The notes under the pieces: generated by a model
Told to the model about the DNA's origin: nothing
What the model saw: the letters and a program-made list of their open reading frames with translations, nothing else
The model's database searches: none
Assembly: GCF_000250655.1 (NCBI RefSeq)
Contig: NC_016935.1
Location: 3,676,001-3,740,000 of the forward strand
Source: Paenibacillus mucilaginosus 3016
GTDB lineage: Bacteria; Bacillota; Bacilli; Paenibacillales; NBRC-103111
Direction: 5' to 3'
DNA length: 64,000 nt
Translations under genes and position numbers: made by a program
Shown: positions 1-64,000 of the stretch, in pieces
How the letters are laid out: every line of letters begins with the position of its first letter
Position numbering within the stretch: position 1 is the stretch's first letter

Positions 1-435
1 CTCCGGCTCGGCGGAAGCGTACCGGTGGTCGTAGTATTCGAAGTCGGGGGCATCCGCGCGGCGGTATGTTCCATTGGACTCCAGCCACGCTTGGATGGAT
101 GCATAAGTTGCGTCGAGCCGGGCGACGGGCCCCCGGTGGGTGAACACGGCATACAGGCGAGGTTCCAGCGTGACCGCCGTCATGCCGGAGGGCAGCTCCG
201 GCGGCATCTCCTCGACCAAGGCGCCCGTAAGGTAGTCGAAGGGCTCGCCGGAGGCGGCCTCGATTCCCCAGCAGATGCCGAGCGTTGCGGGACCCCGTCC
301 CGGGATTTCGGCTGCGCGCCGCATGAAGGCGTCCCACTGTCCGGCGATCGTGGGGATCACCCCTTCGGTCAGCCGGTGCTGCCCCTTGGTTCCTACCGCT
401 GCGAACTCGCCGTGTTTTTCGATTCTTGGTTTCAT
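1..435 (-). CDS. GyrI-like / AraC effector-binding domain protein (3' end cut off)
   Basis: The reading frame begins with ATG at 435 and stays open for 145 codons to the window edge, so the C-terminus is missing. An AGGAGG lies about 10 nt upstream (445-450), which supports this start. The protein starts MKPRIEKHGEFAAVG and contains TLGICWGIEA, a central beta strand with YAVFTHRGPVARL, and a DFEYYDHRY segment close to the cut. This pattern is typical of the small-molecule effector-binding domain of GyrI and of the C-terminal part of AraC/MerR-type activators such as BmrR. No DNA-binding domain precedes it, so it is a stand-alone domain. Such proteins bind drugs or other ligands; the ligand here is unknown. 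Confidence 0.75.
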   Translation of the reverse strand, partial: MKPRIEKHGEFAAVGTKGQHRLTEGVIPTIAGQWDAFMRRAAEIPGRGPATLGICWGIEAASGEPFDYLTGALVEEMPPELPSGMTAVTLEPRLYAVFTHRGPVARLDATYASIQAWLESNGTYRRADAPDFEYYDHRYASAEPE

Positions 436-644
436 GGCTGCTGGCCTCCTGATCAGGTTTGGGATGTCGGAATACTGACAGGAACAAGATACCAGGCAAC
501 CGTGACAACGCGTGTCTTAGTCTCCCAAATCGTGTGCGGCCGTCCGGCGGTCCGCACGCGCACCCTCCATAGTGAGCTCCCTTGCAGTACAGCTATGGGC
601 TCAGAGCCTCGAAGGCGCATAAAGCCCCAAGGTGCCGGCAGGCT

Positions 645-1658
645 TCACAGCCGGATGCAGATTTTGCCGAAGTGGACGCCCTCCTGCATATACCTTAGAG
701 CCTGGACCGCCTCGGTGAACGGGAACACGCGGTCAATGACCGGCCGCACGCCGCTCAGCGCCAGGGCACGGTTCATGTCCTCGAACATCCCGTGGCTGCC
801 GACATTGATCCCCTGCAGCGTAACCTTCTTGCGGATGGCGGGGATAAGGTCGAGTCCTGCAGCCGTTACGCCCGAAAGCACGCCGACAATGCTGACGCGT
901 CCGCCCGGACGGACGGCGGCCAGCGAGGCGTTCAGCGTAGCCGCTCCGCCAAGGTCGACGATGTGATCGGCCCCCCGGCCGTCCGTGAGGCGGAGCACTT
1001 CCTGATCCCACTGCGGAGACTTCACGTAATTGATGCCGAGATCGGCCCCGAGCGCCGCCGCCCGCTCCAGCTTCACATCACTGCTGGAAGTTACGATCAC
1101 CCTGGCGCCATGCAGCTTCGCAAACTGCAGGGCGGACAAGGCAACGCCTCCGGTGCCCTGCACGACGACCGTATCGCCGGCGCGTACGCGCCCTTCTGTC
1201 ACGACGGCCTGCCAGGCCGTCAGCGCGGCGATGGGCAGCGAGGCCGCTTCTTCGTCGGTCAGATGCTCGGGCACGTGGACGAGCGATCCCTGCGGGAAGA
1301 CGCCATATTCAGCCAGGACGCCGTCTCTCGGGCCGCCCAAGGTCGAGCCCAGCATCGCTTCCGTCGGCGTTCCGGCGAGCCAGTCCTGCACGAAGATCGG
1401 GCAGACCCGGTCTCCCGGCTTGACCCGCGTGACCCCTTCACCCAGCTCCTCCACGATGCCGACGCCGTCCGATACCGGAATCAGGGGCAGCGTCTCGGCA
1501 CCTACGTAGAACCCTCCGACTACGCCAAGGTCCCTCGCGTTGAGCGAGGCCGCCCGGATGCGAAGCAGCACCTCGCCTGGACCGGGAGCCGGCTTTGGCC
1601 GCTCCGCCAGCGTAATCCGCTCGAGTCCGAATCCACCCTGAATTTCAAATGCTCTCAT
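645..1658 (-). CDS. Zinc-independent MDR-family NAD(P)H:quinone oxidoreductase / alcohol dehydrogenase-like protein
   Basis: This is a 337-residue medium-chain dehydrogenase/reductase. The N-terminal GroES-like half contains APGPGEVLLRIRAASLNARD and GDRVCPIF. The nucleotide-binding half contains VVQGTGGVALSALQFAK, the Rossmann glycine motif, followed by ARVIVTSSS. The catalytic zinc ligands of true alcohol dehydrogenases (Cys in the first loop, GHE) are absent, so quinone or enone reduction is more likely than alcohol oxidation. I chose ATG 1658 over the in-frame ATG at 1676 because AAGGAG lies 9-14 nt before it, inside the longer version. It is divergent from an HxlR regulator, an arrangement common for quinone-detoxifying reductases. 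The substrate is inferred from context only. Confidence 0.85.
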   Translation of the reverse strand: MRAFEIQGGFGLERITLAERPKPAPGPGEVLLRIRAASLNARDLGVVGGFYVGAETLPLIPVSDGVGIVEELGEGVTRVKPGDRVCPIFVQDWLAGTPTEAMLGSTLGGPRDGVLAEYGVFPQGSLVHVPEHLTDEEAASLPIAALTAWQAVVTEGRVRAGDTVVVQGTGGVALSALQFAKLHGARVIVTSSSDVKLERAAALGADLGINYVKSPQWDQEVLRLTDGRGADHIVDLGGAATLNASLAAVRPGGRVSIVGVLSGVTAAGLDLIPAIRKKVTLQGINVGSHGMFEDMNRALALSGVRPVIDRVFPFTEAVQALRYMQEGVHFGKICIRL

Positions 1659-1747
1659 GATCTCTCTCTCCTTCATCTGATAAAGTCATCATTTGGAATA
1701 TGCTTCTAGACAAACGATACCTCATACACTAAATTAAAGTAAGCAGG

Positions 1748-1779
1748 CACTTGAAAGTGGCATAGGCACTTCAACGTGC
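1748..1779. promoter_or_regulatory. Two tandem dyads in the oxidoreductase/HxlR intergenic region, candidate HxlR operators
   Basis: CACTTGAAAGTG at 1748-1759 is an inverted repeat with 5-nt arms. GCACTTCAACGTGC at 1766-1779 is a second dyad with 4-nt arms. Their centres are 19 bp apart and they share the CACTT half site. They sit directly upstream of the HxlR start and within the divergent control region, so autoregulation is a reasonable inference. Binding is not shown by sequence alone. Confidence 0.4.
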
Positions 1780-1796
1780 GCCATGGGGGGATGAAA

Positions 1797-2201
1797 ATGA
1801 GAACGGACGGCCGTCCGGAGAAGGATATCTCCGTTACGGTGTGCAGCTACAGTCTTGCTTTGGATGTCATTGCGAACAAATGGAAGCCGCTTGTAATCTA
1901 CGCGCTGGAGAACGGCAGCCAGCGGTATGGGGACATGAAGCGCCGCATTGAAGGCGTAGTCCCAGAAAATGGACTGACCGAGACGCTGAGGGGGATGGAA
2001 CGGGATGGCCTCGTCGTGCGGAAGGTGCATCCTGCCGTTCCTCCGGCCGTCGAATATACGCTGACCCCGCTCGGCCGCACACTGATCGAGCCTCTCCAGG
2101 CGCTTCATGTCTGGGCGAAGGCTCATCATGAGGATGTGCTGAGCGCGAGGGAACGGTACGACGGGCAGGACGGGCAGGACGGACAGACAGGCGGAGCATA
2201 G
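1797..2201 (+). CDS. HxlR-family winged-helix transcriptional regulator
   Basis: This is a 134-residue HxlR-type regulator. After a short N-terminus it has VCSYSLALDVIANKWKPLVI, then RYGDMKRRIEGVVPENGLTETL (recognition helix region) and VEYTLTPLGRTLI (wing), which are the family hallmarks. The single Cys16 sits where redox- and quinone-sensing relatives such as YodB carry their sensor cysteine. In-frame starts at GTG 1776 and ATG 1791 are possible; ATG 1797 has a GGGGGG stretch 6 nt upstream. The C-terminal tail contains a short DGQ repeat. It probably controls the divergent MDR oxidoreductase through the dyads between them; this is inference from arrangement and family. Confidence 0.88.
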   Translation: MRTDGRPEKDISVTVCSYSLALDVIANKWKPLVIYALENGSQRYGDMKRRIEGVVPENGLTETLRGMERDGLVVRKVHPAVPPAVEYTLTPLGRTLIEPLQALHVWAKAHHEDVLSARERYDGQDGQDGQTGGA

Positions 2202-2396
2202 CGCGCCGAAGCGCGGCTTGGAGAACGGAGGAAGCGGAATCCGTGCCAGTCACGCGCAGGGCAGCGAGGTGACTACCGCTGCTGCCCGTCCAGGCGGCCC
2301 GAACCATTCATGGAAAATGATGCTGATGTGCATCCTAAGGAGAGCAGGATAGGCGGAATCGCCTGTCCGACTTGGCAAACCGGGGGGCATGGGGCA

Positions 2397-3191
2397 TTGA
2401 CGACGGTACAGAGCAAGGATAGCGCGATATTCCTCGTCCTGGCGGATCCGAGGTGCAGGGAGCTGCTGCAGCGGCTGGCAGCTTCCCCAGGCCTCAGCGT
2501 CAGCGGCTTATCGGATGAACTGGAGCTGCCGCGTGCCGCCGTGCTGAAGCATCTGAAGATGCTGGAAGAGGCGGAGCTGGCGGCCTCCCGGCGGATCGGG
2601 CGGGAGAAGCTGTATTCCGCGGACCGGGAGCGGCTCCGGGGGCTGATGGAGCGCCTGCTCGGCCGCCCGGAGGATACGCGCGGCGGCAGGCTCGGCGAGC
2701 TGAAGCGGATGCTGTCGGAAGAGAAGCAGCGCAGTGTGCGGATGCTGCCGAGACAGACGTACGGGACGCTGATCCGCTCCTCTCCCGCCCGCATCTGGGA
2801 GGAGGTGCTCTCCCCGGAGCAGCCCGCCGGATTCTGGCGGGGATGCCGGCTGATTCTGGGAGGCGGGGAGCTGTCCCCGTACCGGCTGGAGAGGCCGGAC
2901 GGTCGTGAAGAGGCGCGCGGGATGGTGACGGCGGCAGAGGCTCAACGGAGGCTGGAGCTGACCTGGGGGAGCCCGGACGAATCGGAGGCCGGCACGGCGG
3001 AGGGACGCCTCGCCCTGGAGCTCGAGCGGCTGCCCGGCCGGCCGGAGGTGTGCCGGGTCATCCTGGTGCTCACCGCGGAGATCCGGACGGAGGATTCGAT
3101 TCGTGCGGCGGACGGGGGCTGGCCGGGCCGGCTGGCCGGCCTGAAGTCGTACGTTGAAACCGGCGAAGGAATGTGGGAGGAGAAGCCGTAA
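2397..3191 (+). CDS. ArsR-type HTH fused to an SRPBCC (AHSA1-like) domain
   Basis: The N-terminal 90 residues are an ArsR winged helix: AIFLVLADPRCRELLQRL, then LSDELELPRAAVLKHLKMLEEAEL and RRIGREKLYSAD. From about residue 125 the sequence (YGTLIRSSPARIWEEVLSPEQPAGFW, SPYRLERPDGREEARGMV) looks like an SRPBCC/AHSA1 ligand-binding fold, so this is an HTH-ligand domain fusion of 264 residues. I prefer TTG 2397 because GGGGGG lies 9 nt upstream and the ArsR fold then starts normally. An ATG at 2310 would add 29 residues with no clear ribosome site. No metal-binding cysteines typical of ArsR/SmtB are visible, so the ligand is probably not a metal. Confidence 0.75.
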   Translation: MTTVQSKDSAIFLVLADPRCRELLQRLAASPGLSVSGLSDELELPRAAVLKHLKMLEEAELAASRRIGREKLYSADRERLRGLMERLLGRPEDTRGGRLGELKRMLSEEKQRSVRMLPRQTYGTLIRSSPARIWEEVLSPEQPAGFWRGCRLILGGGELSPYRLERPDGREEARGMVTAAEAQRRLELTWGSPDESEAGTAEGRLALELERLPGRPEVCRVILVLTAEIRTEDSIRAADGGWPGRLAGLKSYVETGEGMWEEKP

Positions 3192-3345
3192 GATTTGTGC
3201 GGCGGATTTCGATCTTCGCTGTTCTAACTCTTCCAGGGGAAGCCCGCCGGTCTTCCCCTGCTTCGCATGCCCGTCCCTGTGTGCGGAAAATCAGGCTCCC
3301 GAGGGGGGAAATCCCGCGCCGTGCATGGTGTTCCGCCCCGCCCGG

Positions 3346-3354
3346 TGGTATAAT
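3346..3354 (+). promoter_or_regulatory. Extended -10 promoter for the methyltransferase gene
   Basis: TGGTATAAT at 3346-3354 is a consensus extended -10 element (TGnTATAAT). No good -35 hexamer is present, which is usual for extended -10 promoters. It lies about 40 nt upstream of the methyltransferase start. Confidence 0.6.
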
Positions 3355-3394
3355 GATCGGGATAAATGCCAAGGGTTGGAGAGTGAGCCGCAGC

Positions 3395-4087
3395 ATGGAC
3401 GTGCGCGAGCATTTCGGAGAGATCGACATCTATTTGTTTGACCAGCTGCTCAAGGGGCGCATCAGGCCCGGCATGCGGATTCTGGATGCAGGGTGCGGGA
3501 GAGGGCGCAACTTGGTGTTCTTTCTCCGGGAAGGCTACGACGTCTTCGCGGTGGACCGGAGTCCGGAAGCCGTCGAGGAGGTCCGGAAGCTGGCGGCGGG
3601 AATTCATTCCCGGGAGCAGGAAGAGCGCTTTCGCTGCGAACCGATCGAGAAGCTCAGCTTCGCCAACGATACGTTTGATTTCGTCATCTGCAGCGCGGTG
3701 CTGCATTTTGCCGAGAATGATAAGCATTTCGGGGAGATGGTCGGCGAGCTCTGGCGGGTGCTGAAGCCCGGCGGGGTGCTCTTCACCCGGCTCGCATCGG
3801 GCATCGGCATGGAAGCGCTGATGCGCCCGCTCGGCGGAGGACGATACTCGCTGCCTGATGGGTCGGAGCGCTACCTGGCCGACGCGGCACAGCTGCACCG
3901 GCTGACGGAGAGGCTGCACGGCCAGTTTCTTGAGCCGTTGAAGACCGTACAGGTCGAAGGACTGCGGTGCATGACGACCTGGTGCCTTAAGAAACCGCAC
4001 ATCCTCTTCTTCGACCCGATCGAGGAAGGAACGGGAGAGAGTATACAAGGGGAACCGCCCGGAGGAAAAGGGGAGGAATCACAATGA
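3395..4087 (+). CDS. Class I SAM-dependent methyltransferase
   Basis: This is a 230-residue Methyltransf_11/25-type enzyme. Motif I is ILDAGCGRGRN at residues 29-39, followed by VFAVDRSPEAVE (SAM ribose-binding acidic loop), then FDFVICSAVLHF and LWRVLKPGGVLFTRL, the usual post-motif strands. The substrate cannot be told from sequence. GGAGAG at 3378-3383 precedes ATG 3395 by 11 nt; a GTG at 3383 is an alternative start. Its stop overlaps the next gene's start (ATGA at 4084-4087), so it is translationally coupled to the nitrilase-family amidohydrolase downstream. Confidence 0.85.
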   Translation: MDVREHFGEIDIYLFDQLLKGRIRPGMRILDAGCGRGRNLVFFLREGYDVFAVDRSPEAVEEVRKLAAGIHSREQEERFRCEPIEKLSFANDTFDFVICSAVLHFAENDKHFGEMVGELWRVLKPGGVLFTRLASGIGMEALMRPLGGGRYSLPDGSERYLADAAQLHRLTERLHGQFLEPLKTVQVEGLRCMTTWCLKKPHILFFDPIEEGTGESIQGEPPGGKGEESQ

Positions 4088-4947
4088 AAATGCGCGTATC
4101 TGCCGTGCAGTACCATCTGCATACGATCGGCAGCTTTGAGGAGTTTGCCGCCCAGGTGACGCACTATGTCAAGACGGCCGCGGAATTCGAGTCGGACTTC
4201 GTGCTGTTTCCGGAGCTGTTCACGACGCAGCTGATGTCCGTCGGAAGAGGAGACGGAAGCGGGGAAGCCCTGACGATTGACGAGCTTCCGGGCTTCACGG
4301 AACCCTACATGGCCTTATTCAAGGGGCTGGCCGCCGAGACCGGCATGCACCTGATCGGCGGCACGCATATCGTGTCGGAGAACGGGCGTCTCTACAATAC
4401 GGCGTTCCTGTTCTATCCGGACGGTCGCGTAGGGGAGCAGCGCAAGGTACATATTACGCCGACCGAAGTCAAAGAGTGGAACATGGCCGCCGGCGATACC
4501 CTGCAGGTGTTCGACACGGATAAAGGGCGCATCGCGATGCTGATCTGCTACGACATGGAATTCCCGGAGATCGTACGGATGGCCCGGGCCCGCGGGGCCG
4601 ACGTCATCTTCTGTCCGTCGTGCACGGACGACAAGCACGGGTTCCACCGGGTCCGCTACACCTGCCATGCCCGGACGATCGAGAACCAGATCTACGTCGT
4701 GACGACCGGAACGGTCGGCTCGCTGCCTACCGTGGACTTCATGCGGGGCAATTACGGCCAGGCGGCGATCCTCACGCCGAACGACGTGCCTTTTCCGCCG
4801 GCAGGCATCATGACGGCCGGAGAGGTCAACGGGGACATGGTCATCACGGGCGATCTCGATCTGTCGCTGCTTCATCAGGTGAGGGAGAAGGGCTCGGTGA
4901 CGACGTGGCGTGACCGCCGGACCGATCTGTATACGGACTGGTCTTGA
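4084..4947 (+). CDS. Carbon-nitrogen hydrolase (nitrilase superfamily amidohydrolase)
   Basis: This 287-residue protein has the complete nitrilase-superfamily triad: Glu44 in LFPELF, Lys121 in EQRKVHITPTE and Cys155 in MLICYDMEFPE. It should hydrolyse or condense an amide or nitrile C-N bond in the cytoplasm; the substrate is unknown. The start overlaps the stop of the methyltransferase gene by four bases, and a GNAT acetyltransferase gene follows 29 bp after its stop. From memory, Bacillus YhcX carries an acetyltransferase and a nitrilase-type domain in one polypeptide, so this adjacent pair may be the unfused equivalent. Confidence 0.9.
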   Translation: MKMRVSAVQYHLHTIGSFEEFAAQVTHYVKTAAEFESDFVLFPELFTTQLMSVGRGDGSGEALTIDELPGFTEPYMALFKGLAAETGMHLIGGTHIVSENGRLYNTAFLFYPDGRVGEQRKVHITPTEVKEWNMAAGDTLQVFDTDKGRIAMLICYDMEFPEIVRMARARGADVIFCPSCTDDKHGFHRVRYTCHARTIENQIYVVTTGTVGSLPTVDFMRGNYGQAAILTPNDVPFPPAGIMTAGEVNGDMVITGDLDLSLLHQVREKGSVTTWRDRRTDLYTDWS

Positions 4948-4976
4948 GGGACCGGAGCGGTGGAGGGCGTGTACTC

Positions 4977-5660
4977 ATGACAACCGCACGGTACCGCAAG
5001 GAAATGTACGTGTTCGACGGCGACAAACCGGTGCGTGCCGTGATCCGTTCGTATACGGAGGCGGATTTCGCCGGATTGATCCGTATCCAGCAGGAAAGCT
5101 TTCCCCCGCCGTTTCCCTCGGAGCTGTGGTGGAACGAGGAGCAGCTGCGCCATCACGTGACCTTATTTCCCGAGGGGGCGCTCTGCGTGGAGATCGGCGG
5201 CGAGCTGGCCGCCTCGATCACCGGACTGCGCGTCGATTACGATCCGCAGGACGGGGACCATACGTGGGAAGCCGTCACGGACGGAGGCTACATCCGCAAT
5301 CACAAGCCGGACGGCAATACACTGTACATTGTCGATATTTGTGCAAGGCCCGCCTACCGCAAGCTGGGTCTCGGAAGATGGATGATGCTGTCCATGTACG
5401 AGGTTGTTGTCAAGCTTGGGGTGCAGCGGCTGCTCGGCGGGGGGCGGCTGCCCGGCTATCACCGGCATGCGGATACGCTGACGCCGCAGCAGTATGTGGA
5501 GAAGGTGCTGGAGGGGACGCTGAAGGACCCCGTGATGACCTTCCTGCTGCGCTGCGGGCGGACGCCGGTCCAGCTCGTGTCCGGTTATCTGGAGGACGAG
5601 GAGTCCCGCAATTATGCGATGCTGATGGAATGGCGCAACCCATTCCTGCAGAAGAACTAG
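4977..5660 (+). CDS. GNAT-family N-acetyltransferase
   Basis: This is a 227-residue acetyltransferase. It contains RAVIRSYTEADFAGLIRIQQESFPPPFP at the N-terminus, then a strand with TLYIVDICARPAYRKLGLGRWMM, where the RKLGLG loop is the acetyl-CoA pyrophosphate-binding motif A. ATG 4977 is preceded by GGAGGG with 9-nt spacing; a TTG at 4944 would overlap the upstream stop but lacks such a site. It directly follows the nitrilase-like gene and probably works on the same or a related small molecule. A rho-independent terminator lies 36 bp beyond its stop, closing the methyltransferase-nitrilase-GNAT operon. Confidence 0.87.
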   Translation: MTTARYRKEMYVFDGDKPVRAVIRSYTEADFAGLIRIQQESFPPPFPSELWWNEEQLRHHVTLFPEGALCVEIGGELAASITGLRVDYDPQDGDHTWEAVTDGGYIRNHKPDGNTLYIVDICARPAYRKLGLGRWMMLSMYEVVVKLGVQRLLGGGRLPGYHRHADTLTPQQYVEKVLEGTLKDPVMTFLLRCGRTPVQLVSGYLEDEESRNYAMLMEWRNPFLQKN

Positions 5661-5696
5661 AACATCGAACCGTTCGAGTGCCGAGGTTCGCCGGAG

Positions 5697-5731
5697 AGGC
5701 TTCGTCCCATTCAGGGGCGGAGCCTTTCTTT
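5697..5731 (+). terminator. Rho-independent terminator after the GNAT gene
   Basis: AGGCTTCGTCCC and GGGGCGGAGCCT form a 12-bp stem (two G-T pairs) with a 5-nt loop, followed by TTTCTT. This ends the operon that starts near 3346. Confidence 0.7.
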
Positions 5732-5874
5732 ACAGGCAGCGGGCGCCTGCGGGAAGCGGGAATCCGGGACGAGTGTCCGGCTGCAGGAGGAAAACGGGAA
5801 GGCTCACATGAATTGCCAAGCTTCCGGGAATCCTGAAGAGGGAGCGGGATTATAAGGCGAAAGGTGGCAATCCC

Positions 5875-6441
5875 ATGTCTTTTCCATCCTTCGAAGACGT
5901 TCAGAAAGCCAGGAGCCTTCTGGCTGAGGTGTCGGAAGCGCACTGGCTGCAGGATGACCTGCACAAGGCCTCCTGGTGGCTGCTGCTCGCTCTTACTATC
6001 ATGCCCTATTTCATCTGGTGGAAAATGGTGGACCGCAGGCGGATCCAGGAGATTGTGCTTTACGGCCTGCTCATTGCACTGATTTGCATGACCTTCGACA
6101 GTATAGGCACCGACAGGCTGTGGTGGGGCTATCCCGATAAGCTGTTGGGTCTCACGCCGCCGCTGCTTCCCGCCGACCTCGTGCTGGTCCCTGTGTTCTC
6201 CATGATCATATATCAGCTGTTCTCCGGGATGTGGGTCCCTTTTGTACTGGCGAACCTGGCACTCGGTCTCTTCATGGCTTATGTATGTGAGCCTCTGTTC
6301 ATCCTGCTGAACTTCTACGAGCTTAACTCCTGGCGTCTGACATATTCGCTGATTTACTATCTTCTGACGAGCAGCGGTGTCTGGTGGTTCGTGACCAAGC
6401 TGAAGCGCGTTCAGGAGAAGGCCGGCTTCCGGGAGGGGTAG
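5875..6441 (+). CDS. CBO0543-like multi-pass membrane protein
   Basis: This is a 188-residue integral membrane protein with about five hydrophobic helices: ASWWLLLALTIMPYFIWW, EIVLYGLLIALICMTF, LVLVPVFSMIIYQLF, PFVLANLALGLFMAYVC and LTYSLIYYLLTSSGVWW. The aromatic-rich loops and the DSIGTDRLWWGYPDKLLGLTPPLLP segment resemble the CBO0543 family of Bacillales membrane proteins, whose function is unknown. AAAGGTGG lies about 8 nt before the ATG. It is followed after 77 bp by a superoxide dismutase gene; no functional link is evident. Confidence 0.7.
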   Translation: MSFPSFEDVQKARSLLAEVSEAHWLQDDLHKASWWLLLALTIMPYFIWWKMVDRRRIQEIVLYGLLIALICMTFDSIGTDRLWWGYPDKLLGLTPPLLPADLVLVPVFSMIIYQLFSGMWVPFVLANLALGLFMAYVCEPLFILLNFYELNSWRLTYSLIYYLLTSSGVWWFVTKLKRVQEKAGFREG

Positions 6442-6518
6442 GCGGGGGTGCCGGGTTTAGCTCTTCCAAATTTGGCAACACTGGTGGGTGTACTGCTGAA
6501 GCCGAAGGAGGAAGAGGA

Positions 6519-7127
6519 TTGAAAGGGTATAAAAGCATGGGGGGGCTGCTCGCGGGTATGCTGCTGCTGAGCGCCTGCAGCGGTCCGTCGGCGTGGTTCG
6601 GGCTGGGCGGCAAGACGGAGCACCAGCATGAGCCCCTGCACAAAAACGGCAGCGAAGCCGTCATGGCCTATGAGTCCAAGGACGCCCAAGAGATCGATAT
6701 CATAGGGATCCGCGGCACATCGATCGGCAAAGCGAAGCTGAGCCAGGCGCCGGAAGGTGTCCGCATTCAGCTCGACGCCGCCCATCTGCCGCCGGGGCCG
6801 CACGGGTTCCACTTTCACGAGACCGGACGGTGCGAAGCGCCGGACTTCAAGACGGCGGGGGCGCACTTCAACCCGACGGGCCGCAAGCATGGCACCGAGA
6901 ACCCGCAGGGTCCGCATGCGGGCGACCTGCCGAACATCGAAGCGGACAAGAACGGCATGGCCAAGGCCGACTTCGTCATGAAGGGGCTGACGCTGGAGAA
7001 AGGGAAGCCGACCTCGCTGCTGAAGGAAGGCGGTACTTCGCTGGTCATTCACGAGAAGGCCGACGATTATAAGACCGATCCGTCCGGCAACTCCGGCGCG
7101 CGCATCGCGTGCGGCGCAGTGAAATAG
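6519..7127 (+). CDS. sodC: Cu/Zn superoxide dismutase, lipoprotein
   Basis: This 202-residue protein starts at TTG 6519, seven nt after AAGGAGG. It has a lipoprotein signal peptide with the lipobox LLSAC, giving lipid-modified Cys20, so it should sit on the outer face of the membrane and remove extracellular superoxide. All metal ligands can be seen: GFHFHETG (two Cu His), GAHFNP (bridging His), KHG, HAGDLPN (Zn His and Asp) and VIHEKADDY (Cu His). The structural disulfide partners GRCEAP and ARIACG are also present. As I recall, B. subtilis YojM/SodC lacks some Cu ligands, so this copy is more likely to be catalytically active. Confidence 0.93.
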   Translation: MKGYKSMGGLLAGMLLLSACSGPSAWFGLGGKTEHQHEPLHKNGSEAVMAYESKDAQEIDIIGIRGTSIGKAKLSQAPEGVRIQLDAAHLPPGPHGFHFHETGRCEAPDFKTAGAHFNPTGRKHGTENPQGPHAGDLPNIEADKNGMAKADFVMKGLTLEKGKPTSLLKEGGTSLVIHEKADDYKTDPSGNSGARIACGAVK

Positions 7128-7155
7128 ATTGCTCCTGAATGGCTTTCTCTTAAAG

Positions 7156-7193
7156 ACAGCCTCCATTCCGTCTATTGCGGAGTGGAGGCTGTT
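7156..7193 (+). terminator. Hairpin terminator after sodC
   Basis: ACAGCCTCCATTCCG and CGGAGTGGAGGCTGT pair over 15 bp with one G-T pair and a 6-nt loop. Only a short T run follows. From 7194 to the LysR stop at 7339 I see nothing further. Confidence 0.55.
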
Positions 7194-7338
7194 TGCTGTG
7201 CGCTGCGGTATGCCGGGCGGAGGGATGCGGGCGGGAACGGGGAAAGCCGGGAGGCTGGCCCTGCGCGGATGTGATCCAAGCGGCATGCGCCTCATCCTGC
7301 CCCGGCGGCATGCTTGGCAGGCTTCGGCACCGAGGAAG

Positions 7339-8229
7339 TCACTCCGTCAGCCCATCCACGAACCGGCGCGCCGCTGCTGACAGCGGTACGCCCTGCAGGG
7401 TAACGAGACCGACCTCCCGGGGAGGAACCGGGACCGCAAGCGGGACTTCCGTGAGCCCGCCGCGCTGCATCTCTTCCTGAGCGTATTCGCGGACAACGCA
7501 CGCAATACCCATCCCGCTGCGGGCGAACTGCAGGAGCAGGTCCATGCTGCCGAGCTCCAGCTCCGGCTGCAGGCTCAGGCCCTGCCCGGCGGCATAGCGG
7601 TCCAGGTGGCGGCGCGTGCTCGTGCCCTGCTCGAGCAGGATGAGCGGGTAGGCGAGCAGCGATTCCAGCCTCAGCGGTGCGGCCTGACGGTCTAGCTCCT
7701 CCGAGTAGCGTTTGCCGGCGACGAAGCAGTCGTGAATGGTCCGGATGGGACGGACGTCCAACCGGGGATCCTCGAAGGGCAGGTGCACGACTCCGAAGTC
7801 GATGCGTCCCTCTCTCAGCAGGGCGGCCGTCTCCGCCGTCGTCCGGTTCGTGACGGATACCTTGATCCGCGGATAGTCCTCCCGGAACGTCTCCATGCGG
7901 GGAAGCAGCACGTGCCTGCACAGCGTATCTCCTGCGCCAATGTGCACTTCGCCGGCCTCCAGGTCGTGCATCTCCCCGATCCGGCGCTCGCCGGCTTCCA
8001 TGAGATGGTAGGCCTGCTCGATATACGAGAACAGCACCTCGCCCTCTCCCGTTAACCGGACGCCTTTGGAGGAACGGAAGAAGAGCTGTCCCCCAAGCTT
8101 CGCCTCCAGCTGCTTGATGGAATGGGAGACCGCCGGCTGGGTGATGAAGAGCTCCTCCGCCGCTTTGGACAGACTTCCGGTCCGAGCCACCGTATAGAAG
8201 ACCCGGTACCACTCCATGTTCACGATCAA
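7339..8229 (-). CDS. LysR-family transcriptional regulator
   Basis: This is a 296-residue LysR regulator. The N-terminus MEWYRVFYTVARTGSLSKAAEEL followed by ITQPAVSHSIKQLEAKLG is the family helix-turn-helix. The C-terminal part (VHIGAGDTLCRHVLLPRM, IDFGVVHLPFEDPRL, GSMDLLLQFARSGMGIACV) is a substrate-binding-protein-like co-inducer domain. The start is uncertain: TTG 8229 has GGAG 10 nt upstream, GTG 8223 gives the usual spacing before EWY, and ATG 8217 is also in frame. It is divergent from the adenylosuccinate-synthetase-like gene, and a LysR-type box lies between them, so it probably activates that gene. Confidence 0.9.
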   Translation of the reverse strand: MIVNMEWYRVFYTVARTGSLSKAAEELFITQPAVSHSIKQLEAKLGGQLFFRSSKGVRLTGEGEVLFSYIEQAYHLMEAGERRIGEMHDLEAGEVHIGAGDTLCRHVLLPRMETFREDYPRIKVSVTNRTTAETAALLREGRIDFGVVHLPFEDPRLDVRPIRTIHDCFVAGKRYSEELDRQAAPLRLESLLAYPLILLEQGTSTRRHLDRYAAGQGLSLQPELELGSMDLLLQFARSGMGIACVVREYAQEEMQRGGLTEVPLAVPVPPREVGLVTLQGVPLSAAARRFVDGLTE

Positions 8230-8256
8230 AGGGTATCAACTCCGTTTATGGTGGGT

Positions 8257-8301
8257 ATGAATATTATTCATTTTTTTTATGTCCGTACTCCGAATTATAA
8301 T
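8257..8301 (+). promoter_or_regulatory. LysR-type box and promoter of the purA-like gene
   Basis: ATGAATATTATTCAT at 8257-8271 is a perfect 6-3-6 inverted repeat that contains the LysR T-N11-A pattern. A TATAAT at 8296-8301 follows. The box is centred about 44 bp before the expected transcription start, the usual activator position, and the -35 is only a T-run. This fits LysR-dependent activation of the downstream gene. Confidence 0.6.
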
Positions 8302-8373
8302 CAATGGGTGTCAGGGGGGCAAACGAGCTGCAGTCTGGAGCGGCCCCTATATGAAAAAAGGAGCGGATCGGAT

Positions 8374-9660
8374 ATGAGTGTAACGGCAGTGGTAGGAGCG
8401 AATTGGGGAGACGAGGGCAAGGGCAAGGTAACGGACCGCTTTGCGGCGGAGGCCGATGTGGTTGTGCGCTTTCAGGGCGGCAACAACGCGGGACATACGA
8501 TCATCAATGAGCACGGCAAGTTTTCGCTGAATCTGCTGCCATCGGGCGTGTTTCACAGCCATATCGTCAATGTGATCGGGCCCGGTGTGGCGCTTAACGC
8601 CCCGGCGCTGCTCGCGGAGCTGGATGCGCTGCGGGCGGCCGGTCTCCCGGAGCCTCAGCTGAAGGTGTCGGAGCGGGCGCAGCTGGTGCTGCCGTTGCAC
8701 GCGCTGCTCGACAACCTGGAGGAGGACCGGCTCGGCGCGGGCGGGTTCGGCTCGACACGCAAGGGCATCGCTCCGTTCTACGCGGACAAATACGCCAAGC
8801 TCGGGCTGCAGGCCGGCGATCTGGCGGACCGGGCGCGGGTGCAGGAGCGGATCGAGGCGTCGCTTGCCGGTAAAAACGTGCTGCTCAGCCACTTGTACGG
8901 CCGGGAGCCGCTGGATGCCGCTGCGCTGACGGATGAGCTCATGGCTTCGGCGGAGCGGCTGCTGCCCCTCTTGTGCGATACGACCGAGCTGCTGCACGAG
9001 GCTCTGCACCGCGGCGCTTCCGTGCTCGTCGAAGGCCAGCTGGGCGCGCTTCGCGACCCCGACCACGGCATCTACCCGTACTCCACGTCGTCGTCGACGC
9101 TGGCCGGGTTTGCCGCTGTCGGCGCGGGTGTGCCGCCGCATGAGATCCGCCGGATCGCAGCCGTGACGAAGGCGTATTCCTCCTGCGTCGGGACGGGGCC
9201 GTTCGTCACGGAGCTTGCGGGCGGGGAAGCCGAAGAGCTGCGCCGCCGCGGCGGCTCGGCCGGCGAGTACGGCGTGGTGACCGGCCGGCCGCGCCGGGTC
9301 GGCTGGTTCGACGCCGTCGCCACCCGGTACGGCTGCATGGTGCAGGGAGCGACCGAAGTCGTGCTGACCAACCTCGATGTGCTCGGCTATCTCGATGAGA
9401 TTCCGGTCTGCACAGGCTACCGCATTGGCGGCGGCGTAACGAACCGCTTCCCGCTGAACCGGGAGCTGGACGCGGCGGAGCCGGTTCTTGAGGTGCTGCC
9501 GGGCTGGCGGTCCGACGTGAGCGGGGCGCGCTCGTTCGGCGAGCTTCCCGAGGCGGCCCGGCGGTATGTACTCCGGCTGCAGGAGCTGATCGGCACGCCC
9601 ATCCGCTGGATCTCGGTCGGGCCGCACCGCGATCAGATGTTCGAAGTTTTTCCTCTATGA
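8374..9660 (+). CDS. purA: Adenylosuccinate synthetase, atypical clade
   Basis: PurA joins IMP and aspartate using GTP to form adenylosuccinate. This 428-residue protein has the family length and the key residues: NWGDEGKGK at 10-18 with catalytic Asp13, GGNNAGHT with His41, and GSTRKGIAPFYADKY for IMP binding. The start has AAGGAG 10 nt upstream. Several conserved spots differ from housekeeping PurA as I know it: N10 replaces the usual Q, EGQLGALRDPDHG replaces EGAQG.LLDIDFG, and YSTSSSTLAGFAAVG replaces the usual VTSSNPTAGG. The divergent LysR gene and its box are also unusual for purA. It may be a second, condition-specific enzyme or a homologue acting on another substrate. Confidence 0.8.
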   Translation: MSVTAVVGANWGDEGKGKVTDRFAAEADVVVRFQGGNNAGHTIINEHGKFSLNLLPSGVFHSHIVNVIGPGVALNAPALLAELDALRAAGLPEPQLKVSERAQLVLPLHALLDNLEEDRLGAGGFGSTRKGIAPFYADKYAKLGLQAGDLADRARVQERIEASLAGKNVLLSHLYGREPLDAAALTDELMASAERLLPLLCDTTELLHEALHRGASVLVEGQLGALRDPDHGIYPYSTSSSTLAGFAAVGAGVPPHEIRRIAAVTKAYSSCVGTGPFVTELAGGEAEELRRRGGSAGEYGVVTGRPRRVGWFDAVATRYGCMVQGATEVVLTNLDVLGYLDEIPVCTGYRIGGGVTNRFPLNRELDAAEPVLEVLPGWRSDVSGARSFGELPEAARRYVLRLQELIGTPIRWISVGPHRDQMFEVFPL

Positions 9661-9778
9661 ACCTCTCGGCGCCTATAGTATACTAGGTGTCCGGCTCCTC
9701 TCTCGGTCTTACGGAAATGCTAGATTCCAGGGGGCGGCGGCCGGCAATCCTTGGTACGCATAGGGGAGCTGATCTCAA

Positions 9779-10876
9779 GTGAAATTCGATGTGGACTATA
9801 TATCGTTCTTCGTCATCCAGGTGGATGGGGAGGAAAGCGGCAAGCGGAGCAAGCATTACCAGACGATGGACGGCGAGAGTTATGCCGAGAGCGAGCTGAG
9901 CGGCTTCCTGGACGGGGAGTTCGCGAAGACGGCGAAGCGCAAGGCCGAGCGCAATCCGAAGGCGGAGCAGGTGCCGACGAAGATCGGCCGGTTCATCGCC
10001 GAGCCGGGGTACGATCTCGACAGCAACCCGAACTACAACATGTTCGCCAGGCTGAAGACCGCGGAGAATATCGACCAGTTCATGGGTCATGCCGACGAGA
10101 TCGTGACTACCTATATGGACACCAGCGCGATCCGGGGCGGCGCCATGTTCGTGGTACGCGCGCGGCTCAATCAATATTTTGACGAGCCGTTCCTGTTCGT
10201 GTTCAAATGCGACTTCGAGCAGAAGATCGCCCGCATCACCGACGAGCGCTCGCTGCTCAACCAGGTGGAGATGGCCATCTCCGCCAAGAATATGAAGTCG
10301 ATCATGTACCCGCACATGCCGGAGCCGGGGATGGTTGACAACTGGGAGCTCAAAATCCACCAGTCCTCGCACGCCAACTACTTTGAGGATTTCCTGAGGT
10401 TCGTGGAGTACGAGAAGTCGATGCCGGAGCTGGTCAATGAGCAGGTGATGGACTTCGTACACCAGTACGTCGAGCAGACGTATGAGCACAACGAGGAGCA
10501 GAAGCAGCAGGAGCTCGAAGCGATGGAGCTGTGGGCGCACAGCGACCAGAGGGAGCTCCAGGAGAAGTGGGAGCCGTCGCAGGTGATGGAAGCCGCGTCG
10601 GTGCTCATCGAACAGAAGCCGGACATCGAGATGAAGGTGAAGCTTGGCAACATGACGGTGCGGGCGCTGCTCGCCGACTTCGGCGACCGGCTGCACATCG
10701 CGCGTCACGGCGACCGCTATGTGCTCGTGCTTGAGGGCGATGCGCTGCAGTTCGACCGCGGCATCTCGCCGGTCGAACTGCTTGCGCCGGAGCCGCTCGA
10801 CGTCGTGATTGAGCGGCTGAAGCAGAAGGCGTTCGAGGAGGAGCACGAACGCAGCGGGATTGGAGTGTTCGCGTAG
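9779..10876 (+). CDS. Uncharacterised 365-aa protein (DUF3900-like)
   Basis: The protein begins with GTG 9779, and GGGGAG lies about 10 nt upstream. It has no signal peptide or membrane helix. The N-terminus (KFDVDYISFFVIQVDGEESGKRSKHYQTMDG) and overall length resemble the uncharacterised DUF3900 proteins of Bacillales, from memory. A charged segment around residues 230-265 (YEHNEEQKQQELEAMELWAHSDQRELQEKW) is predicted helical or coiled-coil. The last 80 residues (MKVKLGNMTVRALLADFGDRLHIARHGDRYVLVLEGD) look like a small separate beta domain. A TAGTATACTA palindrome at 9676-9685 may hold its -10. I assign no function. Confidence 0.6.
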   Translation: MKFDVDYISFFVIQVDGEESGKRSKHYQTMDGESYAESELSGFLDGEFAKTAKRKAERNPKAEQVPTKIGRFIAEPGYDLDSNPNYNMFARLKTAENIDQFMGHADEIVTTYMDTSAIRGGAMFVVRARLNQYFDEPFLFVFKCDFEQKIARITDERSLLNQVEMAISAKNMKSIMYPHMPEPGMVDNWELKIHQSSHANYFEDFLRFVEYEKSMPELVNEQVMDFVHQYVEQTYEHNEEQKQQELEAMELWAHSDQRELQEKWEPSQVMEAASVLIEQKPDIEMKVKLGNMTVRALLADFGDRLHIARHGDRYVLVLEGDALQFDRGISPVELLAPEPLDVVIERLKQKAFEEEHERSGIGVFA

Positions 10877-11105
10877 GCGGAAGCGGGGGAGCGCGGCGAG
10901 AAGCGTGCGGCTGCGGGGGCGGTGCCGGCACATGGGCCGAGCAGCGGGTGCTGCAGGGGAGCGCGAGTTGCGGCGCCGAGCGGCGAGGCTGTATGCGTGA
11001 GGCGGCTGCGGCATCAAGAGGCGCATTGACCTCCGCCGGCGCGCCGGCGGGGCACGCTCGATCCGCCGCACAGGCCGCAACCATGCCACCGAGGCGGTTC
11101 AGCCC
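10877..11105. other. GC-rich intergenic stretch
   Basis: There is no credible gene here. The sequence is very GC-rich and has short self-complementary stretches but no T-run terminator. It separates the 365-aa protein gene from the repeat and IS region. Confidence 0.5.
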
Positions 11106-11119
11106 ATAGCGGAATTCAG
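11106..11119 (+). repeat. Left outer half of an inverted repeat enclosing the IS region
   Basis: ATAGCGGAATTCAG here is matched in inverted orientation, with one mismatch, by CTGAGTTCCGCTAT at 12922-12935 on the far side of the insertion sequence. Confidence 0.5.
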
Positions 11120-11153
11120 ATTCCTTATTGGCTTCGATAAGGCACTCAAAGTA

Positions 11154-11245
11154 AAAATAACGGAACTACGATCACTTATTCGTCTGTTTTCCAGTCCATC
11201 AGCGGCGAAAACGGACGAATAAAGATATTTCAGTTCCGTTATTTT
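11154..11245. repeat. 92-nt palindromic hairpin element
   Basis: The outer arms are AAAATAACGGAACT (11154-11167) and AGTTCCGTTATTTT (11232-11245). The inner arms are TTATTCGTCTGTTTTC (11176-11191) and GAAAACGGACGAATAA (11207-11222), with one G-T pair. An 8/9-nt internal loop and a 15-nt apical loop complete it. The size and symmetry suggest a MITE- or REP-like interspersed repeat rather than a simple terminator. Confidence 0.65.
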
Positions 11246-11291
11246 ATTTTCCACCCGGGGAACCGGCGGTTTAACGCATCTGAGGAGGGTA

Positions 11292-12914
11292 TTTCATAAT
11301 TGTTTCACTCTGTCTTCGAAAAGGCAGAATTTCTAAAACGCTATTTTTAAAACAGGTGGCTAAATTTTAGGCTGCCTGTTTTTGTTGTTTTTGGCGCATG
11401 CAATCAACAGCATATTGACAAAGCGTGTAGCTAAGAACACTCAGGGCGGCGTCAACCTCAGCTCTTTTACCGCGCTTCCTAGACGCCCCCAGTCCGTAGT
11501 AACCCTTCAGATAGGCAAAGATTCGCTCAACCGTTGTCCGTTTCTTGTATATTTTTTTGTAAGATTTACTGCCCCTGGCTGGTACGGTAAATCGTCTGAG
11601 ATCCTTCTCTACCTTGATTTTATAGACCCTTTGACACCTGCCGCTTTTTTCTAGCGGGCATGCTTTGCACTCTTGGGGCCTAGTGAATTTTAAGCTTTTG
11701 TTCTTGGCATCGAAGCTGTCATATACGTAAGAGTGCCCTTCCTGACACACCGGGTGAAAATTCTCATTCAATCCTTCCGGCGGCTTTTTCGCTCGCTCGT
11801 TATAGTCAATTAGAGGCCAGGCTCCCAAGCTCCTTACTTGTTTGTAGACGGCCATAACATCATATCCAGCATCAGCCAAGGCGTGTTTGACCTTCCAGTC
11901 AGGAAAATCGGTTTGAAACTTCTTTAGCAGCGGAATCGCCAGCCGTCCGTCATTTACGTGAGCGGAACTGAAGAGGGCGCTCAAAATGTAATGCCCTTTA
12001 CTGTCTGCGAGAATATGCAGTTTGTATCCATGCCACCACATGAGTTTTCCATTGGAGCCTTTTTTACTGCTCGTACTTGGATGTATAGGAATCAGCGGTT
12101 TGAGCTGCTCAAATGTGTAAGGGAGCATATCCTCGAGTTTACGTTCGAACAGGGGCAAAGAAGCTTCCCATGCTTCTCTTTCCAAACGGCGGCGCTCCGC
12201 CTCTGCCTTCGTAGGCGCACCCCTTTTATATTTCTTCCGCGGGTCTTCCAGACGCTTAGCGCTGGTGGATGGGGAGTGTTCCATTTCAAGGACAGGTTGT
12301 TCGTTAGACTCGGCCTTCGATTCCACTTCCTGTTCTTTACGCGGTTGGCGTTCCTCTGCCTCTACATGGGTGGAGTCAAAGCTAATAAAACTGGGAGAGA
12401 CGAATCCCGCCGCAGCGGCGAGGGAAATGACTTGGCGCTGCAGCTCCCACAGCACACCGGAGTCGGCGAGTTTTGTATACAACCGTGAAAATGAAGCTTC
12501 ACTAGGAATAGCGTCGGATCCGCGAAAACGGCAAGTCCTGCGGAACTCTTCATTTGTCCGCAAGCGCTTCAGCAAATCTTTTGTGGTCGGAATACGTTCA
12601 ATGGTCCCAATGAGCATAGCGTATACCATGGCCGCATAGTTCAGCTCTTCTGGCCGGCCTCTGTGCGTTCTCTTGTTGAGCACGCGCAGTGCAGGTAAGA
12701 GGTCAAGCGTTTTGAAAACGATGCTGTATTTATTTTCTGGTGCCATTTCCATAAGCTCTTGCAGGGAAAACAGCTCTTCTTGACGAATAGTATACAAAAG
12801 AGTACCTCCTTCGTTTGAGTGTGGTGTGGTAACCATACATTCAATAACTTGGGTAGGTACTCCTTTTTTTTCTGCCCTGAAAGCCAGTTACGGCATGGGT
12901 TTTGAATTATGAAA
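11292..12914 (-). mobile_element. IS1182-like insertion sequence, apparently intact
   Basis: A single transposase gene is bounded by 10-bp terminal inverted repeats, TTTCATAATT at 11292-11301 and AATTATGAAA at 12905-12914, giving an element of about 1.62 kb. Similarity between the ends continues weakly outward (GGAGGGTA versus GGAGTCAC), so the true ends could lie a few bases further out. I see no clear target duplication. Its base composition is lower in GC than the neighbouring genes, as expected for an acquired element. Confidence 0.75.
11367..12797 (-). CDS. IS1182-family DDE transposase
   Basis: This 476-residue transposase begins at TTG 12797, seven nt after AAGGAGG; an ATG at 12836 in the same frame lacks a ribosome site. 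The N-terminal region (MLIGTIERIPTTKDLLKRLRTNEEFRRTCRF) is the IS1182/IS4-type helical domain. The catalytic triad can be placed at FDSTHVE (first Asp), LADAGYD (second Asp) and TTVERIFAYLKGYYGLG (Glu, with the Y-R-E-K type signature). A charged insert rich in Glu and Lys lies between the first and second Asp. The frame is complete and the terminal repeats are present, so the element could still be mobile. Confidence 0.88.
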   Translation of the reverse strand: MYTIRQEELFSLQELMEMAPENKYSIVFKTLDLLPALRVLNKRTHRGRPEELNYAAMVYAMLIGTIERIPTTKDLLKRLRTNEEFRRTCRFRGSDAIPSEASFSRLYTKLADSGVLWELQRQVISLAAAAGFVSPSFISFDSTHVEAEERQPRKEQEVESKAESNEQPVLEMEHSPSTSAKRLEDPRKKYKRGAPTKAEAERRRLEREAWEASLPLFERKLEDMLPYTFEQLKPLIPIHPSTSSKKGSNGKLMWWHGYKLHILADSKGHYILSALFSSAHVNDGRLAIPLLKKFQTDFPDWKVKHALADAGYDVMAVYKQVRSLGAWPLIDYNERAKKPPEGLNENFHPVCQEGHSYVYDSFDAKNKSLKFTRPQECKACPLEKSGRCQRVYKIKVEKDLRRFTVPARGSKSYKKIYKKRTTVERIFAYLKGYYGLGASRKRGKRAEVDAALSVLSYTLCQYAVDCMRQKQQKQAA

Positions 12915-12921
12915 GTGACTC

Positions 12922-12935
12922 CTGAGTTCCGCTAT
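12922..12935 (-). repeat. Right outer half of the inverted repeat enclosing the IS
   Basis: CTGAGTTCCGCTAT is the inverted partner (13 of 14 positions) of 11106-11119. It lies 8 bp outside the right terminal repeat of the insertion sequence. Confidence 0.5.
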
Positions 12936-12963
12936 AATCTCTAGCATTCAAAAATAGGAACAC

Positions 12964-12992
12964 TTGTTCGTCGTTTCGTTATATGGTACAAT
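12964..12992 (+). promoter_or_regulatory. Promoter of the small holin-like toxin gene
   Basis: TTGTTC at 12964-12969 and TACAAT at 12987-12992 are separated by exactly 17 bp, and TG precedes the -10 (TGGTACAAT). The start codon of the toxin is about 90 nt downstream, giving the long leader common in type I toxin messages. Confidence 0.65.
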
Positions 12993-13087
12993 AAGGATAC
13001 AATTGAATCTTGGGTGGGGCGTGGTTCCCTTCTTGGCTGCAAGGCTTGTAAGCGTTTGTTTAGCCGGTGCAGAGAGGAGGTGAGTCC

Positions 13088-13180
13088 ATGGAAGTCAAAG
13101 ACGCCATTGCGATGATGCTGACGTTCGGCTCCTTTCTCGTAGCACTTCTGACATATATCAATCACTCCAAGAGAAAGTAA
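13088..13180 (+). CDS. Putative holin-like type I toxin, 30 aa
   Basis: The peptide is 30 residues long: MEVKDAIAMMLTFGSFL continuing as VALLTYINHSKRK. A short acidic start, one membrane helix containing FGSFLVALLTYI and a basic tail match the small holin-like toxins of Firmicutes type I toxin-antitoxin systems (TxpA/BsrG-like; Hol_Tox family). AGGAGG lies 7 nt before the ATG, a strong ribosome site. It has its own promoter (12964-12992) and a terminator immediately after the stop. I did not identify the antisense antitoxin RNA; it would be expected on the minus strand over the 3' end. It sits just outside an insertion sequence, a common location for such genes. Confidence 0.75.
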   Translation: MEVKDAIAMMLTFGSFLVALLTYINHSKRK

Positions 13181-13215
13181 AAACCCACCCTAAGGTTACC
13201 GCCCAGGTGGGTTTT
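13180..13215. terminator. Bidirectional terminator of the toxin gene
   Basis: AAAACCCACC (13180-13189) and GGTGGGTTTT (13206-13215) form a perfect 10-bp stem with T-runs on both strands. It starts at the last base of the toxin stop codon and could also end an antisense RNA transcribed from the right. Confidence 0.75.
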
Positions 13216-13268
13216 CTTCACTCCATGCATGACCGGGAAGGGAAGAGCCCATCCAAGCCAATTGTCAT

Positions 13269-13300
13269 AAGGCCAAGTGTTCGCAGCACTTGGTCTTTTT
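13269..13300 (+). terminator. Second hairpin terminator downstream of the toxin
   Basis: CCAAGTG (13273-13279) and CACTTGG (13287-13293) form the core stem, extended by neighbouring A-T and G-T pairs, and are followed by TCTTTTT. No gene lies between this and the first terminator, so it may end a small RNA. Confidence 0.55.
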
Positions 13301-13392
13301 GTTGTTCTCATCATACCATGAAGCGTATCCGGTGACAAGGTTGGGAGATGGAATGGGCGAGGGCTTCGGGGGCCGTTTGTTCAAGGAATATT

Positions 13393-13785
13393 CACCGCTG
13401 CGCTATGCCAGCGGTCCATCCGGAATGCTGAAGGTGGTGGGCTGCCTGTATTCTATCTGCAGATTCACCGCTACGCTATCGTAACGGCTGCCTATGAGGA
13501 ATGTTGATGAGAAGGGGGATTACTACAATTCCATCGACTTAGGTAGCCCATGGCGCTTGAGACCGATCAGTACAGCGGCTGCTGGTGAAGTAGTTTCATG
13601 AGATTTACTGGGTGTCTATAGAATCAGGAAAGCAGGAGGGAAGTAGTTGATAGGAGCACTTCACCTAAGGAGATACCGCTACGCTGATGAACGCCCGGAA
13701 GCCTTGCTGTTACGCAGAAAGCTGCCTTCCCGCATATCACCGCTACGTTATCGTAACGGCCCATGCGGAATGCTGAAGTGAGAAG
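13393..13785 (+). repeat. Degenerate dispersed repeats in a gene-poor 0.9-kb stretch
   Basis: A unit like CACCGCTACGCTATCGTAAC, followed by GGC..ATG.GGAATGCTGAAG, occurs at 13393 (diverged), 13466, 13674 (partial) and 13738. The 13466 and 13738 copies are the closest pair. Spacing is irregular (73, about 208 and 64 bp). I find no credible gene between 13301 and 14102; short frames here have no ribosome site or recognisable protein. The origin is unknown; decayed mobile elements or a structured repeat family are possible. Confidence 0.45.
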
Positions 13786-14102
13786 ACCTGCACTGCATCG
13801 AGTGTGGGCGCAATGCATACGTGTGAAAACCGGCCAGTTGCGCTCACGGCGAAGCAGCTGGCTGGTCTGTTCCACTTGGAATTGTAGTGGTGTCTTCGGT
13901 AAGCAGGATGTAGAGCAGCGGGATACCATGGACTACCACTACCACACATAAGAGACGCCGCTGCGCAGACGGACGCCTGTACAAGCCTGCAGCAGTTCCG
14001 CTGCGCTGGCATAGCGCATACGCAGCGGGACACACGTTCGCTTCCTCAGCGTGCCAACTGCCGGCACGGCCCTCGGCTCCGTCGCGGGCCGTGGCAGCAC
14101 AA

Positions 14103-14141
14103 ATCAGCCCCACCTCCCTTTGGTCCGGAGGTGGGGCTGAT
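14103..14141 (-). terminator. Terminator of the VWA/MoxR operon
   Basis: ATCAGCCCCACCTCC and GGAGGTGGGGCTGAT form a perfect 15-bp stem with a 9-nt loop. On the minus strand it lies 46 bp beyond the stop of the VWA protein gene and is followed by TTTG. Confidence 0.65.
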
Positions 14142-14187
14142 CCTGCTCGGCCGGGGCACTTATAAGCCCGGCCACCGCCGTGCAGCC

Positions 14188-15909
14188 TCAGCCGCGGCGC
14201 ACGCGGCTGTCTTTGAACACGTCGAGCAGCAGCTCGCTGCCGGACTGCGCTTCCCACGTGGAGGCGAAGCGCACATTGTGCGAGACGCCGAGCATCTCGT
14301 AGCGGCCCACGAGGTGCTGGCGCGCCGTGCCGATGACGAGCGTGTGCAGCCGCACGTCCTTCTCACGGCCGAGCTCGGCGAGCGCATCGCGCACGGGCGG
14401 CGACACGGTGCCGACGCCGTCGGTGACCATGACGAAGTCGGCATCCCCGTAGCGCTTCTCGGTGCGGACGATCTCGATGCCGCGCTTCAGCGGGGCGTCG
14501 AAATGCGTGCCGCCGCCGAAGGCGAGCTGCGACAGGGCGTGGAACGACGGCCAGTCCGGCTTGCGCCAGAAGAGCGGCCGTTCGATGAGCTCGCCCTTGG
14601 CGCCGAAGAGCATCAGCAGGAAGTCGCGCTGCTCGAGCAGGGAGAACGCGGCGAAGGTGCCGACGAACACCTGGGCGAGCTGCAGCTTGCTGCCGCGCAT
14701 CGAGTGCGAGGTGTCGAGCATGCAGACGACGGGGCCCTTCTGGGGCTCCTGCGTCCAGCCCGTGATGTTGTAGGTGAGGAGCTTGCGCTCAAGCCACTTC
14801 ACCATGAAAAAGGCTTCATAATCCGGGTCCGCGAGCAGGCTGGCCTCGCTCGGAAGCAGGTGCGAGATATCGCCGGACTGCCGCAGGTCGTCGTAGCTCT
14901 CCGGCACGCGCGGCGAGCGGAGCTTGCGCCGCTGTGCCTTGAGATGCTGCACGCTGCGCCCGACCTCCTGCAGGAAGGCCAGCAGCTGCGGCTGCTTCTT
15001 GAGCTTCTCGACCCACGCCTGGTAGTTCGAGAACGCCTGCCGCTGCAGCCGGCCGAGGTCGCTGCCCCAGAGGCGGTTGGCCACCCGCTGGCTCGCCTGC
15101 ACGAGCTCGTGCACGCTGAGCGTCTCGGTCTCCTCGCGGCCGAGCGACTCCTGCAGCGCCTTGTTCAGCCAGCCGCCGAGCTGCTCCTCAAGCTGCCGGA
15201 CCGATTCCTGCTCGCGCTTCGTAAGCCGCTCAAGCTGCTTCTCCCGCTCGGCGAGCTCGCTCTCGGCCTTCTGCAGCTTCTGGCGCAGCTTGTCCCGGCG
15301 CACGAAGTCCGTGCGCATCTCCTCCTGCAGGGAGCGAACCCGCTCCTTCAGCTCGGCGATCTCCGAGGCGGCGAGCGGGCGGCTGTCGAGGGCGGCCTGC
15401 TTTTCCTCCACATTGCGCTTGCCGCGCTGCAGCGTATAGCCGACGAGGCGCAGCTGCTCGACCTGCTTTTCCGTCAGGTGCTCCTGGATCTGGGATTGAT
15501 CCTGTCCCTGCTGCCGCTGCTTGTCGTTCAGGCCGATCGTACGCAGTGTCTGCTCCTCCTTGCGCCGGCGCTTCACTTCCTCCTCGAAGCTCTCCGTGAG
15601 CCACATCAGCGCCTTCAGCGCGGTCTTGAATGAAGCGTTGACTTCGCCGGCGGTCCGGGGGTGAATCGTCCGGTAGAAGAACTGCTTCTGCAGCGCCCCC
15701 ACGAGCCAGCGGTGGAACGGGGTGGCGTCCGTGCCCCGCTCGGTCTCGGGATTCGCGAGATAGAAGCACATGAAGAAGTCGGCAAAAAGCTCCAGGGAGA
15801 ACCAGGGTGTCTGGGCCTGCGCCTGGCGGATCCACTCCTGGGCCGTTCGCGAGGAATGCACATAGCCGTCAAACACATAGCGGTCGATCCTGGCGGCGCG
15901 AATGATCAA
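14188..15909 (-). CDS. VWA-domain protein, ViaA/CoxE-like partner of a MoxR ATPase
   Basis: This is a 573-residue protein. The N-terminal 100 residues are alpha-helical (WFSLELFADFFMCFYLANPE). A long, highly charged helical region (about 105-270: LRTIGLNDKQRQQGQDQSQ, EIAELKERVRSLQEEM, ESELAEREKQLERLTKREQE) is predicted coiled coil. The C-terminus is a von Willebrand A domain with the MIDAS motif DTSHSM near residue 395 and FVMVTDGVGTVS near 495. The start is TTG 15909 with AGGAGGGG just upstream. It lies 24 bp after a MoxR ATPase gene in the same direction, the classic RavA-ViaA arrangement. Such pairs act as metal-dependent chaperones or cofactor-insertion machines; the client here is unknown. 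Confidence 0.85.
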   Translation of the reverse strand: MIIRAARIDRYVFDGYVHSSRTAQEWIRQAQAQTPWFSLELFADFFMCFYLANPETERGTDATPFHRWLVGALQKQFFYRTIHPRTAGEVNASFKTALKALMWLTESFEEEVKRRRKEEQTLRTIGLNDKQRQQGQDQSQIQEHLTEKQVEQLRLVGYTLQRGKRNVEEKQAALDSRPLAASEIAELKERVRSLQEEMRTDFVRRDKLRQKLQKAESELAEREKQLERLTKREQESVRQLEEQLGGWLNKALQESLGREETETLSVHELVQASQRVANRLWGSDLGRLQRQAFSNYQAWVEKLKKQPQLLAFLQEVGRSVQHLKAQRRKLRSPRVPESYDDLRQSGDISHLLPSEASLLADPDYEAFFMVKWLERKLLTYNITGWTQEPQKGPVVCMLDTSHSMRGSKLQLAQVFVGTFAAFSLLEQRDFLLMLFGAKGELIERPLFWRKPDWPSFHALSQLAFGGGTHFDAPLKRGIEIVRTEKRYGDADFVMVTDGVGTVSPPVRDALAELGREKDVRLHTLVIGTARQHLVGRYEMLGVSHNVRFASTWEAQSGSELLLDVFKDSRVRRG

Positions 15910-15933
15910 AGGGATCCCCTCCTGGCGCTGCGG

Positions 15934-17235
15934 TTACAGCGTGTAGTCGTACTGCAGGCCGGGAATCTCCCGGTCGAACAGGGTGCGGTAGAGGCCCTGC
16001 AGACTCTGGAGCGTCCGCTCGCCCTGGATGCGCAGGTGCGTGTACTTGACCGCATACTGGGCCGTGTGCAGAAGCAGGAAATTGCGGTTGTGGATGAAGC
16101 CCGGCAGGTCCTTCTCCCGCTGCAGCCACTGCACCAGCTTGCCGCGCAGCTCGCGGGCCGTCTCTTCGAGCTCGGTGCGGCACTCCTCGAGGTTCGCCCT
16201 CGCTTTGTCGAGATCCTCCTTGCTCATCCGCGCGCCGACTTCCTTCTTGAACTGGAACGCGTGCAGCTCGTCTTCCTTCTGGAGCCAGTGCTTCGCCGTC
16301 TGCTCGTAGCGCTTCAGCGGCAGCTCCCGTTCCGTCTCGGCCTTCAGCGCTTCCTGGAAGGACTTCTGGAAGATCTCCTGGAGCGTGCTGTAATCCTCAG
16401 GCAAATCCCACAGCATGTGCGGGGTGAACACGGTATCCCACACGTTCACTTCCGTGCGGCCGTTGAGCGCGGCCGACGTCTTCCACAGCTGCCCGATCTT
16501 GCGCCAGCGGCGGTCGGAGAGCGAGTATTCCTTGGCTTCCATCTCGTTCTTGACGCCGTACAGCATGTAGATCAGGGACTCGGGGATCGTCACCTTCGCG
16601 GCGGCCTCCCGGATGCGGCGCACATCCGCCAGCGACAGGACCTCCGGCAGCGGGCCTTCGGGCACCTGGAACATGCGCTCGTAGCTAGACATGAGCTTCA
16701 GGTACCCGACCTCGTAGCGGATCAGGAAGCGGTCGTACAGGGCGGCGAGCTGTTCATTTTCTTCCGGCAGCTCGTTGGAGGCTGCCATGAGGAAGAGCAG
16801 GGGAACCTCCTGCTTCTCCTGGCCGTTGAAGAAGATCCGCTCGTTCAGGATCGAGAGAAGCGCGTTCAGGATCGCGCTGTTCGCTTTGAAGATTTCATCG
16901 AGGAAGGCAAAATCCGCCGAAGGCAGGTACCCCTCGGTCTGCCGTATATAGAGATCCTGCTTCAGCTGCTGGAGCGAAACGGGACCGAACATTTCATCGG
17001 GCGTGGTGAAGCGGGTAAGCAGGTAGTCGAACCACCGGCCGCCCCCGAACAGCTGGGATACGGCGCGCGCGAGCTGGGATTTGGCGGTGCCCGGAGGGCC
17101 GATCAGCAGGGCGTTCTCCCCGGCCATCAGGCCGAGCAGAAGGAGGCGGATAAGCTCCTCGCGTTCAAAAAACCGGGCTTCGAGCAGCGAAATGGCCCGC
17201 TCCATTTTGTCTTGAATCGTCTGGGTATCGTTCAT
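15934..17235 (-). CDS. MoxR-family AAA+ ATPase (RavA-like)
   Basis: This 433-residue ATPase starts at ATG 17235, seven nt after AGGAGGAC. Walker A is GPPGTAKS at residues 46-53 and Walker B is FAFLDEIFK near residue 109. NALLSILNERIFFNG and LMAASNELPEENEQLAALYDRFLIRYEV (sensor 1 and arginine-finger region) are typical of MoxR proteins. The C-terminal 150 residues form a helical domain (EVGARMSKEDLDKARANLEECRTELEETARELR) like the extra arm of RavA. It is the first gene of a two-gene operon with the VWA protein and should power that partner's action on a client protein. Confidence 0.9.
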   Translation of the reverse strand: MNDTQTIQDKMERAISLLEARFFEREELIRLLLLGLMAGENALLIGPPGTAKSQLARAVSQLFGGGRWFDYLLTRFTTPDEMFGPVSLQQLKQDLYIRQTEGYLPSADFAFLDEIFKANSAILNALLSILNERIFFNGQEKQEVPLLFLMAASNELPEENEQLAALYDRFLIRYEVGYLKLMSSYERMFQVPEGPLPEVLSLADVRRIREAAAKVTIPESLIYMLYGVKNEMEAKEYSLSDRRWRKIGQLWKTSAALNGRTEVNVWDTVFTPHMLWDLPEDYSTLQEIFQKSFQEALKAETERELPLKRYEQTAKHWLQKEDELHAFQFKKEVGARMSKEDLDKARANLEECRTELEETARELRGKLVQWLQREKDLPGFIHNRNFLLLHTAQYAVKYTHLRIQGERTLQSLQGLYRTLFDREIPGLQYDYTL

Positions 17236-17365
17236 TGCGGCAGTCCTCCTCGGGCATCGAAAGGTGTCGTGCATGGAATGCATTCCTATATTGTAGCAGA
17301 CCTTCCGTATTTTCTCTAACCGGCAGGGAGCCGATGCGGTGGGTTTTATTTCCTGAGCCTCCTCA

Positions 17366-17374
17366 TGATACAAT
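17366..17374 (+). promoter_or_regulatory. Extended -10 promoter of the glutathione peroxidase gene
   Basis: TGATACAAT fits TGnTANAAT and lies about 60 bp before the peroxidase start. It is within the divergent region between this gene and the MoxR operon. Confidence 0.5.
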
Positions 17375-17432
17375 AGGATCAACTGCCGTCAGTAGGGATA
17401 CGGCCATTCCAAACCAGGGAGAGATGAATACG

Positions 17433-17912
17433 ATGTCGGTATACGATTATGCGGTCCGCACGATCGACGGCCAGGAGAAGACGCTGGCGGAATACAAAGG
17501 CAAGGTGCTGCTCATCGTGAACACGGCGAGCGCCTGCGGCCTGACGCCGCACTACCAGGGACTCCAGGAGCTGTATGAAGGCTACAAGGACCAAGGGCTG
17601 GTCGTGCTGGGCTTCCCGTGCAACCAGTTCGCCGGGCAGGAGCCGGGCACCGAAGAAGAGATCAAGCAGTTCTGCGAGCTGAAATACAACGTAACGTTCC
17701 CGATGTTCTCCAAGGTGGATGTCAAGGGCGAGAATGCGCACCCGCTCTTCACGTACCTCGTCGGCAATGTGCCGGAGGACACGCGCACGGGCGACATCGA
17801 GTGGAACTTCGTGAAGTTCCTGGTCGACCGCGAAGGCAGGCCGGTCAAGCAGTTCAGCGCACGTACCGAGCCGTCGGCCCTGCGGGAGGACGTCGAGAAG
17901 CTGCTCGGATAG
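17433..17912 (+). CDS. Glutathione peroxidase-family thiol peroxidase (cysteine type)
   Basis: This 159-residue peroxidase has the catalytic tetrad of the family: peroxidatic Cys35 in NTASACGLTP, Gln69 in CNQFAGQEPG, and Trp124-Asn125 in EWNFVKFLVD. Cys63 in FPCNQF and Cys81 in IKQFCEL are further cysteines that could act in resolution. Relatives such as Bacillus BsaA/GpxA reduce peroxides with thioredoxin-type donors rather than glutathione. ATG 17433 is chosen because GGGAGA lies 9 nt upstream; ATG 17424 would have the site touching it. A terminator follows, so it is a single-gene unit. Confidence 0.92.
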   Translation: MSVYDYAVRTIDGQEKTLAEYKGKVLLIVNTASACGLTPHYQGLQELYEGYKDQGLVVLGFPCNQFAGQEPGTEEEIKQFCELKYNVTFPMFSKVDVKGENAHPLFTYLVGNVPEDTRTGDIEWNFVKFLVDREGRPVKQFSARTEPSALREDVEKLLG

Positions 17913-17953
17913 AAGGTATACAATAGAAGGGTAACCATAGGACGAGCCGTCGG

Positions 17954-17994
17954 CGGCAGTCCGTTTCCCGGAAGGGGGCGGGCTGCCGTTTTTG
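17954..17994 (+). terminator. Terminator of the glutathione peroxidase gene
   Basis: CGGCAGTCCG pairs with CGGGCTGCCG (one G-T and small imperfections) around a GC-rich loop, followed by TTTTTG. Confidence 0.65.
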
Positions 17995-18335
17995 AATGAT
18001 AGAATTGATGATGCCGGACGGCCTGTTTATTCATGGGAAAGTGACCTGGCGCATAGACTTTTGGGGTCACGAAGAAGCTTTTCTGCAATGCCCCCTAGTG
18101 CTCCCGGGAAAAAGAGACTATAATAAGCGGGAAGGGTGCGGCACATGCAATGCAAACGTGTGCACCAACCTGTCAGGCCATGCGCTGGAGCAGCCGGCCT
18201 CCCGGCCCCTGGAAAAGCGCTTTGCCGGACCCGGCCTTCGCAGGGCAGCGGCGGAAATGATAGCATGATGAAAGGCTGCTCCTGTCCTTTTACACCTAAC
18301 CTCATACAGATGACAACAGACCAGGAGGAATGCAC
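17995..18335 (+). promoter_or_regulatory. Long leader upstream of larE with a possible -10
   Basis: There is no convincing gene in this 341-bp stretch. TATAAT at 18119-18124 is a plausible -10 without a clear -35. It would give a transcript with about 200 nt of GC-rich, self-complementary leader before the start at 18336. I could not match it to a known riboswitch class. Confidence 0.35.
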
Positions 18336-19196
18336 ATGGAATCCATGGAGCTATTGATAGAGCAGAAGTACGAACGTCTCGGGGAAATTCTCCGTTCGAT
18401 GGGCAAGGTGGTCGTGGCGTTCTCGGGCGGCGTGGACAGCGCCTTCCTGCTGAAGGCGGCCCTCGAGTTCATGGGGCCGGAGAACGTGCTGGCCATAACC
18501 GCGGATTCCGAGACGTATCCGGTCCGTGAGAAGCTCGAGGCGATCGAGCTGGCGAAGGAGCTGAACGCTCCCCATGAAGTGATCCACACGAGCGAGCTCA
18601 ATATTCCGGGCTATGCGGAGAACCCGACGAACCGGTGCTATTTCTGTAAAAACTCGCTGTTCGACCACCTCATCCCGATCGCCCGTGAACGCGGGTACGC
18701 GCATGTCGTCTTCGGTGCCATCGCCGACGACCTCGGCGAGCACCGTCCGGGGCTGCAGGCGGCTCATGAGCAGGGCGTCCGAGCGCCGCTGCTTGAAGCG
18801 GGCATCAAGAAGTCCGAGATCCGTCATCTCTCCCGCCGATTCGGGCTGAAGACCTGGGATAAGCCGTCGTTCGCCTGCCTCTCCTCGCGGATTCCTTACG
18901 GCGAAGCGATCACGGCCCAGAAGCTGTCGATGATCGACCAGGCGGAGGACTTCCTGATCCAGCTCGGCTTCCGTCAGGTGCGCGTCCGCCAGCATGAGAA
19001 CCTGGCGCGCATCGAGGTGCCGGCATCGGAGCTCGGCGAGCTGCTGCCGGTCGCGGAGACCGTGCATGCCAAGCTCAAGGAGATCGGCTACGCCTATGTG
19101 ACGCTTGACCTCAAGGGCTACCGTTCCGGTTCCCTGAATGAAGTGCTGCCGGCGGACCAGCAGGCGGTGCAGGCCGGCGCAGGCGCGGCGAACTAA
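18336..19196 (+). CDS. larE: LarE-type ATP-dependent sacrificial sulfur transferase
   Basis: This 286-residue protein has the PP-loop AFSGGVDSAFLL (SGGVDS at 30-35) used to adenylate the substrate. It carries three cysteines: Cys101 and Cys104 in NRCYFCK and Cys181 in SFACLSSRIPYG. In L. plantarum the single Cys176 donates sulfur to build the nickel-pincer cofactor of lactate racemase; as I recall, homologues with a CxxC plus the later Cys can bind an iron-sulfur cluster instead. ATG 18336 has AGGAGG 7 nt upstream; ATG 18330 would touch it. No larA, larB or larC is in the window. A D-2-hydroxyacid dehydrogenase gene follows after 35 bp, which fits lactate or 2-hydroxyacid metabolism. Confidence 0.88.
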   Translation: MESMELLIEQKYERLGEILRSMGKVVVAFSGGVDSAFLLKAALEFMGPENVLAITADSETYPVREKLEAIELAKELNAPHEVIHTSELNIPGYAENPTNRCYFCKNSLFDHLIPIARERGYAHVVFGAIADDLGEHRPGLQAAHEQGVRAPLLEAGIKKSEIRHLSRRFGLKTWDKPSFACLSSRIPYGEAITAQKLSMIDQAEDFLIQLGFRQVRVRQHENLARIEVPASELGELLPVAETVHAKLKEIGYAYVTLDLKGYRSGSLNEVLPADQQAVQAGAGAAN

Positions 19197-19231
19197 CGTT
19201 AAGCTTACGGAAGAGAGGAGCGGTGGAGACT

Positions 19232-20230
19232 GTGGCCAAACCGAAGGTGTACATATCCAAGCAAATACCGGCGCAAGTGCTGAGTTATCTCGAGGAGTAC
19301 TGTGAATGCAAGATGTGGGACGGGAGCGGCGGGGCTTCCCGCCAGGGGCTCCTGGCCGAGCTGCAGGACGTGGAGGGGCTGCTGACCACCGGCGGCCCGA
19401 TCGACGCCGAGCTGCTCCAGCATGCGCCGAAGCTGCGTGCGGTGAGCAGCATTTCGGTGGGGTATAACCATTTTGACCTGGATGCGATGCGCACGCGCGG
19501 CGTTCTCGGCATGCACACCCCGTATGTGCTGGATGATACCGTGGCCGACCTCGTGCTGGCGCTGATGCTGGCGTCCGCCCGGCGCGTTCCCGAGCTCGAT
19601 GCTTTCGTCAAGGAGGGCAAGTGGCAGCGGGGGCGAGGGCTGAAGGAGGAGGACTTCTTCGGCATGGACGTGCATCATGCGACGATCGGGATCCTCGGCA
19701 TGGGCCGCATCGGGGAAGCCATCGCGAAACGGGCGGTGCACGGCTTCGACATGGAGCTGCTCTACTACAACCGCACCCGGAAGCCCGAAGCGGAAGAGCG
19801 CTTCGGTGCGCAGTACGTCACTACCGAGGAACTGCTGCGCCGCTCCGACTTTGTCGTGCTGATGACGCCGCTGACGGCGGAGACGAAGATGTATTTCCGT
19901 AAGGAGCACTTCGAGCTCATGAAGCCGACGGCATTCTTCATCAACGCCTCGCGCGGGCAGACGGTGGACGAGGCGGCGCTGATCAAGGCGCTGCGCAGCG
20001 GCCGGATCCGCGGAGCGGGACTCGACGTCTTCGACCCCGAGCCGCCGCAGCCGGACAACCCGCTGCTGTCGATGCCGAACGTCGTCACGCTGCCTCATAT
20101 CGGCTCGGCGACGGAGAAGACGCGCTTTGACATGGCGATGCTCGCCGCACGCAACCTGGTTGCCGCCTTGACCGGCGGCCGGCCGCCGCATGTGGTGAAG
20201 GAGCTGGCGGATCTCGTGGAATCGAGATAG
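19232..20230 (+). CDS. D-isomer-specific 2-hydroxyacid dehydrogenase (glyoxylate/hydroxypyruvate reductase-like)
   Basis: This is a 332-residue NAD(P)-dependent 2-hydroxyacid dehydrogenase. The nucleotide-binding loop is GILGMGRIGEAIAKR near residue 155, followed by YYNRTRKPEAEE. The presence of NRTR where NAD enzymes have an acidic residue suggests NADPH preference. The catalytic triad is visible as Arg in NASRGQTVDE, Glu in DVFDPEPPQ and His in LPHIGSAT. GTG 19232 is chosen as the start because it gives the common MAKPKVYISKQI N-terminus; GTG 19223 is an alternative but almost touches GAGGAG. It probably forms a two-gene operon with larE and ends at a strong terminator. Confidence 0.9.
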   Translation: MAKPKVYISKQIPAQVLSYLEEYCECKMWDGSGGASRQGLLAELQDVEGLLTTGGPIDAELLQHAPKLRAVSSISVGYNHFDLDAMRTRGVLGMHTPYVLDDTVADLVLALMLASARRVPELDAFVKEGKWQRGRGLKEEDFFGMDVHHATIGILGMGRIGEAIAKRAVHGFDMELLYYNRTRKPEAEERFGAQYVTTEELLRRSDFVVLMTPLTAETKMYFRKEHFELMKPTAFFINASRGQTVDEAALIKALRSGRIRGAGLDVFDPEPPQPDNPLLSMPNVVTLPHIGSATEKTRFDMAMLAARNLVAALTGGRPPHVVKELADLVESR

Positions 20231-20267
20231 GCTTCCGTCAAGGACTGGCCTGTAACAGTATCAGAAG

Positions 20268-20309
20268 AAGGATCCCCGTTTGCCGGGTAACGGCGGGGGT
20301 TCTTTTTTT
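20268..20309 (+). terminator. Terminator after the 2-hydroxyacid dehydrogenase gene
   Basis: GATCCCCGTT and AACGGCGGGGGTTC form an imperfect stem around TGCCGGGT, followed by seven T residues. It separates the metabolic genes from the antibiotic locus. Confidence 0.75.
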
Positions 20310-20313
20310 GTAT

Positions 20314-20329
20314 GTGACAAGAATGTCAC
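20314..20329. promoter_or_regulatory. BceR-type operator upstream of the BceAB-like transporter
   Basis: GTGACA-AGAA-TGTCAC is a perfect 6-4-6 inverted repeat. It agrees with the TnACA-N4-TGTnA pattern I recall for BceR-like response regulators of peptide-antibiotic sensing systems. A TATAAT at 20384-20389 follows about 55 bp later, before the ATPase gene. No bceRS-like two-component genes are within the window. Confidence 0.65.
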
Positions 20330-20437
20330 TTTGAGGCCCCCAAATGTAACCTGGAGCCATGGCAAGGCAAAAATCAATTCACTTATAATGAGAGCATATC
20401 AATTGCCAAAGGGAACTGGATGGAGGTGGAGCTGGAA

Positions 20438-21199
20438 ATGAATATGGTGGAAGTATCGAACGTCACGAAGCAGTACGGTGAAAAGACCAATGCCTTCCAG
20501 GTCTTGAAAGGAATCAGCCTGGACATACAGGAAGGTGAATTTGTCGGAATCATGGGGCCTTCCGGATCGGGCAAAACCACGTTATTAAACATCATGTCCA
20601 CGATCGATAAAGCTTCCTCGGGGAACATCTCGATCAACGGTATCGATATCACGTCCATTAAGAACGAGGAGCTGGCCCGGTTCCGCAGAGATACCATCGG
20701 CTTTGTGTTTCAAGCCTTCAACCTGCTCGATAATATGACGGTACGGGATAATATCGCCCTGCCGCTAACGCTGAACAATGTAAAGCTGGAGGTGATTCTG
20801 AGCAAGATCCAGGAGCTCACGCAGATGCTTGGCATTGCCGAGCATGTGGACAAATATCCGTATGAGCTGTCGGGCGGCCAGAAACAGCGGGCGGCCATCT
20901 GCAGGGCGCTGATCACATCGCCGAGTGTGATTTTTGCGGATGAACCGACAGGGGCGCTCGATTCGAAGTCGTCCTCGGAGGTGCTGGAATGCTTCAAAAA
21001 TGTAAATAAACAGCTGAGAACGACCATCATTATGGTCACCCACGACGCCGCTGCCGCAAGCTACTGCGACCGGATCATGTTCTTGAAGGACGGATCGATT
21101 CACGGCCGGATCGACAGTGACGGCAACAAGCAGGAACTGTTCAAGAAGGTGCTGAACATGCTCGCGGTGATGGGGGGAACGAGTCATGAATTCCATTAA
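20438..21199 (+). CDS. BceA-type ABC transporter ATP-binding protein
   Basis: This 253-residue ATPase has Walker A GPSGSGKTT, the signature LSGGQKQR, Walker B VIFADEPTGALD and the switch His in MVTHD. The Q-loop region FVFQAFNLLDNMTV is typical of the MacB/LolD/BceA branch. ATG 20438 has GGAGGTGG about 8 nt upstream; ATG 20420 would lie inside that site. It overlaps the permease gene by 14 bp, so the two are co-translated. In Bacillales, BceAB-type transporters protect against cell-wall-active peptides by freeing lipid II-cycle intermediates. Its place just before lipopeptide synthetase genes suggests self-protection; this is inference. Confidence 0.92.
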   Translation: MNMVEVSNVTKQYGEKTNAFQVLKGISLDIQEGEFVGIMGPSGSGKTTLLNIMSTIDKASSGNISINGIDITSIKNEELARFRRDTIGFVFQAFNLLDNMTVRDNIALPLTLNNVKLEVILSKIQELTQMLGIAEHVDKYPYELSGGQKQRAAICRALITSPSVIFADEPTGALDSKSSSEVLECFKNVNKQLRTTIIMVTHDAAAASYCDRIMFLKDGSIHGRIDSDGNKQELFKKVLNMLAVMGGTSHEFH

Positions 21200-23114
21200 A
21201 ATCGCCTTTAAGCTGTTAAGAAACAATCTCCAGATTTACGAATTTTATTTGATCGTCCTCGTGGTCACCGTGGCCACTTATTATAACTTTGCTGCAATTC
21301 AATATAATGAAACCTTCGAGCAGATTGCGGAGCGGATTCAATCGGCCTCGGTTGCGAGCATGACCTGCGGATTCGTGCTGCTGTGTACGGTGGTCTTCTT
21401 CATGTGGCATGCCAACGGATTTTTTTTCAAGCGGCGGCAGAAGGAAACCGGAATCTACATGCTGGCCGGCATCAGCACGTCCAAGATTGGAAGGGTATTT
21501 GCATTTGAGAGCATCCTGCTCGGAGTTCTGTCTTTGCTGCTCGGACTCGCGGCAGGGATCCTGTTTTCCAAGCTGTTCTTCATGTTTCTGGGCAAAGCGA
21601 TGTATCTGGACGTGGATATCGCGTTCTCGGTTTCGATGAAGGCGATTATTCAGCTCGTGATTGTGTTCGGTCTTATCTTCATCGCACTCGGGTTTAAGAA
21701 TTACAGGGAAGTGAAGAAAAGCCAGCTGATCGATATGCTGAACGCGACGAAAGTCAAGCCCACCGTGCCCCAGTCCAATTACTTGAAGGGCTTGTCCGGG
21801 GTGTTCTTTATCCTGACCGGCTACGTCGTGGCGACCGGGTTCGCGGACTGGCGCTGGGATTTGCTGCTCTCCTCGATGGCGACGCTGATTCTGGTCAGCC
21901 TGGGGACGTACCTGTTCTTCGGCAGCTTCCTGACGATTGTGTTCAGCAAGCTGATTCAGTCGAAGCGCATGATTTACAAAAGTGTACGGCTTGTGAGCAT
22001 CAGCAATATTTTCTTCCGGTTAAAAGCGAATTACCGGAGTCTTGCCATGACGGCGATTCTGGCCGCGGCCACCGTGACGGCCTTCAGCGTCAGTCTTTCC
22101 TTCAAACAATATGCAGAGGATCACAAGATCATTGAGGTGCCGTACAGCCTGAGCTATGTCAGCAGTGATGCGATGAAGAATGATCAGGTGAAGGAGGGGG
22201 TGACGGAAGCGATTCAGGCGTCAGGACATCAGCTTGCGGGCTGGAACGAAGTGCGGCTTGCGGCAGTGAAAGTCGAGTACGACGGAAGCAAGAAAATCGA
22301 TTCCAACAACGAAGCTTTTGCCATCCGTTATTCCGAACTGGTAAAGACGCTGGAATTTTTGAAGGTTGAAGACCGGGAATCCCTGCTTGCGGAGCTGAAG
22401 CCTCAGGACGATGAGGTTTCGTTCATCCTGAACGCCCGTTCCTTGGCTTCGCCTATACGTGTGAAAGGCGATTCCATCCGATTGAACGGAGGAACGTACA
22501 CGGTGAAAGAGAGCCGCCAGGTCCCGGTGACGGGGAATGCCCTCGGCTTCGGCAGCAAAAACATCTACGTACTGTCGGATGAGCAGTATAACAAGATGGT
22601 CACGGGCACCTCCGAAACGACTCTGAACGGGCTGCGGATTACGGATCAGGAGCACAGCGAGCAGCTGGTAAAGAATCTGACCGCCCTGGTTCCCGGCGGC
22701 AAGGTGAACGGGTTCAGCACGCAGTATGTTCAGGATTACTATACGCTGAATACCTTCTTCTTTTTAGGGCTGATCATGTCGCTAGTGTTTGTTTTGGCTA
22801 CGTTCAGCACGATTTATTTTAAAATTTTGAGCGATGCGCTTATGGATCAGGAGCAGTATGAAATTCTCAAAAAAGTCGGTATGAGCAAACTGGAAATTCA
22901 GCGCTCTGTCTACCTTCAGGTAGGAATGGCCTTTCTGCTGCCCGTCGTTGTCGGAATCATCCACAGTGTCGCAGCCATGGATATGCTGGAAGACATCATG
23001 AATGCAAGCTTTTTCCTGCAAATCGCCTTGGGCATTGGGCTGTTTGCGGTACTGATGATCGCCTTTTATATCGGGATCAGCAAAAATTACACGAAAATGG
23101 TATACGGAGATTAA
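21186..23114 (+). CDS. BceB-type permease (FtsX family) with large extracellular sensor domain
   Basis: This 642-residue permease has the BceB layout. An N-terminal helix (YEFYLIVLVVTVATYYNF) is followed by an FtsX-type helix set (VASMTCGFVLLCTVVFFMW, ESILLGVLSLLLGLAAGILF, AIIQLVIVFGLIFIALGF) and two more helix pairs. A hydrophilic domain of about 210 residues follows (roughly 310-520, the peptide-sensing loop between TM7 and TM8). Three C-terminal helices end the protein (FFLGLIMSLVFVLATF, LQVGMAFLLPVVVGIIHS, ALGIGLFAVLMIAFYIG). It works with the upstream ATPase and, in the family, signals flux to a BceS-type kinase, whose gene must lie elsewhere. A long terminator hairpin follows, so the transporter is transcribed separately from the synthetases. 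Confidence 0.92.
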   Translation: MNSIKIAFKLLRNNLQIYEFYLIVLVVTVATYYNFAAIQYNETFEQIAERIQSASVASMTCGFVLLCTVVFFMWHANGFFFKRRQKETGIYMLAGISTSKIGRVFAFESILLGVLSLLLGLAAGILFSKLFFMFLGKAMYLDVDIAFSVSMKAIIQLVIVFGLIFIALGFKNYREVKKSQLIDMLNATKVKPTVPQSNYLKGLSGVFFILTGYVVATGFADWRWDLLLSSMATLILVSLGTYLFFGSFLTIVFSKLIQSKRMIYKSVRLVSISNIFFRLKANYRSLAMTAILAAATVTAFSVSLSFKQYAEDHKIIEVPYSLSYVSSDAMKNDQVKEGVTEAIQASGHQLAGWNEVRLAAVKVEYDGSKKIDSNNEAFAIRYSELVKTLEFLKVEDRESLLAELKPQDDEVSFILNARSLASPIRVKGDSIRLNGGTYTVKESRQVPVTGNALGFGSKNIYVLSDEQYNKMVTGTSETTLNGLRITDQEHSEQLVKNLTALVPGGKVNGFSTQYVQDYYTLNTFFFLGLIMSLVFVLATFSTIYFKILSDALMDQEQYEILKKVGMSKLEIQRSVYLQVGMAFLLPVVVGIIHSVAAMDMLEDIMNASFFLQIALGIGLFAVLMIAFYIGISKNYTKMVYGD

Positions 23115-23145
23115 TTGGAAACGAATAGGAATTAAATGGAAATCA

Positions 23146-23226
23146 AGTCCCCTCAGGGGTGACAGTGCAAGTGAAGTTCTTGGGATCCAGGGACTTCCTC
23201 ACTGCTCACCGGAGGGGATTTTTTTT
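23146..23226 (+). terminator. Long hairpin terminator after bceB-like gene
   Basis: The outer strands AGTCCCCTC and GGAGGGGATT pair, continuing through GGTGA/TCACC and CAGTG/CACTG and an inner stem (GTGAAGT/ACTTCCTCAC). Seven or more T residues follow. The stem is longer than needed for simple termination. Confidence 0.75.
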
Positions 23227-23658
23227 ATGCATTCAAAAGAGGAGGAGACATCCAAATTCAATTGTTATTTACTAAATCATGGGATCGGTGTATGATTATA
23301 ACAAGTGTTTATTGTACATTATTGTATAATTTTAGGTGATTTGGTCATAAAAACTCGTTGTTATCCTCAAAATGGAAGCCTGAAACGGAGGTGGAACGGT
23401 CAAATGATATCCAGAATTAAGGCCGGCGAAGACCCGATTCGTCCAGCTGCGGTGTGATGAGCTCGGCATGAGGAGTGCGGGCATCGTCCCGTCTCATGAC
23501 GGTTTTGACCATCGGATAGAGAGAACCTCCCACTTGATGACCGCTCAAAAAACTCTCTACGGTTACCCATCCTTCCTTGTGACCACAAACGCAATCATGC
23601 CTCCGTTAGTGAGTGAACACGCCTAACCTTAATCCTACTCATGCAAGGAGTGACTGTG
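23227..23658 (+). promoter_or_regulatory. AT-rich promoter and leader region of the NRPS operon
   Basis: No gene is supported in these 432 bp. Positions 23255-23370 are strikingly AT-rich against a GC-rich surround and contain TATAAT at 23325-23330, a likely -10; the -35 is not clear. If used, the message has a leader of about 320 nt before the TTG start at 23659, including short hairpin-forming segments. Confidence 0.5.
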
Positions 23659-26600
23659 TTGAATACGTATTCCCGCGAATTATTTCCTCTGACCCAGGCG
23701 CAGCAAAGAATCTGGTACACGGAGATGTTATATCCGGGCACCACGGCCTGTCTGCTCTCCGCAACAGTCAACATCGAAGGTCCGTTTCAGCCGGAGATTC
23801 TCAAGCAGGCCATTCAATGGGCGATCCGGCACAACGACGCTTTTCGGATCAGAATGACTCAGCAGGATGGCATACCGATGCAGTATGTCGAACCTTATAC
23901 ATATAAAGACATTGAATATGTCGATTTCTCGGATGCGCAGGACGAGCGTCAAGCTCAGCAGTGGCTGTATGAACATAACCGCAAGCCTTTAGTTTTTCTG
24001 GAATCAGATTTGTTCCGGTTTGTGATTCTCAAAATAAAAGACGGTTATTATCAATACAACGTCCAGATGCATCATATTGCCGCCGACGGGATCGGCCTCA
24101 ACCTGGTTATCAACCAAATCTCGGACTATTACGCCGCCATCGTGAATGAAGACCCGGCTGCGGCGGATATCAAAAGAAGCTCTTATATCGATTACATTCC
24201 TGCGGATCAGGCTTACGAGAGTTCGGAAAGGTACCGGAAGGATCAAGCGTTCTGGCTCGACAAGTTCAGCACGCTCCCGGATCTGACCGGACTGAAATCG
24301 TATGACCCGTTCTTAACGAGTACGGCTGCGGAGCGGAAAACCTTCATCCTTGATCACGAGCTCTTCAAGGACATCAAAGCGTTCGGCCAGCAGCATAACG
24401 TAAGTGTGTTTACCATCTTCCTGGCGGCATTGTATATCTACCTGCATAAAGTAACGAACGAGCAGGACGTGGCGGTCGGAACGAACTTTGCCAACCGGAC
24501 CAGCAAGCAGGAGAAAGACATGGTCGGGATGTTCGTCAGTACGGTGGCGGCCCGGGTCAGCGTGGATCCGGAAGCGGATCTGCTGTCGTTCCTTCAGCAA
24601 GTCGCCAAGGAGCAGCAGTCCCTTCTCCGTCACCAGAAATATCCGTATAACCATTTGATACAGAACCTCCGGGAGAAGCACCAGAATCATTCCATTCAAC
24701 GGCTTTTCGGGATCGTGATGGAATACCAGGTGTTGAGCTTTCCTGAAGTCGACCACCTCAAGCTGCTGACCAAACCTGATTTTTGCGGCCATGAAATGAA
24801 TGATTTTGTGATTCACATTAAGGAATCGATCAACGAGAACCAGATCGATCTCGATGTGGATTATCGGACTCATGTTTTTCAGGAGAGCGAGATCGAAGGT
24901 TTGATTCAGAGGCTTCTTCTTACTGTACAATTTATGCTCCGCAGTCCGCACACCACGATAGCCGAGATTTCGTTGATCAGTGAGGAAGAGCGAAGGCTGA
25001 TCTTGACCGAATGGGCAGACACGGCGGCTCCGTATCCGAAGGAGAAGACGATTCATCAGCTGTTCGAGGAACAGGCTGCGCGTACTCCGGAGCGGACAGC
25101 CGTCACGTTCGGCAGCGAGCGACTGACCTACCGCGAGTTGAACGAGCGTGCGAATCAATTGGCACATACGCTGCGGGCCAAGGGAGTCCAGCCGGACGGG
25201 CTCGTTGGTGTCATGGCCGAGCGCTCCCTCGAAATGATCGTGGGTATCTACGGGATTCTGAAAGCCGGTGCCGCCTATGTGCCGATTGATCCTTCCTTTC
25301 CTGAAGAGCGCATCCGGTACATTCTGGAGGATTCGGGTGCAGGGCAGCTCCTGCTGAAGAGCCATTTGGGCAGCCGCATCCCCGCGGAATTTGCAGGAGA
25401 GCTCGTCGAACTGGATGACGAGTCGGTCTATGCGGAGAACCGTTCGACCCCGCAGGGGACCGCCGGGCCGAACCACTTGGCTTACGTTATTTATACGTCG
25501 GGATCTACAGGCAACCCCAAAGGGGTGATGGTCGAGCACCACTCGGTTATCAACCGGCTGCTGTGGATGCAGGAGGCGTATCCCTTGGATTCGTCGGACA
25601 CCATTATGCAGAAGACGCCGGTGACCTTCGACGTCTCCGTATGGGAGCTGTTCTGGTGGGCACTGGCGGGCGCGAAGGTGCATCTGCTGCCGCCGGGAGG
25701 GGAGAAGGACCCGGGCCTCATTCTGCATACGATCGCGGAGCAGCATATCACCACGATGCATTTTGTACCGGCGATGCTGCAGGCGTTTCTCGATCATATC
25801 GAGCATCTGCCCGAGCAGGAGCGTGCCGGCAAGCTGGTATCGCTGAAGCAGGTGTTCGCAAGCGGTGAAGCCTTGACGCTGCCCCAGGCGTCCAGGTTCC
25901 AGCGCTTTATCGCGCCGGTGCACGGGGCGAAGCTCATCAATCTGTACGGTCCGACGGAAGCTACGGTCGACGTATCGTATTATGAGTGCACGGAGGATCT
26001 GTCGGGGCTTGCCTCCGTTCCGATCGGCAAACCGATTTCGAATATTCAATTATACATAACAGGAGCAGGAGCGAAGGAGCTGCAGCCGATCGGTGTGCCC
26101 GGAGAGCTGTGCATCGCCGGAGTCGGCGTAGCGCGGGGGTATTTGAACCGGCCCGAGCTCACGGCGGAGAAATTTACGGACAACCCGTTCGTTCCGGGCG
26201 GACGGATGTACCGTACCGGGGATTTGGCGCGCTGGCTGCCGGAGGGGCAGATCGAATACCTGGGACGGATCGACCACCAGGTGAAGATCCGCGGATACCG
26301 GATCGAGCTTGGCGAAGTCGAAGCCAAAGTATCGAAGATCGAGTCCGTGAGAGAAGCCGTCGTCATGGCGCGGGAGAAGGAGGACGGACAGAAGCATCTT
26401 TGCGCATACTTCGTGGCGGACCGGGAGCTGACGGTCGGAGAACTGAGAAAGGCGCTGTCCCTGGAACTGCCGGAGTACATGATCCCGTCGTACTTCATCC
26501 AGCTGGCGAAGATGCCGCTGAGCCCTAACGGCAAGATCGACCGCAAAGCGCTGCCGGCTGTCGAAGGGAACGTCCATGCGGACGCGGAATATGCCGCTCC

Positions 26601-26889
26601 GCGCACGCCGGTGGAGAAGGCGCTGGTCTCGGTTTGGGAATCGGTTCTCGGCATGAAGACGGTCGGCATTCACGACCACTTCTTCGAGCTGGGCGGGAGT
26701 TCGATCAAAGCCATGCAGGTTTCTTCCCGGCTGCAGCAGGCAGGATACAAGCTGGACATGAAGCATCTGTTCACCTACCGGACGGTGGCCGAGCTGAGCA
26801 CGTTTGTTCAGCCGCTTACGCGGACGGCCGATCAAGGGGAGGTCATGGGAGAAACCCTGTTGATCCCTATTCAACACTGGTTTTTTTGA
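23659..26889 (+). CDS. Lipopeptide NRPS 1, first segment: starter C - A(Ser) - T - start of E; frame broken at 26887
   Basis: TTG 23659 is the likely start (AAGGAG eight nt upstream); ATG 23641 lies before that site. Domains by nucleotide position: starter-type condensation 23680-24960 (PLTQAQQRIWYTEMLYPGT; active site MHHIAADG), adenylation 25010-26560 (YTSGSTGNPKG, YRTGDLARW, NGKIDRKALP) and thiolation 26590-26810 (LGGSSIK). The frame ends in the first residues of an epimerization domain. The ten pocket residues read DVWHFSLVDK, a serine code, so the module should load and epimerise Ser1. The N-terminal C domain resembles lipoinitiation domains of Paenibacillus lipopeptides. A run of seven T (26881-26887), where homology needs six, creates a TGA; the protein otherwise continues in the next frame. 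This may be the gene named cilC in the cilagicin cluster. Confidence 0.85.
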   Translation: MNTYSRELFPLTQAQQRIWYTEMLYPGTTACLLSATVNIEGPFQPEILKQAIQWAIRHNDAFRIRMTQQDGIPMQYVEPYTYKDIEYVDFSDAQDERQAQQWLYEHNRKPLVFLESDLFRFVILKIKDGYYQYNVQMHHIAADGIGLNLVINQISDYYAAIVNEDPAAADIKRSSYIDYIPADQAYESSERYRKDQAFWLDKFSTLPDLTGLKSYDPFLTSTAAERKTFILDHELFKDIKAFGQQHNVSVFTIFLAALYIYLHKVTNEQDVAVGTNFANRTSKQEKDMVGMFVSTVAARVSVDPEADLLSFLQQVAKEQQSLLRHQKYPYNHLIQNLREKHQNHSIQRLFGIVMEYQVLSFPEVDHLKLLTKPDFCGHEMNDFVIHIKESINENQIDLDVDYRTHVFQESEIEGLIQRLLLTVQFMLRSPHTTIAEISLISEEERRLILTEWADTAAPYPKEKTIHQLFEEQAARTPERTAVTFGSERLTYRELNERANQLAHTLRAKGVQPDGLVGVMAERSLEMIVGIYGILKAGAAYVPIDPSFPEERIRYILEDSGAGQLLLKSHLGSRIPAEFAGELVELDDESVYAENRSTPQGTAGPNHLAYVIYTSGSTGNPKGVMVEHHSVINRLLWMQEAYPLDSSDTIMQKTPVTFDVSVWELFWWALAGAKVHLLPPGGEKDPGLILHTIAEQHITTMHFVPAMLQAFLDHIEHLPEQERAGKLVSLKQVFASGEALTLPQASRFQRFIAPVHGAKLINLYGPTEATVDVSYYECTEDLSGLASVPIGKPISNIQLYITGAGAKELQPIGVPGELCIAGVGVARGYLNRPELTAEKFTDNPFVPGGRMYRTGDLARWLPEGQIEYLGRIDHQVKIRGYRIELGEVEAKVSKIESVREAVVMAREKEDGQKHLCAYFVADRELTVGELRKALSLELPEYMIPSYFIQLAKMPLSPNGKIDRKALPAVEGNVHADAEYAAPRTPVEKALVSVWESVLGMKTVGIHDHFFELGGSSIKAMQVSSRLQQAGYKLDMKHLFTYRTVAELSTFVQPLTRTADQGEVMGETLLIPIQHWFF

Positions 26890-26971
26890 ACAGGAGTTTG
26901 CGGCTCCGCATCACTTTAATCAGGCATTCCTGCTGTACCGCGAGGAGGGATTTGATGAGGCGGCGCTGCGC

Positions 26972-29900
26972 TTGACGGTTCAAAAGATCGCCGAGCATCA
27001 TGACGCCCTGCGGATGGTCATGGTTCTCCGGGAAGACGGCTATAGGGCAAGGATTCGGAGTGTGGACGAAGGGGAGCTTTACAGTCTGGAGACGGTGGAT
27101 CTGCGGGAGGGGGCTGCGGCCGAGACCTCCGAGCCGTCGCCGATCGCCCAGGCGATTGCAGAGAAGGCGAACGAAATCCAGAGCCGTATGGACCTTGCGA
27201 ACGGCCCGCTGCTGAAGCTGGGTCTGTTCCGCTGCGCGGATGGCGACCACCTCCTGATCTCCATTCATCATATGGCAGTGGATGGGGTGTCGTGGCGAAT
27301 CCTGTTCGAGGATCTGGCGGCAGGGTACGAGCAGGCGGTACAGGCACAGCCTATCCGGCTTCCGGCCAAAACCGATTCCTTCCGGCTTTGGTCGGAGAGT
27401 CTCGCCGCCTATGCGGACAGTCCGGCCATGGAAGCGCAGCGGGCCTACTGGCAGGGAATCGAGCAGGCGCATACCGAGCGGCTGCCGCTGGATTTCGGCG
27501 GACACGGCCTGGAAGCTCCGGAGCGGGATCATGCAGCCGGCGGTAAGCTCCCCGAGCAGGGGAGTGAAACGGGCCGTCCGCATGAGCCTGAGCGTGAGCG
27601 TCCACTCCTGCGGGACAGTGATATCGTCACCGTCCGCTGGTCGAAGGAGGACACGGAGCGCTTGCAGAAGCAGGCGCATCGGGCCTACAACACCGACATG
27701 AACGACCTGCTGCTTACGGCGCTGGGCCTCGCGATCCACCGCTGGACTGGGCTGGAGCGGGTGCTTGTCAATCTGGAAGGCCATGGCAGGGAACCGGTGG
27801 TTCCGGATATGGACGTGACGCGGACGGTCGGCTGGTTCACGAGCCAATTCCCGGTGCTCTTGGAGCTGGACCAAGAGAATACCGATTCGCCGGAAGGTCT
27901 GGGCGCCCGTATTAAGCGGGTCAAAGAAAGTCTGCGCGGCATCCCGCATAAGGGGATCGGTTACGGCATTCTTCGTTATCTCTCGGCTCCTGCGGGGACG
28001 CCGTCCGCCGTCCGCTTGGGGGTTGAACCCGAGATCAGCTTTAACTACCTGGGTCAATTCGACCAGGATCTGGAGAGCAGCGGGCTGAAGCCGTCGCCTT
28101 ATTCGGGCGGTGCGGACCGGAGCGAACGGAACGCAAGGCCTTATGTGCTCGATATGAACGGCGCGGTAACCGGCGGGGAGCTGATCATGACGGTCAGCTA
28201 CAGCACCACTCAATACCGGCGGGAGAGCGTGGAGCGGCTGGGCGAATGCTTCCAGGCCGCTCTGCGGGAGATCATCGCCCACTGCACTGCGCAAGAGAGG
28301 GCGGAGCTGACGCCGAGCGATGTCTTGTTCAAGGGGCTCACGGTAGAAGAGCTGGACCGCCTTCAGCAGCAGACGCAGCAGATCGGCGAGATAGAGAATG
28401 TCTACGCACTGACGCCGATGCAGAAGGGCATGTGGTTCCACCGCAGGCTGGATGAGGGGTCTCATGCGTACTTCGAGCAGGTCACCTTTACCTTGAACGG
28501 CCTATTGGATCCGGACACCTTCCGGCAGAGCCTCGACCATCTGACCCGGCGGCATGATGCTTTGCGGACGAATTTCTACAGCGGCCGGGGCGATCAGCCT
28601 CTGCAGGTCGTATACCGGAGCCGGAAGCCCGGTTTTGCCTATGAGGATCTTCGCGGACTGCAGCCGGGGGAACGACAAACACAGGTGGACGCGCGGATCC
28701 AAGGCGATAAAGCCAGAGGGTTTGATCTCGAGCAGGATCCGCTCTTCCGGGTAACGATTCTCCGCCTTGCCGATAAGGAATATCAGTTCCTCTGGAGCTT
28801 CCATCATATCGTGATGGACGGCTGGTGCCTGCCTTTGATGATTCAGGAAGCGTTCGACGCTTATGCGGCCTTCGGGAATGGGAGCGAACCGGCGCTCGGA
28901 ACCGCCGGATCGTACGGCCGCTATATCGAGTGGCTGGAGCGGCAGGACGGCGAAGCGGCGTCCGGTTATTGGAAGACGTACCTGGACGGGTATGACAGCC
29001 AGACGGATCTTCTGCCGGCAAAGTCTCAACAGGGACAGGGGAGCGCGGACGGATATACGCCGGAGAAGCTGGTCAGCAGCCTTGGGAAGCCTCTGACCGA
29101 GGGACTGCAGCGCACCGCGAACCGGCTTCAGGTGACGATGAATACGATGATTCAGACGGCCTGGGGAGTGCTGCTGCAGCGGTATAACCGCACGGACGAC
29201 GTCGTATTCGGCAGCGTCGTGTCGGGCCGGTCGGCGAACATCCCGGGCATCGAAACGATGATCGGACTGTTCATCAATACGATCCCGGTGCGCGTCCGCA
29301 GCGGGGCGGAGGAGACGGTGGCCGGACTGCTGAGAAGCGTTCAGGAGCAGTCGCTTCTCTCAGCGGCGTACGATACGTATCCGCTCTATGAAATTCAAGC
29401 GTTAAGCGGGCAAAAGCAGGACCTGATCCGCCACCTTGTCGTGTTCGAGAACTACCCGATGGATCAGCGTCTGGGACAGTTCCAAGAAGAGAAGGGAATC
29501 GTGCTCAGCGGATTCCAAGCCGAGGAACAGACCAATTATGACTTTAATGTCATTGTTCTGCCCGGAGAGGAACTCACGCTGCGGCTCGAATTCAACGGCG
29601 GAGTGTATGACCGTGAAGGCGTGGAACGGGTCCGTGGGCACCTGGTTCGCCTGCTGGAGCAGTTCGCGGGCCGGCCGGAAGCCCGGATCGGCGAGCTGGA
29701 GCTGCTGACCTCGGCGGAGCAGACGGATCTGCTGGAGATGTTGGATGCCGCTGCAGCCGAGTATCCGCGCGGGAAGACGATCCATGAGCTGTTCGCGGAG
29801 CAGGCGCAGCGTACGCCGGACCGTACTGCGGTCGTGTATGAAGACCGTCAGCTCACCTATCGTCAGCTGGACGAGCAGTCCAGCCGGCTTGCCGTCTGGC

Positions 29901-32900
29901 TCCGTGAACAGGGGGTCGGTGCGGAGACGCTCGTCGGGGTGATGTTGGAGCGTTCGGTTGACATGATCGTGGCGATGCTCGGAACGCTCAAAGCCGGCGG
30001 CGCTTATGTGCCGATCGATATCAAGCTGCCGCAGGAGAGAATCGACTATATCATCGAGGATTCCGGGATCGGCTACTTGATCACTGCGGATGCGCTCGAT
30101 CAAGCGGCCGGGTTCGCCGGAACCCGCATCGATATCAAGCATGAACGGGTCAGCACCGGACCTGCCGATGCGCCGGAGGCGGTCAGCACCAGCCGGAATC
30201 TCGCTTATATCATCTACACGTCAGGCACGACAGGCCGGCCCAAGGGTGTGATGGTCGAGCATAACCAGGTCGTGCGGCTTATGGTGAACGACAGAATGCC
30301 GTTTGATTTTACGGAGAACGATGTGTGGACGATGTTCCATTCGAACTGCTTCGACTTCTCCGTCTGGGAAATGTACGGTGCCCTGCTGTACGGAGGCAAG
30401 CTGGTCATTGTACCGGAGGAAACGACGAAGGACTTCGAAAGCTATCTGGCCCTCCTGAAGAAGGAACACGTTACGGTGCTGAATCAAACGCCGGGCGCCT
30501 TCTACCTGCTCATGAATCTGGCCGTACAAGACGCCCGCCGGGATGCCGGGCATGGTCAGCCGCTCAGCCTGCGGTATGTGATCTTTGGCGGGGAGGCGCT
30601 CAAGCCGGCCCTGCTGCAGGACTGGAAACGGACTTACCCGGACACCCGGCTCATCAATATGTACGGGATTACCGAAACGACCGTACACGTTACGTTCAAG
30701 GAGATCGGGCTGCAGGAGATCGCCAGCGGAATCAGCAATATCGGCCGGGCGATTCCGACGTTAACCACGTACGTCATGGATGAGCATCTCAACCTGCTTC
30801 CGTTCGGGGTGGCAGGCGAGCTGTGCGTCGGCGGTGACGGAGTGGCGCGGGGGTACTTGAACCGCGCGGAGCTGACGCAGGAGCGCTTCCTGCCGAATCC
30901 GCATCGGGAAGGCGAGCGGATCTACCGGTCGGGCGATTTGGTGCGGCTTTTGCCAAACGGCGAGCTGGAGTATTTGGGACGGATTGATCATCAGGTCAAG
31001 ATCAGAGGCTACCGGATCGAGCTCGGCGAGATCGAGAACCGTCTGCTTGGCCATGAGGAGATCGAAGATGCGGTCGTTCTGGCCAAGGAAGACAAGCAGA
31101 GCTTAATGTACCTGTGCGCTTATTTCGTAAGCCGCCGGGAGCTGACGCAGGCCGACCTGAAAGCCTATCTCAAGCTGAGCCTGCCCGAATATATGGTTCC
31201 GGCGTTCTTCGTCAGGCTGGAGGAGTTCCCGCTGACCGGCAACGGCAAAGTGAACCGCAAAGCGCTGCCGGAACCGGCGATCAGCAGCTTGGCGGCCGCG
31301 TCCTATGAAGCACCACGGACCGAAGCGGAGCGGAAGCTGGCGGCCATCTGGCAGGCGGTGCTGGACGTGGAGCGGGTAGGCGTGGACGATAACTTCTTTG
31401 AGCTCGGCGGGCATTCCCTCAAGGCGACGGCCGTAGTCAGCGAGATCGGACGTGAGTTCCACATCCGGCTTCCGCTGAAGGAACTGCTTCTGCATCCGAC
31501 GGTGCGGGAAATCGGCGCCTATCTCGAACGGAGCGGGGCGGGGGATGCCAAGCCAAGCCTCGAACGGATCGAGCCTTGCGTGATCAGCGAGACCTACGAG
31601 ACGTCTTCGGCACAGAAACGGCTGTATGCGGTACAGCAGAGAGAGCCGGACAGCACGGCTTACAATATGCCCGGCTGCTTCGAGCTTGGGCCGGACGTGC
31701 AGGAGGATCGCCTGGAGGCGGCACTGCAAGCGTTGATCCGGCGGCATGAGGCTCTGCGGACTTCGTTTGAGACGGCGGATGGGGAGATTGTGCAGCGGAT
31801 CGCGGACGACATCCGGTTCCAGCTGGAAGTCCGGCAGGAAAGCGAATCCGATCCGGCTCTGGTCGCAAGCCGGTTTGTGCGTCCGTTCTCCCTGGACCAA
31901 GCTCCCCTGTTCCGGGCTGAGCTTGTTCGAAGCGGAGACAAGCGGTACCTTCTGCTCGACATGCATCATATCGTGACGGACGGGTTATCCCTGCGGCTGT
32001 TCCTGGACGAGCTGCTCGCGCTGTATGAGGGCGCCGTACTGGAGCCGCTGCCCATTCAGTACAAGGATTATGCCGTGTGGCATAACCGGTTCCTGCAGTC
32101 GGACGAGCTGAAGAAGCAGGAGCAGTACTGGGTGAGCCAATACCAGGATGAGGTGCCGCAGCTCCGTCTCCCTTATGATTTGGAGCGGCCGGCGGTCCAA
32201 AGCTTCGAGGGCGGTACCGTCATCCTCTCGGTTGCTCAGGGGACAACCGAGCGGCTTCGCAGGTTGGCGAAGGAGCGGGGATGCACCCTGCACATGGTCC
32301 TGCTGTCCGCCTTCCAGCTCCTGTTATCCAGGTACAGCGGTCAGGACGATCTTGTCGTGGGCGTGCCGGTCGCAGGACGTTCCCGGGCGGAGCTCCAGAC
32401 CATGATGGGGATGTTCGTCAATACCCTTGCACTCCGCAGCAGGCCCAGCGGAGACAAGACGTACCTCGACTATTTGAACGAAGTACGGGAGTACACCCTG
32501 GAGGCTTACGAGAACGACAGCTATCCGTTCGACCGCCTTGTGGAGCGGTTGGCATTAACGAGAGATTCCAGCCGAAATCCGCTGTTCGACGTGATGTTCG
32601 ATACGTATACGGTCGAGGCTCCGGGAAGAAGGAGTCCGGGCGCGGGGGCAGGCGGGCTGACTCTCGAACCGCGGAGCTTAGACCGGGGCATGGCCAAATT
32701 CGATATCGAATTCAACGTGCTGGAACAAGGCGGCGCCCTGGAGCTCAGCGTCGACTATGCCGCCAGGCTGTTCCACCGGGAAACCATCGAAAGAATGGCA
32801 TCGCATTATACCCGGATTCTGGAGGATATCGCCCTGAACGGCGGCAGTGACAAAAAGCTTTCGGACATCGAAATGCTTCTCCCGGAAGAGAGAGAAGTGC

Positions 32901-35900
32901 TGATACACCGCTTTAATGAAGTGGCGGCGGATGAGCCGGCCGAGCGGCTGTTCCACGAATGGTTCGAGGAGCAGGCGGACCTGACGCCGGATCAGACGGC
33001 CGTGGTCTACGAGGAACAGCGGCTCACCTACGGGGAGCTGAACGCAAGGTCGAATCGCCTTGCCCGCACCTTGAGGCAGGCGGGCGTGCAGCCGAACCAG
33101 CTGGTGGGCATCCTGGCGGACCGTTCGGTGGACCTGCTGGTCGGCGTGATGGGCGTGTGGAAAGCCGGAGCCGCCTATGTGCCGCTTGATCCGGATTACC
33201 CGTCCGAACGCATTGACTTTATGCTCGAGGACAGTGGCGCCAAGGTGCTGCTGACCCAGACGGGACTCCGAGAGCGCGCCGAAGGCTGGCTCAGCGGGAA
33301 CGGTCATCTGCAGGCGGTGCTTTGCCTGGACGACGAAGCCTCTTATGACGAAGCTTCTTATGACGAAGCCTCTTTTGCCGAGGAATCGGCGAACCTCTCT
33401 CCTGCGTGCAGGCCGCAGGACCTGGCGTATGTCATCTATACGTCCGGCACAACCGGACGGCCGAAGGGCGTAATGATCGAACACCGCAGCTTGATGAATA
33501 CGGCGTCAGCCTACCGCCGGGAGTACCGGCTGGGCGAGTTCCCTGTACGGCTGCTGCAGCTGGCCAGCTTCTCCTTCGACGTATTCGTCGGCGACATCGC
33601 CCGGACGCTGTATAACGGCGGCACGATGTTCATCTGCCCGAAGGACGACCGCATTGATCCGGTCCGTCTGTACGAGCGAATTCGTCAGGACGGGATCACC
33701 ATCTTCGAATCGACGCCTGCCCTGATCGTGCCGTTCATGGAATATGTGGCGGAGCAGGCACTTGACATGAGCGCAATGGAGCTGTTGATTACAAGCTCGG
33801 ACAGCTGCAGCGTGAAGGATTACCGGCTGCTGCAGGAGCGCTTCGGCTCCGGGTTCCGCATCATTAACGCTTATGGCGTGACGGAAGCGACGATTGATTC
33901 GAGCTTCTACGACGAGCCGTTGGACAAGCTGCCGGCAGGAGGCAGTGTGCCGATCGGCCGGGCGTACCTGAACGCGAAGTTCTACATCGTGGACGCCTTC
34001 CTGAACCCCGTGCCGGTAGGGGTGCTGGGCGAGCTCTGCATCGGGGGTCCCGGTGTGGCGCGCGGGTACTGGAACCGGCCGGAGCTTACGGCGGAGAAGT
34101 TCGTGGACAGTCCGTTTGCCGCCGGCGAACGGCTGTATCGAACGGGCGACCTGGCCCGCTGGATGCCGGACGGCAACGTTGATTTTATCGGGCGGATCGA
34201 TCATCAGGCCAAAATCCGCGGATACCGCGTCGAAACCGGAGAAATCGAGACGGTGCTGCTCAAGGCGGAAGAGGTGCGGGCAGCGGTGGTCGTCGTACGT
34301 GACGATGCGGCCCGGCAAAAGGTGCTGTGCGCTTACGTCACGAGCGACCGGGAGCTTGATCCGGATCTGCTGCGCAGCCGGCTTGCCCAGGAGCTGCCAA
34401 GCTACATGGTGCCGTCGTATTTCATCCAGCTGGCTCATCTGCCGCTGACGGCCAATGGCAAGGTCGACCGGAAAGCACTGCCTGAACCGGATTTTGGTGC
34501 CATGAAGGCCGCTGACTATGAAGCTCCCCGCAGTGATGCGGAAGCGAAGCTTGTGGAAGTGTGCAGTGAGGTGTTGGGCGGGGAACCGGTTGGGATCCAG
34601 GCCAATTTCTTCGATCTCGGCGGGGATTCGATCAAGGCGATCCGTATCATCTCCAAGCTGCAAAAGTATGGTTACAGCCTGGAAGTGAAGCATATTTTCG
34701 GTGACGGAGCGCTGAAATCGATAGCCGGCCACTTGAAGCGGCAGGAATCGGCCGTCCGTCAGGAGACGGTGACCGGGGAAGCGGCGCTGACTCCGGTTCA
34801 GAGATCCTTCTTCGAGCAGGAGCTGACCGATCCGCACCATTACAATCAATCGGCGATGCTGTTCCGCTCCGAACGGTTCGATGGGGAGCTCGTCCGCCAA
34901 GTGTTCGAGGAGATCGTATCGCACCACGACGCCCTGCGGATGGTATACCGCGAGGAAGGCGGCCGCATCGTCCAGTATAACCGGGGAGTCGAAGCTTTCC
35001 ACGAGCTGTTTGCCCTGACTGTGTTCGATTACACCGGACGGGGCGACTGCGCGGAGGAAGTCGGAGCCCGCAGCAGCGAGCTGCAGAGCAGCATGGATCT
35101 GGAGCATGGGCCGCTGGTCCAACTCGGATTGTTCCGCTTAGACGAAGGCGATCACCTGCTGATTGCGGTTCACCATCTGGTCATCGACGGCGTGTCGTGG
35201 AGAATTCTGCTCGAAGATTTCACGGAGGGGTACCGTCAGGCGCAGGAGGGGCCAGCCATCCGGTTCCCGGCGAAGACCAACTCCTTCCGGGACTGGGGCG
35301 CCTACTTGCAAAAGCAGGTGGAGAGCGGGGCGCTGGAGGAAGAATTTGGCTACTGGGACCGGATCCAGCAGGCGGCGATCGAGCCTCTGCCTGTCGATGG
35401 GAACAGCGGCGGGAAAGACAGCAGGCTCAGAGATGCGGGAGAGCTCCGCGTGGAGTTCAGCCTCGATGAGACGGATCGGCTGCTTAAGCAGATCCACCGG
35501 GCTTACCGTACGGATGTGCAGGATATTTTGCTAACGGCGCTGGGCTTATCCGTAAGGGAGTGGACCGGGCAAGACCAGGTTCTTATCCAGCTGGAAGGCC
35601 ACGGCCGACAGCTCCTGGAAGGCGGCATCGAGATCGGCAGGACGGTAGGCTGGTTCACGGCGGAGTATCCTGTGCTGCTTGAGATGGGCGCCTCTGCGCT
35701 GCCTCAAGCGGTTAAGCGGGTCAAAGAAACGCTGCGCCATGTACCGAATAAGGGAATCGGGTACGGCATGCTGAAATATCTGGGCGGCGGTAGGACGGAG
35801 TGGAACCGGAATACGCCGGAGATTAGCTTCAACTACTTGGGGCAATTCGACGGGGAGCTGCAAGGCGACCTGTTCGAGGTGTCACGCTTATCTGCGGGAG

Positions 35901-38900
35901 ATAACCTCGGTCCGGAGAACAAGATGAGCTTCGCGCTGGATATCAACGGAATGGTCGTGGACCGGAAGCTGAGCTTTACCTTCGCCTACAATACGAAGCG
36001 GCACCGGGAAGCAACGATCCGGGAGGTGGCGGACGGCTTCAAGCGTCATGTTCAGGCCATCATGGAGCACTGCCTGGCGCTGGAGGCTCCGGAGTCGACG
36101 CCTTCCGATTTCTCCGACCCTGGCTTGACGCTGGAGGAGCTGGACCGCTTAAAGGAGCAGTACGAAGCCGGCGGACGTTACAAGATCGCCGATGTTTATC
36201 CGCTCTCCCCGATGCAGGAAGGAATGCTGTTCCACGCGCTGCTGGATCCCGAGTCCGCCGCTTATTTTGAGCAGACGACTTATACGTCACACGGGCCTCT
36301 GGATATGGAGCTCGTCAACGAGAGCTTCAACAAGCTGCTGGAGCGCTATGAGATTCTGAGATCGGTGATCGCCCACAAATATGTGGAGCGTCCCCGGCAG
36401 ATTGTGCTGGCGGGGCGCAGAGCGGACGTGATCTATGAAGATCTGACCCACCTGGATGAGCAGCAGCAGAAGGCTTACTTGGAGCAGTTCGAGCGGACGG
36501 ACCGTGCGAAGCGGTTTGATCTGAGCCGGGACCTGTTGATCAGGCTGTCCGTCTTGAAGCTTGGAGACCGGGAGTACCGGGTGATCTGGAGCTCGCACCA
36601 TATTCTGACCGACGCCTGGAGCACAGGCATCCTGATGAAGGAATTCTTCGACCTGTACGCCAAGCTTCGAAACCATGAGGCAACGGATGCTCCCAAGCCC
36701 GTTCCTTATTCCCGCTACATCCAGTGGCTGGAGAAGCAGAATAAAGCCAAAGCCCGGTCGTATTGGGCGAGCTGCCTGGAAGGGTACGAATCCGCTGCGG
36801 AGCTGCCGGACCTCAGCTCGACCGGAGCGGCCGCTGCCGGTGCATACGTCCTGGCGCGTCACGATTTCCGCATGGACCGGACGCGCAGCGAACGGCTGAG
36901 GAAGCTGGCCCAGCGCACCCAAACGACGATGAATACCGTGATTCAAGCCGCATGGGGAATTTTGCTGCAGAAGGTGAATCATACCCCGGACGTCGTCTTC
37001 GGCTCCGTCGTATCCGGACGGAATGCGGAAGTGGATGGAATTGACGAGATGGCAGGGCTGATGATCAATACCATTCCGGTGCGCGTGCGGGGGGCGGCGG
37101 ACAGCCGGTTTGTCGACCTGCTGAGACAGACGCAGCGGCAGTCGCTGGATTCCGCGTCGTACGATTATTATCCGCTGGCTGATATTCAGGCCTTGTCGGA
37201 GCTCAAGGAGAAGCTGATCCATAATAAGATCACCTTCCAAAACCATTACGTTGACGAAAGCTTTGGAACCGGGGATTTCCTGAAAAGGCTTGGCTTCCGC
37301 GTGTCGGATATCGGCGGGTTCGAGCAAACCAGCTTTGATTTCAATATGAAGGTCGTGCCGGGTGACGAACTCGAGTTCACCTTTGCTTACAATGCCGCTG
37401 TGTATGACCAAGCGAGCGTCGTCCGGTACCAGCGCTATTTTGAACAGATTCTGGAAGCCGTGGCGCTGAATGAGGAGATGCCGCTCTCGCACATCGGGAT
37501 GCTTCCCCAGGAAGAGAAGCAGCAGATCTTAACGGAATTCGGCGCCGATGCGGATGTGACCGCAGAGCCTCAGGAGGCCGGCACTGTCGTGGAGCTGTTC
37601 GAGGCTCAGGCGCGCAGGAGACCGGATCACCCGGCCGTGGTGTTCCAGCAGCGCCGGCTTACGTACCGTGAGCTGAGCGAAAGGTCGAGCCGACTCGCCC
37701 GAGTGCTGCGCAGCTGCGGGGTTCAGGCGGATACGATCGTCGGACTGCTGGCGGAGCCTTCGCCGGAGCTGGTCGTCGGCATCCTCGGCATCATGAAATC
37801 CGGCGGGGCTTATCTGCCAATCGACCCGGGGCAGCCGCAGGACCGGATCGGATTCATGGTGGGCGATGCGGCCGCCAAGATCGTGATCACGGCCGGGGAC
37901 AGCGAAGATGGCCTCAAGGAGCGGCTTGCCGGTTATGACGGCACCGTCCTCGCACTCGCGGAGGGCGGGTTGTCCGTGAGCGTAGACGGCAGTGAGGTTA
38001 TGGGTCATGACGGAGACAGCGAACAGCTCGACTCGCTGCCTGCCCGTGACAGCCTGGCTTACGTGATCTATACGTCAGGCACGACAGGCAGGTCCAAGGG
38101 GGTCATGATTGCACACTCCAGCCTGGCGAATTACGTCCAGGCGATGGCGGCGAAAGCTTCGATCACGGATGATGACGCTGCGGCACTGACCTCTTCCTAT
38201 GCTTTTGACCTGGGCTACACTTCGCTCTATACCGCCTTGGCGAGCGGGGTTACGCTGCACCTGCTGTCCGAGGACATGTACAAGGACCCGGATGTATTGG
38301 TCCGCTATGTAAGGGAGCACTGCACTTATCTGAAAATGACGCCTTCCTTGTTCCAGCTTCTGCTGCAGGGAGCAGGCGTGGAGCAGATGGTGGAAGCCGG
38401 CCGTCTGAGGCTGATCCTTCTCGGAGGCGAACCGTTCAACGCCGGCCACCTGGAGCAGTTTTACCGGATGGACCCGGGCGGACGGGTCCGCTTCATGAAC
38501 CATTACGGACCGACCGAAAGCACGATCGGCTGCGCGGCCGCTCCGCTTCCGCGGGAAGGCATCTCTTCGCTCGCCGGTGTGATCGGCCGGCCGCTTCCGG
38601 GCAGCCGGATCTACATTGTGGATCACCTGGGCGATCTGTGTCCGATCGGCGTGCCGGGGGAACTGTGGGTCGCCGGCGCCGGGGTGGCGCGGGGCTACTT
38701 GAACCGTCCGGACTTGACCTCCGAGAAGTTTATGGAGAATCCTTTTGTCCCCGGCGAGCGGTTGTACCGGACCGGAGATCTCGCCAAGTGGCGGGCGGAC
38801 GGACGGATCGAGCTGATCGGCCGGATGGACAGCCAGGTGAAGGTGCGCGGCTTCCGGATCGAGCTCGGCGACGTTGAAGCGAAGCTGCTGAGCCATCCTG

Positions 38901-41593
38901 CCGTCAAGGAAGCGGCGGTCGTTGCCCGGGTGAACGAGGAGAAGGAAACCTTCCTCACGGCCTACTATGTTGGCAGCGGAGGGATGGACGCAGCGGAGGT
39001 CCGCGGCTACTTGAAGGAAAGCCTGCCGCCGTACATGGTGCCGGCGTACTTGGTTCCTCTGGATGTCATGCCGCTGACGAGCAACGGCAAAATCGACCGC
39101 AGAGCGCTGCCGGAACCGGAATTCGGCGCAGCGGCCGACGGGGACTATGCCGCGCCGAGAACCGACATGGAAGCGAGGCTGGCCGAGGTGTGGAGCGAGG
39201 TGCTGGGCACCGGGCGCGTGGGCATCCGCGATAACTTCTTTGATCTTGGCGGGCACTCGCTGAAAGCGACGGTCCTGATCAGCAGGATTCATCAACGGCT
39301 GAATATGGAAGTGCCGCTCAAAGAAGTGTTCCGAAGCCCGACGGTCGAGGCGATGGCGAGGTACGCGGAAGGCAGCGGACAAACCCGCTTTGCCGCGATC
39401 GAGCCCTGCGCACCGCAGGAGAGGTACGAAACATCCTCCGCCCAAAGGCGCATGTACCTGGTTCAAGCCTTGGAGCAAGGCGTCGCGTACAACGTGCCGG
39501 TGATCTGCGAGGTCGGGTCGGTCGAGCCGGACCGGATCGAATCCATTTTCCAACGGCTGGTGGACCGTCACGAGGCCTTAAGAACGTCTTTCGTCTCCAT
39601 GGACGGCCGCATCCTGCAAAAAATCGAGCCTCAGCTTACGTTCAAACTGGACTACCGGACGGTGGCTCCTTCGGAGCTCGAAGCGGAATTCCAAGCCTTC
39701 ATCCGTCCGTTTGACCTGGGCCAAGCTCCGCTGCTGCGGGCCGCGCTTGTCCGGACGGACGGCAGGACGTATCTGTGGGTCGACAGGCACCATATCATCA
39801 GCGACGGGGTCTCATCCCAGCTGTTGACCCGGGAGATCACCGATCTGTATCAAGGCAGGCCGCTGGAGCCGCTCCGCATTCAATACAAGGATTATGCCGC
39901 TTGGCAGAACAAGTGGATGGAATCCGGCGGGATGAAGGAGCAGGAGGCTTACTGGACGGGACGGTTCCAAGGGGAGATTCCGATACTGACGCTCCCTTAC
40001 GATTATGAACGGCCGGCGGTGCAGAGCTTTGAAGGAAGCGTTCAGACCTTCGAGCTGGACAAGCCGGCGGTGGAAGGGCTGCGCAAGCTGGCCCGCGAAA
40101 CCGGAAGCACCCTGCACATGGTCCTGCTGTCGGCCTTCCATATTCTGCTGTCGAAGTACAGCGGGCAGCACGATATCGTGATCGGCAGCCCGGTTGCCGG
40201 AAGACCGCATGCCGATTTGCAGAACATCATGGGGATGTTCGTCAACACGCTGGCCCTGCGGAACCAGAGTGAGCCGGACCAGCCTTACCGCGAGTTCCTG
40301 CAGACCGTGAAGGAACACGCGCTGGAAGCTTACGAGCACCAGAGCTACCCCTTCGAAGAACTGCTGGACAAGGTACAGGTGAAGCGGGATACGGGCCGCA
40401 ATCCTTTGTTTGACGTGATGTTCATCATGAGCTATGCGAATGCCGTGCCGAAGGATGGGCCGGCTCTGCAGGTCGTGCCTGCGGACAGCGGCATATCCAA
40501 ATTCGATCTGACGCTGGAGGCTTTGGAGAGCGGGGAAACGATCCGTTATACGCTGGAGTACGCATCGAAGCTGTTCCATCCCGATACAATCGCCCGCCTT
40601 GGCCGTAATTTTGCGGTGCTTCTGAACCGTTTGTGCGCGAATCCTGCGGAGAGCATCTCGGCACTCGGCGTGCTGGACGAAGCGGAACAGCGCCAGCTGA
40701 CCGAGGAGTTCAACGCTACGGCTCTGGAGTTCGCACGGGAGCAAACGGTGCACGGACTGATCGAGGAGCAGGCCGGGCGGACGCCGGAGAGGACCGCGGT
40801 GCACTTCGGCTGGCAGTCGCTCACGTACCGCGAGCTGAACGCGAAGGCGAATCAGCTGGCCCGCGTCCTGCGGAGGGAAGGAGTCGGCCCGGATACGGTC
40901 GTGGGACCTCATGGTCCCCAGGTCGCTGGAGATGCTCGTCGGCATCCTCGGCATCCTGAAGGCCGGCGGGGCATACCTGCCGCTGGACCCGAGCCATCCG
41001 AAGGACCGGATCGGCTATATGCTCGAGGATGCGCAGGTCCGCCTCCTGCTGACCTCCGGCGGGCTGGAAGGGCTGGCCGGGGAGCTGCGCTTCGGCGGAG
41101 CGCTGCTGGATGTCATGTCGGAGGAGCTCTACCAGGGCGACGACACCAGCCTGGAGTCCGTGAACTCAAGCCGCGACCTGGCGTACGTGCTGTACACGTC
41201 CGGTTCAACGGGCAACCCGAAAGGCGTCATGGTCGAGCACCGGCAGGTGAGCAATTTCATCACGGCGATCGTGGAGGCCACGGAGCTGACGCGCAGCGAC
41301 TCGATCCTGTGCCTGACGACGATCTCCTTCGATATCTTCGGCCTGGAGACGCTTGTGCCACTGGCACACGGGATGCAGGTGATTGTCGGCAGCGAGGAGG
41401 AAGGCAGCGACGGCACGAAGCTGGCGGCCCTGATCCGGCGCTTCGGCATCGAAGCGATGCAGAGCACGCCGTCGCGCCTGAAGCTGCTGCTGGAGCATGC
41501 GGCGTTCCGGGAGGCGCTGGGCGGCATGCAGCGCATCCTGATCGGGGGCGAAGAGCTGCCCGCCGCCCTGTGGGAGCGGCTGCAGGCGTATGA
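26972..41593 (+). CDS. Lipopeptide NRPS 1, middle segment: E - C-A(Thr)-T - C-A(Dab)-T-E - C-A(Asp)-T - C-A(Gly, start)
   Basis: The homologous frame really resumes at 26888 (FEQEFAAPHHFNQ) and is authentic to about 40903; the called tail to 41593 is frameshifted nonsense. Domains: E1 26850-28170; C2 28400-29720 (HHIVMDG), A2 29780-31270, code DFWNIGMVHK (Thr), T2; C3 31570-32880 (HHIVTDG), A3 32940-34490, code DVGEISAIDK (2,4-diaminobutyrate, as in polymyxin), T3 (GGDS), E3 34780-36090; C4 36190-37480, A4 37580-39110, code DLTKLGHIGK (Asp), T4; C5 39390-40670; start of A5. The T domains before E domains carry LGGDS and the others LGGHS, as expected. C4 reads HHILTDA instead of HHxxxDG. Together with the flanking segments it encodes D-Ser-Thr-D-Dab-Asp-Gly. 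Confidence 0.85.
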   Translation: MTVQKIAEHHDALRMVMVLREDGYRARIRSVDEGELYSLETVDLREGAAAETSEPSPIAQAIAEKANEIQSRMDLANGPLLKLGLFRCADGDHLLISIHHMAVDGVSWRILFEDLAAGYEQAVQAQPIRLPAKTDSFRLWSESLAAYADSPAMEAQRAYWQGIEQAHTERLPLDFGGHGLEAPERDHAAGGKLPEQGSETGRPHEPERERPLLRDSDIVTVRWSKEDTERLQKQAHRAYNTDMNDLLLTALGLAIHRWTGLERVLVNLEGHGREPVVPDMDVTRTVGWFTSQFPVLLELDQENTDSPEGLGARIKRVKESLRGIPHKGIGYGILRYLSAPAGTPSAVRLGVEPEISFNYLGQFDQDLESSGLKPSPYSGGADRSERNARPYVLDMNGAVTGGELIMTVSYSTTQYRRESVERLGECFQAALREIIAHCTAQERAELTPSDVLFKGLTVEELDRLQQQTQQIGEIENVYALTPMQKGMWFHRRLDEGSHAYFEQVTFTLNGLLDPDTFRQSLDHLTRRHDALRTNFYSGRGDQPLQVVYRSRKPGFAYEDLRGLQPGERQTQVDARIQGDKARGFDLEQDPLFRVTILRLADKEYQFLWSFHHIVMDGWCLPLMIQEAFDAYAAFGNGSEPALGTAGSYGRYIEWLERQDGEAASGYWKTYLDGYDSQTDLLPAKSQQGQGSADGYTPEKLVSSLGKPLTEGLQRTANRLQVTMNTMIQTAWGVLLQRYNRTDDVVFGSVVSGRSANIPGIETMIGLFINTIPVRVRSGAEETVAGLLRSVQEQSLLSAAYDTYPLYEIQALSGQKQDLIRHLVVFENYPMDQRLGQFQEEKGIVLSGFQAEEQTNYDFNVIVLPGEELTLRLEFNGGVYDREGVERVRGHLVRLLEQFAGRPEARIGELELLTSAEQTDLLEMLDAAAAEYPRGKTIHELFAEQAQRTPDRTAVVYEDRQLTYRQLDEQSSRLAVWLREQGVGAETLVGVMLERSVDMIVAMLGTLKAGGAYVPIDIKLPQERIDYIIEDSGIGYLITADALDQAAGFAGTRIDIKHERVSTGPADAPEAVSTSRNLAYIIYTSGTTGRPKGVMVEHNQVVRLMVNDRMPFDFTENDVWTMFHSNCFDFSVWEMYGALLYGGKLVIVPEETTKDFESYLALLKKEHVTVLNQTPGAFYLLMNLAVQDARRDAGHGQPLSLRYVIFGGEALKPALLQDWKRTYPDTRLINMYGITETTVHVTFKEIGLQEIASGISNIGRAIPTLTTYVMDEHLNLLPFGVAGELCVGGDGVARGYLNRAELTQERFLPNPHREGERIYRSGDLVRLLPNGELEYLGRIDHQVKIRGYRIELGEIENRLLGHEEIEDAVVLAKEDKQSLMYLCAYFVSRRELTQADLKAYLKLSLPEYMVPAFFVRLEEFPLTGNGKVNRKALPEPAISSLAAASYEAPRTEAERKLAAIWQAVLDVERVGVDDNFFELGGHSLKATAVVSEIGREFHIRLPLKELLLHPTVREIGAYLERSGAGDAKPSLERIEPCVISETYETSSAQKRLYAVQQREPDSTAYNMPGCFELGPDVQEDRLEAALQALIRRHEALRTSFETADGEIVQRIADDIRFQLEVRQESESDPALVASRFVRPFSLDQAPLFRAELVRSGDKRYLLLDMHHIVTDGLSLRLFLDELLALYEGAVLEPLPIQYKDYAVWHNRFLQSDELKKQEQYWVSQYQDEVPQLRLPYDLERPAVQSFEGGTVILSVAQGTTERLRRLAKERGCTLHMVLLSAFQLLLSRYSGQDDLVVGVPVAGRSRAELQTMMGMFVNTLALRSRPSGDKTYLDYLNEVREYTLEAYENDSYPFDRLVERLALTRDSSRNPLFDVMFDTYTVEAPGRRSPGAGAGGLTLEPRSLDRGMAKFDIEFNVLEQGGALELSVDYAARLFHRETIERMASHYTRILEDIALNGGSDKKLSDIEMLLPEEREVLIHRFNEVAADEPAERLFHEWFEEQADLTPDQTAVVYEEQRLTYGELNARSNRLARTLRQAGVQPNQLVGILADRSVDLLVGVMGVWKAGAAYVPLDPDYPSERIDFMLEDSGAKVLLTQTGLRERAEGWLSGNGHLQAVLCLDDEASYDEASYDEASFAEESANLSPACRPQDLAYVIYTSGTTGRPKGVMIEHRSLMNTASAYRREYRLGEFPVRLLQLASFSFDVFVGDIARTLYNGGTMFICPKDDRIDPVRLYERIRQDGITIFESTPALIVPFMEYVAEQALDMSAMELLITSSDSCSVKDYRLLQERFGSGFRIINAYGVTEATIDSSFYDEPLDKLPAGGSVPIGRAYLNAKFYIVDAFLNPVPVGVLGELCIGGPGVARGYWNRPELTAEKFVDSPFAAGERLYRTGDLARWMPDGNVDFIGRIDHQAKIRGYRVETGEIETVLLKAEEVRAAVVVVRDDAARQKVLCAYVTSDRELDPDLLRSRLAQELPSYMVPSYFIQLAHLPLTANGKVDRKALPEPDFGAMKAADYEAPRSDAEAKLVEVCSEVLGGEPVGIQANFFDLGGDSIKAIRIISKLQKYGYSLEVKHIFGDGALKSIAGHLKRQESAVRQETVTGEAALTPVQRSFFEQELTDPHHYNQSAMLFRSERFDGELVRQVFEEIVSHHDALRMVYREEGGRIVQYNRGVEAFHELFALTVFDYTGRGDCAEEVGARSSELQSSMDLEHGPLVQLGLFRLDEGDHLLIAVHHLVIDGVSWRILLEDFTEGYRQAQEGPAIRFPAKTNSFRDWGAYLQKQVESGALEEEFGYWDRIQQAAIEPLPVDGNSGGKDSRLRDAGELRVEFSLDETDRLLKQIHRAYRTDVQDILLTALGLSVREWTGQDQVLIQLEGHGRQLLEGGIEIGRTVGWFTAEYPVLLEMGASALPQAVKRVKETLRHVPNKGIGYGMLKYLGGGRTEWNRNTPEISFNYLGQFDGELQGDLFEVSRLSAGDNLGPENKMSFALDINGMVVDRKLSFTFAYNTKRHREATIREVADGFKRHVQAIMEHCLALEAPESTPSDFSDPGLTLEELDRLKEQYEAGGRYKIADVYPLSPMQEGMLFHALLDPESAAYFEQTTYTSHGPLDMELVNESFNKLLERYEILRSVIAHKYVERPRQIVLAGRRADVIYEDLTHLDEQQQKAYLEQFERTDRAKRFDLSRDLLIRLSVLKLGDREYRVIWSSHHILTDAWSTGILMKEFFDLYAKLRNHEATDAPKPVPYSRYIQWLEKQNKAKARSYWASCLEGYESAAELPDLSSTGAAAAGAYVLARHDFRMDRTRSERLRKLAQRTQTTMNTVIQAAWGILLQKVNHTPDVVFGSVVSGRNAEVDGIDEMAGLMINTIPVRVRGAADSRFVDLLRQTQRQSLDSASYDYYPLADIQALSELKEKLIHNKITFQNHYVDESFGTGDFLKRLGFRVSDIGGFEQTSFDFNMKVVPGDELEFTFAYNAAVYDQASVVRYQRYFEQILEAVALNEEMPLSHIGMLPQEEKQQILTEFGADADVTAEPQEAGTVVELFEAQARRRPDHPAVVFQQRRLTYRELSERSSRLARVLRSCGVQADTIVGLLAEPSPELVVGILGIMKSGGAYLPIDPGQPQDRIGFMVGDAAAKIVITAGDSEDGLKERLAGYDGTVLALAEGGLSVSVDGSEVMGHDGDSEQLDSLPARDSLAYVIYTSGTTGRSKGVMIAHSSLANYVQAMAAKASITDDDAAALTSSYAFDLGYTSLYTALASGVTLHLLSEDMYKDPDVLVRYVREHCTYLKMTPSLFQLLLQGAGVEQMVEAGRLRLILLGGEPFNAGHLEQFYRMDPGGRVRFMNHYGPTESTIGCAAAPLPREGISSLAGVIGRPLPGSRIYIVDHLGDLCPIGVPGELWVAGAGVARGYLNRPDLTSEKFMENPFVPGERLYRTGDLAKWRADGRIELIGRMDSQVKVRGFRIELGDVEAKLLSHPAVKEAAVVARVNEEKETFLTAYYVGSGGMDAAEVRGYLKESLPPYMVPAYLVPLDVMPLTSNGKIDRRALPEPEFGAAADGDYAAPRTDMEARLAEVWSEVLGTGRVGIRDNFFDLGGHSLKATVLISRIHQRLNMEVPLKEVFRSPTVEAMARYAEGSGQTRFAAIEPCAPQERYETSSAQRRMYLVQALEQGVAYNVPVICEVGSVEPDRIESIFQRLVDRHEALRTSFVSMDGRILQKIEPQLTFKLDYRTVAPSELEAEFQAFIRPFDLGQAPLLRAALVRTDGRTYLWVDRHHIISDGVSSQLLTREITDLYQGRPLEPLRIQYKDYAAWQNKWMESGGMKEQEAYWTGRFQGEIPILTLPYDYERPAVQSFEGSVQTFELDKPAVEGLRKLARETGSTLHMVLLSAFHILLSKYSGQHDIVIGSPVAGRPHADLQNIMGMFVNTLALRNQSEPDQPYREFLQTVKEHALEAYEHQSYPFEELLDKVQVKRDTGRNPLFDVMFIMSYANAVPKDGPALQVVPADSGISKFDLTLEALESGETIRYTLEYASKLFHPDTIARLGRNFAVLLNRLCANPAESISALGVLDEAEQRQLTEEFNATALEFAREQTVHGLIEEQAGRTPERTAVHFGWQSLTYRELNAKANQLARVLRREGVGPDTVVGPHGPQVAGDARRHPRHPEGRRGIPAAGPEPSEGPDRLYARGCAGPPPADLRRAGRAGRGAALRRSAAGCHVGGALPGRRHQPGVRELKPRPGVRAVHVRFNGQPERRHGRAPAGEQFHHGDRGGHGADAQRLDPVPDDDLLRYLRPGDACATGTRDAGDCRQRGGRQRRHEAGGPDPALRHRSDAEHAVAPEAAAGACGVPGGAGRHAAHPDRGRRAARRPVGAAAGV

Positions 41594-43527
41594 CCGCCTG
41601 GCGGTCTACAACGTGTACGGGCCGACGGAGACGACGATCTGGTCGACCGTGAAGCGGATGGAGACAGGGGCGGCGCGCCTGACCATCGGCAAGCCGATCG
41701 GCAATACGCAGATCTATATGGTCGATGCCCAGGATCAGCTCACGCCGGTCGGCGTGCCGGGCCACATGTGCATCGCGGGCGACGGGGTCACCCGCGGGTA
41801 CTTGGGCCGTCCGGAGCTCACGGCGGAGAAGTTCGTGGACAATCCGTTCGTACCGGGCACCCGGATGTACAAGACCGGGGACCTCGCCCGCTGGCTGCCT
41901 AGCGGGGAGATTGAATTCCTCGGGCGGATGGACAACCAGGTGAAGATCCGCGGGTACCGGATCGAGCTCGGTGAGATCGAGCACCGGCTCGCGGGCCATG
42001 CCGCGGTGAAGGAAGCGGTGGTGACGGCACGGACGGACGAGAGCGGACAGCCGTACCTGTGCGCGTACTTTGTCGGCCGGAGCGGGCCGGTGGAGAAGGG
42101 CGAACTGAAGGGGCACCTGAAGGCCGGCCTGCCCGAGTACATGATACCGGCGTACTTCGTGCAGCTCGAGGAGATCCCGCTGACGAGCAACGGGAAGGTG
42201 AACCGCAAGGCGCTGCCGGCGCCGGACGAGAGCGCGCTGGTGACCGGCGGCTACGAAGCGCCGCAGACCGCGGTCGAAGAGACGCTGGCGGCGATCTGGA
42301 GCCGGGTGCTGGGCGTAGCGCAGGTCGGCATTCACGACAGCTTCTTCGACCTGGGCGGGCACTCGCTGAAGGCGACACTGCTGATGAGCGGAATCCACCA
42401 GAAGCTTCAGGTGGAAGTGCCGCTGCAGGAGCTGTTCCGGCGGCCGACGATCCGCGAGCTGGCGGGGTATATCGAGACGGCCGGCGCCCGGGCATACGAG
42501 GCGATCGAGCCGGTGGCGGAGCAGGCGTGGTACGAAGCGTCGTCCGCGCAGAAGCGGATGTACGCGCTGCAGCAGCTGGATCCGCAGAGCACGGCCTACC
42601 ATATGCCGGGCGTGTATGAGCTGGAAGGCCGGGTGGACGCAGGCCGGCTGGAGCGGGCACTGAAGGGTCTGGTGCAGCGGCATGAAGCGCTGAGAACGTC
42701 GTTCGCCGCGGAAGACGGCGAGATTGTGCAGCGCATCGAGCGGGAAGCGTCCTTCGGGGTGCCGGCGCGCACCTACGGGGAGAAGCCGATCGAGGCGATC
42801 GCCGCGGACTTTGTGAAGCCGTTCGAGCTGGAGCGGGCGCCGCTGTTCCGGGCGGAGCTGGCGGAAGCCGGAGGCCGGACGTACCTGCTGCTGGACATGC
42901 ACCATATCATCTCGGACGGGGTGTCGATGGGGATTCTGGTGAAGGACTTCGTCCGGCTGTACAACGGGGAAGAGCTGGAGCCGCTGCGGATCCAGTACAA
43001 GGATTATGCGGCGTGGCATAACCGGCGGCTGAAAGAAGGCGAGCTGGCGAAGCAGGAAGCGTACTGGACGGCGCAGTTCGAGGACGGCGTGCCGGTGCTG
43101 AGGCTGCCGTACGATTACGAACGCCCTGCGCTGCAAAGCTTCGAGGGCGAGCGTCTGCACTTCACGCTGGGCGGGGAGGCGACGCAGGGTCTCAGGGTGC
43201 TGGCGAAGGAGCAGGAAGCGACGATGCCGATGGTGCTGATGTCGGTGTTCACCATCCTGCTGTCGAAGTACAGCGGACAGGAGGACATCGTGGTGGGCAC
43301 ACCGGTGGCGGGAAGACCGCACGCGGACCTGCAGGAGATGGTCGGGATGTTCGTCAACACGCTGGCGCTGCGAAGCCGTCCGGCGGGCGGGAAGACGTAC
43401 CGGGCGTATCTGCAGGAGGTCAAGATGAGCTCGCTGCAGGCGTACGACCATCAGAGCTACCCGCTGGAGCAGCTGGCCGAGAAGCTGGGCACCCGCCGCG
43501 ATCTGAGCCGCAACCCGCTGTTCGACG
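40699..43527 (+). repeat. Long direct repeat, copy 1 (A-T-C of NRPS 1)
   Basis: This segment matches 53938-56762 almost base for base, apart from scattered substitutions, one extra C here (near 40904) and three missing bases in the other copy. It starts inside the linker before A5 and ends in the middle of the C-terminal C domain. Confidence 0.85.
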
Positions 43528-43874
43528 TGATGCTCGATATGTCCGGTCTGGAAGAAACGGACGGGATTGCGCTTGATGATACTGCACTTCATCCGTACCG
43601 TGTGGAGAATCCCGTCTCCAAGTTCGATTTGACGCTGAAGGCCTATGAAACGGAGTCCGCCATCGAACTGACCTTCGAGTATGCCACCGCCTTGTTCAAG
43701 AAGGAAACGATGGAACGTACCGCCGGGCATCTGCTTCGGCTGATCGATGAAATCCTGGGCAATCCGGACGTTGAGCTGAAGCATCTCACGGTCCTGAGCG
43801 AAGCGGAGGAGGCGAAGCTGTCGGATCTGGAGGAGGAACTGAACCGGTTGAAAACCACCGCATTCAGCTTCTGA
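40911..43874 (+). CDS. Lipopeptide NRPS 1, last segment: A(Gly)-T and a C-terminal C domain
   Basis: This frame carries the rest of A5 after an extra C near 40904; the paralogous stretch at 54145 reads GGGACTCATGG where this one has GGGACCTCATGG. ATG 40911 is therefore an internal Met, not a real start. A5 has code DILQLGVIWK (Gly), with YTSGSTGNPKG, YKTGDLARW and NGKVNRKALP. The T domain is LGGHSLKAT near 42355. It ends with a complete condensation domain, 42500-43810 (SSAQKRMYALQQ, MHHIISDG, NPLFDVML), and then stops without an A domain. The C domain should serve the first A domain of the next synthetase. The segment 40699-43527 is nearly identical to 53938-56762. Confidence 0.85.
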   Translation: MVPRSLEMLVGILGILKAGGAYLPLDPSHPKDRIGYMLEDAQVRLLLTSGGLEGLAGELRFGGALLDVMSEELYQGDDTSLESVNSSRDLAYVLYTSGSTGNPKGVMVEHRQVSNFITAIVEATELTRSDSILCLTTISFDIFGLETLVPLAHGMQVIVGSEEEGSDGTKLAALIRRFGIEAMQSTPSRLKLLLEHAAFREALGGMQRILIGGEELPAALWERLQAYDRLAVYNVYGPTETTIWSTVKRMETGAARLTIGKPIGNTQIYMVDAQDQLTPVGVPGHMCIAGDGVTRGYLGRPELTAEKFVDNPFVPGTRMYKTGDLARWLPSGEIEFLGRMDNQVKIRGYRIELGEIEHRLAGHAAVKEAVVTARTDESGQPYLCAYFVGRSGPVEKGELKGHLKAGLPEYMIPAYFVQLEEIPLTSNGKVNRKALPAPDESALVTGGYEAPQTAVEETLAAIWSRVLGVAQVGIHDSFFDLGGHSLKATLLMSGIHQKLQVEVPLQELFRRPTIRELAGYIETAGARAYEAIEPVAEQAWYEASSAQKRMYALQQLDPQSTAYHMPGVYELEGRVDAGRLERALKGLVQRHEALRTSFAAEDGEIVQRIEREASFGVPARTYGEKPIEAIAADFVKPFELERAPLFRAELAEAGGRTYLLLDMHHIISDGVSMGILVKDFVRLYNGEELEPLRIQYKDYAAWHNRRLKEGELAKQEAYWTAQFEDGVPVLRLPYDYERPALQSFEGERLHFTLGGEATQGLRVLAKEQEATMPMVLMSVFTILLSKYSGQEDIVVGTPVAGRPHADLQEMVGMFVNTLALRSRPAGGKTYRAYLQEVKMSSLQAYDHQSYPLEQLAEKLGTRRDLSRNPLFDVMLDMSGLEETDGIALDDTALHPYRVENPVSKFDLTLKAYETESAIELTFEYATALFKKETMERTAGHLLRLIDEILGNPDVELKHLTVLSEAEEAKLSDLEEELNRLKTTAFSF

Positions 43875-44026
43875 TCCGGGGGTCCGGGAACTGGAATCAA
43901 CTGAAAGAATCCATAGCATACCCGCTTTACATGCCTGAGCTTGACCGCTGTACCGGACGGTTCTGCGATAAGCCGCGATGACCGTCCGGCACCACCGGCG
44001 GAATTAAGGGAAAGAGGAGGAACATC
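43875..44026 (+). other. Intergenic spacer between NRPS 1 and NRPS 2 with a stem-loop
   Basis: CCGGACGGT (43953-43961) and ACCGTCCGG (43981-43989) form a perfect 9-bp stem with a 19-nt loop and no T-run. It may stabilise or process the message rather than end it. GAGGAGG lies just before the next ATG. The genes are probably one operon. Confidence 0.5.
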
Positions 44027-57109
<13,083 letters not shown>

Positions 57110-57211
57110 CAAATGATGTTCGCTCGTAGCCCGTCCGTGAGGCATTGCCGCGGGTGGCGTGCCCGGACCGGCACGGGCGGACTGCTTTGTACAATAGAAT
57201 GGAGGTTTGTC

Positions 57212-60200
57212 ATGAACAAAGAAACCCCAGCGGGCATTTTGCATGAGGACCCCACCCCTTCCATGACGTATTGGACAAGTCTCGGTCTCGATGAAGTGGA
57301 ACGAAACGGCCTGAGCTTCGATTCCTTCGACAGTTCAGCAGTTCGGCAGGAGCGGATCGTACATACCCTTCCGGATGAGCTTGCCGGGAAAGTCATCAAC
57401 ATTACCAAAAACAACGACATGCTGCTGTATGTCGTGTTCCTGTCGGCACTCTCTATCGGACTCATGAAATATACGGGGCGCGAGGAGCGGATCATCGGGA
57501 TTCCGGCGTATGCGCCCGGCGGACAGAAAAACCGCGCGGTGCCGAATAAAGTGCTGCCGCTCAAAACCGGCGTGTCCGGTGAATGGAGCGTCAAGCAGCT
57601 GCTCAAAGACATGCAGCAAAAGACGCTTGACGCGTATGAACATCAGTATGTGGACGTGGAAGCCCATCTTCAGCAGGCGAACGTGTGCCGGTCCCTGACG
57701 GAGCTGATCCCGATCCGGGCAGCCCTCAACACACTGCACAGCGCGAGCGATATCGAATACATAGTGAACTCCAGCAGCAGCGAATTGACCTTGGCTTTGA
57801 ACAAAGGGGAAGACGGCTCGCTCGAAGCCGTGTTCGTGTATAACGCGGGATGGCTGCAGCGGGAGACGGTCGAACGGTTCGCCGGCGCCTTCTTCGAAGT
57901 GCTTGGGCAAATGCTGACGCAGCCGAACCAGGCCATTGCGGCGATCTCGATTGCAGCGGAACATGAACGGTCCCAAATTCTGTACGAGTTTAACCGTACG
58001 GACACCGCATACGCAGACAGCCGGCTGACCCTCCCGGAGCTGTTCACGGCACAAGCCGCGAAATCGCCGGACCGGACGGCCGTATGGTTCCAGGATAAGC
58101 CGTACACGTTCCGGGAGATCGAGGAGCAGTCCAATGCGCTGGCCAGGCTGCTCCAAGCCCGGGGCGTGAAGCCGGAGTCGGTTGTCGGCATTCTGCTGGA
58201 ACGTTCGGTGGAGCTGATCGTCGGCATCCTGGGCGTACTGAAGTCGGGAGCGGCATACCTGCCGCTGGATCCGGGCCATCCGAAAGCCAGGAAGGAATAC
58301 ATTCTTCAGGAAGCGGGAGTGAAGCTGCTGCTTTCGGTTTCCCCGCTTGCAGGCGAATTGGACTACTCCGGCGAGCTGCTGGATGCCGCCGATTCCGGGC
58401 TGTTTGCAGGAGACATCCGTCCTGTCGAGCCTTGGGCCGGGCTTCACGATCTGGCCTACGTCATCTATACATCGGGAACCACAGGCAACCCCAAAGGCGT
58501 CATGGTCGAGCACCGCACGTTAAGCCTGACCCTGCTGTGGGAGCAGCAGGAATACGGTTATGGTGACCGTCATCTTTCGCTGCCGATAATCAACCATGCG
58601 TTTGACGGCTTTATCACGTCGATCTTCGCACCGCTCCTATCGGGAAGCGGCGTGATTCTGGTCAGCGGCGAGGAGATGACGAAGCCGGATGCCATCAGCG
58701 AATATGTGAGGCGCCTTCCGGTCACCCACTACATCAGCGTGCCTTCCATCTATCTGACTTTGGTCGAGTTTTTGGAGGCGGAAGACGTCCGCCACCTGCA
58801 GATGGCGACCTTCGTAGGAGAGGAGCTGCCGCTGAAAGCTATCGAGTATACCCGTCAGCTCAACCCGCAGATTGAGATTGTAAACCGGTACGGACCGTCG
58901 GAGAACACGGTAGATACGACGATCATGAGACATGTCAGTGCGGACCGGCGGCCGGGCGGAAGCGTTCCGATCGGAAGGCCCGTGGCGAACACCAAGGTAT
59001 TCATTGTGGATCGGCATCATGCGCTCGTCCCGGTCGGCGTGCCGGGAGAGCTGTGCATCGGCGGCGAGCGGCTGGCCCGCGGGTATCTGAACAGGGACGA
59101 TCTGACGGCCCGAAGCTTCATCCCGAGCCCCTTCGAGCCGGGCGGGACGATCTACAAAACCGGAGATTTGGCCAAGTGGCTGCCGGACGGTACGATTGAA
59201 TTTCTCGGCCGAATCGACAATCAGGTAAAAATCAGAGGGGTCCGTATTGAGCTCCGGGAGATCGAAAACCGGCTGCTGAGCCACCCGGAGCTGAAAGAAG
59301 CCGTCGTCCTGGTCAAGATGAGCCCGCAGAAAGAGCCCTATCTTACAGCCTATTTCGTAGGAACCCCGCAGGCAGATCCGGCCGCTGTGAAAGCTTATCT
59401 GAAGGAGCATTTGCCCGCTTACATGGTGCCGGCTTATTTCATCCCCTTGGACCGCATGCCGCTGACCACGAACGGTAAGATCGACCGGCGGGCTCTGCCG
59501 GAGCCGGACTTCGAGCGTGCAGGGGCAGGCTTCTACCAAGCTCCGCAGACCGGGACTGAGCAGCGTCTGGCGCAGCTCTGGAGCGAAGTGCTGGGAGCGG
59601 AGCGCGTCGGCATTCACGACAACTTCTTCGATCTTGGCGGCCATTCGCTCAAGGCCACCTCGCTGCTCAGCAAGCTTCACAAGCAGATGAAGGTCAAGCT
59701 GACGCTGAAGGAGTTGTTCGGGCATCCGACCATTCGGGAGATGGCCGGCTTGATCGATACGGGAGCGGATGCTGCAGACAGCCCCTACGACCGGATCGAG
59801 CCCTGCGGTCCGCAGGAATGGTACGAGACCTCCACCTCCCAGAAACGGATGTATCTCATCCAGCAGCTCCAGAAGGGGACCGCGTACAACATGCCGCTGC
59901 TCTGCGAAGTGGAGGGAGAGTTCGACAGGCAGCGCATGGAAGCCGTGTTCCGGGGGCTGATCGACCGGCACGAGTCGCTTCGCACCTCCTTTGACAACCG
60001 GGACGGCATGATCCTGCAGAAGGTTCATCCCGAAGGCATCCCGTTCCAGCTTGTTCTGAGGCAGGCGGACGGCGAAGACGCCGAATCGCTGATGCAATCC
60101 TTCGTGCGGCCCTTTGATCTGTCGGAGGCACCGCTGTTCCGGGCGGAGCTGGCCGAGACCGGCGGGCGGATCTATCTCATGACCGACATGCATCATATCG

Positions 60201-63200
60201 TCAGTGACGGCGTGTCGGCTCAGCTGCTCATGCGGGAATTCGCCGAGCTTTACCGCGGCGGCGAGCTGGAGCCGCTGCGCATCCAGTACAAGGATTATGC
60301 CGCCTGGCAGAGCCGCTTTCTCCAATCGGAAGCCATGAGCCGCCAAGAGGCCTATTGGAAGGGACGGTTCGAGGGCGAGATTCCGGTGTTGACCCTGCCG
60401 TATGACCGCGTGCGTCCCGTCATGCAGAGCTTCGAAGGGGGGCGGGTCGGATTCTCGCTGGATGAATCCGAGGCGGATCTTGTACGGAGCATCGCGCGGG
60501 AGACGGGGAGCACGACCCAGATGGTGCTGCTGTCGGCCTATTACATCCTGCTGGCAAAATACAGCGGCCAGGAAGACATGGTCATCGGCAGCGCAGCCGC
60601 GGGCAGACCGCATGCGGATCTGCAGAACATCGTGGGGATGTTCGTCCATACGCTGGCGCTGCGCAATCAGGCGGCCGGTGCGAAGCGGTATTCCGAATTT
60701 TTGGCGGAAGTGAAGCGGCATGCGCTCGAGGCTTACGAGAATGACGCTTACCCGTTCGAATCGCTGGTGGATGCCATTCAGGTTGAACGCGATCCGGGCC
60801 GCAATCCGCTGTTCGACGTGATGTTCAACATGAGCCATGACGAGGAAGAATCCGAAGCGGTGCTGGAAGGCTTCCGGCTGAACCAGGTGAAGCGCGAGAG
60901 CGGTCTGTCGAAGTTTGATCTGACGCTTCATGCCAGTGAGAACAAGCGCACCATCGAATGCGGGCTGGAGTACAGCCGGGCTTTATTCGAGGCGGACACC
61001 GTGGAGAGAATGGCCCTCCATTACAAGCACATCATCAGGCAGATCGGCAGGAACCGGGAGACGCAGCTTGCCGACATCGACCTCATCACCGAGGAGGAGA
61101 AACGGGAGATCCTGGAGCAGTTTAACGCCACAAGTACCGAGTATCCGCGCGGCTTGACGATTCATGCGCTCTTTGAGGAGCAGGTCCGTAGAACGCCGGA
61201 GAGGACTGCCGCCATATACGATGGCAGGAGCGTTACCTACCGCGAACTGAACGCCCGGGCCAACCGTCTGGCGCGCGTGCTCAGAAACGAGGGGGTCGGG
61301 GCGGATATCGTCGTGGCGATCATGGTCGAACGCTCGATTGAGATGCTGATCGGTCTTCTCGGCATTCTGAAGGCCGGCGGGGCTTATCTGCCGGTCGATC
61401 CGGATTATCCGAACGAGCGGATCGAATATATGCTGAACGACTGCGAAGCGGGCATTCTGCTGACTTCCGGAGGGACGGCCCAACGATTCGCGTTTGCGGG
61501 CATCACATTCGATATCGCAGCCGAGTCGGAAAGAGCGGGCTTGGCGGAGTCTGATCCAGACACCGAGACGCAGGTCTCGCATTTGGCTTACGTCGTGTAT
61601 TCGTCCGGCAGTACCGGGCAGCCGAAAGGGATCCTTGCCGAGCACCGCAATGTGGTGCGGCTGGTGAAGAATACCAACTATGTCGAGTTTCGGGAGGACG
61701 ACCGCATCCTGCCTACCGGGGCGCTCGTCTTCGACGCTACGACCTTCGAGATCTGGGGCGCGCTGCTGAACGGGCTGACGCTGGTTCTGGTTCCGCAGGA
61801 TACGATCCTGTCGGCGGAGAAGCTGGGACGGGCGCTGGAGGAGCACCGGATCACCATTCTGTGGCTGTCCGTAGCTTTGTTCAACCAGCTGGCCCAGGAG
61901 AAGCCGGAGATGTTCCGGCCCGTGCGCTTTATGGTCGTGGGCGGCGAAGTCCTGTCTCCGAAGCATATCAATCTCGTGCGGCACGCCTGCCCCGATCTGC
62001 AGATCTCCAATGTGTACGGGCCGACGGAGAACACGACCTTTTCCACGAGCTACCCGATCCACAGAGACTTTGATACGAATATCCCGATCGGCAGGCCGAT
62101 CAGCAATACGACGGCTTATGTTGTAGGCAAGCGGGGAGAACTGCTGCCCAAAGGCGTGTTCGGAGAGCTGGTGCTGGGAGGGGACGGAGTAGCCCGGGGG
62201 TATTTGAATCTTCCGGAGCAGACGGCGGATAAATTCGTGCCGAGTCCGTTCGTCCCCGGGGAGCGGTTGTACCGGAGCGGCGATGTGGTCAGGTGGCTGT
62301 CGGACGGCAATATCGAGTTCCAGGGCCGGGCGGATACGCAGGTCAAAATCCGCGGCTTCCGCATCGAGCTGGAAGAAATCCGCCGCAGGCTGACCGGCCA
62401 TCGGTCGGTCAAAGAGGCGTACGTCACCGTCCAGGAGACCGAAGAGCAGGGCAGGTTGTTGTGTGCTTACCTCACGGCGGAAGGCGGCTTCGACCGATCA
62501 GCCGTGAGGTCGTATCTCAAGGAAAGCTTGCCGGACTACATGGTTCCTTCCTATATGAAGGTGCTGGACCAGCTGCCGCTGACGACCAACGGCAAAGTGG
62601 ACAAGCGGGCGCTGCCCGGCATTTCGCCGGAAGAGCTTGCGGAAGGCACTTACGAAGCGCCGCGGAACGCCGCGGAAGAGAAGCTGGTCGAGATTTGGCA
62701 GGGTGTGCTCGGCGTGCGCAGGATCGGAATCGAGGATCATTTCTTCGATCTGGGGGGACATTCGCTGAAAGCGATGGCGGCGATCGGCCTCATTCACAAG
62801 GAGCTCCATAAAGCGGTTCCTCTGCGGACGTTCTTCGAATGCCCGACAATCAAAAGCTTGAGCGGGTACTTGGAACAAACCGCTGCCGGCGTGCATGAAG
62901 GCATTCCCAAAGCCGGGGCCAAGCCTGTATATCCGGCATCCTCCGCGCAGAAGCGGATGTACACGCTGCAGCAGCTCGATCAAGAGAGCACCGCCTACAA
63001 CATTCCCGCCGTGTTCCGATTGAACGGTACGATTGACCAAGCGAAGATCGAGCGCACGCTGCAGCAGCTGGTGAAGCGGCATGACGCGTTCCGCACCTCC
63101 TTTGAGACGAGGGATGGGGAAGTCGTGCAGCTCGTGCACCCGGACATTGCTTTCCAGGTGGAGGTTAGCGAAGGAGCGGGGAGCGCGGATGACCTTGCGG

Positions 63201-64000
63201 GTACGATTCAGCGGTTTATCCGGGTATTTGATCTCGCCCAGGCGCCGTTATTCCGGGCGGAGCTGGCCTTCACCAGTGAGGGCACGTATTTGCTGCTCGA
63301 TATGCACCACATTATCTCCGACGGGGTGTCCATGGGGATTCTGGCGGAGGAGTTTGCCGGGCTGTACAGGGGAGAAGCGCTGGAGCCGCTGCGGATTCAG
63401 TACACGGATTACTCCGAATGGCAGAACGGAGGCCTGCGGTCGGAGCCTATGAAAGAGCAGAGGAACTATTGGGTCAGCCTGTTCCAGGACGAGCTGCCCG
63501 TGCTGAATATGCCGTATGATTACGAGCGGCCTGCGGTGCAAAGCTTTGAAGGCAGCACGCTGCGCCTGGCCCTCGGCGAGGCCGGGACGGAGCGGCTGCG
63601 GTCGCTCGCCAAACAAACGGGAAGCACGCTGAACATGGTGCTGCTCTCGGCCCTGTATATTCTGCTGGCCAAGTACAGCGAGCAGGAGGATATCATCGTC
63701 GGTACGCCGGTGGCAGGCCGGAACCATCCGGAACTCGCCGGCGTCGTCGGGATGTTCGTCAATACGCTGGCGCTGAGGGCACAACCTGCCGCCGCCAAAA
63801 CGTATGCCGAGTTTTTGCACGAGGTCAAAGAACATTCCTTGAAGGCGTACGAGTATCAAAGCTATCCGCTGGAGGAGCTGCTCGAGCAGATCAACGCAGT
63901 CCGGGACATCAGCCGCAATCCGCTATTTGATGTCATGTTCGCTTTGAATACGGAAGAAGGTCCGCCTCCAGGGGAAGCGGAGTCCGGATGGGACGGGCTT
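57212..64000 (+). CDS. Lipopeptide NRPS 3 (3' end beyond window): half-C - A(unassigned)-T - C-A(Val/Ile-like)-T - C...
   Basis: The frame opens at ATG 57212, preceded by GGAGG, and has no stop in 2263 codons to the window edge. It begins, like NRPS 2, with a half condensation domain (MTYWTSLGLDEVE to about 57970) lacking HHxxxDG. Then: A9 58030-59500 (YTSGTTGNPKG, YKTGDLAKW), pocket residues DGTITVRVDK, which I cannot assign; T9 (LGGHSLKAT); C10 59790-61100 (MHHIVSDG); A10 61170-62610 (YSSGSTGQPKG, YRSGDVVRW), code DAFWVGVTFK, closest to Val/Ile codes; T10 (LGGHSLKAM); and C11 from 62920 (MHHIISDG), cut off. Neither complete module has an epimerase, so residues 9 and 10 should be L. A thioesterase is not seen and must lie downstream. 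It may be cilE. Confidence 0.88.
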   Translation, partial: MNKETPAGILHEDPTPSMTYWTSLGLDEVERNGLSFDSFDSSAVRQERIVHTLPDELAGKVINITKNNDMLLYVVFLSALSIGLMKYTGREERIIGIPAYAPGGQKNRAVPNKVLPLKTGVSGEWSVKQLLKDMQQKTLDAYEHQYVDVEAHLQQANVCRSLTELIPIRAALNTLHSASDIEYIVNSSSSELTLALNKGEDGSLEAVFVYNAGWLQRETVERFAGAFFEVLGQMLTQPNQAIAAISIAAEHERSQILYEFNRTDTAYADSRLTLPELFTAQAAKSPDRTAVWFQDKPYTFREIEEQSNALARLLQARGVKPESVVGILLERSVELIVGILGVLKSGAAYLPLDPGHPKARKEYILQEAGVKLLLSVSPLAGELDYSGELLDAADSGLFAGDIRPVEPWAGLHDLAYVIYTSGTTGNPKGVMVEHRTLSLTLLWEQQEYGYGDRHLSLPIINHAFDGFITSIFAPLLSGSGVILVSGEEMTKPDAISEYVRRLPVTHYISVPSIYLTLVEFLEAEDVRHLQMATFVGEELPLKAIEYTRQLNPQIEIVNRYGPSENTVDTTIMRHVSADRRPGGSVPIGRPVANTKVFIVDRHHALVPVGVPGELCIGGERLARGYLNRDDLTARSFIPSPFEPGGTIYKTGDLAKWLPDGTIEFLGRIDNQVKIRGVRIELREIENRLLSHPELKEAVVLVKMSPQKEPYLTAYFVGTPQADPAAVKAYLKEHLPAYMVPAYFIPLDRMPLTTNGKIDRRALPEPDFERAGAGFYQAPQTGTEQRLAQLWSEVLGAERVGIHDNFFDLGGHSLKATSLLSKLHKQMKVKLTLKELFGHPTIREMAGLIDTGADAADSPYDRIEPCGPQEWYETSTSQKRMYLIQQLQKGTAYNMPLLCEVEGEFDRQRMEAVFRGLIDRHESLRTSFDNRDGMILQKVHPEGIPFQLVLRQADGEDAESLMQSFVRPFDLSEAPLFRAELAETGGRIYLMTDMHHIVSDGVSAQLLMREFAELYRGGELEPLRIQYKDYAAWQSRFLQSEAMSRQEAYWKGRFEGEIPVLTLPYDRVRPVMQSFEGGRVGFSLDESEADLVRSIARETGSTTQMVLLSAYYILLAKYSGQEDMVIGSAAAGRPHADLQNIVGMFVHTLALRNQAAGAKRYSEFLAEVKRHALEAYENDAYPFESLVDAIQVERDPGRNPLFDVMFNMSHDEEESEAVLEGFRLNQVKRESGLSKFDLTLHASENKRTIECGLEYSRALFEADTVERMALHYKHIIRQIGRNRETQLADIDLITEEEKREILEQFNATSTEYPRGLTIHALFEEQVRRTPERTAAIYDGRSVTYRELNARANRLARVLRNEGVGADIVVAIMVERSIEMLIGLLGILKAGGAYLPVDPDYPNERIEYMLNDCEAGILLTSGGTAQRFAFAGITFDIAAESERAGLAESDPDTETQVSHLAYVVYSSGSTGQPKGILAEHRNVVRLVKNTNYVEFREDDRILPTGALVFDATTFEIWGALLNGLTLVLVPQDTILSAEKLGRALEEHRITILWLSVALFNQLAQEKPEMFRPVRFMVVGGEVLSPKHINLVRHACPDLQISNVYGPTENTTFSTSYPIHRDFDTNIPIGRPISNTTAYVVGKRGELLPKGVFGELVLGGDGVARGYLNLPEQTADKFVPSPFVPGERLYRSGDVVRWLSDGNIEFQGRADTQVKIRGFRIELEEIRRRLTGHRSVKEAYVTVQETEEQGRLLCAYLTAEGGFDRSAVRSYLKESLPDYMVPSYMKVLDQLPLTTNGKVDKRALPGISPEELAEGTYEAPRNAAEEKLVEIWQGVLGVRRIGIEDHFFDLGGHSLKAMAAIGLIHKELHKAVPLRTFFECPTIKSLSGYLEQTAAGVHEGIPKAGAKPVYPASSAQKRMYTLQQLDQESTAYNIPAVFRLNGTIDQAKIERTLQQLVKRHDAFRTSFETRDGEVVQLVHPDIAFQVEVSEGAGSADDLAGTIQRFIRVFDLAQAPLFRAELAFTSEGTYLLLDMHHIISDGVSMGILAEEFAGLYRGEALEPLRIQYTDYSEWQNGGLRSEPMKEQRNYWVSLFQDELPVLNMPYDYERPAVQSFEGSTLRLALGEAGTERLRSLAKQTGSTLNMVLLSALYILLAKYSEQEDIIVGTPVAGRNHPELAGVVGMFVNTLALRAQPAAAKTYAEFLHEVKEHSLKAYEYQSYPLEELLEQINAVRDISRNPLFDVMFALNTEEGPPPGEAESGWDGL

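Follow-up and report, generated by a model that had tools for sequence, protein, structure and literature searches.

Cilagicin is described, in the accessible part of PMC12826051, as the product of three nonribosomal peptide synthetase (NRPS) open reading frames, cilCDE, of Paenibacillus mucilaginosus. It is of interest because it binds two carrier lipids of the cell wall, undecaprenyl phosphate and undecaprenyl pyrophosphate, and because attempts to isolate resistant cells with it failed (PMC12826051, same part). The accessible text of PMC11106739 gives the cilagicins three NRPSs and 12 modules. Strain 3016 (CP003235) has an ANIm of 98% with strain K02, and the genomes measure 8.74 Mb (3016), 8.77 Mb (K02) and 8.66 Mb (KNP414), according to the part of PMC3961195 that we could consult.

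We analysed a window of 64,000 nucleotides, positions 3676001-3740000 of the 8,739,048-base single-contig genome of P. mucilaginosus 3016; positions above 64000 are given in extended window coordinates. Known NRPS docking pairs include the COM domains and a short linear motif with a beta-hairpin domain, and in Bacillus, Bce modules give protection from peptides that bind intermediates of the lipid cycle. We conclude, with a probability of about 0.83, that the cluster in the window is that of cilagicin (cil), carried by a sister strain within the species published as the producer, so that the cluster itself is with good probability already known. Like the cil cluster of P. mucilaginosus K02, it lies in what is probably the same species and has three NRPS genes and 12 modules; it differs in being from another strain and in the two frame breaks that NRPS1 carries in the 3016 record.

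Organisation of the cluster

An initial annotation of this DNA had claimed three collinear NRPS genes with ten adenylation (A) domains in the window, and domain searches bore this out, the fifth A domain being split by a frame break. The starter-type condensation (C) domain that it named was recovered by domain search and profile labelling, and the E domains that it placed after modules 1, 3, 6 and 7 were all found (four E, domain search). It had also read the cluster as that of cilagicin and staked this on two more modules and a thioesterase (TE) beyond position 64000; modules 11 (Dab) and 12 (Phe) and the TE are indeed there, which supports its reading. Over the window and the downstream DNA, the domain searches gave the three genes a starter C domain, 12 A domains, four E domains and one TE, in order. 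Since the A-domain matches in the window have E-values of 5e-70 to 5e-97, apart from 8e-12 for a fragment of the broken fifth, they are not due to chance. The features of the synthetase genes are as follows.

23641..43874, plus strand: NRPS1, modules 1-5 and the C domain of module 6; first ATG at 23641; two frame breaks as deposited
23680..25005, plus strand: starter C domain (N-acylation); domain search and profile
25063..26556, plus strand: A1, pocket code DVWHFSLVDK, presumably Ser
26864..26889, plus strand: first frame break, between T1 and E1
26870..28378, plus strand: E1; domain search
28400-29734, plus strand: D-acceptor C domain before A2; domain search and tree
29792..31270, plus strand: A2, pocket code DFWNIGMVHK, Thr (PMC12283262, in part)
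32963..34483, plus strand: A3, pocket code DVGEISAIDK, presumably Dab
34784..36166, plus strand: E3; domain search
36194-37531, plus strand: D-acceptor C domain before A4; domain search
37598..39112, plus strand: A4, pocket code DLTKLGHIGK, presumably Asp
40760..42218, plus strand: A5, pocket code DILQLGVIWK, Gly, split by the second frame break (about 40839-40930)
42528..43823, plus strand: terminal full C domain of NRPS1, for module 6; domain search
43824..43874, plus strand: C-terminal tail of NRPS1, ending AFSF, proposed docking motif
44027..57109, plus strand: NRPS2, modules 6-8 and the C domain of module 9; AGGAGG before the ATG
44060..44812, plus strand: orphan condensation C-lobe of NRPS2 (Pfam Condensation 184-456 only), proposed docking platform
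44858..46297, plus strand: A6, pocket code DLTKIGEVGK, Asn (PMC12283262, in part)
46595..47974, plus strand: E6; domain search
48002-49333, plus strand: D-acceptor C domain before A7; domain search
49394..50905, plus strand: A7, pocket code DLTKIGHIGK, presumably Asp
51206..52588, plus strand: E7; domain search
52616-53941, plus strand: D-acceptor C domain before A8; domain search
53999..55453, plus strand: A8, pocket code DILQLGVIWK, Gly (PMC12283262, in part)
55763..57058, plus strand: terminal full C domain of NRPS2, for module 9; domain search
57059..57109, plus strand: C-terminal tail of NRPS2, ending DFDF, proposed docking motif
57113-69907 (extended; genome end 3745907), plus strand: NRPS3, modules 9-12 and TE, the window part reaching 64000
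57245..57994, plus strand: orphan condensation C-lobe of NRPS3 (Pfam Condensation 197-456)
58043..59500, plus strand: A9, pocket code DGTITVRVDK, residue X
61172..62617, plus strand: A10, pocket code DAFWVGVTFK, presumably Val-like
62927..64000, plus strand: C11, running past the window end; domain search

About 8 kb upstream of the cluster lies an IS1182-like transposase (11367-12836, minus strand; below the NCBIfam cut-off). The genome gave 102 AMP-binding domain matches; MbtH had no match in it, the control being positive in E. coli and B. subtilis. A plasmid collection searched with the first piece of NRPS1 returned one Nocardia record, matching 4% of the query.

Substrate prediction

Aligning the A domains to A1 gave their ten-letter pocket codes; those of the two domains downstream of the window are DVGEISAIDK (A11) and DAWTIAAICK (A12). 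We take the 12 codes to stand for Ser, Thr, Dab, Asp, Gly, Asn, Asp, Gly, X, Val, Dab and Phe. On this assignment the three NRPSs with their 12 modules would make the predicted product N-acyl-D-Ser1-Thr2-D-Dab3-Asp4-Gly5-D-Asn6-D-Asp7-Gly8-X9-Val10-Dab11-Phe12, and the terminal TE would release it, probably as a lipodepsipeptide ring.

The initial annotation held that the Ser, Thr, Dab, Asp, Gly and Asn codes match established sets. For three of these residues the accessible part of PMC12283262 gives some backing: DFWNIGMVHK is named in its Thr section, DLTKIGEVGK appears in its Asp/Asn section as compatible with another residue too, and DILQLGMIWK is given for four Gly domains. The code of A9 is absent from the main text of that paper, the literature search having required at least two of six codes per paper. 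PDB matches of A9 are general NRPS proteins, and its code agrees at 7 of 10 positions with one that we presume to be a Tyr code. The Ser, Dab and Asp assignments are presumed in the same way. For A12, the top-scoring PDB matches after linear gramicidin synthase, whose score is the sum over two domains, were tyrocidine synthase 1 and gramicidin synthetase 1, both of which we take to be Phe enzymes.

A5 and A8 share 99.2% nucleotide identity (40896-42218 against 53999-55453, part of A5 being read), which suggests recent gene conversion between the two Gly modules. The same pair is 79.5-92.5% identical within each relative, against 70-76% for these domains between the P. mucilaginosus genome and the relatives; these values point to recurrent homogenisation of the Gly modules.

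Integrity of the NRPS1 gene

As deposited, NRPS1 consists of three open frames separated by two breaks. The gene proposed by the initial annotation therefore stands in its domains and not as a single open frame in the record, as the wording "frame-corrected" in that annotation had implied. Other NRPS genes of the same record contain five domains divided between two frames, three of them in one cluster and two in another, and three further junctions that resemble breaks, whereas the cil-like NRPS genes of three relatives showed no split in the stretches read. Because the splits recur within the record and are lacking in the relatives, the NRPS1 breaks are likely to be sequence errors of the record; if they are real, this copy of NRPS1 may be inactive.

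Types of condensation domain

A starter-C profile built from the single domain of the cluster was the best label for seven domains in the NRPS stretches of the same genome, and all seven come first in their open frame, one being cut by the stretch edge. Relatives of the starter domain (G005, G021 and G023) are 54-55% identical to it. C domains that follow an E domain had been said to have the style of D-acceptor domains, and a tree built with 114 C domains, drawn from stretches of the P. mucilaginosus genome and its relatives, agrees: the clade giving the best separation of the classes (support 0.96) takes in 28/28 post-E, 3/68 post-T and 7/17 frame-starting C domains. The four post-E C domains of the cluster are 39-51% identical among themselves and 21-28% identical to its other seven. 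One of the three post-T domains in the D-acceptor clade is the module 8 C domain of P. puerhi, which follows a Gly module without E and is perhaps a trace of a lost D-residue.

Related clusters in other bacteria

Scanning genome contigs with the start of NRPS2 revealed relatives in Paenibacillus sp. A3, P. ehimensis NBRC 15659, P. puerhi SJY2 and Rossellomorea sp. BNER; at 1e-30, matches were found in 4 of 104 family genomes (P. mucilaginosus and three congeners). The cil-like clusters of the three congeners share with the window the upstream BceAB genes, both orphan-C-lobe junctions, and Thr2 and Asp4-Gly5-D-Asn6-x7-Gly8 followed by the odd A9 code, so that Thr2, Asp4, Gly5, D-Asn6, Gly8 and the A9 code DGT[IT]T[VA]RVDK are constant in all four clusters. 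They differ in lacking the Ser module 1, in position 3, where all three have DLKNFGTDVK with an E domain, and in position 7, which has an Orn code with E in sp. A3 and P. ehimensis and a Gly code without E in P. puerhi.

In P. puerhi, an acyl ligase-ACP-KS protein and an ACP-C-(A remnant)-T module stand in place of module 1 (Pfam; L055:7270-13700). Since the latter has no A core, residue 1 would come from elsewhere or be missing there. In P. ehimensis and sp. A3 the profile matches at this point follow one another in the same order, namely a weak A, a T, about 650 unmatched residues, and then C, A remnant and T. The Rossellomorea genome has one orphan-C-lobe junction followed by D-Asn, D-Asp and Gly-like modules, and on another contig a TE followed by a regulator, a kinase, BceA and BceB; these pieces would belong to one, incomplete, cluster.

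Assignment of the cluster

The starter C domain, terminal TE, three NRPSs and 12 modules of the cil cluster are all found at this locus, and the numbers of NRPSs and modules are also those of a second cluster of the same genome. This cluster (G000:C1:5404000-5461999) has 12 A domains over three NRPSs once its own frame breaks are allowed for, together with a starter-type C domain, a TE, three Dab codes, two orphan C-lobe junctions, two ABC-transporter-like genes just upstream and an adjacent diaminobutyrate aminotransferase, a family with two genes above the cut-off in the genome. It could thus itself be the published cil cluster, the window then holding a different, unnamed lipopeptide cluster, and the cited facts (three NRPS ORFs, PMC12826051; 12 modules, PMC11106739; each from the accessible part) fit both loci. 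Because of this double fit, the literature that we could read is indecisive by itself. We take the codes of the second cluster to be Phe-Dab-Ile-Ser-?-Ser-Dab-?-Ser-Val-Ile-Dab; it starts with Phe and has neither a Thr nor an Asp code, whereas cilagicin has Ser1, Thr2 and acidic residues, and the initial annotation too gave it nucleophiles at positions 1 and 2. Composition, presumed in part, favours placing cilagicin at the window and not at the 5.40-5.46 Mb cluster, and we hold the opposite assignment (cil at 5.404-5.461 Mb) to be improbable. Our confidence in the cilagicin reading is no higher than stated because the second cluster also fits the cited facts, the presumed composition being what favours the window.

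Overlapping with that reading is the view that the window encodes a strain variant, whose product differs from that of K02 at one or more positions, or a copy made inactive by the broken NRPS1. The two frame breaks would fit this, as would the related species, which differ at positions 1, 3, 7, 10, 11 and 12 (P. puerhi alone allowed 11 and 12 to be read). Against a variant, strains of the species share about 98% ANIm (PMC3961195, accessible part), and against inactivity, the pattern of splits in the record and its relatives suggests sequence errors; we judge this view unlikely, if by no means negligible. We also considered a calcium-dependent lipopeptide antibiotic of the friulimicin or daptomycin kind, the core being rich in Asp and Gly. 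The mark of that class is Asp-X-Asp-Gly; the core here reads Asp-Gly-Asn-Asp-Gly in code order, and three relatives have Orn or Gly at the position of Asp7. The class was rejected because Asp-X-Asp-Gly is absent, and it is in our view highly improbable, although some calcium-dependent drugs also sequester undecaprenyl phosphate (in a table of PMC12826051, a source accessible in part).

Handover between synthetases

NRPS1 and NRPS2 each close with a full C domain containing HHIISDG, which serves module 6 and module 9, respectively, and NRPS2 and NRPS3 start with the C-terminal half of a condensation domain only; the start of NRPS2 is probably set correctly, since AGGAGG precedes its ATG. The upstream proteins close on short tails that are specific to the junction: [AS]F[SQT]F between the first and second synthetase in five clusters (AFSF, AFQF, AFQF, SFSF, AFTF) and [DE]FDF between the second and third in four (DFDF, EFDF, EFDF, EFDF). 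Three junctions of the same build in other clusters of the genome have the tails EFLF, DFSF and EFQL, so that F-x-F ends 11 of these 12 orphan-lobe junctions (cil-like and same genome), and it was found at 0 of the 5 E|C junctions examined.

We surveyed 25 genus, 296 order and 398 class genomes (overlapping draws) with a profile of 11 orphan lobes, eight of them from cil-like clusters. At 66 of 74 loci, a share that is selected because loci were chosen by profile score, the lobe starts less than 150 residues after an in-frame stop without HHxxxD before it; seven of the remaining loci are ordinary C domains or other, and one (L135) has no placed match. In front of each of the 66 lobes lies a frame whose last domain is a C domain with a tail of 4-24 residues, HHxxxD being present in 64 (part read), and behind each lobe comes an A domain (in five at a greater offset). 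The tail motif played no part in locus selection, and 57/66 tails end in F-x-F (31/38 among distinct last-eight tails), the nine others being EFQL, ELIF (2), VDFF (2), EVDF and QLNF (3). By count from the tables, these junctions come from 54 Bacilli genomes with seven family labels; they are not independent, because eight are cil-like and many others come from close relatives. As a control, F-x-F ends 10 of 944 frames of at least 150 aa (32 stretches), and eight of these are such junctions, leaving 2/936; in the window it ends 2 of 116 frames, exactly the two NRPS junctions. Judging from protein sizes (frames of 5300/2600/4000 aa and 5000/1100 aa), the layout perhaps includes iturin- and polymyxin-like synthetases.

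We tentatively propose, at somewhat less than even odds, that the F-x-F tail and the orphan condensation C-lobe form a docking system at both handovers, in which the junction-specific tails may provide an orthogonal code. The upstream C domain would receive its donor in cis, and its acceptor would be supplied by the protein that follows; the orphan lobe would preserve the C:A platform required by the A domain and present a surface to which the F-x-F tail could bind. The system would resemble COM and beta-hairpin docking pairs in joining a short C-terminal element to an N-terminal element of the next subunit, but here the latter amounts to one half of a condensation domain, and the last domain of the upstream protein is C and not T or E. 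An AlphaFold model of the orphan C-lobe with A6 (five sequences) had a mean pLDDT of 45.5, too poor to use. No description of this junction layout appeared among the papers listed by our literature search, and "truncated C domain" occurs once in PMC7253712; earlier notice is quite possible.

A candidate self-immunity module

Genes on either side of the NRPS genes resemble a Bce-type transporter and its two-component system:

20420..21199, plus strand: ABC transporter ATPase, BceA-like (Pfam ABC_tran), probable self-immunity
21186..23114, plus strand: BceB/PsdB-type permease, 642 aa; PDB sequence matches and FtsX domain
70138-70815 (extended): OmpR-type regulator, after the TE
70773-71873 (extended): histidine kinase, BceS-type; best PDB match BceS, 1.7e-28

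At E <= 0.01 the permease matches only PsdB (1.2e-45) and BceB (3.8e-39) among PDB sequences, and it is one of two matches in the genome at E <= 1e-10, the other being 22% identical. For the ATPase, permease, regulator and kinase, no NCBIfam model reached its cut-off (among the best 25 models where more matched). The locus has the parts of a Bce module: an ATPase, a BceB-like permease of about 640 aa, and a linked BceS-like kinase and OmpR-type regulator. Identity to the counterparts in the three related Paenibacillus clusters is 81-83% for the ATPase and 67-71% for the permease, and the Rossellomorea permease is 63% identical; in both P. puerhi and Rossellomorea a TE is followed by regulator and kinase, while the contigs of P. 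ehimensis and sp. A3 end earlier. The set is like BceRS-BceAB and PsdRS-PsdAB of Bacillus in its ATPase, large FtsX-type permease, OmpR-type regulator and BceS-like kinase; it differs from them in being split either side of the NRPS genes. The BceAB-type transporter and BceRS-type two-component system probably confer self-immunity on the producer, presumably by freeing undecaprenyl carriers from the drug.

Discussion

Beyond the known cluster, the analysis contributes an immunity module, natural variants and the architecture of the handovers. The relatives show which residues are fixed and which have changed, and so form a ready structure-activity map. If the orphan C-lobe and F-x-F tail are a docking pair, they would be a widespread handle for joining NRPS subunits, and the tail code, if true, could be used for NRPS engineering. 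Should the producer have a dedicated Bce-type module, nature would already hold a candidate answer to cilagicin.
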